DNA of 64,000 nt. It comes from Modestobacter altitudinis (GTDB taxonomy: Bacteria; Actinomycetota; Actinomycetes; Mycobacteriales; Geodermatophilaceae). Below, piece by piece: positions 1-64,000 of the stretch (position 1 is its first letter; every line of letters starts with the position of its first letter). The notes beneath the pieces are model-generated. The model worked only from the letters and a program-made list of their open reading frames with translations. It searched no databases and was not told where the DNA came from. Location: positions 62,001-126,000 of the forward strand of contig NZ_SJEW01000002.1 in NCBI RefSeq assembly GCF_005930475.1, given 5' to 3'. Made by a program: the position numbers and the translations under genes.

Positions 1-240
1 CGCGGCGACCGGCATGGTGAGCCAGAGCAGCGCGTAGGCCACCACCCCGATGCCGGTGAGCGCCAGGCCCACGAAGACGACCCGGACCGCCATCGCGTCC
101 AGCCGCAGGTGCGCCGCCGTCCCCGAGGCGACGCCGGCCAGCAGCCGGCCGCTGCGCGGGCGCACCAACGGGGGCCGCAGAGCACGGCCGTCGGGGAGCC
201 GCTCCGTGGGCCCGGCCGGCGGAGCGGTGCTGGTGGTCAC
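1..240 (-). CDS. PspC-domain protein, N-terminal fragment (possibly a sensor kinase)
   Basis: Runs off the left edge; 80 residues are visible from a GTG start at 240. Residues 32-77 form a PspC domain: a glycine-rich entry (RLLAGVASGTAAHL) followed by a hydrophobic membrane segment ending in ALLWLTMP, matching the PspC domains of the two rightward genes at 374 and 789. PspC proteins act in envelope or phage-shock stress. In many actinobacteria a divergent neighbour of pspC genes is a histidine kinase with an N-terminal PspC domain, so this may be that kinase, but the catalytic part lies outside the window. The start is supported by position only; the ribosome binding site is weak. Confidence 0.7.
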   Translation of the reverse strand, partial: MTTSTAPPAGPTERLPDGRALRPPLVRPRSGRLLAGVASGTAAHLRLDAMAVRVVFVGLALTGIGVVAYALLWLTMPVAA

Positions 241-313
241 GACGTCGATGGTGTCACCGTGCCCGCCCGTGGCACACCGGTGATCACCCCGAGTGCGGAT
301 GCCGGGACGGATG

Positions 314-350
314 GGGGTCCGACCGGGGCGTTCCCGGATACCGCCGGGCG
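314..350 (+). promoter_or_regulatory. Conserved upstream box of the first PspC gene
   Basis: A stretch with core ACCGGGGCGTTCCC then GATACCGCCGG lies 52 nt (counted from the core's first A) before the ATG at 374. The same core occurs exactly 52 nt before the ATG at 789. Identical sequence and identical spacing point to a shared promoter or operator that was duplicated with the gene. The sigma factor class cannot be assigned from sequence alone. Confidence 0.45.
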
Positions 351-373
351 CCCGGACGGCGCAGGTTGAGGAC

Positions 374-625
374 ATGACCTCGACGACCACCGCCGCCCTC
401 CCTCCCGCCTCGCCCAGCACGACGCCCGCCGGGCCCCGGCTGGCGCGGAGCAACACCGACAAGAAGATCGCCGGCGTCGCCGCCGGGCTGGCCGAGCACA
501 CCGGTGTCGACGCCGTCCTGTGGCGAGTCGCCTTCGTGGCCCTGACCCTCGCCGGCGGGGGCACCGGCATCCTGGTCTACGGGCTGCTCTGGCTGCTCAT
601 GCCGGCTCCGGAGACCCGGGGCTGA
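374..625 (+). CDS. Small PspC-domain membrane protein
   Basis: An 83-residue protein. After a Pro/Thr/Ala-rich N-terminus (about 25 residues) it is essentially one PspC domain: basic residues SNTDKKIAGVAAGLAEHTGVD, then a membrane helix ending LLWLLMP. Family members sit in the inner membrane and take part in phage-shock-type envelope stress responses. I chose ATG 374 because GAGG lies about 7 nt upstream and because the paralogue at 789 begins with the same MTS; an in-frame ATG at 293 would place the conserved upstream box inside the gene. It is followed by a strong hairpin, so it is probably monocistronic. Confidence 0.8.
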   Translation: MTSTTTAALPPASPSTTPAGPRLARSNTDKKIAGVAAGLAEHTGVDAVLWRVAFVALTLAGGGTGILVYGLLWLLMPAPETRG

Positions 626-627
626 CC

Positions 628-645
628 CCGCTCCAGCACTCCCCC
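628..645. repeat. 18 bp post-stop repeat, copy 1
   Basis: An 18 bp sequence (CCGCTCCAGCACTCCCCC) directly downstream of the small pspC stop recurs exactly at 56996-57013, again just after a stop codon. Function unknown. Confidence 0.5.
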
Positions 646-646
646 A

Positions 647-687
647 GGACCGGGGGCGGACGCCACGCCGGCGTCCGCCCCCGGTCC
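647..687. terminator. 18 bp perfect hairpin after the small pspC gene
   Basis: Arms 647-664 and 670-687 are perfectly complementary (GGACCGGGGGCGGACGCC and its complement) with a 5 nt loop. It has no T-run, as is usual for actinobacterial intrinsic terminators. It lies 22 nt after the stop at 625. Confidence 0.75.
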
Positions 688-726
688 TCGTCGTGCGCCG
701 GGCCGGTCCACGCGGCACCGGGAGGA

Positions 727-763
727 TCAGGGTCGAACCGGGGCGTTCCCTGATACCGCCGGA
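727..763 (+). promoter_or_regulatory. Conserved upstream box of the second PspC gene
   Basis: Second copy of the box at 314-350, with core AACCGGGGCGTTCCC and TGATACCGCCGG at the same distance from the downstream ATG (789). It is likely the promoter or operator of the PspC/LiaF-like gene. Confidence 0.45.
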
Positions 764-788
764 GGACTCCGGTGAGCAGGCTGGTGGC

Positions 789-1721
789 ATGACCTCAGCA
801 CTTCCTCCCTCCGCTCCCCCGCCGGTCCCGGACCAGCCGTGGGGCTCCTGGCCTCCCCCGCCGCCGACCGGTCCGCCGACCCGCCCGCAGCTGCGCCGCA
901 GCCGCTCGGACAAGGTGATCGGCGGTGTCGCCGGTGGCCTCGCCGAGTACACCGGCGTCGACGCCCTGCTCTGGCGGGTCGGCGCCATCGCGCTCACCCT
1001 CGCCGGCGGCAGCGGCCTGATCATCTACGTGCTGCTCTGGCTGCTCATGCCGGCCGGGCCACCCGCCCGGCCCGGTGACCCCAGCGCGGCGGAGCGGGTC
1101 CGCACCGGCCCGCGGTCCGCGGTCCCCGGGGTGACCGTCGCCGCGCTGCTCATCGTGATCGGGCTGGGCGTGCTGCTCACCCAGTTCACCGACCTCGACC
1201 TCGGCGCCCACGGCTTCCTGGGCACGGCGCTGCTGGTGGTGGGCGTGGGCCTGGTCGTCGGTGCGCTCACCGGCGTCGGCCGCGGCGCCAAGGGCGGGCT
1301 CATCGGGCTGGGCGTCGTGCTCGCCGCCGCCCTGGCCGTCGTCACCTCGATCGACCTGCCCAACGGCGACGTCGGCGACCGCACCTACCGGCCCGCCACG
1401 GCGTCGGCCGTCGAGGGGGTCTACGAACACGCCGCCGGCGACCTCACCGTCGACCTGCGGGACGTCGACCTGACCGGCCTGAGCTCACCGATCGTCACCC
1501 GGATCGACCACGGCATCGGGGACGTCGACGTGCTCGTGCCCCGCTCCGCCGACGTCCAGGTCACCTCGGACACCGGCATCGGTGAGACCGACCTGTTCGG
1601 GGACAACTCCGACAGCGGGACGTTCCCCGGCTCCGGCGCCTCCTGGTCCGATGACGACGAGCTCGAGTTCCGGATCACCATCGAGTCCGGTGCCGGTGAC
1701 GTGGAGGTGTCCCGTGGCTGA
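789..1721 (+). CDS. PspC-domain protein with LiaF-like C-terminal domain
   Basis: A 310-residue membrane protein. The N-terminus is Pro-rich (about 35 residues), then comes a PspC domain (about 38-92, with SDKVIGGVAGGLAEYTGVD and LLWLLMP), then three further hydrophobic segments (about 110-200), then a soluble C-terminal part resembling LiaF/DUF2154 domains (repeated GDVDV and GIGETD type strands). Such proteins sense or relay envelope stress. ATG 789 was chosen over upstream in-frame starts because of the conserved upstream box and the MTS start shared with the gene at 374. The next gene overlaps its 3' end (1714), so the two are cotranscribed. Confidence 0.82.
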   Translation: MTSALPPSAPPPVPDQPWGSWPPPPPTGPPTRPQLRRSRSDKVIGGVAGGLAEYTGVDALLWRVGAIALTLAGGSGLIIYVLLWLLMPAGPPARPGDPSAAERVRTGPRSAVPGVTVAALLIVIGLGVLLTQFTDLDLGAHGFLGTALLVVGVGLVVGALTGVGRGAKGGLIGLGVVLAAALAVVTSIDLPNGDVGDRTYRPATASAVEGVYEHAAGDLTVDLRDVDLTGLSSPIVTRIDHGIGDVDVLVPRSADVQVTSDTGIGETDLFGDNSDSGTFPGSGASWSDDDELEFRITIESGAGDVEVSRG

Positions 1722-2004
1722 CTACAGCGAGTTCCCGACCACACCCACCAGCTGGCAGGCGAACCTGATGCCCGAGCCGGAGACCGCGCTGTCGCCCCAG
1801 ACCCCGTCGCCTCCGGCCCGGCCACCGGTCGACGCGGTCTCGCTGATCGCGGGGCTGCTGTTCATCGCGCTGGCGGTGCTGCTGATGGCCGGCGTGGACC
1901 TCGACGCCGATTGGTTCGGGCACGGCATCGCCTGGATCCTGCTGATCGGCGCCGGCATCGGCCTGCTGGTCAACGAACTCCGCCGGGCCCGCCGCCGCCG
2001 CTGA
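1714..2004 (+). CDS. Small predicted membrane protein
   Basis: A 96-residue protein with a GTG start at 1714 preceded by GGAGGTG, overlapping the 3' end of the PspC/LiaF-like gene by 8 nt. The first 45 residues are polar and Pro-rich. Two hydrophobic segments follow (about 46-64 and 70-85), separated by a short acidic loop (DLDAD), and the tail is strongly basic (RRARRRR), which suggests a cytoplasmic C-terminus. I recognise no family. Position and coupling suggest it works with the PspC proteins in the membrane. Confidence 0.7.
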   Translation: MADYSEFPTTPTSWQANLMPEPETALSPQTPSPPARPPVDAVSLIAGLLFIALAVLLMAGVDLDADWFGHGIAWILLIGAGIGLLVNELRRARRRR

Positions 2005-2032
2005 CGACGAAGGGCTGAGGAGCAGGACCCAT

Positions 2033-2066
2033 GAGGGCCCAGGGAGCAGCAGCTCCCCGGGCCCTC
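2033..2066. terminator. Hairpin after the pspC cluster
   Basis: Outer arms GAGGGCCC (2033-2040) and GGGCCCTC (2059-2066) enclose an inner GGGAGC/GCTCCC stem (2042-2047 and 2052-2057). It lies 28 nt after the stop at 2004 and most likely ends transcription of the rightward pspC cluster. Confidence 0.7.
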
Positions 2067-2167
2067 GTACGTCACGGGCGACGTACTGGCACGTCTGAGG
2101 GAAGGTGACGTGCCGGCCCTCCCACGTGGCTCTGGTGCCCGACGCGAGCGCCAGCGAGCGCCGGTCA

Positions 2168-2221
2168 GGCCCCCTCCAGGGGCCCGCCCTGAGCTTGCGA
2201 AGGGTGGGGAGGAGGGGGTCC
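2168..2221 (-). repeat. Stop-proximal palindromic repeat, copy A (after guaA)
   Basis: Member of the dispersed family described in the findings. Outer arms GGCCCCCTCC (2168-2177) and GGAGGGGGTCC (2211-2221) pair. The inner stem pairs CCCGCCCT with AGGGTGGG around a GAGCTTGCGA-like loop. In the guaA direction the element starts immediately after the TAA stop codon, with no gap. Confidence 0.75.
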
Positions 2222-3790
2222 TTACTCCCATTCGATGGTGCCCGGCGGCTTGCTGGTCACGTCGAGCACCACGCGGTTGACCTCGGCCACCTCGTTGGTG
2301 ATCCGGGTGGAGATCCGCGCCAGCACGTCGTAGGGCAGCCGGGTCCAGTCCGCGGTCATGGCGTCCTCGCTGGACACCGGGCGCAGCGCGATCGGATGGC
2401 CGTACGTGCGCCCGTCGCCCTGCACCCCCACCGAGCGGACGTCGGCCAGCAGCACCACCGGGCACTGCCAGATCTCGGTGTCCAGGTGTGCCGCGCTGAG
2501 CTCTTCGCGGGCGATCGCGTCGGCCTGGCGCAGCACGTCGAGCCGTTCCCGGGTGACCTCGCCGACGATCCGGATCCCGAGGCCGGGCCCGGGGAACGGC
2601 TGGCGCTGCACCAGGGTGTCGGGCAGCCCCAGCTGGCGGCCGACCTCGCGCACCTCGTCCTTGAACAGCGTGCGCAGCGGCTCGACCAGGGTGAAGGTCA
2701 GGTCCTCGGGCAGCCCGCCTACGTTGTGGTGGCTCTTGATGTTCGCCGTCCCGGTGCCGCCGCCGGACTCGACGACGTCGGGGTACAGCGTGCCCTGCAC
2801 CAGGAAGTCGACGGTCTCGCCGTGCTCCTTCGCGTCCCCGATCACGTCGAGCGCGGCCTGCTCGAAGACCCGGATGAACTCCCGGCCGATGATCTTCCGC
2901 TTCTGCTCGGGGTCGCTGACCCCGGCGAGTGCGGCCAGGAACTGCTCGCCGGCGTCGACGACCCGCAGGTCGGCACCGGTCACGGCGACGAAGTCGCGCT
3001 CGATCTGCTCGGTCTCGCCCTGCCGCATCAGCCCGTGGTCGACGTAGACGCAGGTGAGCCTGTCGCCGATCGCCCGCTGCACCAGCGCCGCGGCGACCGC
3101 GGAGTCGACCCCGCCGGACAGCCCGCAGATCGCCCGCCGGTCGCCGATCTGCTCGCGGATCGTGGCGACCTGATCGTCGACGACGTTCGCCATCGTCCAG
3201 GTCGGCTGCAGCCCGGCGATGTCGAAGAGGAAGTGCTCGAGCACCGTCTGGCCGTGCGGGGTGTTCTTGACCTCGGGGTGGAACTGCACCCCGGCCAGCC
3301 GCCGGTCGACGTCCTCGAAGGCGGCGACCGGGGCACCGGTGGACGTGGCGGTGACGGTGAACCCGGGCGGCGCGGCGCTGACGGCGTCCCCGTGGCTCAT
3401 CCACACCGACTGCTCGTTCGGCAGGTCGCCGAACAGCCGGGCCCGGGTGGTGACCGTCAGCGGGGTGCCGCCGTACTCCCGGTCGCCGGTGCGGGCGACG
3501 GTGCCGCCGAGGCTGGCCGCCATGGCCTGGAACCCGTAGCAGATGCCGAAGGCCGGGACCCCGGCCTCGAACACCGTCGGGTCCACCTGCGGAGCGCCCT
3601 CGGCGTAGACGCTGGACGGTCCACCGGACAGCACGATCGCCGCCGGCTTGCGGGCCAGCAGCTCCTCGACCGGGACGTCGGAGCCGACGAGCTCGGAGTA
3701 GACCCCGGCCTCACGGATCCGGCGGGCGATGAGCTGGGCGTACTGCGCCCCGAAGTCGACGACCAGGACGGTCGGGAAGTCCATGCTCAT
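2222..3790 (-). CDS. guaA: GMP synthase (glutamine-hydrolysing)
   Basis: A 522-residue enzyme that converts XMP to GMP using glutamine and ATP, the last step of GMP synthesis. The N-terminal class I glutamine amidotransferase domain has its nucleophile in GICYGFQ (Cys84) and the His/Glu pair in FHPEV. The ATP pyrophosphatase domain carries the P-loop LSGGVDS (around residue 230), and the dimerisation domain ends in PGTIEWE as in the family. The ATG at 3790 overlaps the stop of the GuaB3-like gene as ATGA, implying translational coupling; ATG 3784 is the alternative. It is last in the guaB-guaB3-guaA series and is followed directly by a palindromic repeat. Confidence 0.97.
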
Positions 3791-4956
3791 CCGAGCAGGT
3801 GCCCCTCGGCTGCGGCCCCGGCGCCGCCGCCACCGAGGACCAGGTCGACCCGCTGGAACTCCTTGAGGTCCCGGTAGCCGGTCTTGGCCATCGTGCGGCG
3901 CAGCGCACCGAAGAGGTTGGTGCGCCCGTCGGCGGCCTCGGCCGGGCCGAGCAGCACCTGCTGCAGGGTCCCGCGCGGGGTGGCCGGGGCGGACGTCCCG
4001 CCGCGCGGGAGCCGCGGGTGCGCCGCGACCGAGTCCCACCAGACGCCGCCGCCGGGGGCCTCGGCGGCGGCCCGCAGCGGCTCCCCCACCTGGACGGCGT
4101 CGGCGCCGCAGGCCAGCGCGCGGGCGATCGCCCCGCTGGTCTCGATCCGGCCGTTGGCGATGACGTGCACGTACCGGCCACCGGTCTCGTCGAGGTAGTC
4201 GCGGCGGGCCGCGGCGGCGTCGGCGATGGCGCTGGCCAGCGGCACCCGGATGCCCATCACCGCGTCGGCCGTCGACCAGCTGTCGGCGCCGACGCCGACG
4301 ATGACGCCGGCCGCGCCGGTGCGCATGAGGTGCAGCGCGGTCTGGTAGTCCGCGGCCCCGCCGACGATCACCGGGACGTCGAGGTCGGCGATGAACTCCT
4401 TGAGGTTCAGCGCCTCCCCGCCCTTGGTGACGTGCTCGGCGGAGACGATGGTGCCCTGGATGACCAGCAGGTCCACCCCGGCGGCGAGCACGGTCGGGGC
4501 CAGCTGCACGGTGTGCTGCGGGGAGACGCGCACCGCCGTCGTCACGCCCGAGTCGCGCATCTCCTTGATCCGCGCGGTGACCAGGTCGGGCTTCACCGGC
4601 TCGGCGTAGACCTGCTGCAGCAACGCCGTGGGCGGACCGGTCTCCGGCGATGCGGCGTCGCGGAGCTGCCGGTAGACGTCGGTGGGGTCGTCGTACCGGG
4701 TCCACAGGCCCTCGGCGTTGAGCACCCCGAGGCCACCGGCCTGGCCGACGGCGACCGCGGTCGCGGGGCTCACCACGGCGTCGCTGGGGCTGGTGACCAG
4801 CGGGATGTCGAACCGGAAGGCGTCGATCTGCCAGGAGGTCGAGACGTCGTCGTGGTCGCGGGTGCGCCGCGACGGGACGATCGACACCTCCTCCAGGTCA
4901 TAGCCCCGGCGGGCGAACCGGTTCAGGCCGATCTCGACGTTGTCGCGTACGGGCAA
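3787..4956 (-). CDS. guaB3: GuaB3 family IMP dehydrogenase-related protein
   Basis: A 389-residue IMPDH/GMP-reductase barrel protein without CBS domains. [20 protein letters not shown] and [19 protein letters not shown] are hallmarks of the actinobacterial GuaB3 group. The position of the IMPDH catalytic cysteine loop reads GADSWSTAD, so the nucleophilic Cys is absent, as I recall for mycobacterial GuaB3; its physiological role is unsettled. No ATG or GTG is available upstream in frame, so the best start is TTG at 4956, just after a duplicated piece of the guaB 3' end. It lies between guaB and guaA, as in Mycobacterium and Streptomyces. Confidence 0.88.
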
Positions 4957-4959
4957 CGG

Positions 4960-4994
4960 GTCACCGACCTCGGTAGTTGGGGGCTTCGGTGGTC
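4960..4994. repeat. Tandem copy of the guaB 3' end (copy 1)
   Basis: 35 bp matching 5019-5053 with one mismatch (position 4979). Copy 2 encodes the last residues and stop of GuaB ([10 protein letters not shown]), so copy 1 is a duplicated coding tail lying in the guaB-guaB3 spacer. It closes a tiny ORF starting at ATG 5016 (18 codons, product ending [11 protein letters not shown]). Confidence 0.85.
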
Positions 4995-5018
4995 TCGCGG
5001 ACGGAGGTGGAGCTCATC

Positions 5019-6636
<1,618 letters not shown>

Positions 6637-6724
6637 TTACCGTTGTGGGTTGGCGGGCACGTCTGCCCGACTGCTGAGCGACCAGCAGCGCCGAACACGC
6701 CGGCCATCCCGGCAAGGAGGACAC

Positions 6725-7147
6725 GTGGACGCGTGGGACGACGCATTCGGCGCTTCCCCTGACCGTGACCCGGACTTCGGGCCGGACGACCGGTCGGGGC
6801 AGCCGCCGCTGACCATGGAAGAACGCGCCGGGGTGCTCGACGACCTCGCCGAGCTGGAGGTCTTCCGCACGCTGCTGGAGCCGACCGGGGTCAAGGGCAT
6901 CGTCGTCGACTGCCCGGACTGCGACGAGGAGCACCACGTCGACTGGGCCCTGATGCAGGCCAACCTGCGGCAGCTGCTCGACGAGGGCCAGACCGGCCGG
7001 CACGAGCCGCCCTTCGACCCCGACCCCGACGACTACGTCAGCTGGGACTACGCCAGCGGCTACGCCGACGGGGTGGCCGCACTCGCCGAGCGCGAGGAGC
7101 CCAGCGGCCGGCACGGTTCCACGGGCCGGCACGCCCGCGACGACTGA
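6725..7147 (+). CDS. DUF5319-like small acidic protein
   Basis: A 140-residue, very acidic soluble protein. The GTG at 6725 is chosen because of the strong AAGGAGG site upstream. It contains a Cys-x-x-Cys pair in [14 protein letters not shown] (around residue 62), a helical middle section, and a C-terminal part with [16 protein letters not shown] conserved protein of this type sits divergently beside guaB in many actinobacteria (annotated as DUF5319); its function is unknown. The CxxC plus His could bind a metal, but only one pair is present. Nothing in the sequence ties it to purine metabolism beyond position. Confidence 0.75.
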
Positions 7148-7170
7148 CGGACCCGCTCCGCGCGAGGTCG

Positions 7171-7242
7171 AGCCGCCTCGTCGACCGTCGACCCGCGCTG
7201 CAGCGCGGCTCGACCGTCGCTGAGGCGGCTCAGGCCCGTCGA
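7171..7242. repeat. 72 bp hairpin repeat, left copy (flanks the AbiEi-like gene)
   Basis: 72 bp aligning without gaps to 8361-8432, about three quarters identical. It starts AGCCGCC and ends GGCGGCTCAGGCCCGTCGA in both copies. It is an imperfect palindrome (AGCCGCCT with AGGCGGCT; inner GCGCTGCAGCGC). The stop codon of the AbiEi-like gene (7230-7232) lies inside it. It also serves as the convergent 3' region of the gene ending at 7147. Confidence 0.75.
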
Positions 7243-8252
7243 CTCGAGGCGCACACCCGCCCCACGTCACGGGGCACGGCACGGAACGCCCGAATTGCGC
7301 GCCCTTGCGAGGCGAGCTCGCGGCGGAGCCGGGCCTCGACGGGCGCCCACCCGGGCCCCAGGTGCTCGTCGACGATCCGGACGAACCGGACCCCGACCGA
7401 GCGCAGCAGGTCCTCGCGGAGCTCCTCGTCGAACAGCACGTCCTCGGGGCGACCGCCGTAGGCCGGCCGGACGTACTTCACCCGGCCGGCGAACTCCACC
7501 GCCAGCGCAGCGTCCTCGTACCAGCCGTCGGCGACCTTCACGAGCTCGCCGTCCACCCACAGCTCGACCTGCGGGACGAACGGTGGCAGCCCGGCGGCGC
7601 GGAAGCAGAGACGGCCCTTGGTCTCCAGCCACGACTCGGCCCGCCCGTCCGCAGCCGCGACGGCACGGACCGCGCGCGGCAGTCGGGGCGCGTACCGGTG
7701 GCGGTCCAGCGTCCCGCGCAGCTCCTCCGGGGTGACCAGCCCGCGCAGCAGGGCGGCGTCCAGGGCAGCCACCGCCGGCAGCTCGGACCACTCACGGGCC
7801 GTGTCGACGAGCGTGCGGGCCGCCGTCGTGACCCGGTGGCCGCCCACCTCGGTCACCTCGGCGTCCGGGAGCTCGGCCCGGACCATCATGTAGCCGGGAC
7901 CGCTGCGCCAGCGGTGCGGGTCGACCAGCCGGACCTCCGGGGCCAGCCCGACCGGCAGGGGCAGGCGCCAGAGGCGGGCGGCCGTGCCGTGGCTGAGCGC
8001 CGCACCCGGCCGGGCGAGCGCCGTCGTCACGACCCGGACGTCCAGCTCGTGCCGCCGACCGTCCGCCTCCAGCAGCGCGAGGTCGGCAGCGGTGACGAAC
8101 GACCCGCGGCGCAGCCGGACCCATGCCCCGGAGCGGACGGCGCTGCGCACCTCCGCCTCGGTGACGCCGGCTGCGGCGAGGTCAGCGCTGGTGAACAGAC
8201 CCGATCGGGTGGACGCAGCGACCCGGACCGGGCCGGGCAGGGGATGGCTCAC
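7230..8252 (-). CDS. AbiEi-type antitoxin-domain / DUF559-like protein
   Basis: A 340-residue protein from a GTG at 8252. The N-terminal about 60 residues ([20 protein letters not shown] then RLRRGSFV) are a winged-helix of the AbiEi antitoxin type. The middle part resembles AbiEi-like regulators ([10 protein letters not shown]). The C-terminal part (about 215-320) resembles the DUF559/very-short-patch endonuclease-like fold: [19 protein letters not shown], then [15 protein letters not shown] and [13 protein letters not shown]. Such proteins are widespread and often multicopy in actinobacteria. No AbiEii-type toxin partner is nearby. Related 72 bp hairpin repeats on both sides suggest it may move as a small cassette. 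Confidence 0.7.
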
Positions 8253-8306
8253 GCGTGGATGGTCGGGCGGCGGACCGCCGTGGCACGGTCCGCGAGCCGG
8301 GATGTG

Positions 8307-8339
8307 GACAGGCCGTCGTCCGGTGGACGACGGCCTGTC
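8307..8339. terminator. 15 bp perfect hairpin
   Basis: Arms 8307-8321 (GACAGGCCGTCGTCC) and 8325-8339 are perfectly complementary with a 3 nt loop. It lies between the BldM-like gene's 3' end and the start of the AbiEi-like gene, so it probably ends read-through from the former. Confidence 0.65.
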
Positions 8340-8360
8340 AGGGAGCGCTGGGTGTGCTGA

Positions 8361-8432
8361 AGCCGCCGCCTCGACCGTTGAGCCGGGTCACGCCCCGGCT
8401 CCACGGTCGACAGGGCGGCTCAGGCCCGTCGA
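8361..8432. repeat. 72 bp hairpin repeat, right copy
   Basis: Partner of 7171-7242. It folds well: AGCCGCC/GGCGGCT outside, TCGACCGT/ACGGTCGA next, GAGCCGGG/CCCGGCTC inside. It begins 10 nt after the stop of the BldM-like gene, so it likely also works as its terminator. Confidence 0.75.
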
Positions 8433-8442
8433 GCGAGTCAGG

Positions 8443-9210
8443 TCAGGACATCATCCCGCGGCGGAAGCCGGTGGCGACCGCCTCGGCGCGGTCCTTGGCG
8501 CCGAGCTTGCGGAACAGCCGGCGGGCGTGGGTCTTGATGGTGTCCTCGGACAGGTAGAGCTCGCGGCCGATCTGGGCGTTGCTCTTGCCCTGGCTCATGC
8601 CGGTCAGCACCTGCATCTCGCGCATCGAGAGCGCGACCTGCGGCGTCTCGGGAACGGTCGAGCGGACGGTGGTCGGGGCGGCCGCGGCCAGCGGGCTGGC
8701 ACCGCCCCAGGGCGACGGGCCGGACGGCGCGCCACCGGCACCGGACAGCGCGACGGCGTGCTGCGCAGCGCGCGGTGCGGGGGCGAGCTGCGGGCGGCCG
8801 GCGAGCTCCGGGCGCATCCCGGTGCGGGACAGGCCCAGGCCCAGCTCGAGCGGGCTGGCGTCCCAGCGGAGGTACCCGCGGGCGCCGAGGGCGACCGCGG
8901 CGCGGACGGTCTCCGCGTCGTCCGGGGCGCCGAGCAGCAGCACCGGCACCGAGGGGTGCGAGCGCAGCACCTGGGTGGCGACGGACAGCCCGCTGTCGGT
9001 GGCGCGCTGGGTGCCCACGAGCAGCACGTCGGGGAGGCGGTTGTCCAGCCGGGTGCGCAGCGAGACCGCGTCACCGACCGCCTCCACCCGGCTGACGAAG
9101 GACAGCGCGAGCAGCCGGCCGGCGACCTCGTCGCGGACCCGGCGTCGTTCGTCGAACACCCAGACCACGGCCCCACCGTTGCCGTTGCCGCGCATCCTGT
9201 CCTCGATCAC
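8443..9210 (-). CDS. bldM: BldM-like LuxR-family regulator with degenerate receiver domain
   Basis: A 255-residue DNA-binding protein. The C-terminal LuxR/FixJ helix-turn-helix (about 195-255: EMQVLTGMSQGKSNAQIGRE, LYLSEDTIKTHARRLFRKLG) closely resembles Streptomyces BldM. The N-terminus keeps the receiver fold, including GARGYLRWDAS, but the phospho-acceptor position after strand 3 reads DVLLVGTQ, so the usual Asp is a Gly. A 50-residue Ala/Gly/Pro linker, longer than in BldM, joins the two parts. It is divergent from a WhiB3/WhiD-type gene, like whiD-bldM in Streptomyces. GTG 9210 is used; ATG 9195 is an alternative. Confidence 0.82.
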   Translation of the reverse strand: MIEDRMRGNGNGGAVVWVFDERRRVRDEVAGRLLALSFVSRVEAVGDAVSLRTRLDNRLPDVLLVGTQRATDSGLSVATQVLRSHPSVPVLLLGAPDDAETVRAAVALGARGYLRWDASPLELGLGLSRTGMRPELAGRPQLAPAPRAAQHAVALSGAGGAPSGPSPWGGASPLAAAAPTTVRSTVPETPQVALSMREMQVLTGMSQGKSNAQIGRELYLSEDTIKTHARRLFRKLGAKDRAEAVATGFRRGMMS

Positions 9211-9590
9211 CGTTGCTCCCGTCTGCGCCGGCCGGGCCGGCGACGTACCGTCCGGGCGTCGCCCGGGCGGGTGCTGGGAACGGGACTGCCCCCGTGCCCA
9301 GGGGTGCCGACGTCGTCCGGTGTCCCGGACGGGTGTCGGGTGTCCCCCACCTCACCGTGGTCGGCACTCCCTGTGATCACCTTGATCCCCTGCGTAGCTA
9401 CTGGACAGCGACCATCACCCCGGCGGGTGAGGCACGGAGGGACCCGGACGAGGCGTGCCAGCGGATAGGCACATCCCGACGGTTTCCGCACCACGAGCGC
9501 GTGGCGTCGTGTTTGCGCCTCGTCGGCAGCGGGCATCGGCCCGGAAGTGACCGGGCAGACCCCCCGGTGCACCTGAGCCGAGGAGGTCCA
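9211..9590. other. Divergent regulatory region between bldM-like and whiB genes
   Basis: 380 bp with no convincing gene. It must hold the promoters of both divergent regulators. A TAGCTA hexamer (9396-9401) is a possible -10 for the leftward gene, but no good -35 accompanies it. No confident promoter was found for whiB. Self- or cross-regulation is plausible but not shown by the sequence. Confidence 0.5.
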
Positions 9591-9890
9591 ATGGCTGACA
9601 TCCGCCGACTGCCCAACCCCGTCGCCGAGGTGTGGGACTGGCAGTTGCACGGCAGCTGCCGGGGCGAGAGCACGTCGCTCTTCTTCCACCCCGACGGCGA
9701 GCGCGGGCCGGCCCGGGCCCGGCGGCAGGCAGCCGCCAAGGCGGTCTGCGGACGCTGCCCCGTCCTGGAGTCCTGCCTGCAGCACGCACTGTCGGTCCGC
9801 GAGCCCTACGGGGTCTGGGGCGGCATGAGCGAAGAGGAGCGGGCACGCCTGATCGCCGCGGAGCCCGCGGCCATCGCTGCCGGGGTCTGA
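9591..9890 (+). CDS. whiB: WhiB-family iron-sulfur regulator (WhiB3/WhiD type)
   Basis: A 99-residue WhiB-like protein from ATG 9591, preceded by GAGGAGG. The four [4Fe-4S] ligands are Cys23, Cys53, Cys56 and Cys62 (C-x29-C-x2-C-x5-C), followed by the GVWGG turn (74-78) and a short C-terminal region. WhiB proteins bind sigma factor region 4 and respond to redox or nitric oxide. The neighbourhood (guaB on one side, groES-groEL on the other, next to a BldM-like gene) is that of mycobacterial whiB3 and Streptomyces whiD, so orthology is likely. The basic tail usual in DNA-binding Wbl proteins is not evident; the end is Ala-rich. Confidence 0.92.
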   Translation: MADIRRLPNPVAEVWDWQLHGSCRGESTSLFFHPDGERGPARARRQAAAKAVCGRCPVLESCLQHALSVREPYGVWGGMSEEERARLIAAEPAAIAAGV

Positions 9891-9920
9891 GTTCGACGCG
9901 GGAAGCCTCCACCCGCGGTG

Positions 9921-9971
9921 CATGCCGAGAGGGCCGGTCCGACACGTCGTCGGACCGGCCCTCTCGGCATG
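9921..9971. terminator. Bidirectional 23 bp perfect hairpin
   Basis: Arms 9921-9943 (starting CATGCCGAGAGGGCCGG) and 9949-9971 are perfectly complementary around a 5 nt loop. It lies between the convergent whiB (stop 9890) and GGDEF gene (stop 9982), so it can serve both. Confidence 0.85.
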
Positions 9972-9981
9972 TGCGTCCCGG

Positions 9982-11616
9982 TCAGCCGGGGTCGCCGACG
10001 ACGCGGTCGCGCCCCTGGCGCTTGGCCCGGTACAGGTGGGCGTCCGCGCGGCCGAGCAGCTCCGCCGGCACCGGGGCGAGGACGCCGACGCTGCTGGCCA
10101 GGCCCGCGCTGAGGGTGACCGGCAGGCCCGGGACCAGCTCGTCCCACGGGTGCGCGGCGACCGAGCGCCGCACGTCCTCCAGCTGCCGCGCCGCGCTGGG
10201 CGGGTCGGCCCCGACCAGGACCAGCAGGAACTCCTCGCCACCCATCCGGGCGGCGAACGAACCCTCCGCGTCGGCGTCCGGCGTCGCCTGCTCGAGCAGG
10301 TCGGCGACGATGCGCAGCACCTGGTCGCCCACGTCGTGGGAGAAAGTGTCGTTGACGCGCTTGAAGTGGTCGAGGTCGAGCAGCGCCACCGACACGGCGT
10401 CGTCCCGGCCGGCGATCGCCGCCAGCAACCGGGGGAACTGCTCGTCGACGAAGCGCCGGTTGTAGAGCCCGGTCAGCGGGTCGCGCAACGAGAGCTCACG
10501 GTAGCGGCGGCTCTGCCGACGGGCCTCGGTGGTCTCGTACATCGCCTGCAGCGCCCGGGCACGTGCGTCCCGCTGGGCGGACTGCAGGTCCAGTGCCTCC
10601 TGCGAGTAGAGCTTGTGCTCGGTGAAGGCCGCCTCGAAGTGCCCGCCGGCTGCGTGCAGCTCGGCCTGCTCCCGTCGGGTCCGGACCCGGATGGAGGTGA
10701 GACCGTTCGCCTCGCAGCGGCGGACGCACTCGTCGAGCGTCTCCTGGGCCTGGGTCACGCGGCCCTGGCGGCGCTGGATCTCGGCGAGGGTCAGCAGGAA
10801 GTCGGCGCCCGCGTCGCCGTCCGGGGAGGCGTCGAGCACCTCGGGACTGCACCCGGGGAGGAGGACCTCCTCGGCCTCCGCCAGCCGGCCCAGCCCCATG
10901 AGCGCCCGGGCCACGGTGTCCAGCCGGCCGATGCTCAGCGCGACACCGTTCTCGCCGGCGAGGGTCTGCAGCCGGGTGGCGAGGCCGAGGGCGGTCTCGA
11001 ACTCACCGGCGAGCATCTCCACGTAGGAGCGGTTGTTGAGGACCAGCAGCTGCCGGTCGACGTCGCCCTGCTGCTCGGCGAGCCGCAGCACCTCGACGTA
11101 GCGTTCGCGGGCACCGAGGTCGCCCTGCAGGCCGAGGCAGTCCGCCAGCCGGGCCAGGTGGTCGATCCGCAGCGCCGGGACCGCGTCGTCGTCGAGCAGG
11201 TCGATGGCCCGTACCGCGTTCTCCAGTGCGGCGGACAGGTCGCCGAGCTCCTGGAACACCGCGGCGAGCAGGTAGTGGCTGCGCGCGAGGAGGTGCCGGG
11301 AGTCGTGGTCGGTCGCCCAGCGGCGCACGTCCTGGGCGACCCGGCCGGCCTCGGAGACGTTGCCGCGTCGGCGCACCAGGTCCGCCTGCACCAGCTGGGC
11401 ACGCAGCTCGAACTCGACCAGGCCCAGCTCGCGGGCGTTGGTCAGCGCCCGCTCGGCCCGCTCGGCCGCGGCGGCGGAGTCGAAGCGGGAGAGGGACTCC
11501 AGGTCGTCCAGGGTCCCGGAGAGCGCGGCGAGGGCGGCGTCGCTCACGCCGGTCACCGCCCACCGGGTGGGCGCGCTCCGGCCACCGACCTCCTCGTCCT
11601 GGATCATACCGACCAC
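9982..11616 (-). CDS. Cytosolic TPR-like diguanylate cyclase (GGDEF)
   Basis: A 544-residue protein. About residues 20-350 are Ala/Leu-rich helical repeats of TPR type (for example LLARSHYLLAAVFQELGDLS); there is no membrane segment. A short linker leads to a GGDEF domain (about 375-540) beginning SLRDPLTGLYNRRFVDEQ, with DLDHFKRVNDTFSHDVGDQV and the active-site variant GGEEF, which is catalytically competent in the family. The site where an inhibitory RxxD would sit reads EGSF, so product inhibition through that site is unlikely. The start is GTG 11616 or ATG 11607. In Streptomyces c-di-GMP controls development through BldD, so closeness to bldM/whiB-type genes is notable. Confidence 0.88.
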   Translation of the reverse strand: MVGMIQDEEVGGRSAPTRWAVTGVSDAALAALSGTLDDLESLSRFDSAAAAERAERALTNARELGLVEFELRAQLVQADLVRRRGNVSEAGRVAQDVRRWATDHDSRHLLARSHYLLAAVFQELGDLSAALENAVRAIDLLDDDAVPALRIDHLARLADCLGLQGDLGARERYVEVLRLAEQQGDVDRQLLVLNNRSYVEMLAGEFETALGLATRLQTLAGENGVALSIGRLDTVARALMGLGRLAEAEEVLLPGCSPEVLDASPDGDAGADFLLTLAEIQRRQGRVTQAQETLDECVRRCEANGLTSIRVRTRREQAELHAAGGHFEAAFTEHKLYSQEALDLQSAQRDARARALQAMYETTEARRQSRRYRELSLRDPLTGLYNRRFVDEQFPRLLAAIAGRDDAVSVALLDLDHFKRVNDTFSHDVGDQVLRIVADLLEQATPDADAEGSFAARMGGEEFLLVLVGADPPSAARQLEDVRRSVAAHPWDELVPGLPVTLSAGLASSVGVLAPVPAELLGRADAHLYRAKRQGRDRVVGDPG

Positions 11617-11700
11617 ATCGGCACAGGATCGGACGACTTGAGCCTCGTAGGAACCGCCGTCTCACCCCAGGGGTGAGCCGCTGACCTGCCCCGGGACGGT

Positions 11701-11734
11701 CCTGCCCCCGCCGCCTGGAGGCGGCGGGGGCAGG
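11701..11734. terminator. 16 bp perfect hairpin downstream of groEL
   Basis: Arms 11701-11716 and 11719-11734 (CCTGCCCCCGCCGCCT and its complement) are separated by 2 nt. It lies beyond the palindromic repeat that follows groEL, so the chaperonin transcript has two successive stem-loops. Confidence 0.75.
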
Positions 11735-11748
11735 TGACGCGCTGGAAC

Positions 11749-11804
11749 GGCCCCGTCCAGAGGCTCACCCCGAACCCGCGGGGGGTGAGGAGGACGAGGT
11801 CCTC
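11749..11804 (-). repeat. Stop-proximal palindromic repeat, copy I (after groEL)
   Basis: Outer arms GGCCCCGTCC and GGACGAGGTCC pair with one mismatch. The inner stem is CTCACCCC/GGGGTGAG with a CGCGGG-type loop. In the groEL direction the GGACC edge begins 5 nt after the stop codon. Confidence 0.6.
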
Positions 11805-11807
11805 CCG

Positions 11808-13559
<1,752 letters not shown>

Positions 13560-13868
13560 TCACTTCTCCACGACGGCGAGCAGGTCGCGGGCGGAGAGGA
13601 CGAGGTAGTCCTCGCCGCCGTAGCGCACCTCGGTGCCGCCGTACTTCGAGTAGATGACCACGTCGCCGACGTTCACGTCGAGCGGGACCCGGTTGCCGTT
13701 GTCGTCGACGCGGCCGGGGCCGACTGCGACGACGGTGCCCTCCTGGGGCTTCTCCTTGGCGGTGTCCGGGATGACCAGACCGGAGGCGGTCGTGGTCTCG
13801 GCCTCGTTGGCCTGGACCACGACGCGGTCCTCGAGCGGCTTGATGTTGACCTTGGTAGCGGTCGTCAC
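13560..13868 (-). CDS. groES: 10 kDa co-chaperonin GroES
   Basis: A 102-residue lid protein of the GroEL ring. The GTG at 13868 is preceded by AAGGGGG. Recognisable parts are [18 protein letters not shown] at the N-terminus, the mobile loop [20 protein letters not shown], then VVAVGPGR and [12 protein letters not shown]. First gene of the groES-groEL transcript. Its promoter (13979-14008) overlaps a CIRCE element, so HrcA repression released by heat is expected. Confidence 0.95.
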
Positions 13869-13973
13869 GTGGTGACGCCCCCTTCGGTGTCGACGGACTG
13901 GTGAGGGTGGTGCTGATGCTGTGGCACGGGGGTCGGGCCTGCCGTCGCGGGGGTCAGGTCCAACCCGTGTCGA

Positions 13974-14000
13974 TTGGCACTCTACCCACGTGAGTGCCAG
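13974..14000. promoter_or_regulatory. CIRCE operator (HrcA site)
   Basis: TTGGCACTC, 9 nt, GAGTGCCAG. It matches the CIRCE consensus TTAGCACTC-N9-GAGTGCTAA at most positions, with one mismatch between its own arms. It sits on the groES promoter and also close to the divergent methyltransferase start. Confidence 0.9.
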
Positions 14001-14008
14001 CGACTCAA
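13979..14008 (-). promoter_or_regulatory. groES promoter overlapping CIRCE
   Basis: On the minus strand TTGAGT (14003-14008), 18 nt spacer, TAGAGT (13979-13984). The -10 and spacer lie within the CIRCE palindrome, so HrcA binding would block polymerase. It predicts a 5' leader of roughly 105 nt. Confidence 0.65.
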
Positions 14009-14037
14009 CCGGGTCCCCGCCCCCTCCTCCCACCGTG

Positions 14038-15297
14038 ATGGGCCAGGCTGTGCAGGTGCCCGCCGCCGACCACGACGATCCCGTGCAGGCCGTCGAGACG
14101 GTGCGGCAGCTGCAGGCGCTGGCCACCCCCGCCGGCTCGGCGGCGCTGGTCCGGGCCGCCGAGCTGCTGGCGGCGCGCACCGACGCCGTCACGGCGCTGA
14201 CCCGGCTCCGCGGCGAGGTCGGCGTCGAGCTGGCCGGTCCGGCGTGGGGCACAGCCCGGCAACGGGACAAGGCCCGGCCCGTGTTCGGCGCCGACACCGA
14301 CCGGCTGCTGTTCACCGGCGACACCCTGGAGCAGGCCGGCCGTCCCGTCCTCGCCGACCGGCGCGCAGCCCGGCTGCTCGCGACCGGCGCCGCGTCGGTC
14401 GCCGACCTCGGCTGCGCGGCCGGCACCGACACGATGGCGCTGGCCCGGGCCGGCGTCCGGGTGGTCGCCGTCGACCGGGACCCGGTCGCGCGGGAGCTCA
14501 CCCGGCTCAACAGCGCGGCGCTGGGGCTCACCGGCGTCGAGGTGCGCGACGCCGACGTCGTCGACCTGGTGGCCGGGGCCGAGGGCGGCCGGGTGGCCGG
14601 CTGCGACGCCGCGGTGCTGGACCCCGCCCGTCGCGCCGGCGGTCGCCGGCTGCTCGACCCGGACCGGTGGTCGCCGCCGTGGTCGACGGTGCGGGCCCTG
14701 CTGGACGCCGTGCCGCAGGGCGTGGTCAAGGTGGCGCCCGGGCTCGACCACGACCGGGTGCCGGCCGGCATCGAGGCGGAGTGGGTCTCCGTCGGCGGCT
14801 CGATCGTGGAGGCGCTGCTGTGGGGACGGGCGCCGTCGGCGACCTGGCGGCGGGCCACCGTGATCGGCCGGGACGGCGGCACCGCCGAGCTCACCGCCGA
14901 TGCCGACCCGGGCGGCGCCGCGGTCGGCCCGGTGCGCGGCTGGCTGCACGAGCCCGACCCGGCGGTGATCCGCTCCGGCCTGGTCGCCGTCGTCGCCACG
15001 GAGCTGGACGCGACGCTGGTCGACCCGACGATCGCCTACCTGACCGGCGACTCCCCCGCCGTCTCCCCGTGGGTGACCTCCTACCCGGTCACCGACGTCG
15101 TCCCGTTCAACCTGAAGAAGCTGAAGGCCCTGCTCCGCAGCCGGGGCATCGGCCGGGTGACGGTGAAGAAGCGGGGCTCCCCGATCGAGCCGGAGACGCT
15201 GGCCAGGCAGCTCCGCGGCCCGGGCGGGGCGACGGCGGTCGTCGTCGTCACCCGGGTCGCCGGCGCCCCCACCGTCCTGCTCTGCGGGCACCCCTGA
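14038..15297 (+). CDS. SAM-dependent methyltransferase with THUMP-like domain
   Basis: A 419-residue protein from ATG 14038. An N-terminal helical region (about 1-120) leads to a Rossmann methyltransferase core: motif [17 protein letters not shown] (about 120-136), the acidic end of strand 2 in VVAVDRDP, and [14 protein letters not shown] at the motif IV position. The C-terminal 90 residues ([20 protein letters not shown], then KRGSPIEP) match the THUMP-like domain of actinobacterial methyltransferases with unknown RNA target. In-frame GTG 14035 and GTG 13990 are alternatives; 13990 lies inside CIRCE and would need a leaderless mRNA. Divergent from groES. Confidence 0.8.
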
Positions 15298-15325
15298 GGG
15301 CAGAAGTGGCCACGTCTGCCCTCAG
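15294..15325. terminator. Convergent terminator sharing both stop codons
   Basis: Arms CTGAGGGCAGA (15294-15304) and TCTGCCCTCAG (15315-15325) with the loop holding GTGGCCAC. The methyltransferase TGA (15295-15297) is in the left arm and the tsaD stop (15322-15324) in the right arm, so one hairpin ends both genes. Confidence 0.75.
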
Positions 15326-16356
15326 CGGGAGACCACCTCGATGGGCAGCGAGCTGTCCGCGCCGAGGTCGACGGCGGAGGGGGCGACGCCCGCCTCCACC
15401 AGCCGGGACCCGAGTGCGGCCACCATCGCGCCGTTGTCGGTGCACAGCCGCCGGCTGGGCACCCGCAGCACGATGCCGGCGGCGTCGCAGCGCTCCTGCG
15501 CCAGCGCCCGCAGCCGCGAGTTGGCCGCCACCCCGCCGCCGATGACGAGGTGGTCCAGGCCGTGGTCCCGACAGGCCCGCACCGCCTTGGCGGTCAGCAC
15601 GTCGACGACCGCCTCCTGGAACGCCGCGGACACGTCGGCCACCGGCACCGGCTCGCCGGCCCGCTCCCGCGCCTCGACCCAGCGGGCGACCGCCGTCTTC
15701 AGGCCGGAGAAGGAGAAGTCGTAGACGGCGTCCCGCGGGCCGGTCAGGCCGCGGGGGAAGGCGATCGAGCGCGGGTCGCCCTCGGTGGCGGCGCGGTCGA
15801 CGTGCGGGCCGCCGGGGAAGGGCAGGCCCAGCACCCGGGCCACCTTGTCGAAGGCCTCCCCCGCGGCGTCGTCGATGGTCCGGCCGAGCTCCTGCACGTC
15901 CTGGGCGAGGTCGGGCACCAGCAGCAGCGAGCTGTGCCCGCCGGAGACGAGCATGGCGATCGAGGGCTCGGCCAGCCGGCCGTGCTCCAGCTCGTCGACG
16001 GCGACGTGCGCGGCGAGGTGGTTCACCCCGTACAGCGGGACGTCGAGGGCGAGCGCGTAGGCCTTGGCCGCCGCGACGCCCACCAGCAGCGCCCCGGTGA
16101 GGCCCGGACCGGCGGTCACCGCGATCGCATCGACGTCGCGCAGCGTCACCCCGGCGTCCGACAGCGCCCTGTGCACCGTCGGGACCATCGCCTCCAGGTG
16201 CGCCCGGCTGGCGATCTCCGGGACGACGCCGCCGAACCGCTCGTGCGCAGGGCTCGACGTCGCGAGCGCGTCGGAGAGCAGCGTCTGCCGGCGCACCAGG
16301 CCGATCCCGGTCTCGTCGCAGGAGGTCTCGAACCCCAGCACCAACGGGGCGGTCAT
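15322..16356 (-). CDS. tsaD: tRNA N6-adenosine threonylcarbamoyltransferase TsaD
   Basis: A 344-residue Kae1/Qri7 family enzyme that transfers threonylcarbamoyl to A37 of tRNAs reading ANN codons, acting with TsaB and TsaE. The metal-binding His pair is in VNHLAAH (His113, His117), with phosphate-binding loops [11 protein letters not shown] and [13 protein letters not shown], and [12 protein letters not shown] near the end. Its ATG overlaps the rimI stop by 4 nt, so it is translationally coupled as the last gene of the udg-tsaE-tsaB-rimI-tsaD series. Confidence 0.96.
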
Positions 16357-16799
16357 GGCAGCTCCCTGCGCATCACGACGGCGTCCTCGCCGCTCAGTGG
16401 GTAGTAGTGGGGCCGCACGCCGATGGGCCGGAAGCCCCGCCGCCGGTACAGGCCCTGGGTGGCCTCGTCGGTGGCCCGGACCTCCAGCAGCACCACCGGG
16501 CTGCGCCGGTCGGCCTCGGCGAGCAGCGCGTCCAGCAGCGTCCCGCCGATGCCCTCGCCCTGCCGGACCGCGGTGACGCCGATGGTGGCGATGTGCGCCT
16601 CGTCCGGGTAGGCGATGAGCCCGGCGTAACCGACCACCTCGTCCCCGTCGACAGCGACGAGGTAGCAGCGGGTGTCGGTCAGCCCCAGCTCCTCCAGGTA
16701 CATCGACCGGGTCCAGGTGTCGGGCGCGAAGAGCTCCTCCTCCAGCCGCATCACCACGCGGAGGTCGTCGGCCGTCATCGGTCGCAGCGACACGGTCAC
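16353..16799 (-). CDS. rimI: Ribosomal protein S18-alanine N-acetyltransferase RimI
   Basis: A 148-residue GNAT acetyltransferase. The acetyl-CoA loop is in [20 protein letters not shown] (about 75-93), with [15 protein letters not shown], a typical RimI C-terminal strand, and a final [14 protein letters not shown]. It is expected to acetylate the N-terminal Ala of S18 or other proteins. GTG 16799 overlaps the tsaB stop as GTGA, and its own end overlaps tsaD. The tsaB-rimI-tsaD order is standard in actinobacteria. Confidence 0.93.
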
Positions 16800-17422
16800 C
16801 GGCTCACCGCCTTGCGGGCGGCCGGCGGGACGGCGTCCGGACGGCGCAGGTACAGCGGCTCGAGCGGGGCGGGCGGCTGGTCCAGCAGCGGTGCCGCGGC
16901 CCGCAGCAGCCCCGCCGTCGTCACCTCGGCCGCGGCCACCGGCCGGCCGAGCCGCTCGGTGAACCGGACGTCGCCCACCACCGGCCCGGTCACCGGGGCG
17001 TCCTCGGGCCGGTCGACGCCCGGTCCGGCGACCCGCTGCCCGTCGGCGCCGTAGACGGCCCAGTGGACCTCCTTGCGCCGGGCGTCGGTGACCACCGAGC
17101 GGGCACCGTCGCCGATGGCGTCCAGCGAGCAGACCCCGTGGACCGGTCCGACGACGTCCCCGAGCGCGGCGGCGGTGACGATGCCCACCCGCAGGCCGGT
17201 GAAGGGCCCGGGGCCCAACCCGACGACGACCGCGTCCAGCTCGGGCACCCGGACCCCGGCCACCGCCAGCACCTCGCGGATGGTCGGGGTGAGCAGCTCG
17301 GCGTGCCGGTTGCCCGAGGGCAGCGCCCGCTCGGCGAGCACCTGCGCGCCGTGGTCGTCCGACCAGCGCGCCAGGCCGGCGACGAGGGTCGGGGTGGCGG
17401 TGTCGAGGGCGAGGACGAGCAC
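16796..17422 (-). CDS. tsaB: t6A synthesis scaffold protein TsaB
   Basis: A 208-residue inactive paralogue of TsaD that dimerises with it in the t6A machinery. The start is GTG 17422, giving [17 protein letters not shown], the family N-terminus; longer in-frame options would enter tsa[20 protein letters not shown] and [17 protein letters not shown] are diagnostic. It begins 11 nt after the tsaE stop, and its end overlaps rimI. Confidence 0.94.
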
Positions 17423-17433
17423 GACTGCCCAGC

Positions 17434-17889
17434 CTAGGCCGCGTCGGCCAGCCGCTGCTCCCAGCCGGGGCCCACGGGCACGAGCCGGGCCGTGCGGACG
17501 TCGTCGTCCCGGCGGTCCAGCTCGACCACGAGGTGCTCGTCGGCGAGCTGCTCGACGAGGCCGTGCCCCCACTCCACGACGGTCACCGCCTCCTCGGTGG
17601 TGGCGTCGAGGTCCAGGTCGTCGACGTCGGCCATGCCGGCCAGCCGGTAGGCGTCCACGTGCACCAGCGGCACCCGGCCGCCGCGGTGCACCCGGGCCAG
17701 CACGAACGTCGGCGAGGTGACCGGCCCCCGCACGCCGAGGCCGGCCCCGATGCCCTGGGTGAGCGCCGTCTTCCCGGCACCCAGCGGACCGGCCAGCACG
17801 ACGAGGTCGCCGGGCCGCAGCAGCGCGGCGAGCTCACGGCCGAACGCCTGGGTGTCGGCGATCGTGGGCAGCTCGCGGTCGCGCCTCAC
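17434..17889 (-). CDS. tsaE: t6A synthesis ATPase TsaE
   Basis: A 151-residue P-loop ATPase of the tRNA threonylcarbamoylation complex. The Walker A is GPLGAGKTALTQGI (about 35-48), with TSPTFVLARVH and HVDAYRLAGMADVDDLDLD following, and VVEWGHGLVEQL near the C-terminus; all are family motifs. GTG 17889 overlaps the stop of the uracil-DNA glycosylase gene as GTGA. Confidence 0.94.
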   Translation of the reverse strand: MRRDRELPTIADTQAFGRELAALLRPGDLVVLAGPLGAGKTALTQGIGAGLGVRGPVTSPTFVLARVHRGGRVPLVHVDAYRLAGMADVDDLDLDATTEEAVTVVEWGHGLVEQLADEHLVVELDRRDDDVRTARLVPVGPGWEQRLADAA

Positions 17890-18512
17890 AGCGTCCCGGC
17901 CACGGCGGTCAGGTCGGCGAGCAGCGCGGCGCGCGGGGCGCCGTTCGGTCCGAAGCGGATCGCCGCCGACGGGTGGTAGGTCGCCCAGACCGCGCGCCCG
18001 TCGACCTCGTGCGGCCGGCCGCGCGCGTCGGCCAGCTTGGTCCGCGGACCCAGGAACCACTTCGCCGAGGACAGCCCCAGCGCCACCACCACCCGGGCGT
18101 CGAGCAGCTCGAGCTGGCGGTGCAGCCAGCCGCTGCACCGGGCCACCTCGGGGGTCTTCGGCGTGCGGTTGCCCGGCGGCCGGCACTTCACGATGTTGAG
18201 CACCGCGGCCTCCCCGCGGTCCAGCCCCGCCTCGGCGAGCAGCTGGTCCAGCAGCGCCCCGGACCTGCCGACGAACGGTCGGCCGGTCTCGTCCTCGGTG
18301 GCGCCCGGCGCCTCGCCGATGAGCACCAGCCGGGGCCGGCCCCCGGCCGGGACGTCGCCGACGACCACGTGCTGCCTGGTCGCCGCGAGCTCCGGGCAGG
18401 CGACGCAGGAGCGCGCGACGTCGGCCAGCGCGGCCCAGTCCGGCGCCGCGGCGGCGGTCCGGGCGACCTCGTCGGCGGTCGCGTCGAGGCGGGGCGGTCG
18501 GAGGGCGGCCAC
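17886..18512 (-). CDS. Uracil-DNA glycosylase, family 4/5 type
   Basis: A 208-residue base-excision repair enzyme removing uracil from DNA. It has the catalytic GEAPGATEDETGRPFVGRSG motif (about 66-85) and the C-terminal TYHPSAAIR motif. Four cysteines suited to a [4Fe-4S] cluster appear in SCVACPEL (36, 39), KCRPPGN and ARCSGWL. GTG 18512 lies 18 nt after the hydrolase stop, and the gene overlaps tsaE, so a repair gene is embedded in the alr-to-tsaD series. Family 4 (thermostable UDG type) is the best fit; family 5 is possible. Confidence 0.9.
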   Translation of the reverse strand: MAALRPPRLDATADEVARTAAAAPDWAALADVARSCVACPELAATRQHVVVGDVPAGGRPRLVLIGEAPGATEDETGRPFVGRSGALLDQLLAEAGLDRGEAAVLNIVKCRPPGNRTPKTPEVARCSGWLHRQLELLDARVVVALGLSSAKWFLGPRTKLADARGRPHEVDGRAVWATYHPSAAIRFGPNGAPRAALLADLTAVAGTL

Positions 18513-18530
18513 CCCCGCACCCTACGGCGG

Positions 18531-19703
18531 TCAGCTCGGTCGCACGGACCCGCGCTCGGCAGCGACCCGGCGGAGCAGCTCCGACAGCGCGGCGGTGACC
18601 TCGGCGGGCTTCTCCAGCAGCACCAGGTGCCCCGCGCCGGGGACGACGACGAACTGCGTGTCCGGCAGCTGGCTGACCAGCTCCTCGCTGTGCGCCGCCG
18701 GGATCATCTTGTCCGCGTCGCCGGTGAGGACCAGGGTCGGCACCCGGCGCAGCGGCTCGATCGCCCCGCTGGCGTCCAGGCCGGCGATGGCCGGGTACAG
18801 CTCGGCGATGACGTCGACCGGGGTGCCGCCGATCATCGCGTCGACGTAGCGCCCGAGCGCCGGGTCGACGTCGGTCGAGGAGAACGACAGCGACCAGGTG
18901 GCCGCCGAGACGATCCCCTTGGCCAGCCTGCGGGTCTGCTCGGCGAACACCGGACGGCGCCGCATGGTCCAGGCGGCCACCGGCAGCACCGCGGCGCGCA
19001 GCCGGGTCAGCAGCTGCGGCAGGCCGAAGTCGAGGTCGGCGAGGTTGCCGCTGGAGGTGGAGACCAGCGCGACGCCGGCGATCCGGGTGCCGAACAGCTC
19101 AGGGCGCCGCTGCGCCAGGGTCAGCACGGTCATGCCGCCCATCGAGTGCCCGACCAGCACCACCGGCCCGCGCGGCACCCGCGCGTCGAGCACCGTCTCG
19201 AGGTCGGCGGCCAGCTGGTCGATGGTGGCGTGCGCGGCGTCCCCCCGGCCGGACCCGCCGTGCCCCCGGTGGTCGTAGAACACCAGCCGGGCGCGGGGAC
19301 GGTGGCCGTTGGCGGTGGCCACCTCGGCGGCGAGGTCGCGGCGCTGGAACGTCCAGGACGCCATCGACAGCGCGTAGCCGTGCACGAAGACGACGGTCAG
19401 CGGGGCGTCGAGCGGTCCGATCTCCTCGACCGACAGCAGCACCCCGTCCTCGGTCTGGACCAGCGCCGTCCGGTCAGCGGTGCGGCTCTCGGCGCCCAGC
19501 GGGTCCTGCTGGCGCAGCTCCCCCGCGGGCACGGCGGCGATCGGCCGGCCGTCGTCCCCCGCCTGCCCGGCGAGCTGGTTGGCCCGCACCGCGGACGTGG
19601 CCGAGCGGGTGACCGCGACCCCGACCGCCGTCCCGGCGGCGGCCAGACCGACGGCGGCGCCGATCAGGCCCGCCGTCCTGCTGATGTGCGGGTGCACCGT
19701 CAC
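18531..19703 (-). CDS. Alpha/beta hydrolase with N-terminal membrane anchor
   Basis: A 390-residue protein. Residues 8-32 (TAGLIGAAVGLAAAGTAVGVA) form a hydrophobic anchor or signal. The alpha/beta hydrolase fold follows: oxyanion HG in VFVHGYALSMASW, nucleophile elbow GHSMGG (around residue 195), Asp in LVLTGDADKMIP and His in PGAGHLVLLEKP. The substrate is unknown (lipase/esterase or peptidase-like). GTG 19703 overlaps the alr stop as GTGA. A hydrolase between alr and tsaE is a recurrent actinobacterial arrangement, but its role in wall metabolism is unproven. Confidence 0.87.
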   Translation of the reverse strand: MTVHPHISRTAGLIGAAVGLAAAGTAVGVAVTRSATSAVRANQLAGQAGDDGRPIAAVPAGELRQQDPLGAESRTADRTALVQTEDGVLLSVEEIGPLDAPLTVVFVHGYALSMASWTFQRRDLAAEVATANGHRPRARLVFYDHRGHGGSGRGDAAHATIDQLAADLETVLDARVPRGPVVLVGHSMGGMTVLTLAQRRPELFGTRIAGVALVSTSSGNLADLDFGLPQLLTRLRAAVLPVAAWTMRRRPVFAEQTRRLAKGIVSAATWSLSFSSTDVDPALGRYVDAMIGGTPVDVIAELYPAIAGLDASGAIEPLRRVPTLVLTGDADKMIPAAHSEELVSQLPDTQFVVVPGAGHLVLLEKPAEVTAALSELLRRVAAERGSVRPS

Positions 19704-20851
19704 GCCGTCCCGGCCGTGCCGACGTGGCGGCGGCGGAAGCGGCCACCGACCCGGGTGACGAGCTCGTAGTGGATGGTGTCCAGCGCGTCGGCCCACTGCT
19801 GGGCGGTCGGCTCGCCGTGGTCCCCGGCGCCCCATAGCACGACGGCGTCCCCGGGGGCGATCGGGTCGTCGCCGACGTCGAGCACGAACTGGTCCATGCA
19901 GACCCGGCCGGCGATGGTCCGCCGGGCACCGGCGGCGAGCACGGGGGCCCGGTTGCCGGCCGCCCGCGGCACACCGTCGGCGTAGCCGACCGGGACCAGC
20001 GCGAGCGTCGTCTCCGCGCCCGTCGCGTAGGTGTGGCCGTAGGAGACGCCGGTGCCGGCTGGCACCCGTTTGGTGAGCGCGACCCGGGCCTGCACGGTCA
20101 TCGCCGGGCGGAGGCCGTACTGCCCCGGGTCGCCGCCGAGCGGGTCCAGGCCGTAGACCGCGACCCCGGGGCGGACCATGTCGTACCAGGTCTCCGGCAG
20201 CGCGATGGTGGCCGCGGAGTTCGCCAGGTGCCGGCGGGCGTCGGTGAGGCCGGCCCGCCGGGCCAGCGCCACGGCCTCCTCGAACACCCGCACCTGGGCG
20301 CCGATGGTCGGGTGGGTGGGAGCGTCGGCGTAGGCCAGGTGGCTCCACAGCCCGGTGACGACGATCTCGCCCCCGGCCTGGGCCAGTGCGGCCGCGGCCA
20401 CCAGACCGGGCCAGGCCTGCGGGGGGGCGCCCTCGCGGGAGAGCCCGGTGTCGGCGAACAGCTGGACCCGGGCGGTCCGGCCGGTGGCACGGGCCGCGTC
20501 GACCACCTCGGCCAGCGCCCACTCGGCGTTGACCGACAGCTCGACGTCCGCGGTCAGGCCGGCGGCGTAGTCCTCCCCCGGCGCGTGCTGCCAGGACAGC
20601 AGCGGCGCGGTGACCCCGGCCGCGCGCAGTGCCAGCGCCTCCTCCAGCACCGTCACCCCGAGCGCGTCGGCGCCGCCGGCGAGCGCCGCACGGGCGGCGG
20701 GGACCAGGCCGTGACCGTAGGCGTCGGCCTTGACGACCGCCATCAGCGGGCGGTCCACCCGTTCGCGGAGCGCGGCGGTGTTGGCCGCGATCGCGTCCAG
20801 GTCGACGACCACCTCGGCCCGGCTGCCGAGCTCCTGCTGCACCTGTGTCAC
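19700..20851 (-). CDS. alr: Alanine racemase
   Basis: A 383-residue PLP enzyme interconverting L- and D-alanine for peptidoglycan. The PLP lysine is Lys41 in AVVKADAYGHG; the catalytic tyrosine on the other face is Tyr271 in GVSYGHTYATG. HLANSAATI and DMVRPGVAVYGLDP are family motifs. GTG 20851 starts 26 nt after the nnr stop. The next gene overlaps its end. Confidence 0.96.
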   Translation of the reverse strand: MTQVQQELGSRAEVVVDLDAIAANTAALRERVDRPLMAVVKADAYGHGLVPAARAALAGGADALGVTVLEEALALRAAGVTAPLLSWQHAPGEDYAAGLTADVELSVNAEWALAEVVDAARATGRTARVQLFADTGLSREGAPPQAWPGLVAAAALAQAGGEIVVTGLWSHLAYADAPTHPTIGAQVRVFEEAVALARRAGLTDARRHLANSAATIALPETWYDMVRPGVAVYGLDPLGGDPGQYGLRPAMTVQARVALTKRVPAGTGVSYGHTYATGAETTLALVPVGYADGVPRAAGNRAPVLAAGARRTIAGRVCMDQFVLDVGDDPIAPGDAVVLWGAGDHGEPTAQQWADALDTIHYELVTRVGGRFRRRHVGTAGTA

Positions 20852-20877
20852 GGGCCCACTCTCCCAGGCGGCCGGGA

Positions 20878-22308
20878 TCAGCCGGTCGCGCCGCGCAGCC
20901 GGGCGAGCGTCCGTGGCAGGGACCGCACCAGGTCACCGGCGATCAGCGGGCCCTGCTCGGCGGCCAGCTGCCCGGCCCGACCGTGCACGTGCGCGGCGAC
21001 CGCCGCCGCCTCCGCCGGGGCCAGCCCGCTGGCCAGGAACGCGCCGAGGACGCCCGCGAGCACGTCCCCGGTGCCGGCGGTGGCCAGCCACGAGGTGCCG
21101 GTGGCGTTGACGTAGGTGCTGCCGTCGGCGTCGGCGACCACGGTGGCGTCGCCCTTGAGCAGCACCGTGCAGCCGAGTGAGGTGGCCCCGCGGCGGGCGG
21201 CGGCGACCCGGTCGCTGCCCACCTCCCCGAAGAGCCGGGCGAACTCCCGGTCGTGCGGGGTGAGCACGGTCGGCGCCGACCGGTCCCCCACCAGCTCGGG
21301 GTGCCGGGCGACCAGGGTCAGCGCGTCGGCGTCGACGACCACCGGGAGGTCGGTGGCCAGCACCTCGGCCAGCACGCTGCGGGCGGCGTCGTCGGTGCCC
21401 ATCCCGGGTCCGACGACCCAGGCCTGCACGCGGCCGGCGGCTCCTGGCCGGCCGGAGGTGACCAGCGCCTCGGGCCAGGCTGCCTGCACGCCCCCGGCGG
21501 CGGTGCCGGCGTAGCGGACCAGGCCCGGGCGGGCGCGCAGCGCGGCGCCGGTGCAGAGCACGCCGGCGCCGGGGTAGGTGGCCGAGCCGGCGATGACGCC
21601 GACCACGCCCCGGGAGTACTTGTCGTCGCCGGCGCCGGGTGGGTCCAGGTGGACGGCGACGTCGGCGTCGGTGAGCTGCTCGGCGTCCGGTGCCGGCAGG
21701 TGCGGTCCGAGCCCGATGTCGACCAGGTGCACGGTCCCGGCGTACCCGCGGCCCGCGCCGACGACGAGACCGGTCTTCACCGCGCCGAAGGTCACCGTGT
21801 GCTGGGCGGGGAACGCCTCACCGGGCACGTCCCCGGTGTCGGCGGCGACCCCGCTGGGGACGTCGACCGCCACCAGCAGGCCGGGCCCGGCCACCGCCGC
21901 GCGCACCAGTGCCACGGCGTCGTCCCGGAGCCCACCGGAGCCGCCGATGCCGACGATCCCGTCGAGGACCAGGTCGGCCCGGGCGAGGGCGTCGGCCCCG
22001 CCGAACCGGCCGCCGGCCCGCCGGAGGGCGGCCACGCCCGCGGCGTGCGCGCGCTCGGGGGCGAGCAGCACGGCGGTGACCTGCGCCCCGCGGGCCGCGA
22101 GGGCGGCGCCGGCGAACAGCGCGTCACCGCCGTTGTCACCGGAGCCGACCAGCAGCACGACCCGGACGCCGTGCGCCCGGCCCAGCAGCCCGAGGCAGAC
22201 CGTGGCCAGCCCGGTGGCGGCGCGCTGCATGAGCACGCCGGGGCGGAGGCCGGCCATCGCGGCCTGCTCGGCGCCGCGCACCTGGGCGGCGGTGAACAGC
22301 CCGGTCAC
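20878..22308 (-). CDS. nnr: Bifunctional NAD(P)H-hydrate repair enzyme (epimerase + dehydratase)
   Basis: A 476-residue metabolite-repair enzyme. The N-terminal YjeF_N epimerase domain (about 1-215) has the NADPHX loop [15 protein letters not shown] and [12 protein letters not shown]. The C-terminal ADP-dependent dehydratase domain (about 220-476) has [38 protein letters not shown] and the ATP-site [17 protein letters not shown]. Fusion of both domains is usual in bacteria. The GTG start overlaps the acpS stop by 4 nt. AcpS-Nnr-Alr order is conserved in actinobacteria. Confidence 0.94.
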
Positions 22309-22682
22309 GGCGTGCCGCCCTCGGCGATGACCACGGCGGACGCCAGGCCTCCGTCGTGGCTGAGGGACACGTGCCAGGCGGTGACGCCGAGCTCCGCGGC
22401 CCGCTCGGCGACGGTGCCGCGGACCTCCAGGTGCGGCCGCCCCCGCTCCCCCACGACCACCTCGGCGTCGTGCCAGAGCAGGTGGCCCGGCGCGCCGAGG
22501 GCCTTGGCCAGTGCCTCCTTGGCCGCGAACCGGGCGGCCAGCGACTCACCGCTGCGCTCGGTCCCGGACGGCGTGAGCTGCTCCGCGGCGGTGAACAGCC
22601 GGTCGCGCAGCCCCGGCGTCCGGACCAGCGACGCCGCAAACCGCTCGACCGGGCACACGTCGATCCCGACCCCGATGATCAC
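22305..22682 (-). CDS. acpS: Holo-[acyl-carrier-protein] synthase AcpS
   Basis: A 125-residue phosphopantetheinyl transferase that activates acyl carrier protein. GTG 22682 gives [15 protein letters not shown], the standard start containing the Mg-binding Asp. [12 protein letters not shown] carries the second metal ligand (Glu), and [16 protein letters not shown] is the C-terminal motif. The 3' end overlaps the nnr start. A longer in-frame ATG at 22715 is less like the family. Confidence 0.93.
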
Positions 22683-22721
22683 GCGGTCAGTGTGCCTGGC
22701 GGCGTCCTGGCTCACCGCACG

Positions 22722-22757
22722 TGCTCCTGGCTCACGGTGTGCCGTGAGCCAGGAGCA
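22722..22757. terminator. 16 bp perfect hairpin between glmS and acpS
   Basis: Arms 22722-22737 (TGCTCCTGGCTCACGG) and 22742-22757 with a 4 nt loop. It lies 36 nt after the glmS stop and probably ends the rplM-glmS transcript or attenuates into acpS. Confidence 0.75.
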
Positions 22758-22792
22758 ACGACGATCAGGTCAGCTGATCCCGGCGCGGCCCG

Positions 22793-24655
22793 TCACTCCA
22801 CCGTGACGGACTTGGCCAGGTTGCGCGGCTGGTCGACGTCCAGGCCGCGGGTGGCGGCGATCTCGCAGGCCAGCACCTGCAGCGGCACGGTGGTGACCAC
22901 CGGGGCCAGCAGGGTCGGCGTCCGCGGCACCCGGATGAGGTGGTCGGCGAAGGGCACGACGTCCTCGTCGCCCTCCTCGGCGATCACGATGGTGCGCGCC
23001 CCGCGGGCCCGCACCTCCTGGATGTTGCTGACCACCTTGCCGTGCACCGACTCGCGGCTCAGCGGCGACGGGACGATCACCACGACCGGGGTGCCCTGGT
23101 CGATGAGCGCGATCGACCCGTGCTTGAGCTCGCCGGCCGCGAAGCCCTCCGCGTGGATGTAGGCCAGCTCCTTGAGCTTGAGCGCACCCTCGAGGGCCAC
23201 CGGGTAGCCGACGTGCCGGCCGAGGAAGAGCAGGGTGCCCTCGGTGGCCAGGGACCGGGCGAGCTCGCGGACTGGCTCCATGGTGGTGAGCACCTCGGTC
23301 ACCTTGTCCGGCAGCGCGCGCAGGTCGTCGACGATCGCGGCGACCTCGTCGGCGTACTTGACCCCGCGGACCTGGGCGAGGAAGGCACCGACCAGGTAGC
23401 AGGCGACGACCTGGGTCAGGAACCCCTTGGTCGAGGCGACGGCGACCTCGGGACCGGCGTGGGTGTACAGGACGGCGTCGGACTCCCGCGGGATGGTCGA
23501 CCCGTTGGCGTTGCAGATGGCCAGCACCTTGGCCTTCTGCTCCTTGGCGTGCCGCAGCGCCATCAGCGTGTCCATCGTCTCGCCGGACTGGCTGACCACC
23601 ACGACCAGCGTGGAGCGGTCCAGCACCGGGTCGCGGTAGCGGAACTCGCTGGCCAGCTCGACCTCGACCGGGATCCGGGTCCAGTGCTCGATGGCGTACT
23701 TGGCGATCAGCCCGGCGTGGTAGGCCGTGCCGCAGGCGACGACGAAGACCTTGTCGACGTCGCGCAGCTCCTGCTCGGACAGCCGCAGCTCGTCCAGGAC
23801 CAGCGCGCCGGTGTCGCTCAGCCGGCCCAGCAGCGTGTCGGCGACCGCCTTGGGCTGCTCGGCGATCTCCTTGAGCATGAACCAGTCGTAGCCGTCCTTC
23901 TCGGCGGCCGCGGCGTCCCAGTCGACGCTGTAGGCGGTGGGCTCCACGACGGTGCCGGTGAAGTCGGTGACCGTCACCCCGCGCTCGCGGTGCAGCTCGA
24001 CGACCTGGTCCTGGCCGAGCTCGAGGGCGTTGCGGGTGTGCGCGATGAACGCGGCGACGTCGGAGCCGAGGAAGTACTCGCCCTCGCCGACACCGACGAC
24101 CAGCGGGCTGTTCCGCCGCGAGGCGACGAGCGTGTCGGGCTCCGCGGCGTGCGTGGCGACCAGGGTGAAGGCGCCCTCCAGCTGACGGCTGACCGCGCGC
24201 ATCGCCTCGGCCAGTCGGCCCGGCCCGGCCGGGGTCTCGGCGTAGACCGCCGCGAGCAGGTGGGCGACCACCTCGGTGTCGGTCTCGGAGGAGAACTCGA
24301 CACCGGTCGCCTCGATCTCGGCGCGCAGCGGGACGAAGTTCTCGATGATGCCGTTGTGGACGACGGCGACCTGGCCGTCGGCCGACACGTGCGGGTGCGC
24401 GTTCCGGTCGGTCGGGCCGCCGTGGGTGGCCCAGCGGGTGTGCCCGATCCCGATCGTCGAGGCCGGCAGCGCCTCCTCGATGAGCACCTTCTCCAGGTTG
24501 GCCAGCTTGCCGGCCTTCTTGGCGGTGCTCAGCCGTCCGTCGGACAGGACGGCGACGCCTGCCGAGTCGTAACCCCGGTACTCCAGCCGGCGCAGGCCCT
24601 CCAGGACGACGTCCAGGGAGTCCTGCGGACCGACGTAACCCACGATGCCGCACAT
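22793..24655 (-). CDS. glmS: Glutamine--fructose-6-phosphate aminotransferase
   Basis: A 620-residue enzyme making glucosamine-6-phosphate, the first step to UDP-GlcNAc. The N-terminal glutaminase begins MCGIVGYVG with Cys2 (after Met removal, Cys1) as nucleophile and has GHTRWATHGGPT. Two SIS sugar-isomerase domains follow (VVACGTAYHAGLIAKY, VVSQSGETMDT), and the C-terminus RNLAKSVTVE carries the conserved Lys. A TATCGT hexamer ends 7 nt before the ATG, so the mRNA may be nearly leaderless. glmM lies 58 nt upstream. Confidence 0.97.
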   Translation of the reverse strand: MCGIVGYVGPQDSLDVVLEGLRRLEYRGYDSAGVAVLSDGRLSTAKKAGKLANLEKVLIEEALPASTIGIGHTRWATHGGPTDRNAHPHVSADGQVAVVHNGIIENFVPLRAEIEATGVEFSSETDTEVVAHLLAAVYAETPAGPGRLAEAMRAVSRQLEGAFTLVATHAAEPDTLVASRRNSPLVVGVGEGEYFLGSDVAAFIAHTRNALELGQDQVVELHRERGVTVTDFTGTVVEPTAYSVDWDAAAAEKDGYDWFMLKEIAEQPKAVADTLLGRLSDTGALVLDELRLSEQELRDVDKVFVVACGTAYHAGLIAKYAIEHWTRIPVEVELASEFRYRDPVLDRSTLVVVVSQSGETMDTLMALRHAKEQKAKVLAICNANGSTIPRESDAVLYTHAGPEVAVASTKGFLTQVVACYLVGAFLAQVRGVKYADEVAAIVDDLRALPDKVTEVLTTMEPVRELARSLATEGTLLFLGRHVGYPVALEGALKLKELAYIHAEGFAAGELKHGSIALIDQGTPVVVIVPSPLSRESVHGKVVSNIQEVRARGARTIVIAEEGDEDVVPFADHLIRVPRTPTLLAPVVTTVPLQVLACEIAATRGLDVDQPRNLAKSVTVE

Positions 24656-24662
24656 TCGCCTG

Positions 24663-24668
24663 ACGATA
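24663..24668 (-). promoter_or_regulatory. Possible -10 element for glmS
   Basis: TATCGT with a preceding CGG lies 7 nt before the glmS ATG. The matching -35 region is weak. If used, transcription would start at or next to the start codon. Confidence 0.35.
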
Positions 24669-24713
24669 CCGGCGGTGAGGGGGTCACAGCCTCACACCAT
24701 GGGGTGGAGGTCG

Positions 24714-26057
24714 TCACCTCGTGGCGGCGACGACCTCGGCCAGCCGCGCGGCGACGGCGTCGGCCTGCTCCTGGGTGGGGGCCTCGACCATCACCCGGAC
24801 CAGCTGCTCGGTGCCCGAGGGGCGCAGCAGGACCCGGCCGGTGTCACCGAGCTCGGCCTCGACGTCGTTGACCGCCGCGGCGACCTCGTCGCTCGCCGCG
24901 ACCGCCAGCCGGTCGGTGACCGGCACGTTGACCAGCGTCTGCGGCAGCCGGTGCACCACCGAGGCGAGCTCGGCGAGCGAGGCGCCGGTGGCGCTCATCC
25001 GGGACAGCAGCGCCAGGCCGGTGAGCAGCCCGTCGCCGGTGGTGGCCCAGTCCAGGAAGACCAGGTGACCGCTCTGCTCGCCACCGAGGGACAAGCCCCG
25101 CGAGTGCAGCGCCTCCAGCACGTACCGGTCGCCGACCGCCGTCGTCTGCACCGCGATGCCGGCCTGCCGCATGGTGTGGTGGAAGCCGAGGTTGCTCATC
25201 ACGGTGGCGACGACGGTGTCGTTGGTCAGGTTGCCGCTCTCGTGCAGCGCCAGGGCGCAGATCGCCAGGATCGCGTCGCCGTCGACGACGTCGCCCTGGG
25301 CGGTGACGGCCAGGCAGCGGTCGGCGTCGCCGTCGTGGGCGATGCCGATGTCCGCGCCGTGCCGGGCGACGGCCTCCTTCAGCGGACCCAGGTGGGTCGA
25401 GCCGATGCCGTCGTTGATGTTCCAGCCGTCGGGCTCGCCACCGATGACCTGCACCTGGGCACCGGCCCGGCGGTAGACCTCGGGGGCGGCGCGAGAGGCC
25501 GCACCGTGCGCGCAGTCGACGACCACGCGCAGCCCGCGCAGCGGCTCGCGCAGCGCCGACAGCACGTGGGCGGTGTAGTCCTCGGCCGCGCCGTCCAGGT
25601 CACGGACGCGGCCGATGCCCCCGCCCGTCGGGCGGTGGTCGATGCCCTCGCGCCCGGCGATGCGCCGCTCGATCGCTGCCTCGACGGCGTCGGGCAGCTT
25701 GTGCCCACCCCGGCTGAACAACTTGATGCCGTTGTCGGGCATCGGGTTGTGGCTGGCCGAGATCATGACGCCGAGGTCGGCCTCGGTGCGGCCGGTGAGG
25801 TGGGCGATGGCCGGCGTCGGCAGCACGCCAGCGCGGAGCACCTCGGCCCCGGCGCTGGCCAGGCCGGCGACCACCGCCGCCTCGAGCATCTCCCCGCTCG
25901 CGCGGGGGTCGCGGCCGACGACCGCGACGGGACGCGAGGTCCCGTCGCGGTCGGCGAGCACGCTGGCGGCCGCCCGGGCCACCGAGAGCGCCAGTTCCGG
26001 CGTCAGATCGGCGTTGGCCAGGCCACGGACGCCATCGGTCCCGAACAGGCGACCCAC
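24714..26057 (-). CDS. glmM: Phosphoglucosamine mutase
   Basis: A 447-residue enzyme converting glucosamine-6-P to glucosamine-1-P. The N-terminus [15 protein letters not shown] and the phosphoserine loop [12 protein letters not shown] (Ser102) are diagnostic, with the metal loop DGDADRC and the C-terminal phosphate-binding [15 protein letters not shown] 26057 lies 11 nt after the rpsI stop, so glmM is cotranscribed with rplM-rpsI. glmS follows, so the two consecutive pathway steps are adjacent. Confidence 0.97.
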
Positions 26058-26068
26058 GGACGTACCGG

Positions 26069-26488
26069 TCAGCGCTTGGAGTACTGGGGCGCCTTGCGGG
26101 CCTTCTTCAGCCCGTACTTCTTGCGCTCGGTGACACGGGGGTCACGAGTCAGGAAGCCGGCCTTCTTCAGCGCCGGGCGGTCGTCGGGCTCGATCTCGAT
26201 GAGCGCGCGGGCGATCGCCAGGCGCAGCGCGCCGGCCTGACCACTGACGCCGCCACCGTGCAGGATGCCGACGACGTCGTACTGCTCGCCCTTCTCCAGG
26301 ATCACGAACGGCTCACGGATGAGCTGCTGGTGCACCTTGTTGGGGAAGTACTCCTCGATGGTGCGGCCGTTGAGCTTGAACTGGCCGGTGCCGGGGAGGA
26401 GACGCACCCGGACGATGGCCTCCTTGCGACGGCCGACGGTCTGGATGGGACGCCCGTCGGCGTCGGTCACGGTCAGTGCGCTGGTCAC
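26069..26488 (-). CDS. rpsI: 30S ribosomal protein S9
   Basis: A 139-residue protein with a roughly 15-residue N-terminal extension over the E. coli length. [18 protein letters not shown] and the basic tail [18 protein letters not shown], which reaches the P-site tRNA, identify it. GTG 26488 overlaps the rplM stop by 4 nt. Second gene of the rplM-rpsI-glmM unit. Confidence 0.97.
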
Positions 26489-26937
26489 TGGGCCACCTGC
26501 TTGATCTCGAAGGTCTGGGGCTGCTGGGCGGAGTGCGGGTGCTCAGGCCCGGCGTAGACCTTGAGCTTGGAGAGCATCTGCCGGCCCAGCGTGTTGTGCG
26601 GCAGCATCCCCTTGACGGCGCGCTCGATGACGCGGTCGGGGCGGGTCTTCAGCTCGTCGCCGACGTTGATCGCCCGCAGACCACCCGGGTAGCCGGAGTG
26701 CCGGTAGGCGATCTTGGCGTCGCGCTTGGAGCCGGTGAGGGCCACCTTGCCCGCGTTGACGATGACGACGAAGTCGCCGGCGTCGACGTGCGGAGCGAAC
26801 TGGGGCTTGTGCTTGCCGCGCAGGAGGATCGCGGTCTGGCTGGCGAGTCGACCGAGCACCACGTCGGTGGCGTCGATGACGTGCCAGGCCCGGGTGATCT
26901 CACCGGGCTTGGGGGCGTACGTGCGCACGAGGCTCAC
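26485..26937 (-). CDS. rplM: 50S ribosomal protein L13
   Basis: A 150-residue early-assembly protein of the large subunit. GTG 26937 with a GAAGGA site upstream gives [38 protein letters not shown] and [21 protein letters not shown] are family motifs. The upstream in-frame extension is Arg-rich and unlikely. It heads the leftward unit rplM-rpsI-glmM-glmS. Confidence 0.97.
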
Positions 26938-27066
26938 TGTCCTTCGTCGTCGTCTGGCGGGCGGCTGGTGGAGTCGCCTCACCGAACACGGGAGACGTGA
27001 GGCAGCCCGATCAGATCGAGGGCCCCGGGCACGCGCGCACCAGCCGGCGTCGCGCACCAACCGAGC

Positions 27067-27072
27067 ACGATA
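27067..27072 (-). promoter_or_regulatory. Possible extended -10 of rplM
   Basis: TGGTATCGT on the minus strand, just beyond the carbonic anhydrase stop, could be an extended -10. No good -35 is visible. It predicts a leader of about 120 nt for rplM. Confidence 0.35.
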
Positions 27073-27082
27073 CCAGCCGAGC

Positions 27083-27568
27083 TCAGTCGACCTCGCGGAG
27101 CCGACCGGTCGCGACGTCGTAGACGGTGCCGCGCACCTCGTGCGACAGCAGGTAGGGGCTCTCGCGGACCAGCCGCATGGACTCCCGGACGTCGGCGTCC
27201 ACGTCGGTGAAGGTGCGGGTGGCCCACGGCGGGCGGCGGCCGGTGGCCCGCTCGACGGTGTCGGCGAAGGCGACGTCGTCGGTGGTCTGCAACCCGCAGT
27301 CGGTGTGGTGGACCAGGACGATCTCGCGCGTGCCCAGTGCGTGCTGGCTGAGGGTCAGCGACCGGATGACGTCCTCGGTGATGACGCCGCCGGCGTTGCG
27401 GATGACGTGCGCGTCCCCGATCTCCAGGCCCAGCACCCCGAACAACGGGATCCGGGAGTCCATGCACGCCACGACGGCGACCTTCCGCGCCGGGCGCACC
27501 GGCCTGCTGCCCCCGAACTGCCCGGCCCACCGCTCGTTCGCCTCGAGCATCCGGTCGATCTCGGCCAC
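27083..27568 (-). CDS. Beta-class carbonic anhydrase
   Basis: A 161-residue beta carbonic anhydrase-like enzyme interconverting CO2 and bicarbonate. Zinc ligands are Cys35 and, in VHHTDCG, His88 and Cys91; the Asp37-Arg39 dyad is present in [24 protein letters not shown] is a family signature. GTG 27568. Its length matches the small actinobacterial subgroup resembling Mycobacterium Rv1284. Divergent from moeA by about 80 nt. Confidence 0.9.
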
Positions 27569-27648
27569 GTCTCCTCCTCGCTCCCTGCGCTGCCGCCGGA
27601 ACGCTAACCGCTGTGCCCCCGGTCGCGCCCATCGGCCAGGATGGACGG

Positions 27649-28854
27649 GTGCGCACGGTCGAGGAACACCAGGCGGTGGTGACCGGGCTGCTCGCCGCCC
27701 TGCCGGTCGAGGAGGTCCCGCTCGCGGCGGCAGCCGGGCGGGTGGTCGCCCGCGACCTGCCCGCGCTGGTCTCGCTGCCCGGGTTCGCCAACTCCGCGAT
27801 GGACGGCTACGCCGCCCGGCACGCCGAGGTCAGGACGGCGAGCGAGGCGGCTCCCGTCCGGCTGCCCGTCGGCGCCGACCTCCCCGCGGGCCGCACCGAC
27901 ATCCCCCCGTTGCTCCCCGGCACGGTGCACCGGATCATGACCGGCGCCCCGCTGCCCGAGGGTGCCGACGTCGTCGTCCCGGTGGAGCGCACCGACGGGG
28001 CCACCGACGTCGTCACCATCTCCGGCTCCCCGGAGGTCGGCACCCACCTGCGGCACGCCGGGGAGGACATCCGCGCCGGTGACCTGGCGCTGCCGGCCGG
28101 GACCGCCCTGGGCGCGGCACAGCTCGGCCTCGCCGCGGCCGTCGGGTACGCGGCGGTGCCGGTGCGCCGGCGTCCCCGGGTGCTGGTGCTCTCCACCGGC
28201 AGCGAGCTGGTCGAGCCCGGCCGGCCGCTGCAGCCCGGGCAGATCTACGAGTCGAACTCGGTGCTGCTCGCCGCCGCCGTCGCCGACGCAGGGGGCGACG
28301 CCGCGACGCTGCACTTCGTCCCCGACGACGTCGACCAGTTCCTCACCACCGTGCGGGCCGAGCTGGCCGGCGCGGACCTGCTGGTCACCAGCGGTGGCGT
28401 GAGCGCCGGCGCCTACGAGGTGGTCAAGGACGCCTTCCGCGGGCTGGGCACGGTGGAGTTCGCCAAGGTCGCGATGCAGCCCGGTGGGCCGCAGGGCGCG
28501 GGCACCGTCGACGGGGTCCCGGTCGTCACCCTGCCGGGCAACCCGGTGAGCTCGTTCGTCTCCTTCGAGGTGTTCGTGCGCCCGGCCCTGCGCCGCGCGC
28601 TCGGGCACACCTCCCCCGACCGGCTGCGCACCACCGCCCGGCTGACCACGGCGCTGCGCTCCCCCGCCGGTCGCCGGCAGTTCCTGCGCGGCCGCTTCGA
28701 CGGCGAGGTCGTCACCCAGGTCGGCGGGCCGGGGTCGCACCTGGTCGCCCACCTGGCGCGCGCCAACTGCCTGGTCGTCGTCCCCGAGGACGTCACCGAG
28801 CTGCCTGAGGGCGCCGAGGTCGTCGTCGTCCTGATCGAAGGAGCCCTCCAGTGA
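27649..28854 (+). CDS. moeA: Molybdopterin molybdenumtransferase MoeA
   Basis: A 401-residue enzyme inserting molybdate into adenylated molybdopterin. It contains LPGFANSAMDGYA (about 39-51), RIMTGAPLPEGADVVV, the MoCF-binding domain with QIYESNSVLLAAAV and LVTSGGVSAGAYEVVK, and LPGNPVSSFVSFEVFVRP. GTG 27649 is preceded by AGGATGG; an in-frame GTG at 27613 would add 12 residues. First of moeA-moaC-mogA. Confidence 0.93.
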   Translation: MRTVEEHQAVVTGLLAALPVEEVPLAAAAGRVVARDLPALVSLPGFANSAMDGYAARHAEVRTASEAAPVRLPVGADLPAGRTDIPPLLPGTVHRIMTGAPLPEGADVVVPVERTDGATDVVTISGSPEVGTHLRHAGEDIRAGDLALPAGTALGAAQLGLAAAVGYAAVPVRRRPRVLVLSTGSELVEPGRPLQPGQIYESNSVLLAAAVADAGGDAATLHFVPDDVDQFLTTVRAELAGADLLVTSGGVSAGAYEVVKDAFRGLGTVEFAKVAMQPGGPQGAGTVDGVPVVTLPGNPVSSFVSFEVFVRPALRRALGHTSPDRLRTTARLTTALRSPAGRRQFLRGRFDGEVVTQVGGPGSHLVAHLARANCLVVVPEDVTELPEGAEVVVVLIEGALQ

Positions 28855-28924
28855 GTCGACGCCTGCGCGAGCATCGCAGGGAGCGCCAGCGACCGAGGAG
28901 CGGAACGCTGACGGAGACGAACGG

Positions 28925-29410
28925 ATGTGTACTGCAATGACCGAGGCACGACTGACCCACGTCGACGAGACCGGCGCCGCCCGGATGGTCGACGTCACCG
29001 CCAAGACGGTGACCGAGCGGGTGGCGACGGCGGCCGGCCGGGTCCTGGTGAGCCCGGAGGTCATCGAGTTGCTGCGCGGAGCGGGCGTGCCCAAGGGCGA
29101 CGCGATCGCGGTGGCCCGGATCGCCGGGATCATGGGTGCCAAGCGGACGCCGGACCTGGTGCCGCTGTGCCACCCGATCGCCCTGCACGGGGTGACCGTG
29201 GACGTCGAGGTCGCCGACGACGCCGTGGAGATCACCGCCACCGCCCGCACCGCCGACCGCACGGGGGTGGAGATGGAGGCGCTGACCTCGGTCGCCGTCG
29301 CCGGGCTCACCGTCATCGACATGGTCAAGGCCGTCGACCCGCGGGCGGTCATCACCGACGTCCGGCTGCTCAGCAAGTCCGGCGGCAAGAAGGGCGACTG
29401 GGTCCGGTGA
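28925..29410 (+). CDS. moaC: Cyclic pyranopterin monophosphate synthase MoaC
   Basis: A 161-residue enzyme completing the first stage of molybdopterin synthesis. LTHVDETGAARMVDVTAK, LVPLCHPIALHG and VEMEALTSVAVAGLTVIDMVKA are diagnostic, and KSGGKKGDW closes the protein. ATG 28925 has GGAG 8 nt upstream; ATG 28937 would remove four residues. A 70 nt gap separates it from moeA, and the next gene overlaps its stop. Confidence 0.95.
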   Translation: MCTAMTEARLTHVDETGAARMVDVTAKTVTERVATAAGRVLVSPEVIELLRGAGVPKGDAIAVARIAGIMGAKRTPDLVPLCHPIALHGVTVDVEVADDAVEITATARTADRTGVEMEALTSVAVAGLTVIDMVKAVDPRAVITDVRLLSKSGGKKGDWVR

Positions 29411-29898
29411 GCGAGCTCCCCGCCGACGCCCGCGCGGTCGTCGTCACCGCCTCCAACCGCGCCTCGGCCGGGGTCTACCCCGACCGCAGCGGGCAGGCCC
29501 TCGCCGAGGGGCTGCAGTCCCTGGGGTTCACCGTCGACGGCCCGCACGTGTGCCGGGACGACGTCGACGCGCTCGTCGAGGTGCTGCGCGAGGCGGTCGC
29601 GTCCGGCACCGACGTCGTCCTCACCACCGGCGGCACCGGGTTGTCCCCCACCGACGTCACGCCCGAGGCGACCCGCGTGGTGCTCGAGCGGGAGGCCCCC
29701 GGCATCGCCGAGGCCGTGCGCCGGTACGGCGAGCCGAGCGTCCCCACCTCGGTGTTGTCCCGCGGCACGGCCGGGACGGCGGGCCGGACGCTGATCGTGA
29801 ACCTGCCCGGCTCCACCGGCGGCGTCCGCGACGGGCTGGCGGTACTCGGCCCGCTGCTCCCGCACGTGGTCAGCCAGCTCCGCGGCGGCGACCACTGA
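29407..29898 (+). CDS. mogA: MogA/MoaB-family molybdopterin adenylyltransferase
   Basis: A 163-residue MoCF-binding domain protein that adenylates molybdopterin before metal insertion. VVVTASNRASAGVYPDRSG, VLTTGGTGLSPTDVTPEATR and the end NLPGSTGGVRDGLAVLGPLL are family motifs. GTG 29407 overlaps the moaC stop as GTGA. Whether it is functionally MogA or MoaB cannot be told from sequence. Its stop codon lies in the left arm of the terminator at 29895-29944. Confidence 0.92.
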   Translation: MSELPADARAVVVTASNRASAGVYPDRSGQALAEGLQSLGFTVDGPHVCRDDVDALVEVLREAVASGTDVVLTTGGTGLSPTDVTPEATRVVLEREAPGIAEAVRRYGEPSVPTSVLSRGTAGTAGRTLIVNLPGSTGGVRDGLAVLGPLLPHVVSQLRGGDH

Positions 29899-29944
29899 GT
29901 GGAGTGCCACGGCGCGCTCTCCGCGCCCGTGGCACTCCACTCAG
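29895..29944. terminator. 18 bp convergent terminator containing both stop codons
   Basis: Arms CTGAGTGGAGTGCCACGG (29895-29912) and its perfect complement (29927-29944); the 14 nt loop can pair further (GCGCG/CGCGC). The mogA TGA (29896-29898) and the fdhD stop (29941-29943) lie at mirror positions in the arms. Confidence 0.85.
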
Positions 29945-30768
29945 TCCAGCACCAGGCGTTCGGGGTGGGTGTAGACGTTGCAGCCGTCGCCGCGGAGGAA
30001 GCCGATCAGGGTGATGCCGACGTCGGCGGCCAGCTCCACCGCCAGCGAGCTGGGGGCGGACACCGCGGCCAGCACCGGCACCGCGGCCATCGCCGCCTTC
30101 TGGGTCAGCTCGAACGACGACCGCCCGCTCACCATCAGCACGTGCCCGGCCAGCGGGACCCGGCCCTCGCGGACCGCGTCGCCGACGACCTTGTCCACCG
30201 CGTTGTGCCGGCCGACGTCCTCCCGCAGCGCGACGAGGTCGCCGTCGGCGGTGAACAGGCCGGCGGCGTGCAGCCCACCGGTCTTGTCGAAGACCTGCTG
30301 GGCGGCGCGCAGCCGGTCGGGCAACGCGAGCAGGGTCTCCAGCGACAGGCGGGTGTCGTCCGCGCGGACGTCGTAGGCGGTCTTCGTGCGGATTGCGTCG
30401 ATGCTCGCCTTGCCGCACACCCCGCAGGAGCTCGAGGTGTAGAAGTTCCGGTCCAGCGCGGTGTCCGGCGTCTCGACGCCGGGGGCGAGGTCGACGTCGA
30501 CCACGTTGTAGGTGTTCCGCCCCTCGTCGTCGACCGAGTTGCAGTACCGCAGCCCGGCGATGTCGGCGGCCGAGGCGATGACCCCCTCGGTGGCGAGGAA
30601 GCCGTGCACCAGGTCGAAGTCGTCACCCGGGGTGCGCATCGTCACGGCGAGCGGGGTGCCGCCGAGCCGGATCTCCAGCGGCTCCTCGGCGGCGACCGTG
30701 TCCGGACGTCGGGTGTGCACGGGCCCACGGATGCGCAGCACCGGGGTGCGGCTGGTGACTCTTCCCAC
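29941..30768 (-). CDS. fdhD: Formate dehydrogenase accessory sulfurtransferase FdhD
   Basis: A 275-residue protein that delivers sulfur to the molybdenum cofactor of formate dehydrogenases. The catalytic Cys-x-x-Cys is in FYTSSSCGVCGKASID; other motifs are TPGDDFDLVHGFLATEG, REDVGRHNAVDKVVG and LMVSGRSSFELTQKA. GTG 30768 is the best start; upstream in-frame sequence is Pro/Arg-rich. Its presence implies a formate dehydrogenase elsewhere in the genome. Divergent from mobA by 41 nt. Confidence 0.94.
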   Translation of the reverse strand: MGRVTSRTPVLRIRGPVHTRRPDTVAAEEPLEIRLGGTPLAVTMRTPGDDFDLVHGFLATEGVIASAADIAGLRYCNSVDDEGRNTYNVVDVDLAPGVETPDTALDRNFYTSSSCGVCGKASIDAIRTKTAYDVRADDTRLSLETLLALPDRLRAAQQVFDKTGGLHAAGLFTADGDLVALREDVGRHNAVDKVVGDAVREGRVPLAGHVLMVSGRSSFELTQKAAMAAVPVLAAVSAPSSLAVELAADVGITLIGFLRGDGCNVYTHPERLVLD

Positions 30769-30809
30769 GCAGCCGACGGTACTCACCGGTAGCGCCCTAC
30801 CGTTCCCGC

Positions 30810-31409
30810 ATGAGCTCGCTGCCCCCCTTCGCCGCGGTCGTCCTGGCCGGCGGCCGGGCGGCCCGGCTGGGCGGCCGGCCGAAGCCGCAGCTGGAGGTCG
30901 GCGGCCGCACCATGCTCGACAGCGTCCTGGCCGCCCTGGACGGCGCCGTCCCCCGCGTCGTCGTCGGGCCCCCGCAGCCGGTGCCGACCGGCGTGCTGCT
31001 GGTCCGGGAGTCCCCGCCCGGCGGCGGGCCGGTCCCCGCGCTGGCCGCAGGTCTGGCCGCCGCCGGGGACGCCGAGGTCGTCGCGGTGCTCGCCGCCGAC
31101 CTCCCGTTCGTGACCGTCGACGTGGTGACGGCCCTGCGCGAGCGGCTGACCGGCGATGGGGTGCTCGTCGTCGACGACACCGGCCGCGACCAACTGCTGC
31201 TCGGTGTCTGGAGCACCCCCGTGCTCCGTGCCGCGACCGCCGGCGCGCGCCCGCACGCCCCGCTGCGCGGCGTGCTCGCCCCGCTGGCGGTCCGCCGCTA
31301 CCGGCCCGCCGTCGCACCGGACCACCCCGCCCCGTGGACGGACTGCGACACCCCGGTCGAGCTGGCCCGGGCGAGGGCGCACACCGTGCGGCCTCCCGCG
31401 GACGGCTGA
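30810..31409 (+). CDS. mobA: Molybdenum cofactor guanylyltransferase MobA-like
   Basis: A 199-residue NTP-transferase. The nucleotide-binding loop AAVVLAGGRAARLGGRPKPQ (8-27) and VLAADLPFVTVDVV are typical of MobA, which attaches GMP to molybdopterin to form the guanine dinucleotide cofactor used by formate dehydrogenases. WTDCDTPVEL near the end is also family-like. Fits the fdhD neighbour functionally. ATG 30810. Confidence 0.85.
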   Translation: MSSLPPFAAVVLAGGRAARLGGRPKPQLEVGGRTMLDSVLAALDGAVPRVVVGPPQPVPTGVLLVRESPPGGGPVPALAAGLAAAGDAEVVAVLAADLPFVTVDVVTALRERLTGDGVLVVDDTGRDQLLLGVWSTPVLRAATAGARPHAPLRGVLAPLAVRRYRPAVAPDHPAPWTDCDTPVELARARAHTVRPPADG

Positions 31410-31455
31410 GCCCCCAGGGGTGTTGCTCGGGACGCCGGTGGGGTAGGCCGGTGCC

Positions 31456-32118
31456 ATGCGCGTCGTCATCGCAGGAGCCCATGGCCAGGTCGCCCGCCGG
31501 CTGGGCCGGTTGCTCAGCAGCCGGGGCGACTCCGTCGCCGGCATCGTCCGGAACCCCGACCACCGCGCGGACCTGGAGTCCGACGGGGTGGAACCGGTCG
31601 TCCTCGACCTGGAGCAGGCATCGGTCGAGGACGTTGCCGCCGTCGTCCGGGGAGCCGACGCGGTCGTGTTCGCGGCGGGCGGCGGACCCAGCAGCGGGGT
31701 CGAGCGCAAGCACACCGTCGACCGCGGCGCGGCGCTGCTGCTGGCCGACGCGGCGGAGGCCGCCGGTGTCCGCCCGTACCTGCTCGTCTCCTCCATGGGG
31801 GTCGAGCAGGCCCGCCAGGGCACGCCGCCGGGCATGGACCGGCAGTTCGCCGCCTACCTGCAGGCCAAGCTGGCCGCCGAGGACCACGTCCTGCCGCGCC
31901 CCGCTCTCGACACGACCATCGTGCGACCGGGCGGACTGACCGACGACCCGGGCACGGGCCGGGTGACGCTGCGGCACGGCGTCGACCGCGGACAGGTCCC
32001 GCGGGACGACGTCGCTGCCGTGCTCGCCGAGGTGCTGGCCGCCGGGAAGTGGGGCGAGGTGGTCGAGCTGGTCAGCGGGGACACCCCGATCGCCGAGGCG
32101 GTCGCCGCTCTCCCCTGA
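31456..32118 (+). CDS. NAD(P)-binding SDR/NmrA-like protein
   Basis: A 220-residue Rossmann protein of the atypical short-chain dehydrogenase group. MRVVIAGAHGQVARRLGRLL carries a modified glycine-rich dinucleotide motif, and YLLVSSMGVEQA and YLQAKLAAEDHVL correspond to the active-site region (a Tyr/Lys pair is present). IVRPGGLTDDPGTGRV is common in NAD(P)H-binding epimerase-like proteins. Substrate unknown. Ends in a convergent terminator with truA. Confidence 0.82.
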   Translation: MRVVIAGAHGQVARRLGRLLSSRGDSVAGIVRNPDHRADLESDGVEPVVLDLEQASVEDVAAVVRGADAVVFAAGGGPSSGVERKHTVDRGAALLLADAAEAAGVRPYLLVSSMGVEQARQGTPPGMDRQFAAYLQAKLAAEDHVLPRPALDTTIVRPGGLTDDPGTGRVTLRHGVDRGQVPRDDVAAVLAEVLAAGKWGEVVELVSGDTPIAEAVAALP

Positions 32119-32151
32119 GGGCCATGTCGGCCACCATGGCCCGCTGAGGGG
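32112..32151. terminator. Convergent terminator between SDR gene and truA
   Basis: GGGCCATG (32119-32126) pairs with CATGGCCC (32135-32142). An outer CCCC/GGGG (32112-32115, 32148-32151) extends the stem. The SDR stop (32116-32118) lies inside the structure; the truA stop begins at 32152, just outside it. Confidence 0.65.
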
Positions 32152-32997
32152 TCAGCTGCGCCTGGCCCGGGTGACCAGGGCGCGAGCGGCCAGGTCGTCG
32201 TCCGGCGGGTAGTCGACCCGGACGAGGGTGAGCCCGCCGGCCGGCGCGACAGGGACGTCGTTGGCCCGGCTGGTCATCGCCAGCAGGGAGGCGGGCCAGC
32301 CGGCCGGACGACGACCCTCGCCGACAGCGATGAGTGCCCCCACCAGGCTGCGCACCATCGAGTGGCAGAACGCGTCGGCCGAGGCCTGCACCTCGATGAC
32401 CGCACCCTCCCGGCACACGTCCAGGTCGAGCAGGGTGCGGATGGTGGTGGCGCCCTCCCGCCGGCGGCAGAAGGCCGCGAAGTCGTGCTGGCCGAGCAGC
32501 AGCGCCGCGGCCACCCGCATCGCGGAGGCGTCCAGCCGGCGCGGCCAGGCGGCCGTGTCCGCCCGGCGCAGCGGCGGCGGCCCGGAGTCGGCGTCGGTCA
32601 GCCGGTAGACGTAGTGCCGGGCGAGGGCGGCGAAGCGGGCGTCGAACTCGGGGCGGACCACCCGGGCGCCGGTGACGGCGACGTCCGCCGGCAGGACGCC
32701 GCGCAGCCGCCTGAGCAACCGGCTCTCGTGCGCGGCGAACAGCTCGGCGGGGAGGTCGGTGTGCGCCACCTGACCGACGGCGTGGACACCTGCGTCGGTG
32801 CGCCCGGCCACGGTGAGGTCCACGTCGTGCCGCAGCACCGTCGCCAGCCCCAGCTCCAGCTCGCCCTGGACGGTGCGCTGACCGGGCTGGCGGGCCCAAC
32901 CGTGCAGCGCGGTGCCGTCGTAGCTGACCTCCAGCCGGACGCGGACGAGCCCGCCACCGGTGCCGGTGGCGGGCTCGTCGATGTGCAGGTGCTCCAT
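32152..32997 (-). CDS. truA: tRNA pseudouridine(38-40) synthase TruA
   Basis: A 281-residue enzyme. The catalytic Asp68 is in [35 protein letters not shown] and [19 protein letters not shown] are family motifs. ATG 32997 starts 28 nt after rplQ, so it is the distal gene of the alpha operon, as in other actinobacteria. A GTG near 32943 is a possible shorter start. Confidence 0.95.
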
Positions 32998-33025
32998 GGA
33001 GCTGACCGTCAGGAGACGGTCGAGG

Positions 33026-33820
33026 TCACTTGGGGTCGACCTCGGGCTCGCCGCCGGGGGCCTGGACGCCGGCGGTCGCGGCGTCGCTGAGCTCGGCGGC
33101 CTCCACCTCGGCAGCGGCAGCGGCGGCCACGTCCGGGCTGAGGCCGGGGTCGTCGACGACGGCCAGGTTCTCCGAGGTCGGCTCCGGGGTGACGTTGCCG
33201 TCGTCCTGACGGTCACCGTCGGGGTTGTAGACGTCGGTGACGACGGCCTGACCCTCCGCGAGCCCCTCGGCGTCGGCCACGACGGCCGGGCTGGTGTCGC
33301 CACCCGGGCCGGTGGTGACGTCGGTGTCGACCAGGCCGGGCTCGGTCGCGTCGGCGGTGACCTCACCGGCGGCGGAAGCGCCACCGGCACCGACGGCGGA
33401 CGCACCGGCGAACCGGGTGCCACGGGCGCGCTCGGCCTCGCCGACGGCCTGCTGGGCCACCGTCTGGGCCTCGACGAGCTCGATGACGGCCATCGGCGCG
33501 TTGTCGCCCTTGCGCGGACCGACCTTGACGATGCGCGTGTAGCCACCGGGCCGGTTCTCGTAGCGCGGGCCGATGTCGGCGAACAGGTGGTGGACGACGT
33601 CCTTGTCGCGGATCACCGTCATCACCTGCCGGCGGGCGTGCAGGTCACCGCGCTTGGCGAAGGTCACCAGCTTCTCGGCGTACGGGCGCAGCCGCTTGGC
33701 CTTGGCCTCGGTGGTGGTGATCCGCCCGTGCTCGAACAGCGAGGTGGCCAGGTTGGCCAGCATCAGCCGCTCGTGCGCGGGGGACCCGCCGAGACGGGGA
33801 CCCTTGGTGGGGGTGGGCAT
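33026..33820 (-). CDS. rplQ: 50S ribosomal protein L17 with long acidic C-terminal extension
   Basis: 264 residues, against about 120-190 usual. Residues 1-120 are canonical L17 ([60 protein letters not shown]). The remaining about 140 residues are Ala/Asp/Glu/Gly/Val-rich without hydrophobic core pattern, so likely disordered and acidic. Actinobacterial L17 often has some tail, but this is long. It lies between rpoA and truA. Confidence 0.96.
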
Positions 33821-33927
33821 GTCGGTCCTTCCTCAGGCGGCCGGGCGGGCGTGTGCCGGCTGCGTCGTCCATCGCGGTGGTGCAGGGTGCGGTGCTGCGT
33901 TCGGGACCAGTGTGGCGGGCCCGAGGT

Positions 33928-33986
33928 GGCCCCGCTGCCGGGCCCCACCGCGAGCGTGCGAGCGGTGGGGGGCAGCGGGGTCCTTC
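33928..33986 (-). repeat. Stop-proximal palindromic repeat, copy B (after rpoA)
   Basis: Outer arms GGCCCCGCTGCC and GGCAGCGGGGTCC; inner stem CCCCACCGC/GCGGTGGGG around GAGCGTGCGA. In the rpoA direction GAAGGACC begins 2 nt after the TGA. It lies in the 167 nt gap before rplQ, inside the alpha operon. Confidence 0.85.
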
Positions 33987-33987
33987 T

Positions 33988-35055
33988 TCAGAGCTGCTCG
34001 GTCTCCTGGTACGCGGTCTCGTCGTACGTGGCAGGGTCGCCGTAGCTGGCGTCACCCTGGTACGCGTCGGTCTCGTACCCCTCGTCGTAGCTCTCCACCG
34101 AGGTGGGGACGAACCCGGGCGGGCTGTCCTTGAGCGCCAGGCCCATCGCCGCGAGCTTCAGCTTGACCTCGTCGATCGACTTGGCACCGAAGTTGCGGAT
34201 GTCGAGCAGGTCGGCCTCCGAGCGGGTGACGAGCTCCCCGACGGTGTGCACACCCTCGCGCTTGAGGCAGTTGTAGGACCGGACGGTGAGGTCCATGTCC
34301 TCGATCGGCATCGAGAAGTTCGCGATGTCGGCGGCCTCGGACGGGCTCGGACCGACCTCGATGCCCTCGGCGTCGACGTTCAGCTCGCGCAGCAGACCGA
34401 AGAGCTCGACGAGGGTGGAGCCGGCGCTGGCGATCGCGTCGCGGGGCTCCATCGACGGCTTGGTCTCGACGTCGACGACCAGGCGGTCGAAGTCGGTGCG
34501 CTGCTCGACGCGGGTGGCCTCGACGGCGTAGGTCACCTTCAGCACCGGGGAGTAGATCGAGTCGACGGGGATGCGACCGATCTCCTGGCCGGGCTGCTTG
34601 TTCTGGGTGGCCGGCACGTAGCCGCGGCCGCGCTCGACGACCAGCTCGATCTCGAGCCGGCCCTTCGCGTTCAGCGTGGCGATGTGCAGGTCGGGGTTGT
34701 GCACCTCGACACCGGCCGGGGGCGCGATGTCGGCGGCGGTGACCTCACCCGGGCCCTGCTTGCGCAGGTACATGGTCACCGGCTCGTCGGAGTCGGAGCT
34801 GACCACGAGGCCCTTGAGGTTCAGGATGACCTCGGTGACGTCCTCCTTGACGCCCGGCACGGTGGTGAACTCGTGCAGGGTGCCCTCGATGCGGATGCTG
34901 GTGACAGCAGCGCCGGGGATCGAGGACAGCAGGGTGCGACGCAGCGAGTTGCCGAGGGTGTAACCGAAGCCCGGCTCGAGCGGCTCGATGACGAACCGTG
35001 AGCGCTGGGCGTCGATGGTCTCCTCGGTGAGGGTCGGACGCTGTGCGATGAGCAT
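33988..35055 (-). CDS. rpoA: RNA polymerase alpha subunit
   Basis: 355 residues. The N-terminal assembly domain (about 1-230) includes [20 protein letters not shown] and [22 protein letters not shown]. The C-terminal domain (about 245-315) contains the DNA- and activator-contacting helices ([39 protein letters not shown]). An acidic Tyr-rich tail of about 35 residues follows ([17 protein letters not shown]). ATG 35055; between rpsD and rplQ. Confidence 0.98.
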
Positions 35056-35150
35056 GGTGGATCTCCTTCGTGTCCTCCGGCGACCGCCATATGACGCCGT
35101 GAGGGGGGTGGTGCCGGCGGGGCGGACATCGGTCCACCCGCCCCGCCTTC

Positions 35151-35209
35151 GGCCCCCCTGCAGGGTCCTACCGCGAGCTTGCGAGCGGTGGGGGGCAGGG
35201 GGGTCCTTC
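35151..35209 (-). repeat. Stop-proximal palindromic repeat, copy C (after rpsD)
   Basis: Outer arms GGCCCCCCTGC and GCAGGGGGGTCC; inner TACCGC/GCGGTG around GAGCTTGCGA. GAAGGACC starts 2 nt after the rpsD stop (TAA, then CA). It sits in the 156 nt rpsD-rpoA gap. Confidence 0.85.
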
Positions 35210-35211
35210 TG

Positions 35212-35838
35212 TTACTTGGAGTAGAGCTCCACGATCAGCTGCTCCTGGACCGGGGTGTCGATCACCTGACGGGCCGGGATGTTGTGCACCAGGACCCGCA
35301 GCTGGGAGGTGATGACCTCCAGCCACGGCGGCACCGGCCGCTGCCCGGCGCGGGCCTGGGCGAGCTGGAACGGGACCATCTCGACGGACTTCGCCGACAC
35401 CTCGACGATGTCGTTCGCGGTCACGCGGTAGGACGGGATGTCCACCTTGCGACCGTTGACCCTGATGTGGCCGTGGCGCACGAACTGGCGCGCCATGTCC
35501 CGGGTCTCGGCGAAGCCGGCCCGGTAGACCACGTTGTCGAGGCGGGACTCGAGGATCTGCAGCAGGACCTCACCGGTCTTGCCCGACTTCTTGTTCGCCT
35601 CTTCGTAGTAGCCGCGGAACTGCTTCTCCAGCACGCCGTAGATGCGGCGGGCCTTCTGCTTCTCGCGGAGCTGGAGCAGGTACTCGCTGTCCTTGGTGCG
35701 ACCCCGGCCGTGCTCGCCCGGCGGGTAGGGCCGGATCTCGATCGGGCACTTCGGGGACTCGCACTTGCTGCCCTTGAGGAACAGCTTCATCTTCTCGCGC
35801 CGACACATGCGGCAGTCGGGTCCGGTGTAACGGGCCAC
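35212..35838 (-). CDS. rpsD: 30S ribosomal protein S4
   Basis: A 208-residue 16S rRNA-binding assembly initiator. The N-terminus MARYTGPDCRMCRREKMKLF retains two cysteines (a further one near CESPKCP), a zinc-site remnant seen in several S4 proteins. The S4 RNA-binding domain holds RLDNVVYRAGFAETRDMARQ and HGHIRVNGRKVDIPS. Follows rpsK. Confidence 0.97.
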   Translation of the reverse strand: MARYTGPDCRMCRREKMKLFLKGSKCESPKCPIEIRPYPPGEHGRGRTKDSEYLLQLREKQKARRIYGVLEKQFRGYYEEANKKSGKTGEVLLQILESRLDNVVYRAGFAETRDMARQFVRHGHIRVNGRKVDIPSYRVTANDIVEVSAKSVEMVPFQLAQARAGQRPVPPWLEVITSQLRVLVHNIPARQVIDTPVQEQLIVELYSK

Positions 35839-35873
35839 GTCAAATACTCCTGTTTCGTCTCGTCAGTGACCGG

Positions 35874-36281
35874 TCAGACCCGGCGGCGCTTCTTGGGGCG
35901 GCAGCCGTTGTGCGGCTGCGGCGTCACGTCCTGGATCTGCCCGACCTCGAGGCCGGTGGCCTGCAGGGAGCGGATCGCGGTCTCGCGACCGGAGCCCGGG
36001 CCCTTCACGAAGACGTCGACCTTGCGCATGCCGTGCTCCTGGGCCTTGCGCGCAGCGTTCTCCGCAGCCATCTGCGCCGCGAACGGCGTGGACTTGCGGG
36101 AGCCCTTGAACCCGACGTGCCCGGCGGACGCCCAGCTGATCACGTTGCCCGTGGGGTCGGTGATCGACACGATCGTGTTGTTGAAGGTGCTCTTGATGTG
36201 CGCCGCGCCGTGGGCGACGTTCTTCTTCTCCTTGCGGCGCACCTTCTTGGTGCCAGCTGCCGCGCGAGCCCTGGGAGGCAT
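35874..36281 (-). CDS. rpsK: 30S ribosomal protein S11
   Basis: A 135-residue platform protein of the small subunit. [39 protein letters not shown] and the end [18 protein letters not shown] are diagnostic. ATG 36281 gives [20 protein letters not shown], the actinobacterial basic N-terminus. The rpsM-rpsK gap is about 104 nt. Confidence 0.97.
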
Positions 36282-36385
36282 CTCTCTCCGGTCTGAGTCT
36301 GTGTTCGTGGCCTGGGTGGTGCAGGTGCAGGCACACCGCCGATCCGGCCCTCTCGGACCTGCGGCGGTGCGCCGTCAAGCGTGGG

Positions 36386-36760
36386 TCAGCGGGCCTTCTT
36401 CTTGCCCGCGATGGTCTTGCGCGGGCCCTTGCTCGAGCGCGCGTTCGTCTTGGTGCGCTGCCCGTGCACCGGGAGACCGCGGCGGTGCCGGATCCCCTGG
36501 TAGCAGCCGATCTCCACCTTGCGGCGGATGTCGGCGGCCACCTCGCGGCGCAGGTCGCCCTCGACGCGGAAGTGCTCGTCGATGTAGTCGCGCAGCTTGA
36601 GCAGGTCCTCGTCGGACAGGTCCTTGGCGCGCAGGTCCGGGCTGACGCCCGTCGCGGCCAGGGTCGCCTTGGCCGAGGTCGGCCCGATCCCGTAGATGTA
36701 GGTGAGTGCGATCTCCATCCGCTTCTCGCGGGGGAGGTCGACGCCAGCCAGACGTGCCAT
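36386..36760 (-). CDS. rpsM: 30S ribosomal protein S13
   Basis: A 124-residue protein contacting tRNA and the large subunit. ATG 36760 gives [40 protein letters not shown] and the basic tail [20 protein letters not shown] are typical. 14 nt after rpmJ. Confidence 0.97.
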
Positions 36761-36774
36761 GTTCAGGTACTCCC

Positions 36775-36888
36775 TCAGCCCTGGCGCTGCTTGTGCCGGG
36801 CGTTCTCGCAGATGACCATGACCCGGCCGTGCCGGCGGATCACCTTGCACTTGTCACAGATCTTCTTCACCGACGGCTGGACCTTCAC
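36775..36888 (-). CDS. rpmJ: 50S ribosomal protein L36
   Basis: A 37-residue zinc-ribbon protein: [20 protein letters not shown] then [15 protein letters not shown]. Zinc ligands Cys11, Cys14, Cys27 and His32 are all present (C+ form). GTG 36888 gives the canonical length; an in-frame ATG at 36903 would add five residues. Confidence 0.96.
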
Positions 36889-36955
36889 CGGTGCCGCCCT
36901 CATTCCTGTAGATCGAGCGCCGGCTCCAGCCCCTCGGGGCACGTCCGGCGGTGGG

Positions 36956-37177
36956 TTACTTGTAGCGGTAGACGATGCGCCCACGGGTCAGGTCGTAGGG
37001 CGAGAGCTCCACGACCACGCGGTCCTCGGGCAGGATGCGGATGTAGTGCTGCCGCATCTTGCCGCTGATGTGGGCGAGCACCCGGTGCCCGTTCTGCAGT
37101 TCGACCCGGAACATCGCGTTGGGAAGCGGCTCGACGACACGACCCTCGACCTCGATGGCCCCGTCCTTCTTTGCCAC
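36956..37177 (-). CDS. infA: Translation initiation factor IF-1
   Basis: A 73-residue S1/OB-fold protein. GTG 37177 gives [40 protein letters not shown] and [16 protein letters not shown] complete the standard length. First gene of the infA-rpmJ-rpsM-rpsK-rpsD-rpoA-rplQ-truA unit, behind a good promoter candidate. Confidence 0.97.
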
Positions 37178-37355
37178 GCCTACACGGCCTCCTCGTTCGA
37201 TCGAACTGCTCGCGCCCATGCCGGAGCCGGCAGGGCGGTCGTACTGGGTTCAGCGCCGGAGATGGCACTGGAGGGGTGGTGCGGGCGATCTCGCAGAGGG
37301 CGCCCGACTCCCTGCGGCCACAGCAGGACGACGGACGGCGCGAACGCCATCGGCC

Positions 37356-37385
37356 ACTGTACTCCCAGGACGACGAGCTCTCCAA
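37356..37385 (-). promoter_or_regulatory. infA (alpha operon) promoter
   Basis: On the minus strand TTGGAG (37380-37385), 18 nt, TACAGT (37356-37361). It lies in the map-infA gap and predicts a leader of about 170 nt before infA. Confidence 0.6.
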
Positions 37386-37409
37386 CCCGGCTCCGGTGAC
37401 CACCACCAC

Positions 37410-37468
37410 GGCCCCGTCGCAGGGACCCGGCGCGAGCGGAGCTCGTGTTGGGGGGCGACGGGGTCCTT
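37410..37468 (-). repeat. Stop-proximal palindromic repeat, copy D (after map)
   Basis: Outer arms GGCCCCGTCGC and GCGACGGGGTCC; loop region GCGAGCGGAGCTCG. It starts 2 nt after the map stop and separates map from the infA promoter. Confidence 0.85.
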
Positions 37469-37470
37469 CC

Positions 37471-38274
37471 TCAGCTGCGGGCAGTGACGCCGAAGGGTGC
37501 GAGACCGGCGACGCCGCCGTCCTCGGCGGTGAGGACCCAGGGGCCCTCGGCAGTGATGGCGACGCTGTGCTCGAAGTGCGCGGCGCGCGACCCGTCCTTG
37601 GTGACGACGGTCCACCCGTCGTCCAGCTCGGCGGTGGCGGGGTCCCCGATGGTCACCATCGGCTCGATCGCCAGCACCAGCCCCGGCACCAGCTTGGGGC
37701 CGCGGCCCGCCCGGCCGTAGTTGAGCACGTGCGGGTCCTGGTGCATCTCGGTGCCGATGCCGTGCCCGCCGTAGTGGTCGACGATGCCGTACCGGTGCTC
37801 GTGCGCCACGATCGACTCCTCGACCGCATGGCTGATGTCGGTCAGCCGCCCGCCGGCGATGGCCTTGGCCAGTCCGGCCCACATCGACTGCTCGGTCACC
37901 GCGAGGAGTTCGGCGTCTCCGGCGGAGGCCTCCCCCACCGTCACGGTCACCGCCGAGTCGCTGTGCCAGCCGGCCAGGACGGCGCCGCAGTCGATGGAGA
38001 TGTTGTCGCCCTCGGCCAGCCTGCGGTCCGGGTCGGGGATGCCGTGCACGACCTCGTCGTTGATCGAGGCGCAGATGGTCCCGGTGAACCCGTGGTAGCC
38101 GAGGAAGTTCGGTACGGCACCTGCGGACCGGATGTGGTCCTCGGCGATGGCGTCGAGCTCGCCGGTGCTCACCCCTGGGCGGACCGCGGCGCGGACGGCC
38201 TTGATGGCCCCGGCCGTGACCAACCCGGAGGCGCGCATCAGCTCGATCTCGTGCGCGGTCTTGATCTGGATCAT
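37471..38274 (-). CDS. map: Type I methionine aminopeptidase
   Basis: A 267-residue metalloenzyme removing N-terminal Met from nascent proteins. Metal ligands: Asp95 (NISIDCG), Asp106 (HSDSAV), His171 (GGHGIG), Glu204 (AIEPM), Glu235 (FEHSV); substrate His77. ATG 38274 has GGAG about 8 nt upstream and starts MIQIKTAHEIELMRASG; an in-frame GTG at 38340 would add 22 residues. secY-adk-map order is standard. Confidence 0.96.
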   Translation of the reverse strand: MIQIKTAHEIELMRASGLVTAGAIKAVRAAVRPGVSTGELDAIAEDHIRSAGAVPNFLGYHGFTGTICASINDEVVHGIPDPDRRLAEGDNISIDCGAVLAGWHSDSAVTVTVGEASAGDAELLAVTEQSMWAGLAKAIAGGRLTDISHAVEESIVAHEHRYGIVDHYGGHGIGTEMHQDPHVLNYGRAGRGPKLVPGLVLAIEPMVTIGDPATAELDDGWTVVTKDGSRAAHFEHSVAITAEGPWVLTAEDGGVAGLAPFGVTARS

Positions 38275-38356
38275 ACGTCCACTCCACTTCGCCAGGAACG
38301 GCAGCCGGGACGCCCACGCGTCGACGCGGTCACCGTGCACCGGGCGACCCGCGCTC

Positions 38357-38979
38357 TCAGTCCTCGGCCTGGTCGCCGGCCGCGTCCTGGGCCAGCGCCT
38401 CGTCGGCCCCGAGCGCCTCGAGGGCGCGGCGGGTCACCTCGTCGATCTCACCGATCGCGTCGATGCGGGCCAGCAGTCCGGCCCGCTCGTAGAACCCCGA
38501 CAGCGGCGCCGTCTGTTCCCGGTAGACCTCCAGGCGGTGCCGGACGGTCTCGGGCTTGTCGTCGTCGCGCTGCACCCACGCGCCGTCCACCAGCATCCGG
38601 CGCCCGGACAGCCGGCGGACCAGCTCGTCCTCGTCGACGACGAGCTCGAGGCAGCAGTCCAGCGCGTGGCCCATCTCGGCCAGCGAGTCACGCAGCTGGT
38701 CGGCCTGGGCGATCGTGCGCGGGAAGCCGTCGAGCAGGAAGCCTGCCTTGGCGTCGGGCTCGGCGAGCCGGTCGGAGACCATCGCCACGGTGATCTCGTC
38801 GGGCACCAGGTCGCCGGCGTCCATGTAGGCCTTCGCCTGCTGGCCCAGCTCGGTCTGCCCGCTCACGTTGGCGCGGAAGATGTCACCGGTGGAGATGGCG
38901 GGCACGGCCAGCCGAGCGGCGATGACCTGGGCCTGGGTCCCCTTGCCCGCTCCGGGAGGGCCCAGCAGCACGACGCGCA

Positions 38980-38980
<1 letters not shown>
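38357..38980 (-). CDS. adk: Adenylate kinase
   Basis: A 207-residue enzyme interconverting ATP + AMP and 2 ADP. The P-loop is [34 protein letters not shown] and [15 protein letters not shown] bind AMP. The lid is of the short type (residues around 125-135) without zinc cysteines. A C-terminal acidic extension of about 20 residues is present. The GTG start overlaps the secY stop by one base (TAGTG). Confidence 0.96.
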
Positions 38981-40290
<1,310 letters not shown>

Positions 40291-40330
40291 GTGCCCTCCC
40301 CGAGTCGGTCGTGTGAATCTATCAACGTGT

Positions 40331-40387
40331 GGAAGGACCCACCTGCCCCCCACTCGCGGGCTCGCGGCGGGGCCCTGCAGGCGGGCC
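40331..40387 (+). repeat. Palindromic repeat, copy E1 (secY leader, inverted)
   Basis: Opposite orientation to the other copies: GGAAGGACCCACCTGC on the plus strand, ending GCAGGCGGGCC. The loop contains CTCGCGGGCTCGCGG. It lies 41 nt upstream of the secY start codon, in the mRNA leader, 13 nt from copy E2. Confidence 0.8.
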
Positions 40388-40400
40388 GAGAACAGCGAAA

Positions 40401-40486
40401 GGCCCCCCTGCAGGCGACCCCTTCCCGGGTCCCGCCCCCCGCGTGCGAGGGGTGGGGAGGAGAGGTCCCCACAGGGGGGTCCTTCG
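40401..40486 (-). repeat. Palindromic repeat, copy E2 (after rplO), nested form
   Basis: Outer arms GGCCCCCCTGC (40401) and ACAGGGGGGTCC (to 40482). It is longer than other copies because a second element-like unit (GGACC...GGGGTC) sits inside the loop, so it looks like one repeat inserted in another. GAAGGACC starts 1 nt after the rplO stop. Confidence 0.75.
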
Positions 40487-40933
40487 TCAGATCTGGGTGG
40501 TGCTGCCCCCGGCAGCGCCGATCTTCTCCAGGGCGGACTGGGAGAAGGCGTGCGCGTGCACGTGCACCGTCACCCCGCCCAGCTCGCCCGAGCCGAGGAC
40601 CTTGACCGGCTGACCGCGCCGGACGGCGCCGGCGTCGGCCAGCGTGTCCGGGTTGATCGAACCACCCTGCGGGAACAGGGAGGCGATCCGGTCCAGGTTG
40701 ACGACCTGGAAGACGACCTTGTTGTTGTTGGTGAAGCCCGAGAGCTTGGGCAGCCGCATGAACAGCGGCGTCTGGCCGCCCTCGAAGCGGGCCGAGACCT
40801 GGACGCGAGCGCCCGAGCCCTTGGTGCCGCGCCCGGCAGTCTTCCCGCGCTTGCCGCCCTCACCGCGACCCACCCGGACCTTCTTGGTGTGGGCACCCGG
40901 CGCCGGACGCAGGTGGTGGACCTTGAGAGTCAT
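40487..40933 (-). CDS. rplO: 50S ribosomal protein L15
   Basis: A 148-residue protein. [40 protein letters not shown] and [20 protein letters not shown] identify it. It lies between rpmD and secY, but a 196 nt gap with two palindromic repeats separates it from secY. Confidence 0.97.
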
Positions 40934-40949
40934 GTCAGCGTTCCCCTGC

Positions 40950-41132
40950 TCAGACGATCTCTTCGACGGTGACCAGGTGCGGCACCGTCGCGACCATCCC
41001 GCGGATCTCGGGACGGTCCTCCTGGACGACCGAGTCGCTGATCCGCTTCAGCCCCAGCGAACGCAGCGTCTGACGCTGGTTCGGCTTGGTGCCGATGGCC
41101 GACTTGATCTGCGTGACCTTCAGCTGAGCCAT
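40950..41132 (-). CDS. rpmD: 50S ribosomal protein L30
   Basis: A 60-residue protein: [20 protein letters not shown], then [17 protein letters not shown] and [14 protein letters not shown]. Standard length. 1 nt after the rpsE stop. Confidence 0.96.
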
Positions 41133-41133
41133 C

Positions 41134-41775
41134 TCAGACCCCCTGACCGGCCCGCGCGCGCAGCATGGCAGCTGGGGCGACGTCCTCCAGGGGCAGACCG
41201 CGGCGAGCCGCGATCTCCTCGGGGCGGACGAGGTCCTTCAGCGCCTGCATGGTCGCGTGGACGATGTTGATCGGGTTGGAGGACCCGAGGCTCTTCGAGA
41301 GCACGTCGTGGATGCCGGCGCACTCGAGGACGGCGCGCACCGGGCCACCGGCGATGACGCCGGTACCGGGGCTGGCCGGCTTGAGCAGCACGACACCGGC
41401 CGCCGCCTCACCCTGCACCGGGTGCGGGATGGTGCTGGCGATGCGAGGCACGTTGTAGAAGTGCTTCTTGGCCTCCTCGACGCCCTTGGCGATCGCCGCG
41501 GGCACCTCCTTGGCCTTGCCGTAGCCCACGCCGACCTTGCCGTCGCCGTCGCCCACGATCACCAGGGCGGTGAAGCTGAACCGCCGACCACCCTTGACGA
41601 CCTTGGACACGCGGTTGATCGCGACGACGCGCTCGATGAACTGGCTCTTCTCCGCGGCACCGCCCGGGCCGCGCCCGCCGTCACGACGGTCCCGGCGGTC
41701 GTTGCCGCCGCCGCCTGCGCCGCCGGGGCCACCGGTCCCGCCGGCGCCACCGCCGCGTCGCTGTGGTCCTGGCAT
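41134..41775 (-). CDS. rpsE: 30S ribosomal protein S5
   Basis: 213 residues, against 166 in E. coli. An N-terminal extension of about 45 residues is Gly/Arg/Asp-rich and low-complexity. The double-stranded RNA-binding domain has [20 protein letters not shown] and [20 protein letters not shown]; the C-terminal fold has [21 protein letters not shown]5 monitors accuracy and helicase activity at mRNA entry. Confidence 0.97.
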
Positions 41776-41812
41776 CAGACGTCCCTCTCGATCAGTTCAT
41801 AAATGGTGGTCA

Positions 41813-42229
41813 TCAGAAGTCCAGCCCACCCTCGCGGGCACCGTCGGCCAGCGCCGCGATGCGGCCGGCGTACCGGTTGCCACCACGGTCGAAGACGACC
41901 GCGTCGATGCCGGCGGCCTTGGCGCGCTCAGCGACCAGGGCACCGACTCGACGGGCGAGGGTGGACTTGTCGCCCTCGCTGCCCTTCAGGCTGGCGTCCA
42001 TCGTCGACGCGCTGGCCAGCGTGCGGCCGACCGTGTCGTCGACCACCTGGACGTGGATGTGCCGGGAGCTGCGCTTGACGACCAGGCGCGGCCGCTCCGG
42101 CGTGCCGCCCACCCGCTTGCGCAGGCGGTTGTGGCGGCGGAGCCGCGAGACGCGGCGCGCGGTGCTGACGTCGGTGCCGACGGGCTTGTGCACCCGGGCA
42201 CCGCTCTTGGTGTTCGCTGCCTGTGCCAT
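41813..42229 (-). CDS. rplR: 50S ribosomal protein L18
   Basis: A 138-residue 5S rRNA-binding protein. ATG 42229 overlaps the rplF stop (TGATG). [40 protein letters not shown] and [20 protein letters not shown] are typical. Confidence 0.96.
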
Positions 42230-42768
42230 CACTTGCCCGTCTTCCCGACCTTGCGCTTGATGACCTCGCCCTGGTACCGCACGCCCTTGCCCTTGTAGGG
42301 GTCAGGCTTGCGGATCTTGCGGATCTTGGCGGAGACCTCGCCCACCTGCTGCTTGTCGATGCCGCTCACCCGCAGGCGGGTGGGGGCCTCGACGGTGAAG
42401 GAGATCCCCTCGGGGGCCTTCACGATGACCGGGTGGCTGAAGCCGAGGGCGAACTCGAGGTCCGTCCCACGGGCCTGCACGCGGTAACCGACGCCGACGA
42501 TCTCCAGGGTCTTGTCGTACCCCTGGGTCACACCGGTGATCATGTTCGCGATGAGCGTGCGGGACAGGCCGTGCAGGGCCCGGCTCTCGCGCTCGTCGTT
42601 GGGCCGCTGCACCAGCAGCGTGCCCTCCTCACCGCGCTCGACGGTGATGGGAGCAGCCACCGTGTGGCTGAGCTTCCCCTTCGGCCCCGAGACGTTGACC
42701 GTGCGCCCGTCGATGGCGACGTCCACACCGCTGGGCACCGGAACCGGGAGTCGTCCGATCCGTGACAT
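42229..42768 (-). CDS. rplF: 50S ribosomal protein L6
   Basis: A 179-residue protein near the factor-binding site. [33 protein letters not shown] and the C-terminal [20 protein letters not shown] are signatures. Between rpsH and rplR. Confidence 0.97.
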
Positions 42769-42783
42769 GTCTGCTCGCTCCTC

Positions 42784-43194
42784 TTACCAGACGTAGGCGA
42801 GGACTTCCCCACCCACGCCCTTCTTGGTCGCCTGCTTGTCGGTCAGCAGCCCGGTGGAGGTGGAGATGATCGCCACCCCGAGGCCGCCGAGCACCTTGGG
42901 CAGGGCGGTCGACTTCGCGTAGACGCGCAGGCCGGGCTTGGACACCCGTCGGACGCCGGCGATGCTGCGCTCACGGTTGGGGCCGTACTTGAGGGAGACC
43001 ACGAGCTCCTTGCGGACGTGGCCGTCCACCTCGACGTCGTTGACGGTCCAACCGCCGATGTACCCCTCCTTCTGGAGGATCTCGGCGATGTGCGTCTTGA
43101 GCTTCGACGACGGCATGGCAGCTGCGTCGTGGTACGCCTGGTTGGCGTTCCGCAGCCGCGTGAGCATGTCCGCGATCGGGTCGGTCATCGTCAT
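42784..43194 (-). CDS. rpsH: 30S ribosomal protein S8
   Basis: A 136-residue 16S rRNA-binding protein. [20 protein letters not shown] and [20 protein letters not shown] are diagnostic. ATG 43194 is used; ATG 43188 is two codons downstream. A 169 nt gap with palindromic repeat F separates it from rpsN. Confidence 0.97.
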
Positions 43195-43304
43195 GGGTGA
43201 GTGGTGCCTCTCTCGCCGCGGTTCCGCACGCGTCTCGCGCGGGCCTCTCGGCGATCAGTGGTGCTGTGTGAGGTGACCTGCTGGTCGGGTCGTACGACTG
43301 GAAC

Positions 43305-43363
43305 GGCCCGGCCGCAGGGACCCTCGACGCGCGGAGCGTGTCGTGGGGTGCAGCCGGGTCCTC
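43305..43363 (-). repeat. Stop-proximal palindromic repeat, copy F (after rpsN)
   Basis: Outer arms GGCCCGGCCGC and GCAGCCGGGTCC with one mismatch; inner CGACGCGC/GCGTGTCG around GGA. The element begins directly after the rpsN TAG (GAGGACC) and lies inside the spc operon. Confidence 0.75.
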
Positions 43364-43549
43364 CTACCAGCTGGACTTGGTCACGCCGGGCAGCTCGCCG
43401 GCGTGGGCCATCTCCCGGACGCAGATCCGGCACAGGCCGAACTTGCGGAACACGGCGTGGGGGCGACCGCAGCGCTGGCAGCGGGTGTAGCCGCGCACCT
43501 TGAACTTCGGCGTGCGCGCCGCCTTGTTGACAAGAGCCTTCTTGGCCAT
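43364..43549 (-). CDS. rpsN: 30S ribosomal protein S14, zinc (type Z) form
   Basis: A 61-residue protein with the zinc-binding cysteines Cys24, Cys27 (RCQRCGRPH), Cys40 and Cys43 ([11 protein letters not shown]). This is the C+ form; many actinobacteria also carry a longer zinc-free paralogue elsewhere. Between rplE and rpsH. Confidence 0.97.
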
Positions 43550-43585
43550 CTCTTGGGTCTCCTGGAGCTTCTACGCAGACCGCGG

Positions 43586-44170
43586 TCAGCGGGTCGCGTT
43601 CACGACGGTCTGGCCGGCGAAGGGGAAGCCGAGCAGCGTGAGCAGCTCGCGGCCCTCCTCGTCGGTGGTGGCGGTGGTGACCAGCGTGATGTCCATGCCA
43701 CGCGGCCGGTCGATCCTGTCGACGTCGATCTCGCGGAACATCGACTGCTCGGTCAGACCGAACGTGTAGTTGCCGTGACCGTCGAACTGCTTGGGGTTCA
43801 GGCCGCGGAAGTCACGGATGCGAGGCAGGGCCAGCGACAGCAGCCGGTCCAGGAACTCCCACATGCGGTCTCCGCGGAGGGTGACCTTCGCGCCGATCGG
43901 CATGCCCTCGCGCAGCTTGAACTGGGCGATGGACTTGCGGGCCCGGACGACGGCCGGCTTCTGGCCGGTGATGGCGGTGAGGTCGCGGACCGCACCGTCC
44001 ATCAGCTTGGCGTCCCGGGTGGCCTCGCCGACGCCCATGTTGACGACGATCTTGACCAGGCCGGGGATCTGCATGACGTTCGGGTAGCCGAACTCCGACT
44101 GCAGCGCGGGAGCGATCTCCTCGCGGTAGCGGGCCAGCATGCGAGGCAGCTCGCGGGTGGGTGCGCTCAT
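43586..44170 (-). CDS. rplE: 50S ribosomal protein L5
   Basis: A 194-residue 5S rRNA-binding protein. [34 protein letters not shown] and [20 protein letters not shown] are signatures. It starts 5 nt after the rplX stop. Confidence 0.97.
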
Positions 44171-44175
44171 GATGG

Positions 44176-44523
44176 TCAGAGGTCCTTACCGGTGCGCCGC
44201 GAGACCCGGATGCTGCGGCCTTCCTCGTCCTTGCGGTAACCGACCCGGGTCGGCTTGTCCTCGGAGTCGATGACCATCACGTTGCTCACGTGCACGGCCG
44301 CCTCCTGCGTGACGATCCCGCCCTGCTGGGCGCCGCGCTGGGAGGTGCTGATCCGGGTGTGCTTCTTCACCCGGCCGATGCCCTCGACCAGGACCTTCTG
44401 GGTCTTCGGGAAGGCAGCGATGACGCGACCCTTGGCGCCCCTGTCCTTGCCGGACAGGACGACGACCTGGTCGCCCTTCTTGACCTTCATCGACGGGGTC
44501 TTCCCGCTCGTCGGCTGAGCCAT
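44176..44523 (-). CDS. rplX: 50S ribosomal protein L24
   Basis: A 115-residue KOW-domain assembly initiator. From ATG 44523 (GGAGGTG site upstream) there is a short Ser/Thr/Pro lead, then [20 protein letters not shown] and [14 protein letters not shown]. An internal ATG at MKVKKG would give the more usual length of about 102. Confidence 0.95.
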
Positions 44524-44525
44524 GA

Positions 44526-44894
44526 TCACAACACCTCCGGAGCGAGCGAGATGATCCGCATGAAGCGCTTGTCACGGAGCTCCCGGCCCACGGGGCCGAA
44601 GATGCGCGTGCCGCGCGGGTCGCCGCTGTCACGGATGATCACCGCGGCGTTCTCGTCGAAGCGGATGTAGGAACCGTCGGGACGACGGCGCTCCTTGACC
44701 GTGCGGACGACGACGGCCTTGACCACATCGCCCTTCTTGACGCCGGCGCCGGGCAGCGCGTCCTTGACGGTGGCGACGATGACGTCACCGATGCCCGCGT
44801 AGCGCCGCCCCGACCCGCCGAGCACGCGGATGCACAAGATCTCCTTGGCACCCGTGTTGTCGGCGACTCGCAGTCGCGACTCCTGCTGGATCAC
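44526..44894 (-). CDS. rplN: 50S ribosomal protein L14
   Basis: A 122-residue protein of the inter-subunit bridge. GTG 44894 with GGAGCAGGAA upstream gives [40 protein letters not shown] is typical. First gene of the spc group after a 199 nt gap with a perfect 34 bp palindrome. Confidence 0.97.
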
Positions 44895-44963
44895 TTCCTG
44901 CTCCTGAATCTGAGTGGCGACAGCCGGACCGGATCGGTGAACCGGCTGTCCGGCACCCACGTG

Positions 44964-44997
44964 CGGACGCACCGGCAGCATGCTGCCGGTGCGTCCG
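44964..44997. terminator. 34 bp perfect palindrome between rpsQ and rplN
   Basis: CGGACGCACCGGCAGCA followed by its exact complement, with no unpaired spacer. It lies about 100 nt after the S10-type operon's last gene (rpsQ) and about 70 nt before rplN, the usual border of the S10 and spc operons. It is probably a terminator or attenuator. Confidence 0.75.
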
Positions 44998-45093
44998 AGC
45001 ACGGGTACCGGGATGTGGCGCGCACCCGGAGGGCGTGCCAGTCGTCCAGGCTACTCCTGGCTCACCAACCTCGGGAGGCCGGTGCCGAACTGC

Positions 45094-45384
45094 TTACTTG
45101 GCCTTCTCGACGACCGACACGAGGCGCCAGCGCTTCGTGGCGGAGAGCGGGCGCGTCTCCATGATCTGCACCCGGTCGCCGATGCCGGCGGTGTTGGTCT
45201 CGTCGTGCGCCTTCAGCTTGCTGGAGCGGCGCAGGACCTTGCCGTACAGCCCGTGCTTCACGCGGTCCTCGACCTCGACCACGATCGTCTTGTCCATCTT
45301 GTCGCTGACGACCAGGCCCTCGCGGACCTTGCGGTCGTTGCGACGAGCGGCGTCGGAGCCGCCCGCCTGCTGGGTCTCGCTCAT
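45094..45384 (-). CDS. rpsQ: 30S ribosomal protein S17
   Basis: A 96-residue OB-fold protein with a roughly 18-residue polar N-terminal extension. [40 protein letters not shown] and [12 protein letters not shown] identify it. Overlaps the rpmC stop by 4 nt; last gene of the S10 group. Confidence 0.96.
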
Positions 45385-45614
45385 GCCACACCCTCGTTCG
45401 GGGCGACCGAGAGACCCAGCTCGCGCTCGCGCATGATCGTGTAGATCCGGGCGATGTCGCGGCGGACGGTCTGCAGTCGCCGGTTGTTGTCCAGCTGGCC
45501 GGTGGCCACCTGGAACCGCAGGTTGAACAGCTCTTCGCGCGACTCACGCAGCCGGGTGGCCAGTTCGTCGGCGGACAGCTCGCGCAGCTCGGGCGCAGTC
45601 AGTCCGGCGGCCAT
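45381..45614 (-). CDS. rpmC: 50S ribosomal protein L29
   Basis: A 77-residue helical protein near the exit tunnel. ATG 45614 with GGAGAGG upstream. [40 protein letters not shown] and [16 protein letters not shown] are typical. Its ATG shares a base with the rplP stop. Confidence 0.96.
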
Positions 45615-46030
45615 CACACCTCTCCTTCACGAGTGATGAAGCGGCACTTCATGGGCAGCTTGTGGATCGCTCGGCGCATGGCCTCGCGCGCCACCGGCTC
45701 GGCCACACCGGACAGCTCGAACATGATCCGGCCCGGCTTGACGTTGGCCACCCACCACTCGGGCGAGCCCTTGCCGGAGCCCATGCGGGTCTCGGCCGGC
45801 TTCTTGGTCAGCGGGCGGTCCGGGTAGATCGAGATCCACACCTTGCCGCCACGCTTGATGTGCCGGGTCATGGCGATACGAGCGGACTCGATCTGCCGGT
45901 TGGTGACGTACGCGGGCTCGAGAGCCTGGATCGCGTAGTCACCGAAGTTGATCGCGGTACCGCCCTTGGCGGCACCCGACCGGCTCGGGTGGTGCTGCTT
46001 GCGGTGCTTCACCCGACGGGGGATCAGCAT
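45614..46030 (-). CDS. rplP: 50S ribosomal protein L16
   Basis: A 138-residue A-site-proximal protein. [40 protein letters not shown] and [16 protein letters not shown] are signatures. 3 nt after the rpsC stop. Confidence 0.97.
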
Positions 46031-46033
46031 GGG

Positions 46034-46936
46034 TCAGGCCTCCGTGTTCTCGGTCGCGGCGGCCTCGGCAGCCGCAGTCCCCTCGGCACCGGTGGCGTCC
46101 GCGACCGTCTGCTCGACGGGGACGTCACCGGAGGTGATGGCGACGACGTCCTCGGCCGGGGCCGGGGTCCCCTCGGCAGCGGCGCGACCGGCCTCGGTCC
46201 CGCCGGCAGTGGTGCCCGACGAACCCGACCGGCGCTGCGGGCGCTGGGCCCGCTCACGGCGCTGCTGACGCTGGGCGAGGGCCTCGAGGGCCTCCCGCTC
46301 GGCGCGCGAGCCACTGGCGTCGCCCTTGTAGATCCACACCTTCACGCCGATGCGACCGAAGGTGGTGCGCGCCTCGTAGATGCCGTAGTCGATGTTCGCG
46401 CGGAGCGTGTGCAGCGGCACCCGACCCTCGCGGTAGAACTCCGACCGGCTCATCTCCGTGCCACCCAGGCGACCGGAGCACTGCACCCGGATGCCCTTGA
46501 CCTGCGGCGAGCGCTGCGCGGACTGCATCGCCTTGCGCATGGCACGCCGGAAGCTCACCCGGCTGGACAGCTGCTCGGCGACGCCCTGGGCGACCAGCTG
46601 CGCGTCCGACTCGGGGTTCTTGACCTCGAGGATGTTCAGCTGGACCTGCTTGCCGGTCAGCTTCTCGAGCTCACCCCGGATGCGGTCGGCCTCGGCGCCG
46701 CGGCGGCCGATGACGATGCCCGGGCGGGCGGTGTGGATGTCGACACGGACGCGGTCACGGGTGCGCTCGATCTCCACCTTCGAGATGCCGGCGCGCTCCA
46801 TGCCCTTGCCCATGAGCTTGCGGATCGCCACGTCTTCCTTGACGTAGTCCGCGTACAGCTTGTCCGCGTACCACCGGGACTTGTAGTCGGTGGTGATGCC
46901 GAGCCGGAACCCGTGCGGGTTGACCTTCTGACCCAC
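46034..46936 (-). CDS. rpsC: 30S ribosomal protein S3 with acidic C-terminal extension
   Basis: 300 residues, against 233 in E. coli. GTG 46936 gives [20 protein letters not shown] and overlaps the rplV stop (TAGTG). The KH domain has [20 protein letters not shown]; the C-terminal domain has [20 protein letters not shown] and [16 protein letters not shown]. The last about 85 residues are Arg/Gln-rich, then acidic Ala/Thr/Glu-rich and likely disordered. Confidence 0.97.
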
Positions 46937-47403
46937 TAGCGGGTCCCTCCCCTCGTGTTGCTCTTCTGCTGCTGGGTCGCCGGGCCGGACTGGCCCGTGT
47001 CCCGACGTGCCTTGCGGGAACGCTGGGCGAGCTCGGCGCTCGAGCTCACCTCCGACACCTCGACGGTGATGTGGCTGGTCCGCTTGTTGATGCGGAACGC
47101 CCGGCCCTGCGCACGCGGACGGATCCGCTTGAGCGTGGGGCCCTCGTCGACGAAGGCGGCGCTGATGACGAGCGCGGCCGGGTCCAGACGCAGGTTGTGC
47201 TCTGCGTTGGCGACGGCGCTGCCGACGACCTTGGCCACCGGCTCGCTCGCGGCCTGCGGCGCGAAACGCAGCAGAGCGAGGGCCTCGTCGGTCGGCAGGT
47301 AGCGGATCATGTCCACCACCCGGCGGGCCTTCATGGGGGTGACGCTGACGAACCGGGCGGTGGCCCGGGCGATCAGCGTCTCCTGTCCCAACTGGGAAGT
47401 CAT
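46936..47403 (-). CDS. rplV: 50S ribosomal protein L22
   Basis: A 155-residue exit-tunnel protein with a basic C-terminal tail of about 30 residues. [20 protein letters not shown] and [20 protein letters not shown] are signatures. Between rpsS and rpsC. Confidence 0.97.
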
Positions 47404-47426
47404 GTGAGGATCTCTTCTCTACCGGG

Positions 47427-47708
47427 TCAGCCGCGCCGCGACCGGCGGTCGTCCTTGATGTGCCCACGGAAGGTGCGCGTGGGCGCGAACTCGCCGAGCT
47501 TGTGCCCGACCATCGCCTCGGTGACGAACACCGGGACGTGCTTGCGGCCGTCGTGCACGGCGATCGTGTGCCCGAGCATGTCGGGGATGATCGTCGAGCG
47601 CCGCGACCAGGTGCGGATGACGGTCTTGGTGCCCTTGTCGTTCTGGGCGTCCACCTTGGCGAGCAGGTGGTCGTCGACGAACGGGCCCTTCTTGAGGCTG
47701 CGTGGCAT
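47427..47708 (-). CDS. rpsS: 30S ribosomal protein S19
   Basis: A 93-residue head protein: [40 protein letters not shown] and [20 protein letters not shown]. Standard length. Confidence 0.97.
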
Positions 47709-47731
47709 GTCTGTCGGACTCCTCTACCCGC

Positions 47732-48565
<834 letters not shown>

Positions 48566-48607
48566 GGTTCCTCAGAGTCCTCTGGTCCGATCGGGGTCCG
48601 GGTGCCG

Positions 48608-48910
48608 TCAGGCGCCCGGGCCCCCGAAGAGCTCGATGCGGTCGCCGGGGGCCACGGAGACGATGGCGCGCTTGGTGTCCTTGCGCTTCCCCATCACAGC
48701 GCCCTTCGAGCGCTTCCTCTTCCCCTGACGGTTGATCGTGTTGACGGCGAGGACCTTCACGTTGAAGACCTGCTGCACAGCGATCTTGATCTGGGTCTTG
48801 TTGGCGTCGGGCCGCACGATGAACGTGTACTTGTTCTCGTCGAGGAGGCCGTAGCTCTTCTCGGAGATGACCGGGGACAGCAGGACGTCCCGGGGGTCGC
48901 GGACGCTCAT
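48608..48910 (-). CDS. rplW: 50S ribosomal protein L23
   Basis: A 100-residue tunnel-exit protein that docks trigger factor and [43 protein letters not shown] and [20 protein letters not shown] are typical. Overlaps rplD by 4 nt. Confidence 0.97.
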
Positions 48911-49707
48911 GCCTTCTCCTCGGTGTCATCGGTGGTGAGGTCGAGGTCGGTCGTGCCCACGACGGGCTCGATCGACGGGATCGCACCCGGGATGTCCGGC
49001 GTGGTCAGGTCCGGCTTCTCGACGTCGGCGTCCTGGCCCTTGGCCGGACCCGAGACGTACTCCGCCAGCGCGGTCTCGGTGAAGACCACCTCGTCGGCGA
49101 CGAGCACGTCGTAGGTGTTGAGCTGGCCGGCCTCGATCAGGTGGACCCGCGGCACGTTGCGCAGGCTCACCCAGTTGAGGACGTCGTCGCGGTCGAGCAC
49201 GACGAGCACGCGCTTGGCGGCGGTAATCGCGTCCAGGACCTTGATCGCGGCCTTGGTCGACGGGGCGTCGCCCTCGACGAAGGCGGAGACCACGTGCACG
49301 CGGTCCTCGCGGGCCCGGTCGGACAGGGCACCGCGGAGCGCGGCGGCCTTCATCTTCTTGGGGGTCTTCTGGTCGTAGTTGCGCGGCACGGGGCCGTGCG
49401 AGACGCCACCACCGGAGAACTGCGGGGAGCGCAGCGAGCCCTGGCGGGCGCGACCGGTGCCCTTCTGGCGGTAGGGCTTGGCACCCGTACCGCTGACCTG
49501 GGCGCGCGTCTTGGTCGAGTGCGTGCCCTGGCGCGCGGCGGCCAGCTGGGCCACCACCACCTGGTGCATCAACGAGACGTTGGCGTTGGCGTCGAAGAGC
49601 GCACCGGGCAGCGTGACGCTGCCGGCGGTCTCCCCACCGGGGGTGCGGACCTGGACCTCGCGGTCGCTGCGGGTCTGCGCCTTCTGGTCGGCGATCGACT
49701 GGCTCAC
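48907..49707 (-). CDS. rplD: 50S ribosomal protein L4 with acidic C-terminal extension
   Basis: 266 residues, against 201 in E. coli. The core has the tunnel loop [10 protein letters not shown]-like [20 protein letters not shown] and the motif [20 protein letters not shown]. The family fold ends near ETALAEYVS; about 50 acidic residues follow. An N-terminal extension of about 25 residues is also present. Overlaps rplC and rplW by 4 nt each. Confidence 0.97.
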
Positions 49708-50369
49708 TTGGTGTCACTCCCCACGGGGCCGCCCTTGACCGCGGAGCGGACCAGCAGCAGCCCACCGCGGGGGCCGGGAACGGCACCCTTGATCAGCACG
49801 AGGCCCTTCTCGGCGTCGACCGCGTGCACCTTCAGAGACAGCGTGGTCGTGGTGGCCGTGCCCATCCGGCCGGCCATGCGCATGCCCTTGAAGACCCGAC
49901 CCGGGGTCGAGGCCCCGCCGATCGAGCCGGGGGCACGGTGCTTGCGGTGCGTGCCGTGTCCTGCGCCCAGGCCCTTGAAGCCGTGACGCTTCATGACACC
50001 GGCGGTGCCCTTGCCCTTGCTGGTGCCGATGACGTCGACCTTGGTCACGCCGTCGAAGACCTCGGTGGTCAGCTCCTGGCCGACCGTGTAGTCGCCGGCG
50101 TCCTCGGTGCGCAGCTCGACCACGTGCCGCCGGGGCGTGACGCCCGCCTTAGCGAAGTGCCCACCCTCGGGCTTGTTCACCTTGCGGGGGTCGATCGCGC
50201 CGAACCCGAGCTGGACGGCGGAGTAGCCGTCCTTCTCCGGGGTGCGGACCTGCGTGACCACGCACGGGCCCGCCTTGACGACGGTCACCGGCACGATGCG
50301 GTTGTTCTCGTCGAAGACCTGGGTCATCCCCAGCTTCTCGCCGAGGAGACCACGGAATGTGCTCGCCAT
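49704..50369 (-). CDS. rplC: 50S ribosomal protein L3
   Basis: A 221-residue early-assembly protein. ATG 50369 gives [60 protein letters not shown] and [14 protein letters not shown] are signatures. Between rpsJ and rplD. Confidence 0.97.
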
Positions 50370-50383
50370 GTCTGGGACAGCCC

Positions 50384-50689
50384 TTACTGGATGTTGACGT
50401 CGACCGAGGCCGGCAGGTCGATGCGCATGAGCGCGTCGACCGTCTTCGGCGTCGGGTCGAGGATGTCGATGAGCCGCTTGTGCGTACGCATCTCGAAGTG
50501 CTCGCGCGAGTCCTTGTACTTGTGCGGCGAGCGGATGACGCAGTACACGTTCTTCTCCGTCGGCAGCGGCACGGGGCCGACGACGCGCGCTCCGGTCTTC
50601 GTCACCGTGTCCACGATGCGCCGCGCCGAGGCATCGATCGCCTCGTGGTCGTAGGCCTTCAGCCGGATGCGGATCTTCTGTCCCGCCAT
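50384..50689 (-). CDS. rpsJ: 30S ribosomal protein S10
   Basis: A 101-residue protein, also a NusG/NusE-type antitermination partner. [40 protein letters not shown] and [20 protein letters not shown] are typical. First gene of the S10 operon; GGAG lies 12 nt upstream. Confidence 0.98.
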
Positions 50690-50747
50690 CGGTTGTCTTC
50701 GCTCCTGCCGATCGGTTGTGAAGGTTCGAGTGGGTCTGTTGACCCGG

Positions 50748-50766
50748 GGGTCGGGTCTCCCGACCC
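50748..50766. terminator. Short hairpin in the tuf-rpsJ gap
   Basis: GGGTCGGG (50748-50755) and CCCGACCC (50759-50766), loop of 3 nt. It follows the stronger tuf terminator in the leftward direction, and may belong to the rpsJ leader. Confidence 0.5.
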
Positions 50767-50768
50767 GG

Positions 50769-50807
50769 CTGACGGGCGGCGGCCGACCAGCGGCCGCCGC
50801 CCGTCAG
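50769..50807. terminator. 17 bp perfect hairpin after tuf
   Basis: Arms CTGACGGGCGGCGGCCG (50769-50785) and complement (50791-50807), loop of 5 nt. It starts 4 nt after the tuf stop codon and separates the str operon from the S10 operon. Confidence 0.85.
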
Positions 50808-50811
50808 GGTG

Positions 50812-52005
50812 TCACTGGTTGATCTTGACGACCCGGCCGGCGCCGACGGTGCGGCCACCCTCACGGATGGCGAACCGGAGGCCCTCCTCCATGGCGATGG
50901 GCTGGATGAGCTCCACCGTCATCTCGGTGTTGTCACCGGGCATGACCATCTCGGTGCCCGAGGGCAGCGTGACGACGCCGGTGACGTCCGTGGTACGGAA
51001 GTAGAACTGCGGGCGGTAGTTGTTGAAGAACGGCGTGTGCCGGCCGCCCTCGTCCTTCGAGAGGATGTAGACAGAGCCCTCGAAGTTCGTGTGCGGGGTG
51101 ATGGAGCCCGGCTTCACGACGACCTGACCGCGCTCGACGTCCTCGCGCTTGATGCCGCGCAGCAGCAGACCGACGTTGTCACCGGCCTGGCCCTGGTCGA
51201 GCAGCTTGCGGAACATCTCGACACCGGTGACCGTCGTCTTCGACGAGGTCGGGCGGATGCCGACGATCTCGATCTCCTCGGAGACCTTGACGATGCCGCG
51301 CTCCACGCGACCGGTCACGACGGTACCGCGGCCGGTGATGGTGAAGACGTCCTCGACGGGCATGAGGAACGGCTTGTCGATCTCACGCTCGGGCTCGGGG
51401 ATGGCCGAGTCGACGGCGTCCATGAGCTCCATGAGCTTGTTGCCCCACTCGGCGTCGCCCTCGAGGGCCTTCAGCGCCGAGACGCGGACCACGGGGAGGT
51501 CGTCGCCCGGGAACTCGTACTCGCTGAGCAGCTCGCGGACCTCGAGCTCGACGAGCTCCAGGATCTCCTCGTCGTCCACCATGTCGGCCTTGTTCAGGGC
51601 CACCACGATGTAGGGGACGCCGACCTGGCGGGCCAGGAGCACGTGCTCCTTGGTCTGCGGCATCGGGCCGTCGGTCGCCGCGACCACCAGGATCGCGCCG
51701 TCCATCTGCGCGGCACCGGTGATCATGTTCTTGATGTAGTCGGCGTGCCCGGGGCAGTCGACGTGCGCGTAGTGCCGGTTCTCGGTCTGGTACTCCACGT
51801 GGGCGATCGAGATCGTGATCCCACGGGCCTTCTCCTCGGGCGCCTTGTCGATCTGGTCGAACGCGGACGCCTCGTTGAGGTTCGGGTACTTGTCGTGCAG
51901 GACCTTGGTGATCGCCGCGGTCAGCGTCGTCTTCCCGTGGTCGATGTGCCCGATGGTGCCGATGTTGACGTGCGGCTTGGTCCGCTCGAACTTGGCCTTG
52001 GCCAC
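50812..52005 (-). CDS. tuf: Elongation factor Tu
   Basis: A 397-residue GTPase delivering aminoacyl-tRNA. G1 [10 protein letters not shown], effector region [21 protein letters not shown]3 [12 protein letters not shown]4 NKADM; domains 2 and 3 are complete, ending [22 protein letters not shown] 52005 with GAGAGGAA upstream. Last gene of rpsL-rpsG-fusA-tuf. Confidence 0.98.
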
Positions 52006-52054
52006 TGAGGTTCCTCTCGGTCGTTTCTTCGCAGTCGTTCGCGTGTCTGGGGGT

Positions 52055-52092
52055 GCGAGCAGAGCTCGCGGTGGCCGGCGGCGTCAGCCGCC
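52055..52092. other. Two short hairpins in the fusA-tuf gap
   Basis: GCGAGC-AGA-GCTCGC (52055-52069) and GGCGGC-GTCA-GCCGCC (52077-52092). The first resembles the loop part of the palindromic repeat family, but the outer GGACC/GGCC arms are missing, so it is at best a remnant. The pair could lower read-through or mark an RNA processing site. Confidence 0.45.
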
Positions 52093-52098
52093 CACCGG

Positions 52099-54198
<2,100 letters not shown>

Positions 54199-54285
54199 TA
54201 CGTCACTCCTCTTCTTTCTCGTCCGCGCGCGGTGCTCGGGGATCGCCCGGGGTCACCGCGGGCAGCGGCTGCTGGTGGACTGAGG

Positions 54286-54756
54286 TCACCAGCGGTAGTG
54301 CGCGAAGGCCTTGTTGGACTCGGCCATCTTGTGGGTGTCCTCGCGGCGCTTGACCGCGGCACCCAGACCGTTGCTGGCGTCCAGCAGCTCGTTCATGAGG
54401 CGCTCGGTCATCGTCTTCTCGCGACGACCGCGGCTGTACTGGATCAGCCAGCGCAGGCCGAGGGTCGTGCTGCGGGAGGCGCGGACCTCGATCGGCACCT
54501 GGTAGGTCGCACCACCGACACGGCGGCTGCGGACCTCCAGGGCCGGCTTGACGTTGTCCAGCGCGCGCTTGAGCGTGACCACCGGGTCGGTGTCGCTCTT
54601 GGCACGGACGCCCTCGAGGGCGCCGTAGACGATCGCCTCGGCGACCGAGCGCTTGCCGTCGACGAGCACCTTGTTCACCAGCTGGGTCACCAGCGGCGAC
54701 TGGTACACCGGGTCGGCGACGAGCGGACGCTTCGGCGCGGGGCCCTTGCGCGGCAT
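54286..54756 (-). CDS. rpsG: 30S ribosomal protein S7
   Basis: A 156-residue head assembly initiator. ATG 54756 overlaps the rpsL stop (TAATG). [40 protein letters not shown] and the end NKAFAHYRW are signatures. Confidence 0.98.
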
Positions 54757-55130
54757 TAGCTCTTCTCCTTCTTCGCGCCGTAACGGCTGCGAGCCTGCTT
54801 GCGGCCGCGGACACCCTGAGTGTCCAGCGAGCCGCGGATGATCTTGTAGCGCACGCCCGGCAGGTCCTTCACGCGGCCGCCGCGCACGAGCACCATGGAG
54901 TGCTCCTGCAGGTTGTGGCCGACGCCCGGGATGTAGGCGGTCACCTCGATGCCGCTGGTCAGCCGGACGCGGGCGACCTTGCGCAGCGCCGAGTTCGGCT
55001 TCTTCGGGGTCGTGGTGTACACGCGGGTGCACACCCCGCGGCGCTGGGGAGAACCCTTCAGCGCCGGGGTCTTGGTCTTCTCGACCTTGTCCTCGCGGCC
55101 CTTGCGGACCAGCTGGTTGATCGTGGGCAT
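54756..55130 (-). CDS. rpsL: 30S ribosomal protein S12
   Basis: A 124-residue decoding-centre protein. [40 protein letters not shown] and [16 protein letters not shown] are typical. The streptomycin-related lysines are wild type (Lys43 and the Lys of GRVKDLPG). ATG 55130; first gene of the str operon behind a leader of about 315 nt. Confidence 0.98.
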
Positions 55131-55452
55131 GGGTGGCCTGGATCTCCTACCTGCGCTGGGTCGTGCTGTGGATGTGGTGCGTGCCTGTGTGTGCCCGGTT
55201 GCCCGGCCCGTCCGATTCTGGCCGTGACCCACCGTCCGGCCCCCGCGGTCGGGCGTGTTGCCCTCGCGAGAACCGGCCAGCTGGTCGAGCCGGACTCGTC
55301 GCCCCTCGCCGTTCGGCGCGGCCACACCACCTTGCAGTGGTCCCGTCGTGGACGGGCGTGGCCCCTGTCGGCCGGCCGGTCGGATGGACCGGTGGGCGTC
55401 GAGGTGCACCGCGAACAGGAGCAGGCCCAGGACACCCTGGGCACAGCTGACC
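55131..55452 (-). other. Long rpsL leader
   Basis: About 315 nt between the predicted transcription start and rpsL, with no coding region I can support. It is GC-rich with several short inverted repeats but no recognised riboswitch or ribosomal-protein leader motif. The length suggests post-transcriptional control. Confidence 0.5.
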
Positions 55453-55481
55453 ACAGTACCCGGCCCTCTCGACCCGGTCAA
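55453..55481 (-). promoter_or_regulatory. str operon (rpsL) promoter
   Basis: On the minus strand TTGACC (55476-55481), 17 nt spacer, TACTGT (55453-55458). This is the best housekeeping-type promoter in the window, in the divergent gap upstream of rpsL. Confidence 0.75.
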
Positions 55482-55763
55482 AGCCGGGTCCAGGTGTGAC
55501 CGCGCACCGGACCAGCCGGTCTGTCGCGTACCAACCGCGACCGGCGGTGGACCATTCCCGGGTGGGCAGTCGCCACGCCGGGAGGTCCTGGCGGGGAACG
55601 TACCGGACGACGGTCGCCGTGCCGAGCACCCGCGCGCGCCTGATGCCTGGGGTCCCGGTGGTCTCGCGTCGCTCCTGTCGGACCCCGGCCCTACCGTCGG
55701 TGTCGAACCGCTCACGACCCGCTCCCAGGCCGTGACCACGTCCAGCGCCCCGGAGGTACCGCC
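55482..55763. other. Upstream region of the serine protease gene
   Basis: About 280 nt between the rpsL promoter and the protease start. No gene is supported. TACCGT at 55692-55697 could be a -10 for the rightward protease, without a clear -35. Confidence 0.4.
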
Positions 55764-56753
55764 GTGCTCCCCGACTCCGCCCGTGAACTGAAGGCCCGCC
55801 TGTCCCAGCGGCTGACCGAGGCGCCCACCGCGGTCGCCAGCTCCCTCGGCGGGGCCACCCGCTGGAGCGGCGTGGCGCTGGGCCTGGCGCCGGTGGGCCG
55901 CGGCCAGGTGCACCTGGCCATCCGGCTGATCGAGCAGGCCGACGCCGACGTGGTGCTGGCCGGTCTCGACGCAGCGGCACGCGAGGAGGTCGACGTCCGG
56001 GTGATAGGGCAGGTGCGCCCCTTCACCTCCCCCACCGGGTACACCCCGGCCGAGCTCCAGCAGCGGGTGCGCCCGCTGCGGCCAGGCCTGTCGATCAGCC
56101 ACCCCGATGTCACGGCCGGCACGCTCGGCGGCTTCGTCCGCCGGTCGGGCACCGAGGGCCTGCTGGTGCTCTCCAACAACCACGTGCTGGCCAACAGCGA
56201 TGCTGCGACCGAGGGCGACCCGGTGGTGCAGCCGGGCGTCGCCGACGGCGGGACGCCCGAGGACCGGGTCGGGACGCTGGAGGCCTTCGTCCGGCTGAGC
56301 GCCGACCCCGGCAACCTGGTGGACGCCGCGGTCGCCGCCCTGGACGCCGGGCTCGGGGCCGACCCCACCGACTACCCCGGTGGCGCCCTGCTCGCCGCGG
56401 TGGCCTCGCCCGACGACGTGGACCCCGACGAGCTGGTGGAGAAGCTCGGGCGGACGACCGGCCACACCCGCGGCCGGATCACCGCCGTGGAGGTCGACGG
56501 CGTGGGCGTCCAGTACGACGACGGCGTGCACACCTTCGACGACCAGGTGGAGATCGAGGGCCTCACCGGGGCCTTCAGCGCCGGCGGGGACAGCGGCTCG
56601 GTGATCTGGCGCAGCCGGGACCGGGCACCCCTCGGCCTGCTCTTCGCCGGCTCCACCGAGGGCGGCAGCGCGGGCGGCGGCGTCACCTTCGCCAACCCGC
56701 TGGCCACCGTGCTGCGCGAGCTGGGGGTGGAGTGGGTGTCCAGCGCGGGCTGA
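55764..56753 (+). CDS. Non-secreted trypsin-like serine protease with N-terminal companion domain
   Basis: A 330-codon gene (329 residues) from GTG 55764 behind CGGAGGT. There is no signal peptide or membrane segment, so it is likely cytoplasmic. Residues about 1-88 form a small alpha/beta domain ending [12 protein letters not shown]. Residues about 105-329 are a chymotrypsin-fold protease with triad candidates His140 (LSNNHVLAN), Asp187 (LVDAAVAAL) and Ser277 (SAGGDSGSV). The N-terminal domain resembles the protein encoded next door (56764). Rightward, inserted between rpsL and rpoC. Substrate unknown. Intracellular trypsin-like proteases of this type exist in other bacteria but are poorly studied. 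Confidence 0.78.
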
Positions 56754-56763
56754 GGGGCGCATC

Positions 56764-56988
56764 ATGGGCGTCATGACCGACCGTGCCGCTGCCCGGGCCG
56801 CCAAGTCCGCCCTGGCCCAGCGCCTCGCGACCGATCCCGGCGTCGCGGCTGTGGGGCTGGCGCGTCAGGACGCGGAGTACGTGGTGCGGGTCGACCTCAC
56901 CGAGGCCGGCGTCGGCACCCGGGTCCCCCGTGACGTCGACGGCGTCCGCGTCGTGACGCACGTGATCGGCACCGTCCGCCCCCTGTAG
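56764..56988 (+). CDS. Small paralogue of the protease N-terminal domain
   Basis: A 74-residue protein 10 nt after the protease stop, GAGGGG upstream of ATG 56764 (ATG 56773 is an alternative). An N-terminal helix rich in Ala ([19 protein letters not shown]) leads to [20 protein letters not shown] and ends [14 protein letters not shown]. This pattern parallels the protease N-terminus ([43 protein letters not shown]). It may be a free copy of that domain acting on the protease as inhibitor, chaperone or adaptor; this is inference. Confidence 0.68.
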
Positions 56989-56995
56989 CTCCCGG

Positions 56996-57013
56996 CCGCT
57001 CCAGCACTCCCCC
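56996..57013. repeat. 18 bp post-stop repeat, copy 2
   Basis: Exact copy of 628-645, again within 10 nt of a stop codon (56986-56988). Confidence 0.5.
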
Positions 57014-57093
57014 GGGGCCCGCCCAGGCCGCTCGGCCGTTACGGTCGCCGACAGGGGCGCCGACGAGGGTGCCCCGGACGCCGAGGAGGGCGC

Positions 57094-58140
57094 GTGCGCA
57101 TCGGGATCCAGGCCAGTTACAGCGGGGACTTCCAGCAGACGGCGGCGGAGATCCGCGACCTGGAGTCCGCCGGGCTCGACGTCGCCATGGTCGCCGAGGT
57201 CTACACGTTCGACTCGGTGAGCCAGCTGGGCTATCTCGCCGCCGTCACCGAGCGGGTCGAGCTGATGAGCGGCATCTTCCCGATCTACAGCCGCACCCCG
57301 GCACTGATCGCGATGACCGCCGCCGGGCTGGACTTCGTGTCCGGCGGCCGCTTCACCCTGGGTCTGGGGGCATCGGGCCCGCAGGTGATCGAGGGCTGGC
57401 ACGGGGTCCCCTACGACGCCCCGCTGCAGCGCACCCGGGAGATCGTCGAGATCTGCCGGCAGGTGTGGCGCCGGGAACGGCTGGTCCACGAGGGCAAGAA
57501 GTACACCGTCCCGCTGCCGGCCGACCAGGGCACCGGGCTGGGCAAGCCGCTGAAGCTGATCAACACCCCGGTCCGCGAGCGGATCCCGGTCCTGCTGGCC
57601 GCACTCGGCCCGAAGAACGTCGAACTGGCGGCGGAGATCGCGGAGAAGTGGGAGCCGATCTTCTTCCACCCGGAGCGCGCGGCCGACGTGTGGGGAGCGT
57701 CGCTCGAGGCCGGCCGGGCCAAGCGCGACACCGCCCTGGGGGAGCTGGACGTCGTCGTCGGGGTGCCGGTCGCCATCGGGGAGGACGTCGAGCACCTCCT
57801 CGACGCCGTCCGCCCGGGCATCGCCCTCTACGTGGGCGGCATGGGCGCCAAGGGCAAGAACTTCTACAACGACCTCGCCCGGCGCTACGGCTACGAGGCC
57901 GAGGCGGAGACCATCCAGGAGCTCTACCTCGCCGGGCGCAAGGACGAGGCTGCGGCCGCCGTCCCCGAGGACCTGGTGCGGGCCACCTCGCTCATCGGCC
58001 CGGAGTCCTACGTCGCCGAGCGGATCGCCGCCTTCGCGGCGGCCGGGGTCACCACCATCAACCTGCAGCCGATGGACGACAGCCGGGAGAACCGGCTGCG
58101 CACGGTCGAGACCATGCGCCGGTTGAGCGACGCCGTGTGA
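57094..58140 (+). CDS. LLM-class (luciferase-like) F420-dependent oxidoreductase
   Basis: A 348-residue TIM-barrel flavin/F420 enzyme. MRIGIQASYSGDFQQTAAEI, GLDVAMVAEVYTFDSVSQLG, GRFTLGLGASGPQVIEGWHG and VPVLLAALGPKNVELAAEIA are typical of actinobacterial F420-dependent LLM oxidoreductases. The substrate cannot be told from sequence. GTG 57094 has GAGGAGGG upstream. Convergent with rpoC. Confidence 0.88.
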   Translation: MRIGIQASYSGDFQQTAAEIRDLESAGLDVAMVAEVYTFDSVSQLGYLAAVTERVELMSGIFPIYSRTPALIAMTAAGLDFVSGGRFTLGLGASGPQVIEGWHGVPYDAPLQRTREIVEICRQVWRRERLVHEGKKYTVPLPADQGTGLGKPLKLINTPVRERIPVLLAALGPKNVELAAEIAEKWEPIFFHPERAADVWGASLEAGRAKRDTALGELDVVVGVPVAIGEDVEHLLDAVRPGIALYVGGMGAKGKNFYNDLARRYGYEAEAETIQELYLAGRKDEAAAAVPEDLVRATSLIGPESYVAERIAAFAAAGVTTINLQPMDDSRENRLRTVETMRRLSDAV

Positions 58141-58187
58141 CGCGATTGCGTCACGTGACTCAGGAGGCCGGGCCGCACCCTCCATGA

Positions 58188-58244
58188 CGGCTGACGCCGC
58201 GTGGTCGCGGCGTCAGCCGCTCCGGGCCGCGGTGCGGCCCGGAG
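58188..58244. terminator. Two tandem hairpins after the LLM gene
   Basis: CGGCTGACGCCGCG (58188-58201) pairs perfectly with 58206-58219 around TGGT; CTCCGGGCCGC (from 58220) pairs with 58234-58244 around GGT. They lie 48 nt after the LLM stop. Confidence 0.8.
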
Positions 58245-58251
58245 GGTCGCC

Positions 58252-58302
58252 GTGACACAGCAGGGCCCCGCACGCCAGTGGCGTACGGGGCCCTGCTGTC
58301 AC
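58252..58302. terminator. rpoC terminator hairpin
   Basis: GTGACA...GCAGGGCCCCG (58252-58270) pairs with CGGGGCCCTGCTGTCAC (58286-58302) with a 2 nt bulge; the loop contains a further ACGCC/GGCGT stem. It lies 12 nt beyond the rpoC stop. Confidence 0.85.
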
Positions 58303-58314
58303 TCACTCAGCGCA

Positions 58315-62214
<3,900 letters not shown>

Positions 62215-62268
62215 TCGATGTACCCCTTTCCGGGGCTAGTTCTTCGCTTCGTTTCGAAAAGGTGTGGT

Positions 62269-62302
62269 GCCGGCCGGCCCTGGTGACCCAGGGCCGGCCG
62301 GC
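62269..62302. other. 15 bp perfect hairpin between rpoB and rpoC
   Basis: Arms GCCGGCCGGCCCTGG (62269-62283) and complement (62288-62302), loop TGAC. It lies 6 nt after the rpoB stop. Being between two subunits made in balance, it is more likely an attenuator or RNase processing site than a full terminator. Confidence 0.7.
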
Positions 62303-62308
62303 CGGCGA

Positions 62309-64000
<1,692 letters not shown>

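What the first reader, a model, noticed from the sequence alone, without database searches (positions are those of the whole stretch)
2168..43363. A dispersed palindromic repeat family that hugs stop codons
Eight elements (2168-2221, 11749-11804, 33928-33986, 35151-35209, 37410-37468, 40331-40387, 40401-40486, 43305-43363) share one plan. The plus-strand layout is GGCCC + variable arm + AGGGnCC + inner stem + loop like GAGCTTGCGA + variable arm + GGGTCCTTC. Outer arms differ between copies but remain largely complementary: CTCC/GGAG, GCTGCC/GGCAGC, CCTGC/GCAGG, GTCGC/GCGAC. That covariation argues for selection on an RNA or DNA fold. Seven of the eight place the GGACC edge 0-5 nt after a leftward gene's stop codon (guaA, groEL, rpoA, rpsD, map, rplO, rpsN). 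A simple terminator role is hard to reconcile with copies inside the alpha and spc ribosomal operons. They could be attenuators, mRNA 3'-end or processing signals, protein-binding sites, or REP-like mobile palindromes with a strong insertion preference.
Basis: partly seen in the sequence, partly recalled or inferred. Interest (0 to 1): 0.8.

Follow-up and report, generated by a model that had tools for sequence, protein, structure and literature searches.

The report
Palindromic repeats parked at stop codons
A family of soil bacteria carries a short, hairpin-forming DNA repeat in up to hundreds of copies per genome, and most copies sit with almost base-exact precision at the stop codons of genes, like a mobile element that homes on gene ends; what moves it is unknown.

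Summary
The eight places hold copies of a ~57-60 bp nested palindrome (GAAGGACC-arm-inner hairpin-GGGnCCCT-arm'-GGCC); one (40401-40486) is a copy inside another palindrome. The own genome has about 150 scored copies, 310-335 by extrapolation. The family was found in 47 of 57 kin-group (Geodermatophilaceae) genomes, 0 of 40 from sister families, and only the own genome among 396 of the phylum. In samples not chosen by hit position (window included), 73 of 102 copies start within 6 nt of a same-strand stop codon, 46 of them exactly TGA+1 or TAG+2; TGA as a DNA word does not explain this. Orthologous sites are filled in some relatives and empty in others, copies nest, and paralogues reach 98% identity, so the family has spread. 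Arms covary between copies, yet 12 orthologues of one copy show no two-sided change, suggesting foldability is selected during propagation. Y1 (RAYT-type) transposases are absent from 35 of 35 family genomes. Best reading: a REP-like, non-autonomous palindromic element with stop-codon-anchored insertion or retention and an unknown mobiliser, lacking the GTAG/CGTC tag and RAYT of known REP superfamilies. Effects on mRNA remain inference.

The parts
2168..2224 (-). element copy after guaA; its 5' edge overlaps the TAA stop
   Evidence: (70.0 bits, seed sequence)
11749..11805 (-). element copy after groEL (TGA+2), followed by the GTTCCAGCGCGTCACC 3' extension
   Evidence: (62.6 bits, seed sequence)
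33928..33986 (-). element copy after rpoA (TGA+1), before rplQ
   Evidence: (73.9 bits, seed sequence)
35151..35209 (-). element copy after rpsD (TAA+2), before rpoA; the site is empty in at least four named relatives (L038, L039, L040, L043)
   Evidence: (78.4 bits, seed sequence)
37410..37469 (-). element copy after map (TGA+1), with the GAGCTCCGCTC-type loop
   Evidence: (63.6 bits, seed sequence)
40332..40387 (+). inverted element copy between rplO and secY, not at a stop
   Evidence: (60.1 bits, seed sequence)
40401..40486 (-). outer palindrome GAAGGACCCCCCTG...CTGCAGGGGGGCC beginning 1 nt after the rplO TGA; host of a nested element; by eye a similar nested pair stands at the same site in Geodermatophilus sp. 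TF02-6 (L045)
40416..40471 (-). inner (nested) element copy
   Evidence: 38.3 bits, E 1.1e-5; not in the model's seed
43305..43364 (-). element copy after rpsN; the G of its TAG stop is the element's first base; copies at the same junction in 7 of 11 named relatives, a degenerate one in 1, none in 3
   Evidence: (61.0 bits, seed sequence)

Best explanation
It is a non-autonomous, REP-like mobile palindrome of the Geodermatophilaceae, about 57-60 bp, that has copied itself through the genome and lodges at translation stop codons, preferentially with the GAAGGACC edge next to the stop. Shown: sharp element edges, many copies, near-identical paralogues, empty and occupied orthologous sites, nested and composite copies, stop-codon register. 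Inferred: propagation goes through a folded single strand or cruciform, so only copies with matched arms multiply; this explains covariation between copies without compensation within the one orthologous site tested. The mobilising enzyme is unknown and no Y1/RAYT enzyme is encoded in the family genomes searched. Once in place, the copy gives the host gene's mRNA a stable hairpin starting 1-2 nt after the stop codon. By analogy with E. coli REPs it could slow terminating ribosomes, shield the mRNA 3' end or attenuate downstream operon genes, but nothing here tests that.
For: Copies: 152 matches from 150 scored candidates in the own genome; 56 in 864 kb of it, window included (5 of the 56 have E > 0.001); 29 in 800 kb of two relatives (6 with E > 0.001); 17 in 400 kb of a third (1 with E > 0.001). 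Range: 47/57 kin-group genomes, 0/40 outside; strict pattern in 46/57, reversed-pattern control 0 in all 57; own genome only among 396 of the phylum. Nearest-paralogue identity >=95% for 10/88 copies, >=90% for 49/88, top 98%. Dispersed matches up to 97% identical to the rpoA copy in other species. Polymorphic sites, read by eye: one site filled in 12 of 14 genomes, another in 7 of 16 with 2 remnants and 7 empty; rpsN, rpsD, map and rplO junctions in 11 named loci. Nesting. Placement: 38/56 and 18/29 within -4..+3 of a same-strand stop versus 9.1 and 5.6 expected; 15/17 within 6 nt in a third genome. Covariation between copies but 0 two-sided changes among 12 orthologues.
Against: No transposition event was observed; no target-site duplication and no autonomous parent were found. 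Some sites are held across much of the family (rpsN), which fits function as well as mobility. Of all 168 copies examined, 9 abut a stop in the opposite orientation and 37 are not at a stop. The in-place test rests on one slowly diverging site with one doubtful row. Host genes have higher codon adaptation (0.790, n = 31, versus 0.751, n = 635; p = 0.002), which a functional reading also predicts.
Confidence: 0.68

Rival explanations
1. Function first: a cis-acting mRNA 3' element (ribosome-stalling, 3'-end protection or attenuation) under selection at each gene, with stop-codon proximity being part of the function.
For: Sense orientation bias (antisense at a stop: 3 observed versus 9.1 expected in G000, 2 versus 5.6 in G020+G055) and register to real stops: 30 copies follow a called TGA stop and 4 another TGA, although the G000 sample has 1731 non-stop intergenic TGAs against 720 TGA stops. 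Some sites are kept across genera (rpsN). Higher codon adaptation of host genes. In E. coli, REPs within 15 nt of a stop are reported to stall ribosomes (passages of PMC12306157 and PMC5082802, which cite Liang et al. 2015; that paper was not held).
Against: Presence varies between relatives at every junction compared where an element stands. No in-place compensation at the one site tested. The folded strand is not clearly the mRNA strand: mean composition-corrected z is -1.99 on the gene strand and -2.56 on the other. Family genomes scored as complete live without it: G039 and G097 (strict pattern only).
Confidence: 0.2
2. Transcription terminators or attenuators that evolved in place.
For: Stable hairpins downstream of genes. 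Divergent gene pairs nearly lack it (1/136, 1/135, 1/71 in G000, G020+G055, G007). Convergent pairs hold it more often than tandem pairs in G000 (17/138 versus 30/538) and G020+G055 (11/134 versus 14/476), but not clearly in G007 (3/64 versus 11/267).
Against: No general U-run follows the hairpin on the gene strand. Near-identical copies at unrelated genes are not expected of terminators evolving in place. Of sense-at-stop copies followed by a co-directional gene, 7/20, 6/9 and 7/11 have that gene's start within 60 nt.
Confidence: 0.07
3. RAYT-mobilised REPs in the strict sense.
For: Palindromic, intergenic, downstream of genes, termini overlapping stop codons, like REPs (PMC3733652).
Against: PF01797 absent in 35/35 family genomes, with 5/14 control genomes and 3/24 other-family genomes positive. 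No GTAG tag; GACG (the CGTC complement) stands before the element in only 1 of the 15 own-genome copies that are not at a stop (listing).
Confidence: 0.02
4. A small retro-element, copied by reverse transcription with priming at the stop-codon edge.
For: By eye the 5' junction at the stop codon is sharper than the 3' surroundings, and the strand opposite the gene folds somewhat better.
Against: RVT_1 is found in only 29/57 family genomes and in none of G014, G024, G026, G036, all of which carry the element. Much of the strand difference in folding energy is base composition.
Confidence: 0.03

Closest known systems
REP / BIME elements (GTAG and CGTC superfamilies, RAYT-associated)
   Same: Short dispersed palindromes, many copies, mostly downstream of genes, between tandem and convergent genes; GTAG termini often supply a stop codon; CGTC REPs have no known transposase (PMC3733652: abstract, section 15 and passages seen).
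   Different: Longer (57-60 bp versus 20-40 bp), two stacked helices with a fixed bulge and asymmetric internal loop; no GTAG/CGTC tag; no Y1 transposase in the family genomes searched; stop register often exact to the base; host in Actinomycetota ('actinobacteria' does not occur in that paper's main text, though it names an untagged family in M. tuberculosis).
E. coli REPs within 15 nt of stop codons
   Same: Hairpin close behind a stop codon; reported to stall ribosomes (passages of PMC12306157 and PMC5082802).
   Different: There 446 of 4072 predicted REPs, or 260 of 496 in the earlier study as cited there, lie within 15 nt; here 73 of 102 lie within 6 nt with a mode of TGA+1.
MIRU of mycobacteria
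   Same: Actinobacterial short repeats that appear mobile and insert at gene junctions in operons (one passage of PMC12548453; the original paper is only recalled).
   Different: By that passage MIRUs carry an ORF coupled to the downstream gene and insert at start codons; this element is a palindrome behind stops.
MITEs
   Same: Small, non-autonomous, hairpin-forming.
   Different: No constant target-site duplication seen and no parental transposon found here.

Membership tests
REP (GTAG or CGTC tagged) | unpaired GTAG or CGTC tetranucleotide at one end | tested here: not met
   Edge profile of 45 copies shows GAAGGACC/GGCC edges; the G/A at -3/-2 comes with stop codons; among the 15 not-at-stop copies of the G000 sample GACG stands before the element in 1.
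REP (RAYT-mobilised) | Y1 (IS200/IS605-like) transposase in the genome | tested here: not met
   PF01797: 0/35 family genomes; 3/24 other-family genomes and 5/14 controls positive.
REP-like repeats, broad sense | dispersed multi-copy extragenic palindrome, mainly 3' of genes | tested here: met
MITE | terminal inverted repeats plus target-site duplication, related autonomous transposon | tested here: inconclusive
   Ends are imperfect inverted repeats (GGaCC/GGCC). Reading filled and empty sites by eye showed no constant duplication. In 864 kb, 28 exact GAAGGACC lie -10..+60 from a stop: 24 are model hits, 3 are nested hosts and 1 lies 60 nt away, so no split parent was seen there; the other 83% of the genome was not read.
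Intrinsic terminator | hairpin followed by U-run | tested here: not met
   Downstream base profile of 45 copies: T at most 14 of 45 at any of 45 positions; single copies were not scored one by one.
Known Rfam family | covariance-model match | tested here: not met
   0 matches at gathering scores in the window and 0 at E<=1 over 33900-35260, which holds two copies.
MIRU | small ORF coupled to the downstream gene at a stop/start junction | not tested
   Not analysed; one empty allele has a TGATG junction.

The most novel reading that the evidence does not exclude
A mobile DNA element whose insertion reads the translation stop itself, not a DNA word: it enters within or just behind stop codons (T^GA, TA^G), with its own first G completing the codon or standing 3 nt behind the stop's G. 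This would imply a target defined by terminating ribosomes or the mRNA, and a mobiliser unlike IS200/IS605.
Probability: 0.2. Interest if true: 0.88.

Novelty: new variant of a known kind. Interest (0 to 1): 0.62.

Why it matters
It is a REP-like family in Actinomycetota with no REP transposase found and an unusually exact address: the stop codon, in register. That gives a clean system for two open questions: how transposase-less REP families spread, and what a stable hairpin directly behind a stop codon does to termination, mRNA 3' ends and operon balance. Patchy presence within genera (no strict-pattern copy in G039 and G097, up to 37 and 45 in congeners) makes a comparative search for the mobiliser possible.

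Tried and rejected
RAYT/Y1 transposase: absent. Reverse transcriptase as mobiliser: distribution does not match. Rfam: nothing. Plain GAAGGACC terminators as source of the signal: behind stops GAAGGACC is nearly always the element or a nested host (27 of 28). Transposase genes inside a dense cluster of copies (C73, about 75-83 kb): none seen, judged only from the first 70 residues of the called genes. Viral contigs: 0 matches to two subtype patterns; plasmid and phage collections were not searched. Element-free relative G039: no GAAGGACC-type word among the 14 words most enriched behind stops in 324 kb; a weak test, because element-bearing G055 shows no AAGGACC there either.

Antisense-strand RNA idea: the strand opposite the gene folds better in 153/168 copies, and A.C mismatches (G.U on the other strand) exceed G.T. 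Shuffles show that composition explains much of this. After correction the other strand is still better in 119/168 (p = 2e-10, copies not independent), but outside two fixed positions the mismatch ratio is only 36:20, p = 0.044. I do not build on it.

DNA word TGA as sole target: rejected, with the caveat that gene calls are home-made and selection against insertion elsewhere is not modelled. Literature: 9 papers; the Geodermatophilaceae genome paper uses 'palindromic' only for CRISPR, passages; 0 papers; 1, 1, 43 of which 10 listed, 3, 3 papers. No description of this family was seen in these listings and passages, which cover open-licence PMC papers only.

Rows dropped: one of 35 hits (overlapping opposite-strand hit); 12 of 61 hits (11 already held, 1 partial). 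66 of the 168 copies (34 in named RpoA loci, 32 top-scoring or pattern-found) are left out of the 102-copy placement count. The 800 kb of G000 come from long contigs seen, not chosen by hit position but not random; without the window the count is 67 of 94.
Full report
OBSERVATION. The window lies in G000:C84 (5.18 Mb, 161 contigs), 72% G+C. The eleven best RpoA relatives are Goekera, Blastococcus, Geodermatophilus and Trujillonella (92-95%), so I take the host's kin group f1 to be Geodermatophilaceae (inference); the genus was not determined. All eight reported places are present. Pfam supports guaA, groEL, rpoA, rpsD, map, rplO and rpsN as the neighbouring genes. The covariance model R1 was built with seven of the window copies, so their scores are by construction; the eighth, 40416-40471, was found independently with E = 1.1e-5. 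40401-40486 is a nested pair.

ANATOMY. On the upstream gene's strand: GAAGGACC, variable arm, C-rich inner stem and loop, GGGnCCCT, complementary arm, GGCC. The A of GGACC is a conserved bulge and nCCCT a conserved asymmetric internal loop. Edges are sharp: the base profile of 45 copies drops at once outside GAAGGACC and GGCC, apart from G/A upstream (stop codons) and a G (31/45) downstream. By eye there are at least three subtypes of inner loop. In 19 of 119 copies GGCC is followed by a GnTCCA-type extension, in some GTTCCAGCACGTCACC.

COPY NUMBER AND RANGE. Own genome: 152 matches at E <= 1 with only 150 of 15615 candidates scored. In 864 kb: 56 copies, 8 of them in the window, hence about 310 (without window) to 335 per genome. 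Densities: 65 per Mb in G000, 36 in G020+G055, 42 in G007. Range at E <= 0.001: 47 of 57 kin-group genomes and 0 of 40 in other families of the order. In a draw of 396 genomes of the phylum only the own genome matched; there the filters were strict and few candidates per genome were scored. A strict pattern finds copies in 46 of 57 family genomes (a partly different draw) with 0 in the reversed-pattern control. It is patchy inside genera: g12 ranges from 0 (G097) to 45, g11 from 0 (G039) to 37.

PLACEMENT. With a home-made gene caller, 73 of 102 copies from the samples (G000 38/56 with the window, G020+G055 20/29, G007 15/17) have their GAAGGACC edge within 6 nt of a same-strand stop; 5 abut an opposite-strand stop; 24 are elsewhere. 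Without the window it is 67 of 94. Of the 73, 46 are exactly TGA+1 (39) or TAG+2 (7), and 9 more are TGA-2 or TAG-1. Against random placement in the same gaps on either strand, counting -4..+3: 38 observed versus 9.1 expected (p = 1e-17) and 18 versus 5.6 (p = 6e-7); antisense placement at stops is below expectation (3 versus 9.1, 2 versus 5.6). In the common states the stop's G is either the element's first G or the base 3 nt before it: with the 34 named-locus copies included, TGA goes with offset 1 mod 3 in 39/53 and TAG with offset 2 mod 3 in 18/21 (Fisher p = 1.6e-8 on the 68 with offset 1 or 2); without them 32/42 and 10/13. TAG/TAA stops are over-represented at elements (12/38 versus 108/828 overall, p = 0.002). 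TGA as a DNA word is not enough: the G000 sample has 720 TGA stops and 1731 non-stop intergenic TGAs, but of 85 copies (G000, G020, G055) 30 follow a called TGA stop at the exact register and 4 another TGA. Of the ten copies in near-identical (>=96%), probably young, pairs, 8 are within 2 nt of a sense stop, 1 is 1 nt from an antisense stop and 1 is elsewhere.

MOBILITY. Orthologous sites, read by eye, are filled in some species and empty in others, with the stop already present in the empty alleles. Site 6104 of L149: filled in 12 of 14 genomes including the own. Site 9791: 7 of 16 filled, 2 remnants, 7 empty. In 11 named relatives the rpsN, rpsD, map and rplO junctions vary likewise (part of that printout was cut); at rpsN the three empty alleles end in TAA while filled ones end in TAG or TGA. 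Copies sit inside other copies. A composite of about 115 nt (GAAGGTC-element-TGACCCC-half element) recurs in other genomes; in 19 of the 20 examples read a TGA or TAG stands directly before it, though genes were not called there. Paralogues reach 98% identity.

COVARIATION. Between copies: 126 two-sided cells versus 43.8 in shuffles (A3, 56 copies) and 58 versus 17.6 (A4, 29 copies); slid pairings give at most 26 and 13. These alignments were fitted to the model, but the MAFFT seed alignment agrees (17 versus 4.8). Within one orthologous site of 12 genomes: 0 two-sided changes, 13 one-sided departures and 1 one-sided restoration. Four of the 13 come from the own copy, whose alignment is doubtful, and three share one pair and may be one event, so the test is small. 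As it stands, arms are matched when copies multiply and then decay. Selection for foldability during propagation, or hairpin-templated self-correction of palindromes (recalled mechanism), explains this better than selection for RNA structure at each gene.

WHAT MOVES IT. Not a Y1/RAYT enzyme of the host (0/35 family genomes). RVT_1 does not track the copies (29/57). No split or autonomous parent was seen in the 864 kb sample.

POSSIBLE FUNCTION. Divergent gene pairs nearly lack it; tandem and convergent pairs hold it, convergent ones more often in two of three samples. Host genes have higher codon adaptation (0.790 versus 0.751, p = 0.002). A hairpin this close to a stop should meet terminating ribosomes; E. 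coli REPs within 15 nt of stops are reported to stall ribosomes (passages of PMC12306157, PMC5082802). Here this is inference only. Which strand folds is unresolved: composition-corrected z is -1.99 on the gene strand and -2.56 on the other.

KNOWN KIND. Di Nocera et al. 2013 (PMC3733652; abstract, section 15 and passages seen) describe REPs as mostly 3' of genes, with GTAG termini often supplying a stop, CGTC REPs without transposase, and untagged families in some species. The present family works like these but fails the tag and RAYT tests, so I file it as a new REP-like variant, not as a member of those superfamilies. I saw no description of it.

VERDICT. Real, widespread in its family, mobile by comparative evidence, and anchored at stop codons with rare precision; kind known, variant new, mobiliser and effect unknown.

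Noticed in passing
L149:12080-12185; L191-L210: Composite unit of about 115 nt (GAAGGTC-element-TGACCCC-half element; GGTC/GACC could close a stem) recurs in other genomes, a TGA or TAG directly before it in 19 of 20 examples: a second, larger member of the family.
   Followed up: partly
window 11749-11805 downstream; L128:12317, L118:5512, L155:9096, L203, L204: A 16-nt 3' extension like GTTCCAGCACGTCACC follows the GGCC edge in a subset of copies, sometimes leading into another half element.
   Followed up: partly
G040:C24:140450-140640 and C18:2-126: Identical copies in head-to-tail tandem (period 66 bp, three and two copies) in a relative, so the element can also amplify locally.
   Followed up: no
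G039 and G097 (no strict-pattern copies), G025 (1 copy): Near-complete genomes without or nearly without strict-pattern copies while congeners have up to tens: a natural experiment for finding the mobiliser.
   Followed up: no
G017 and G002, site orthologous to L149:6104: Both empty alleles have a hairpin that contains the stop codon (CTCTGACC...GGTCAGAG); in occupied alleles the element stands where its upper part was.
   Followed up: no
L044 and L048, downstream of rpsN: Relatives without the element at this junction carry a different GC-rich palindrome (GGCC..GGCGCTCGCC..GGCC type) there.
   Followed up: no
window 401-558 and 852-1009: Two 158-nt direct repeats, 72% identical, 451 bp apart.
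   Followed up: no
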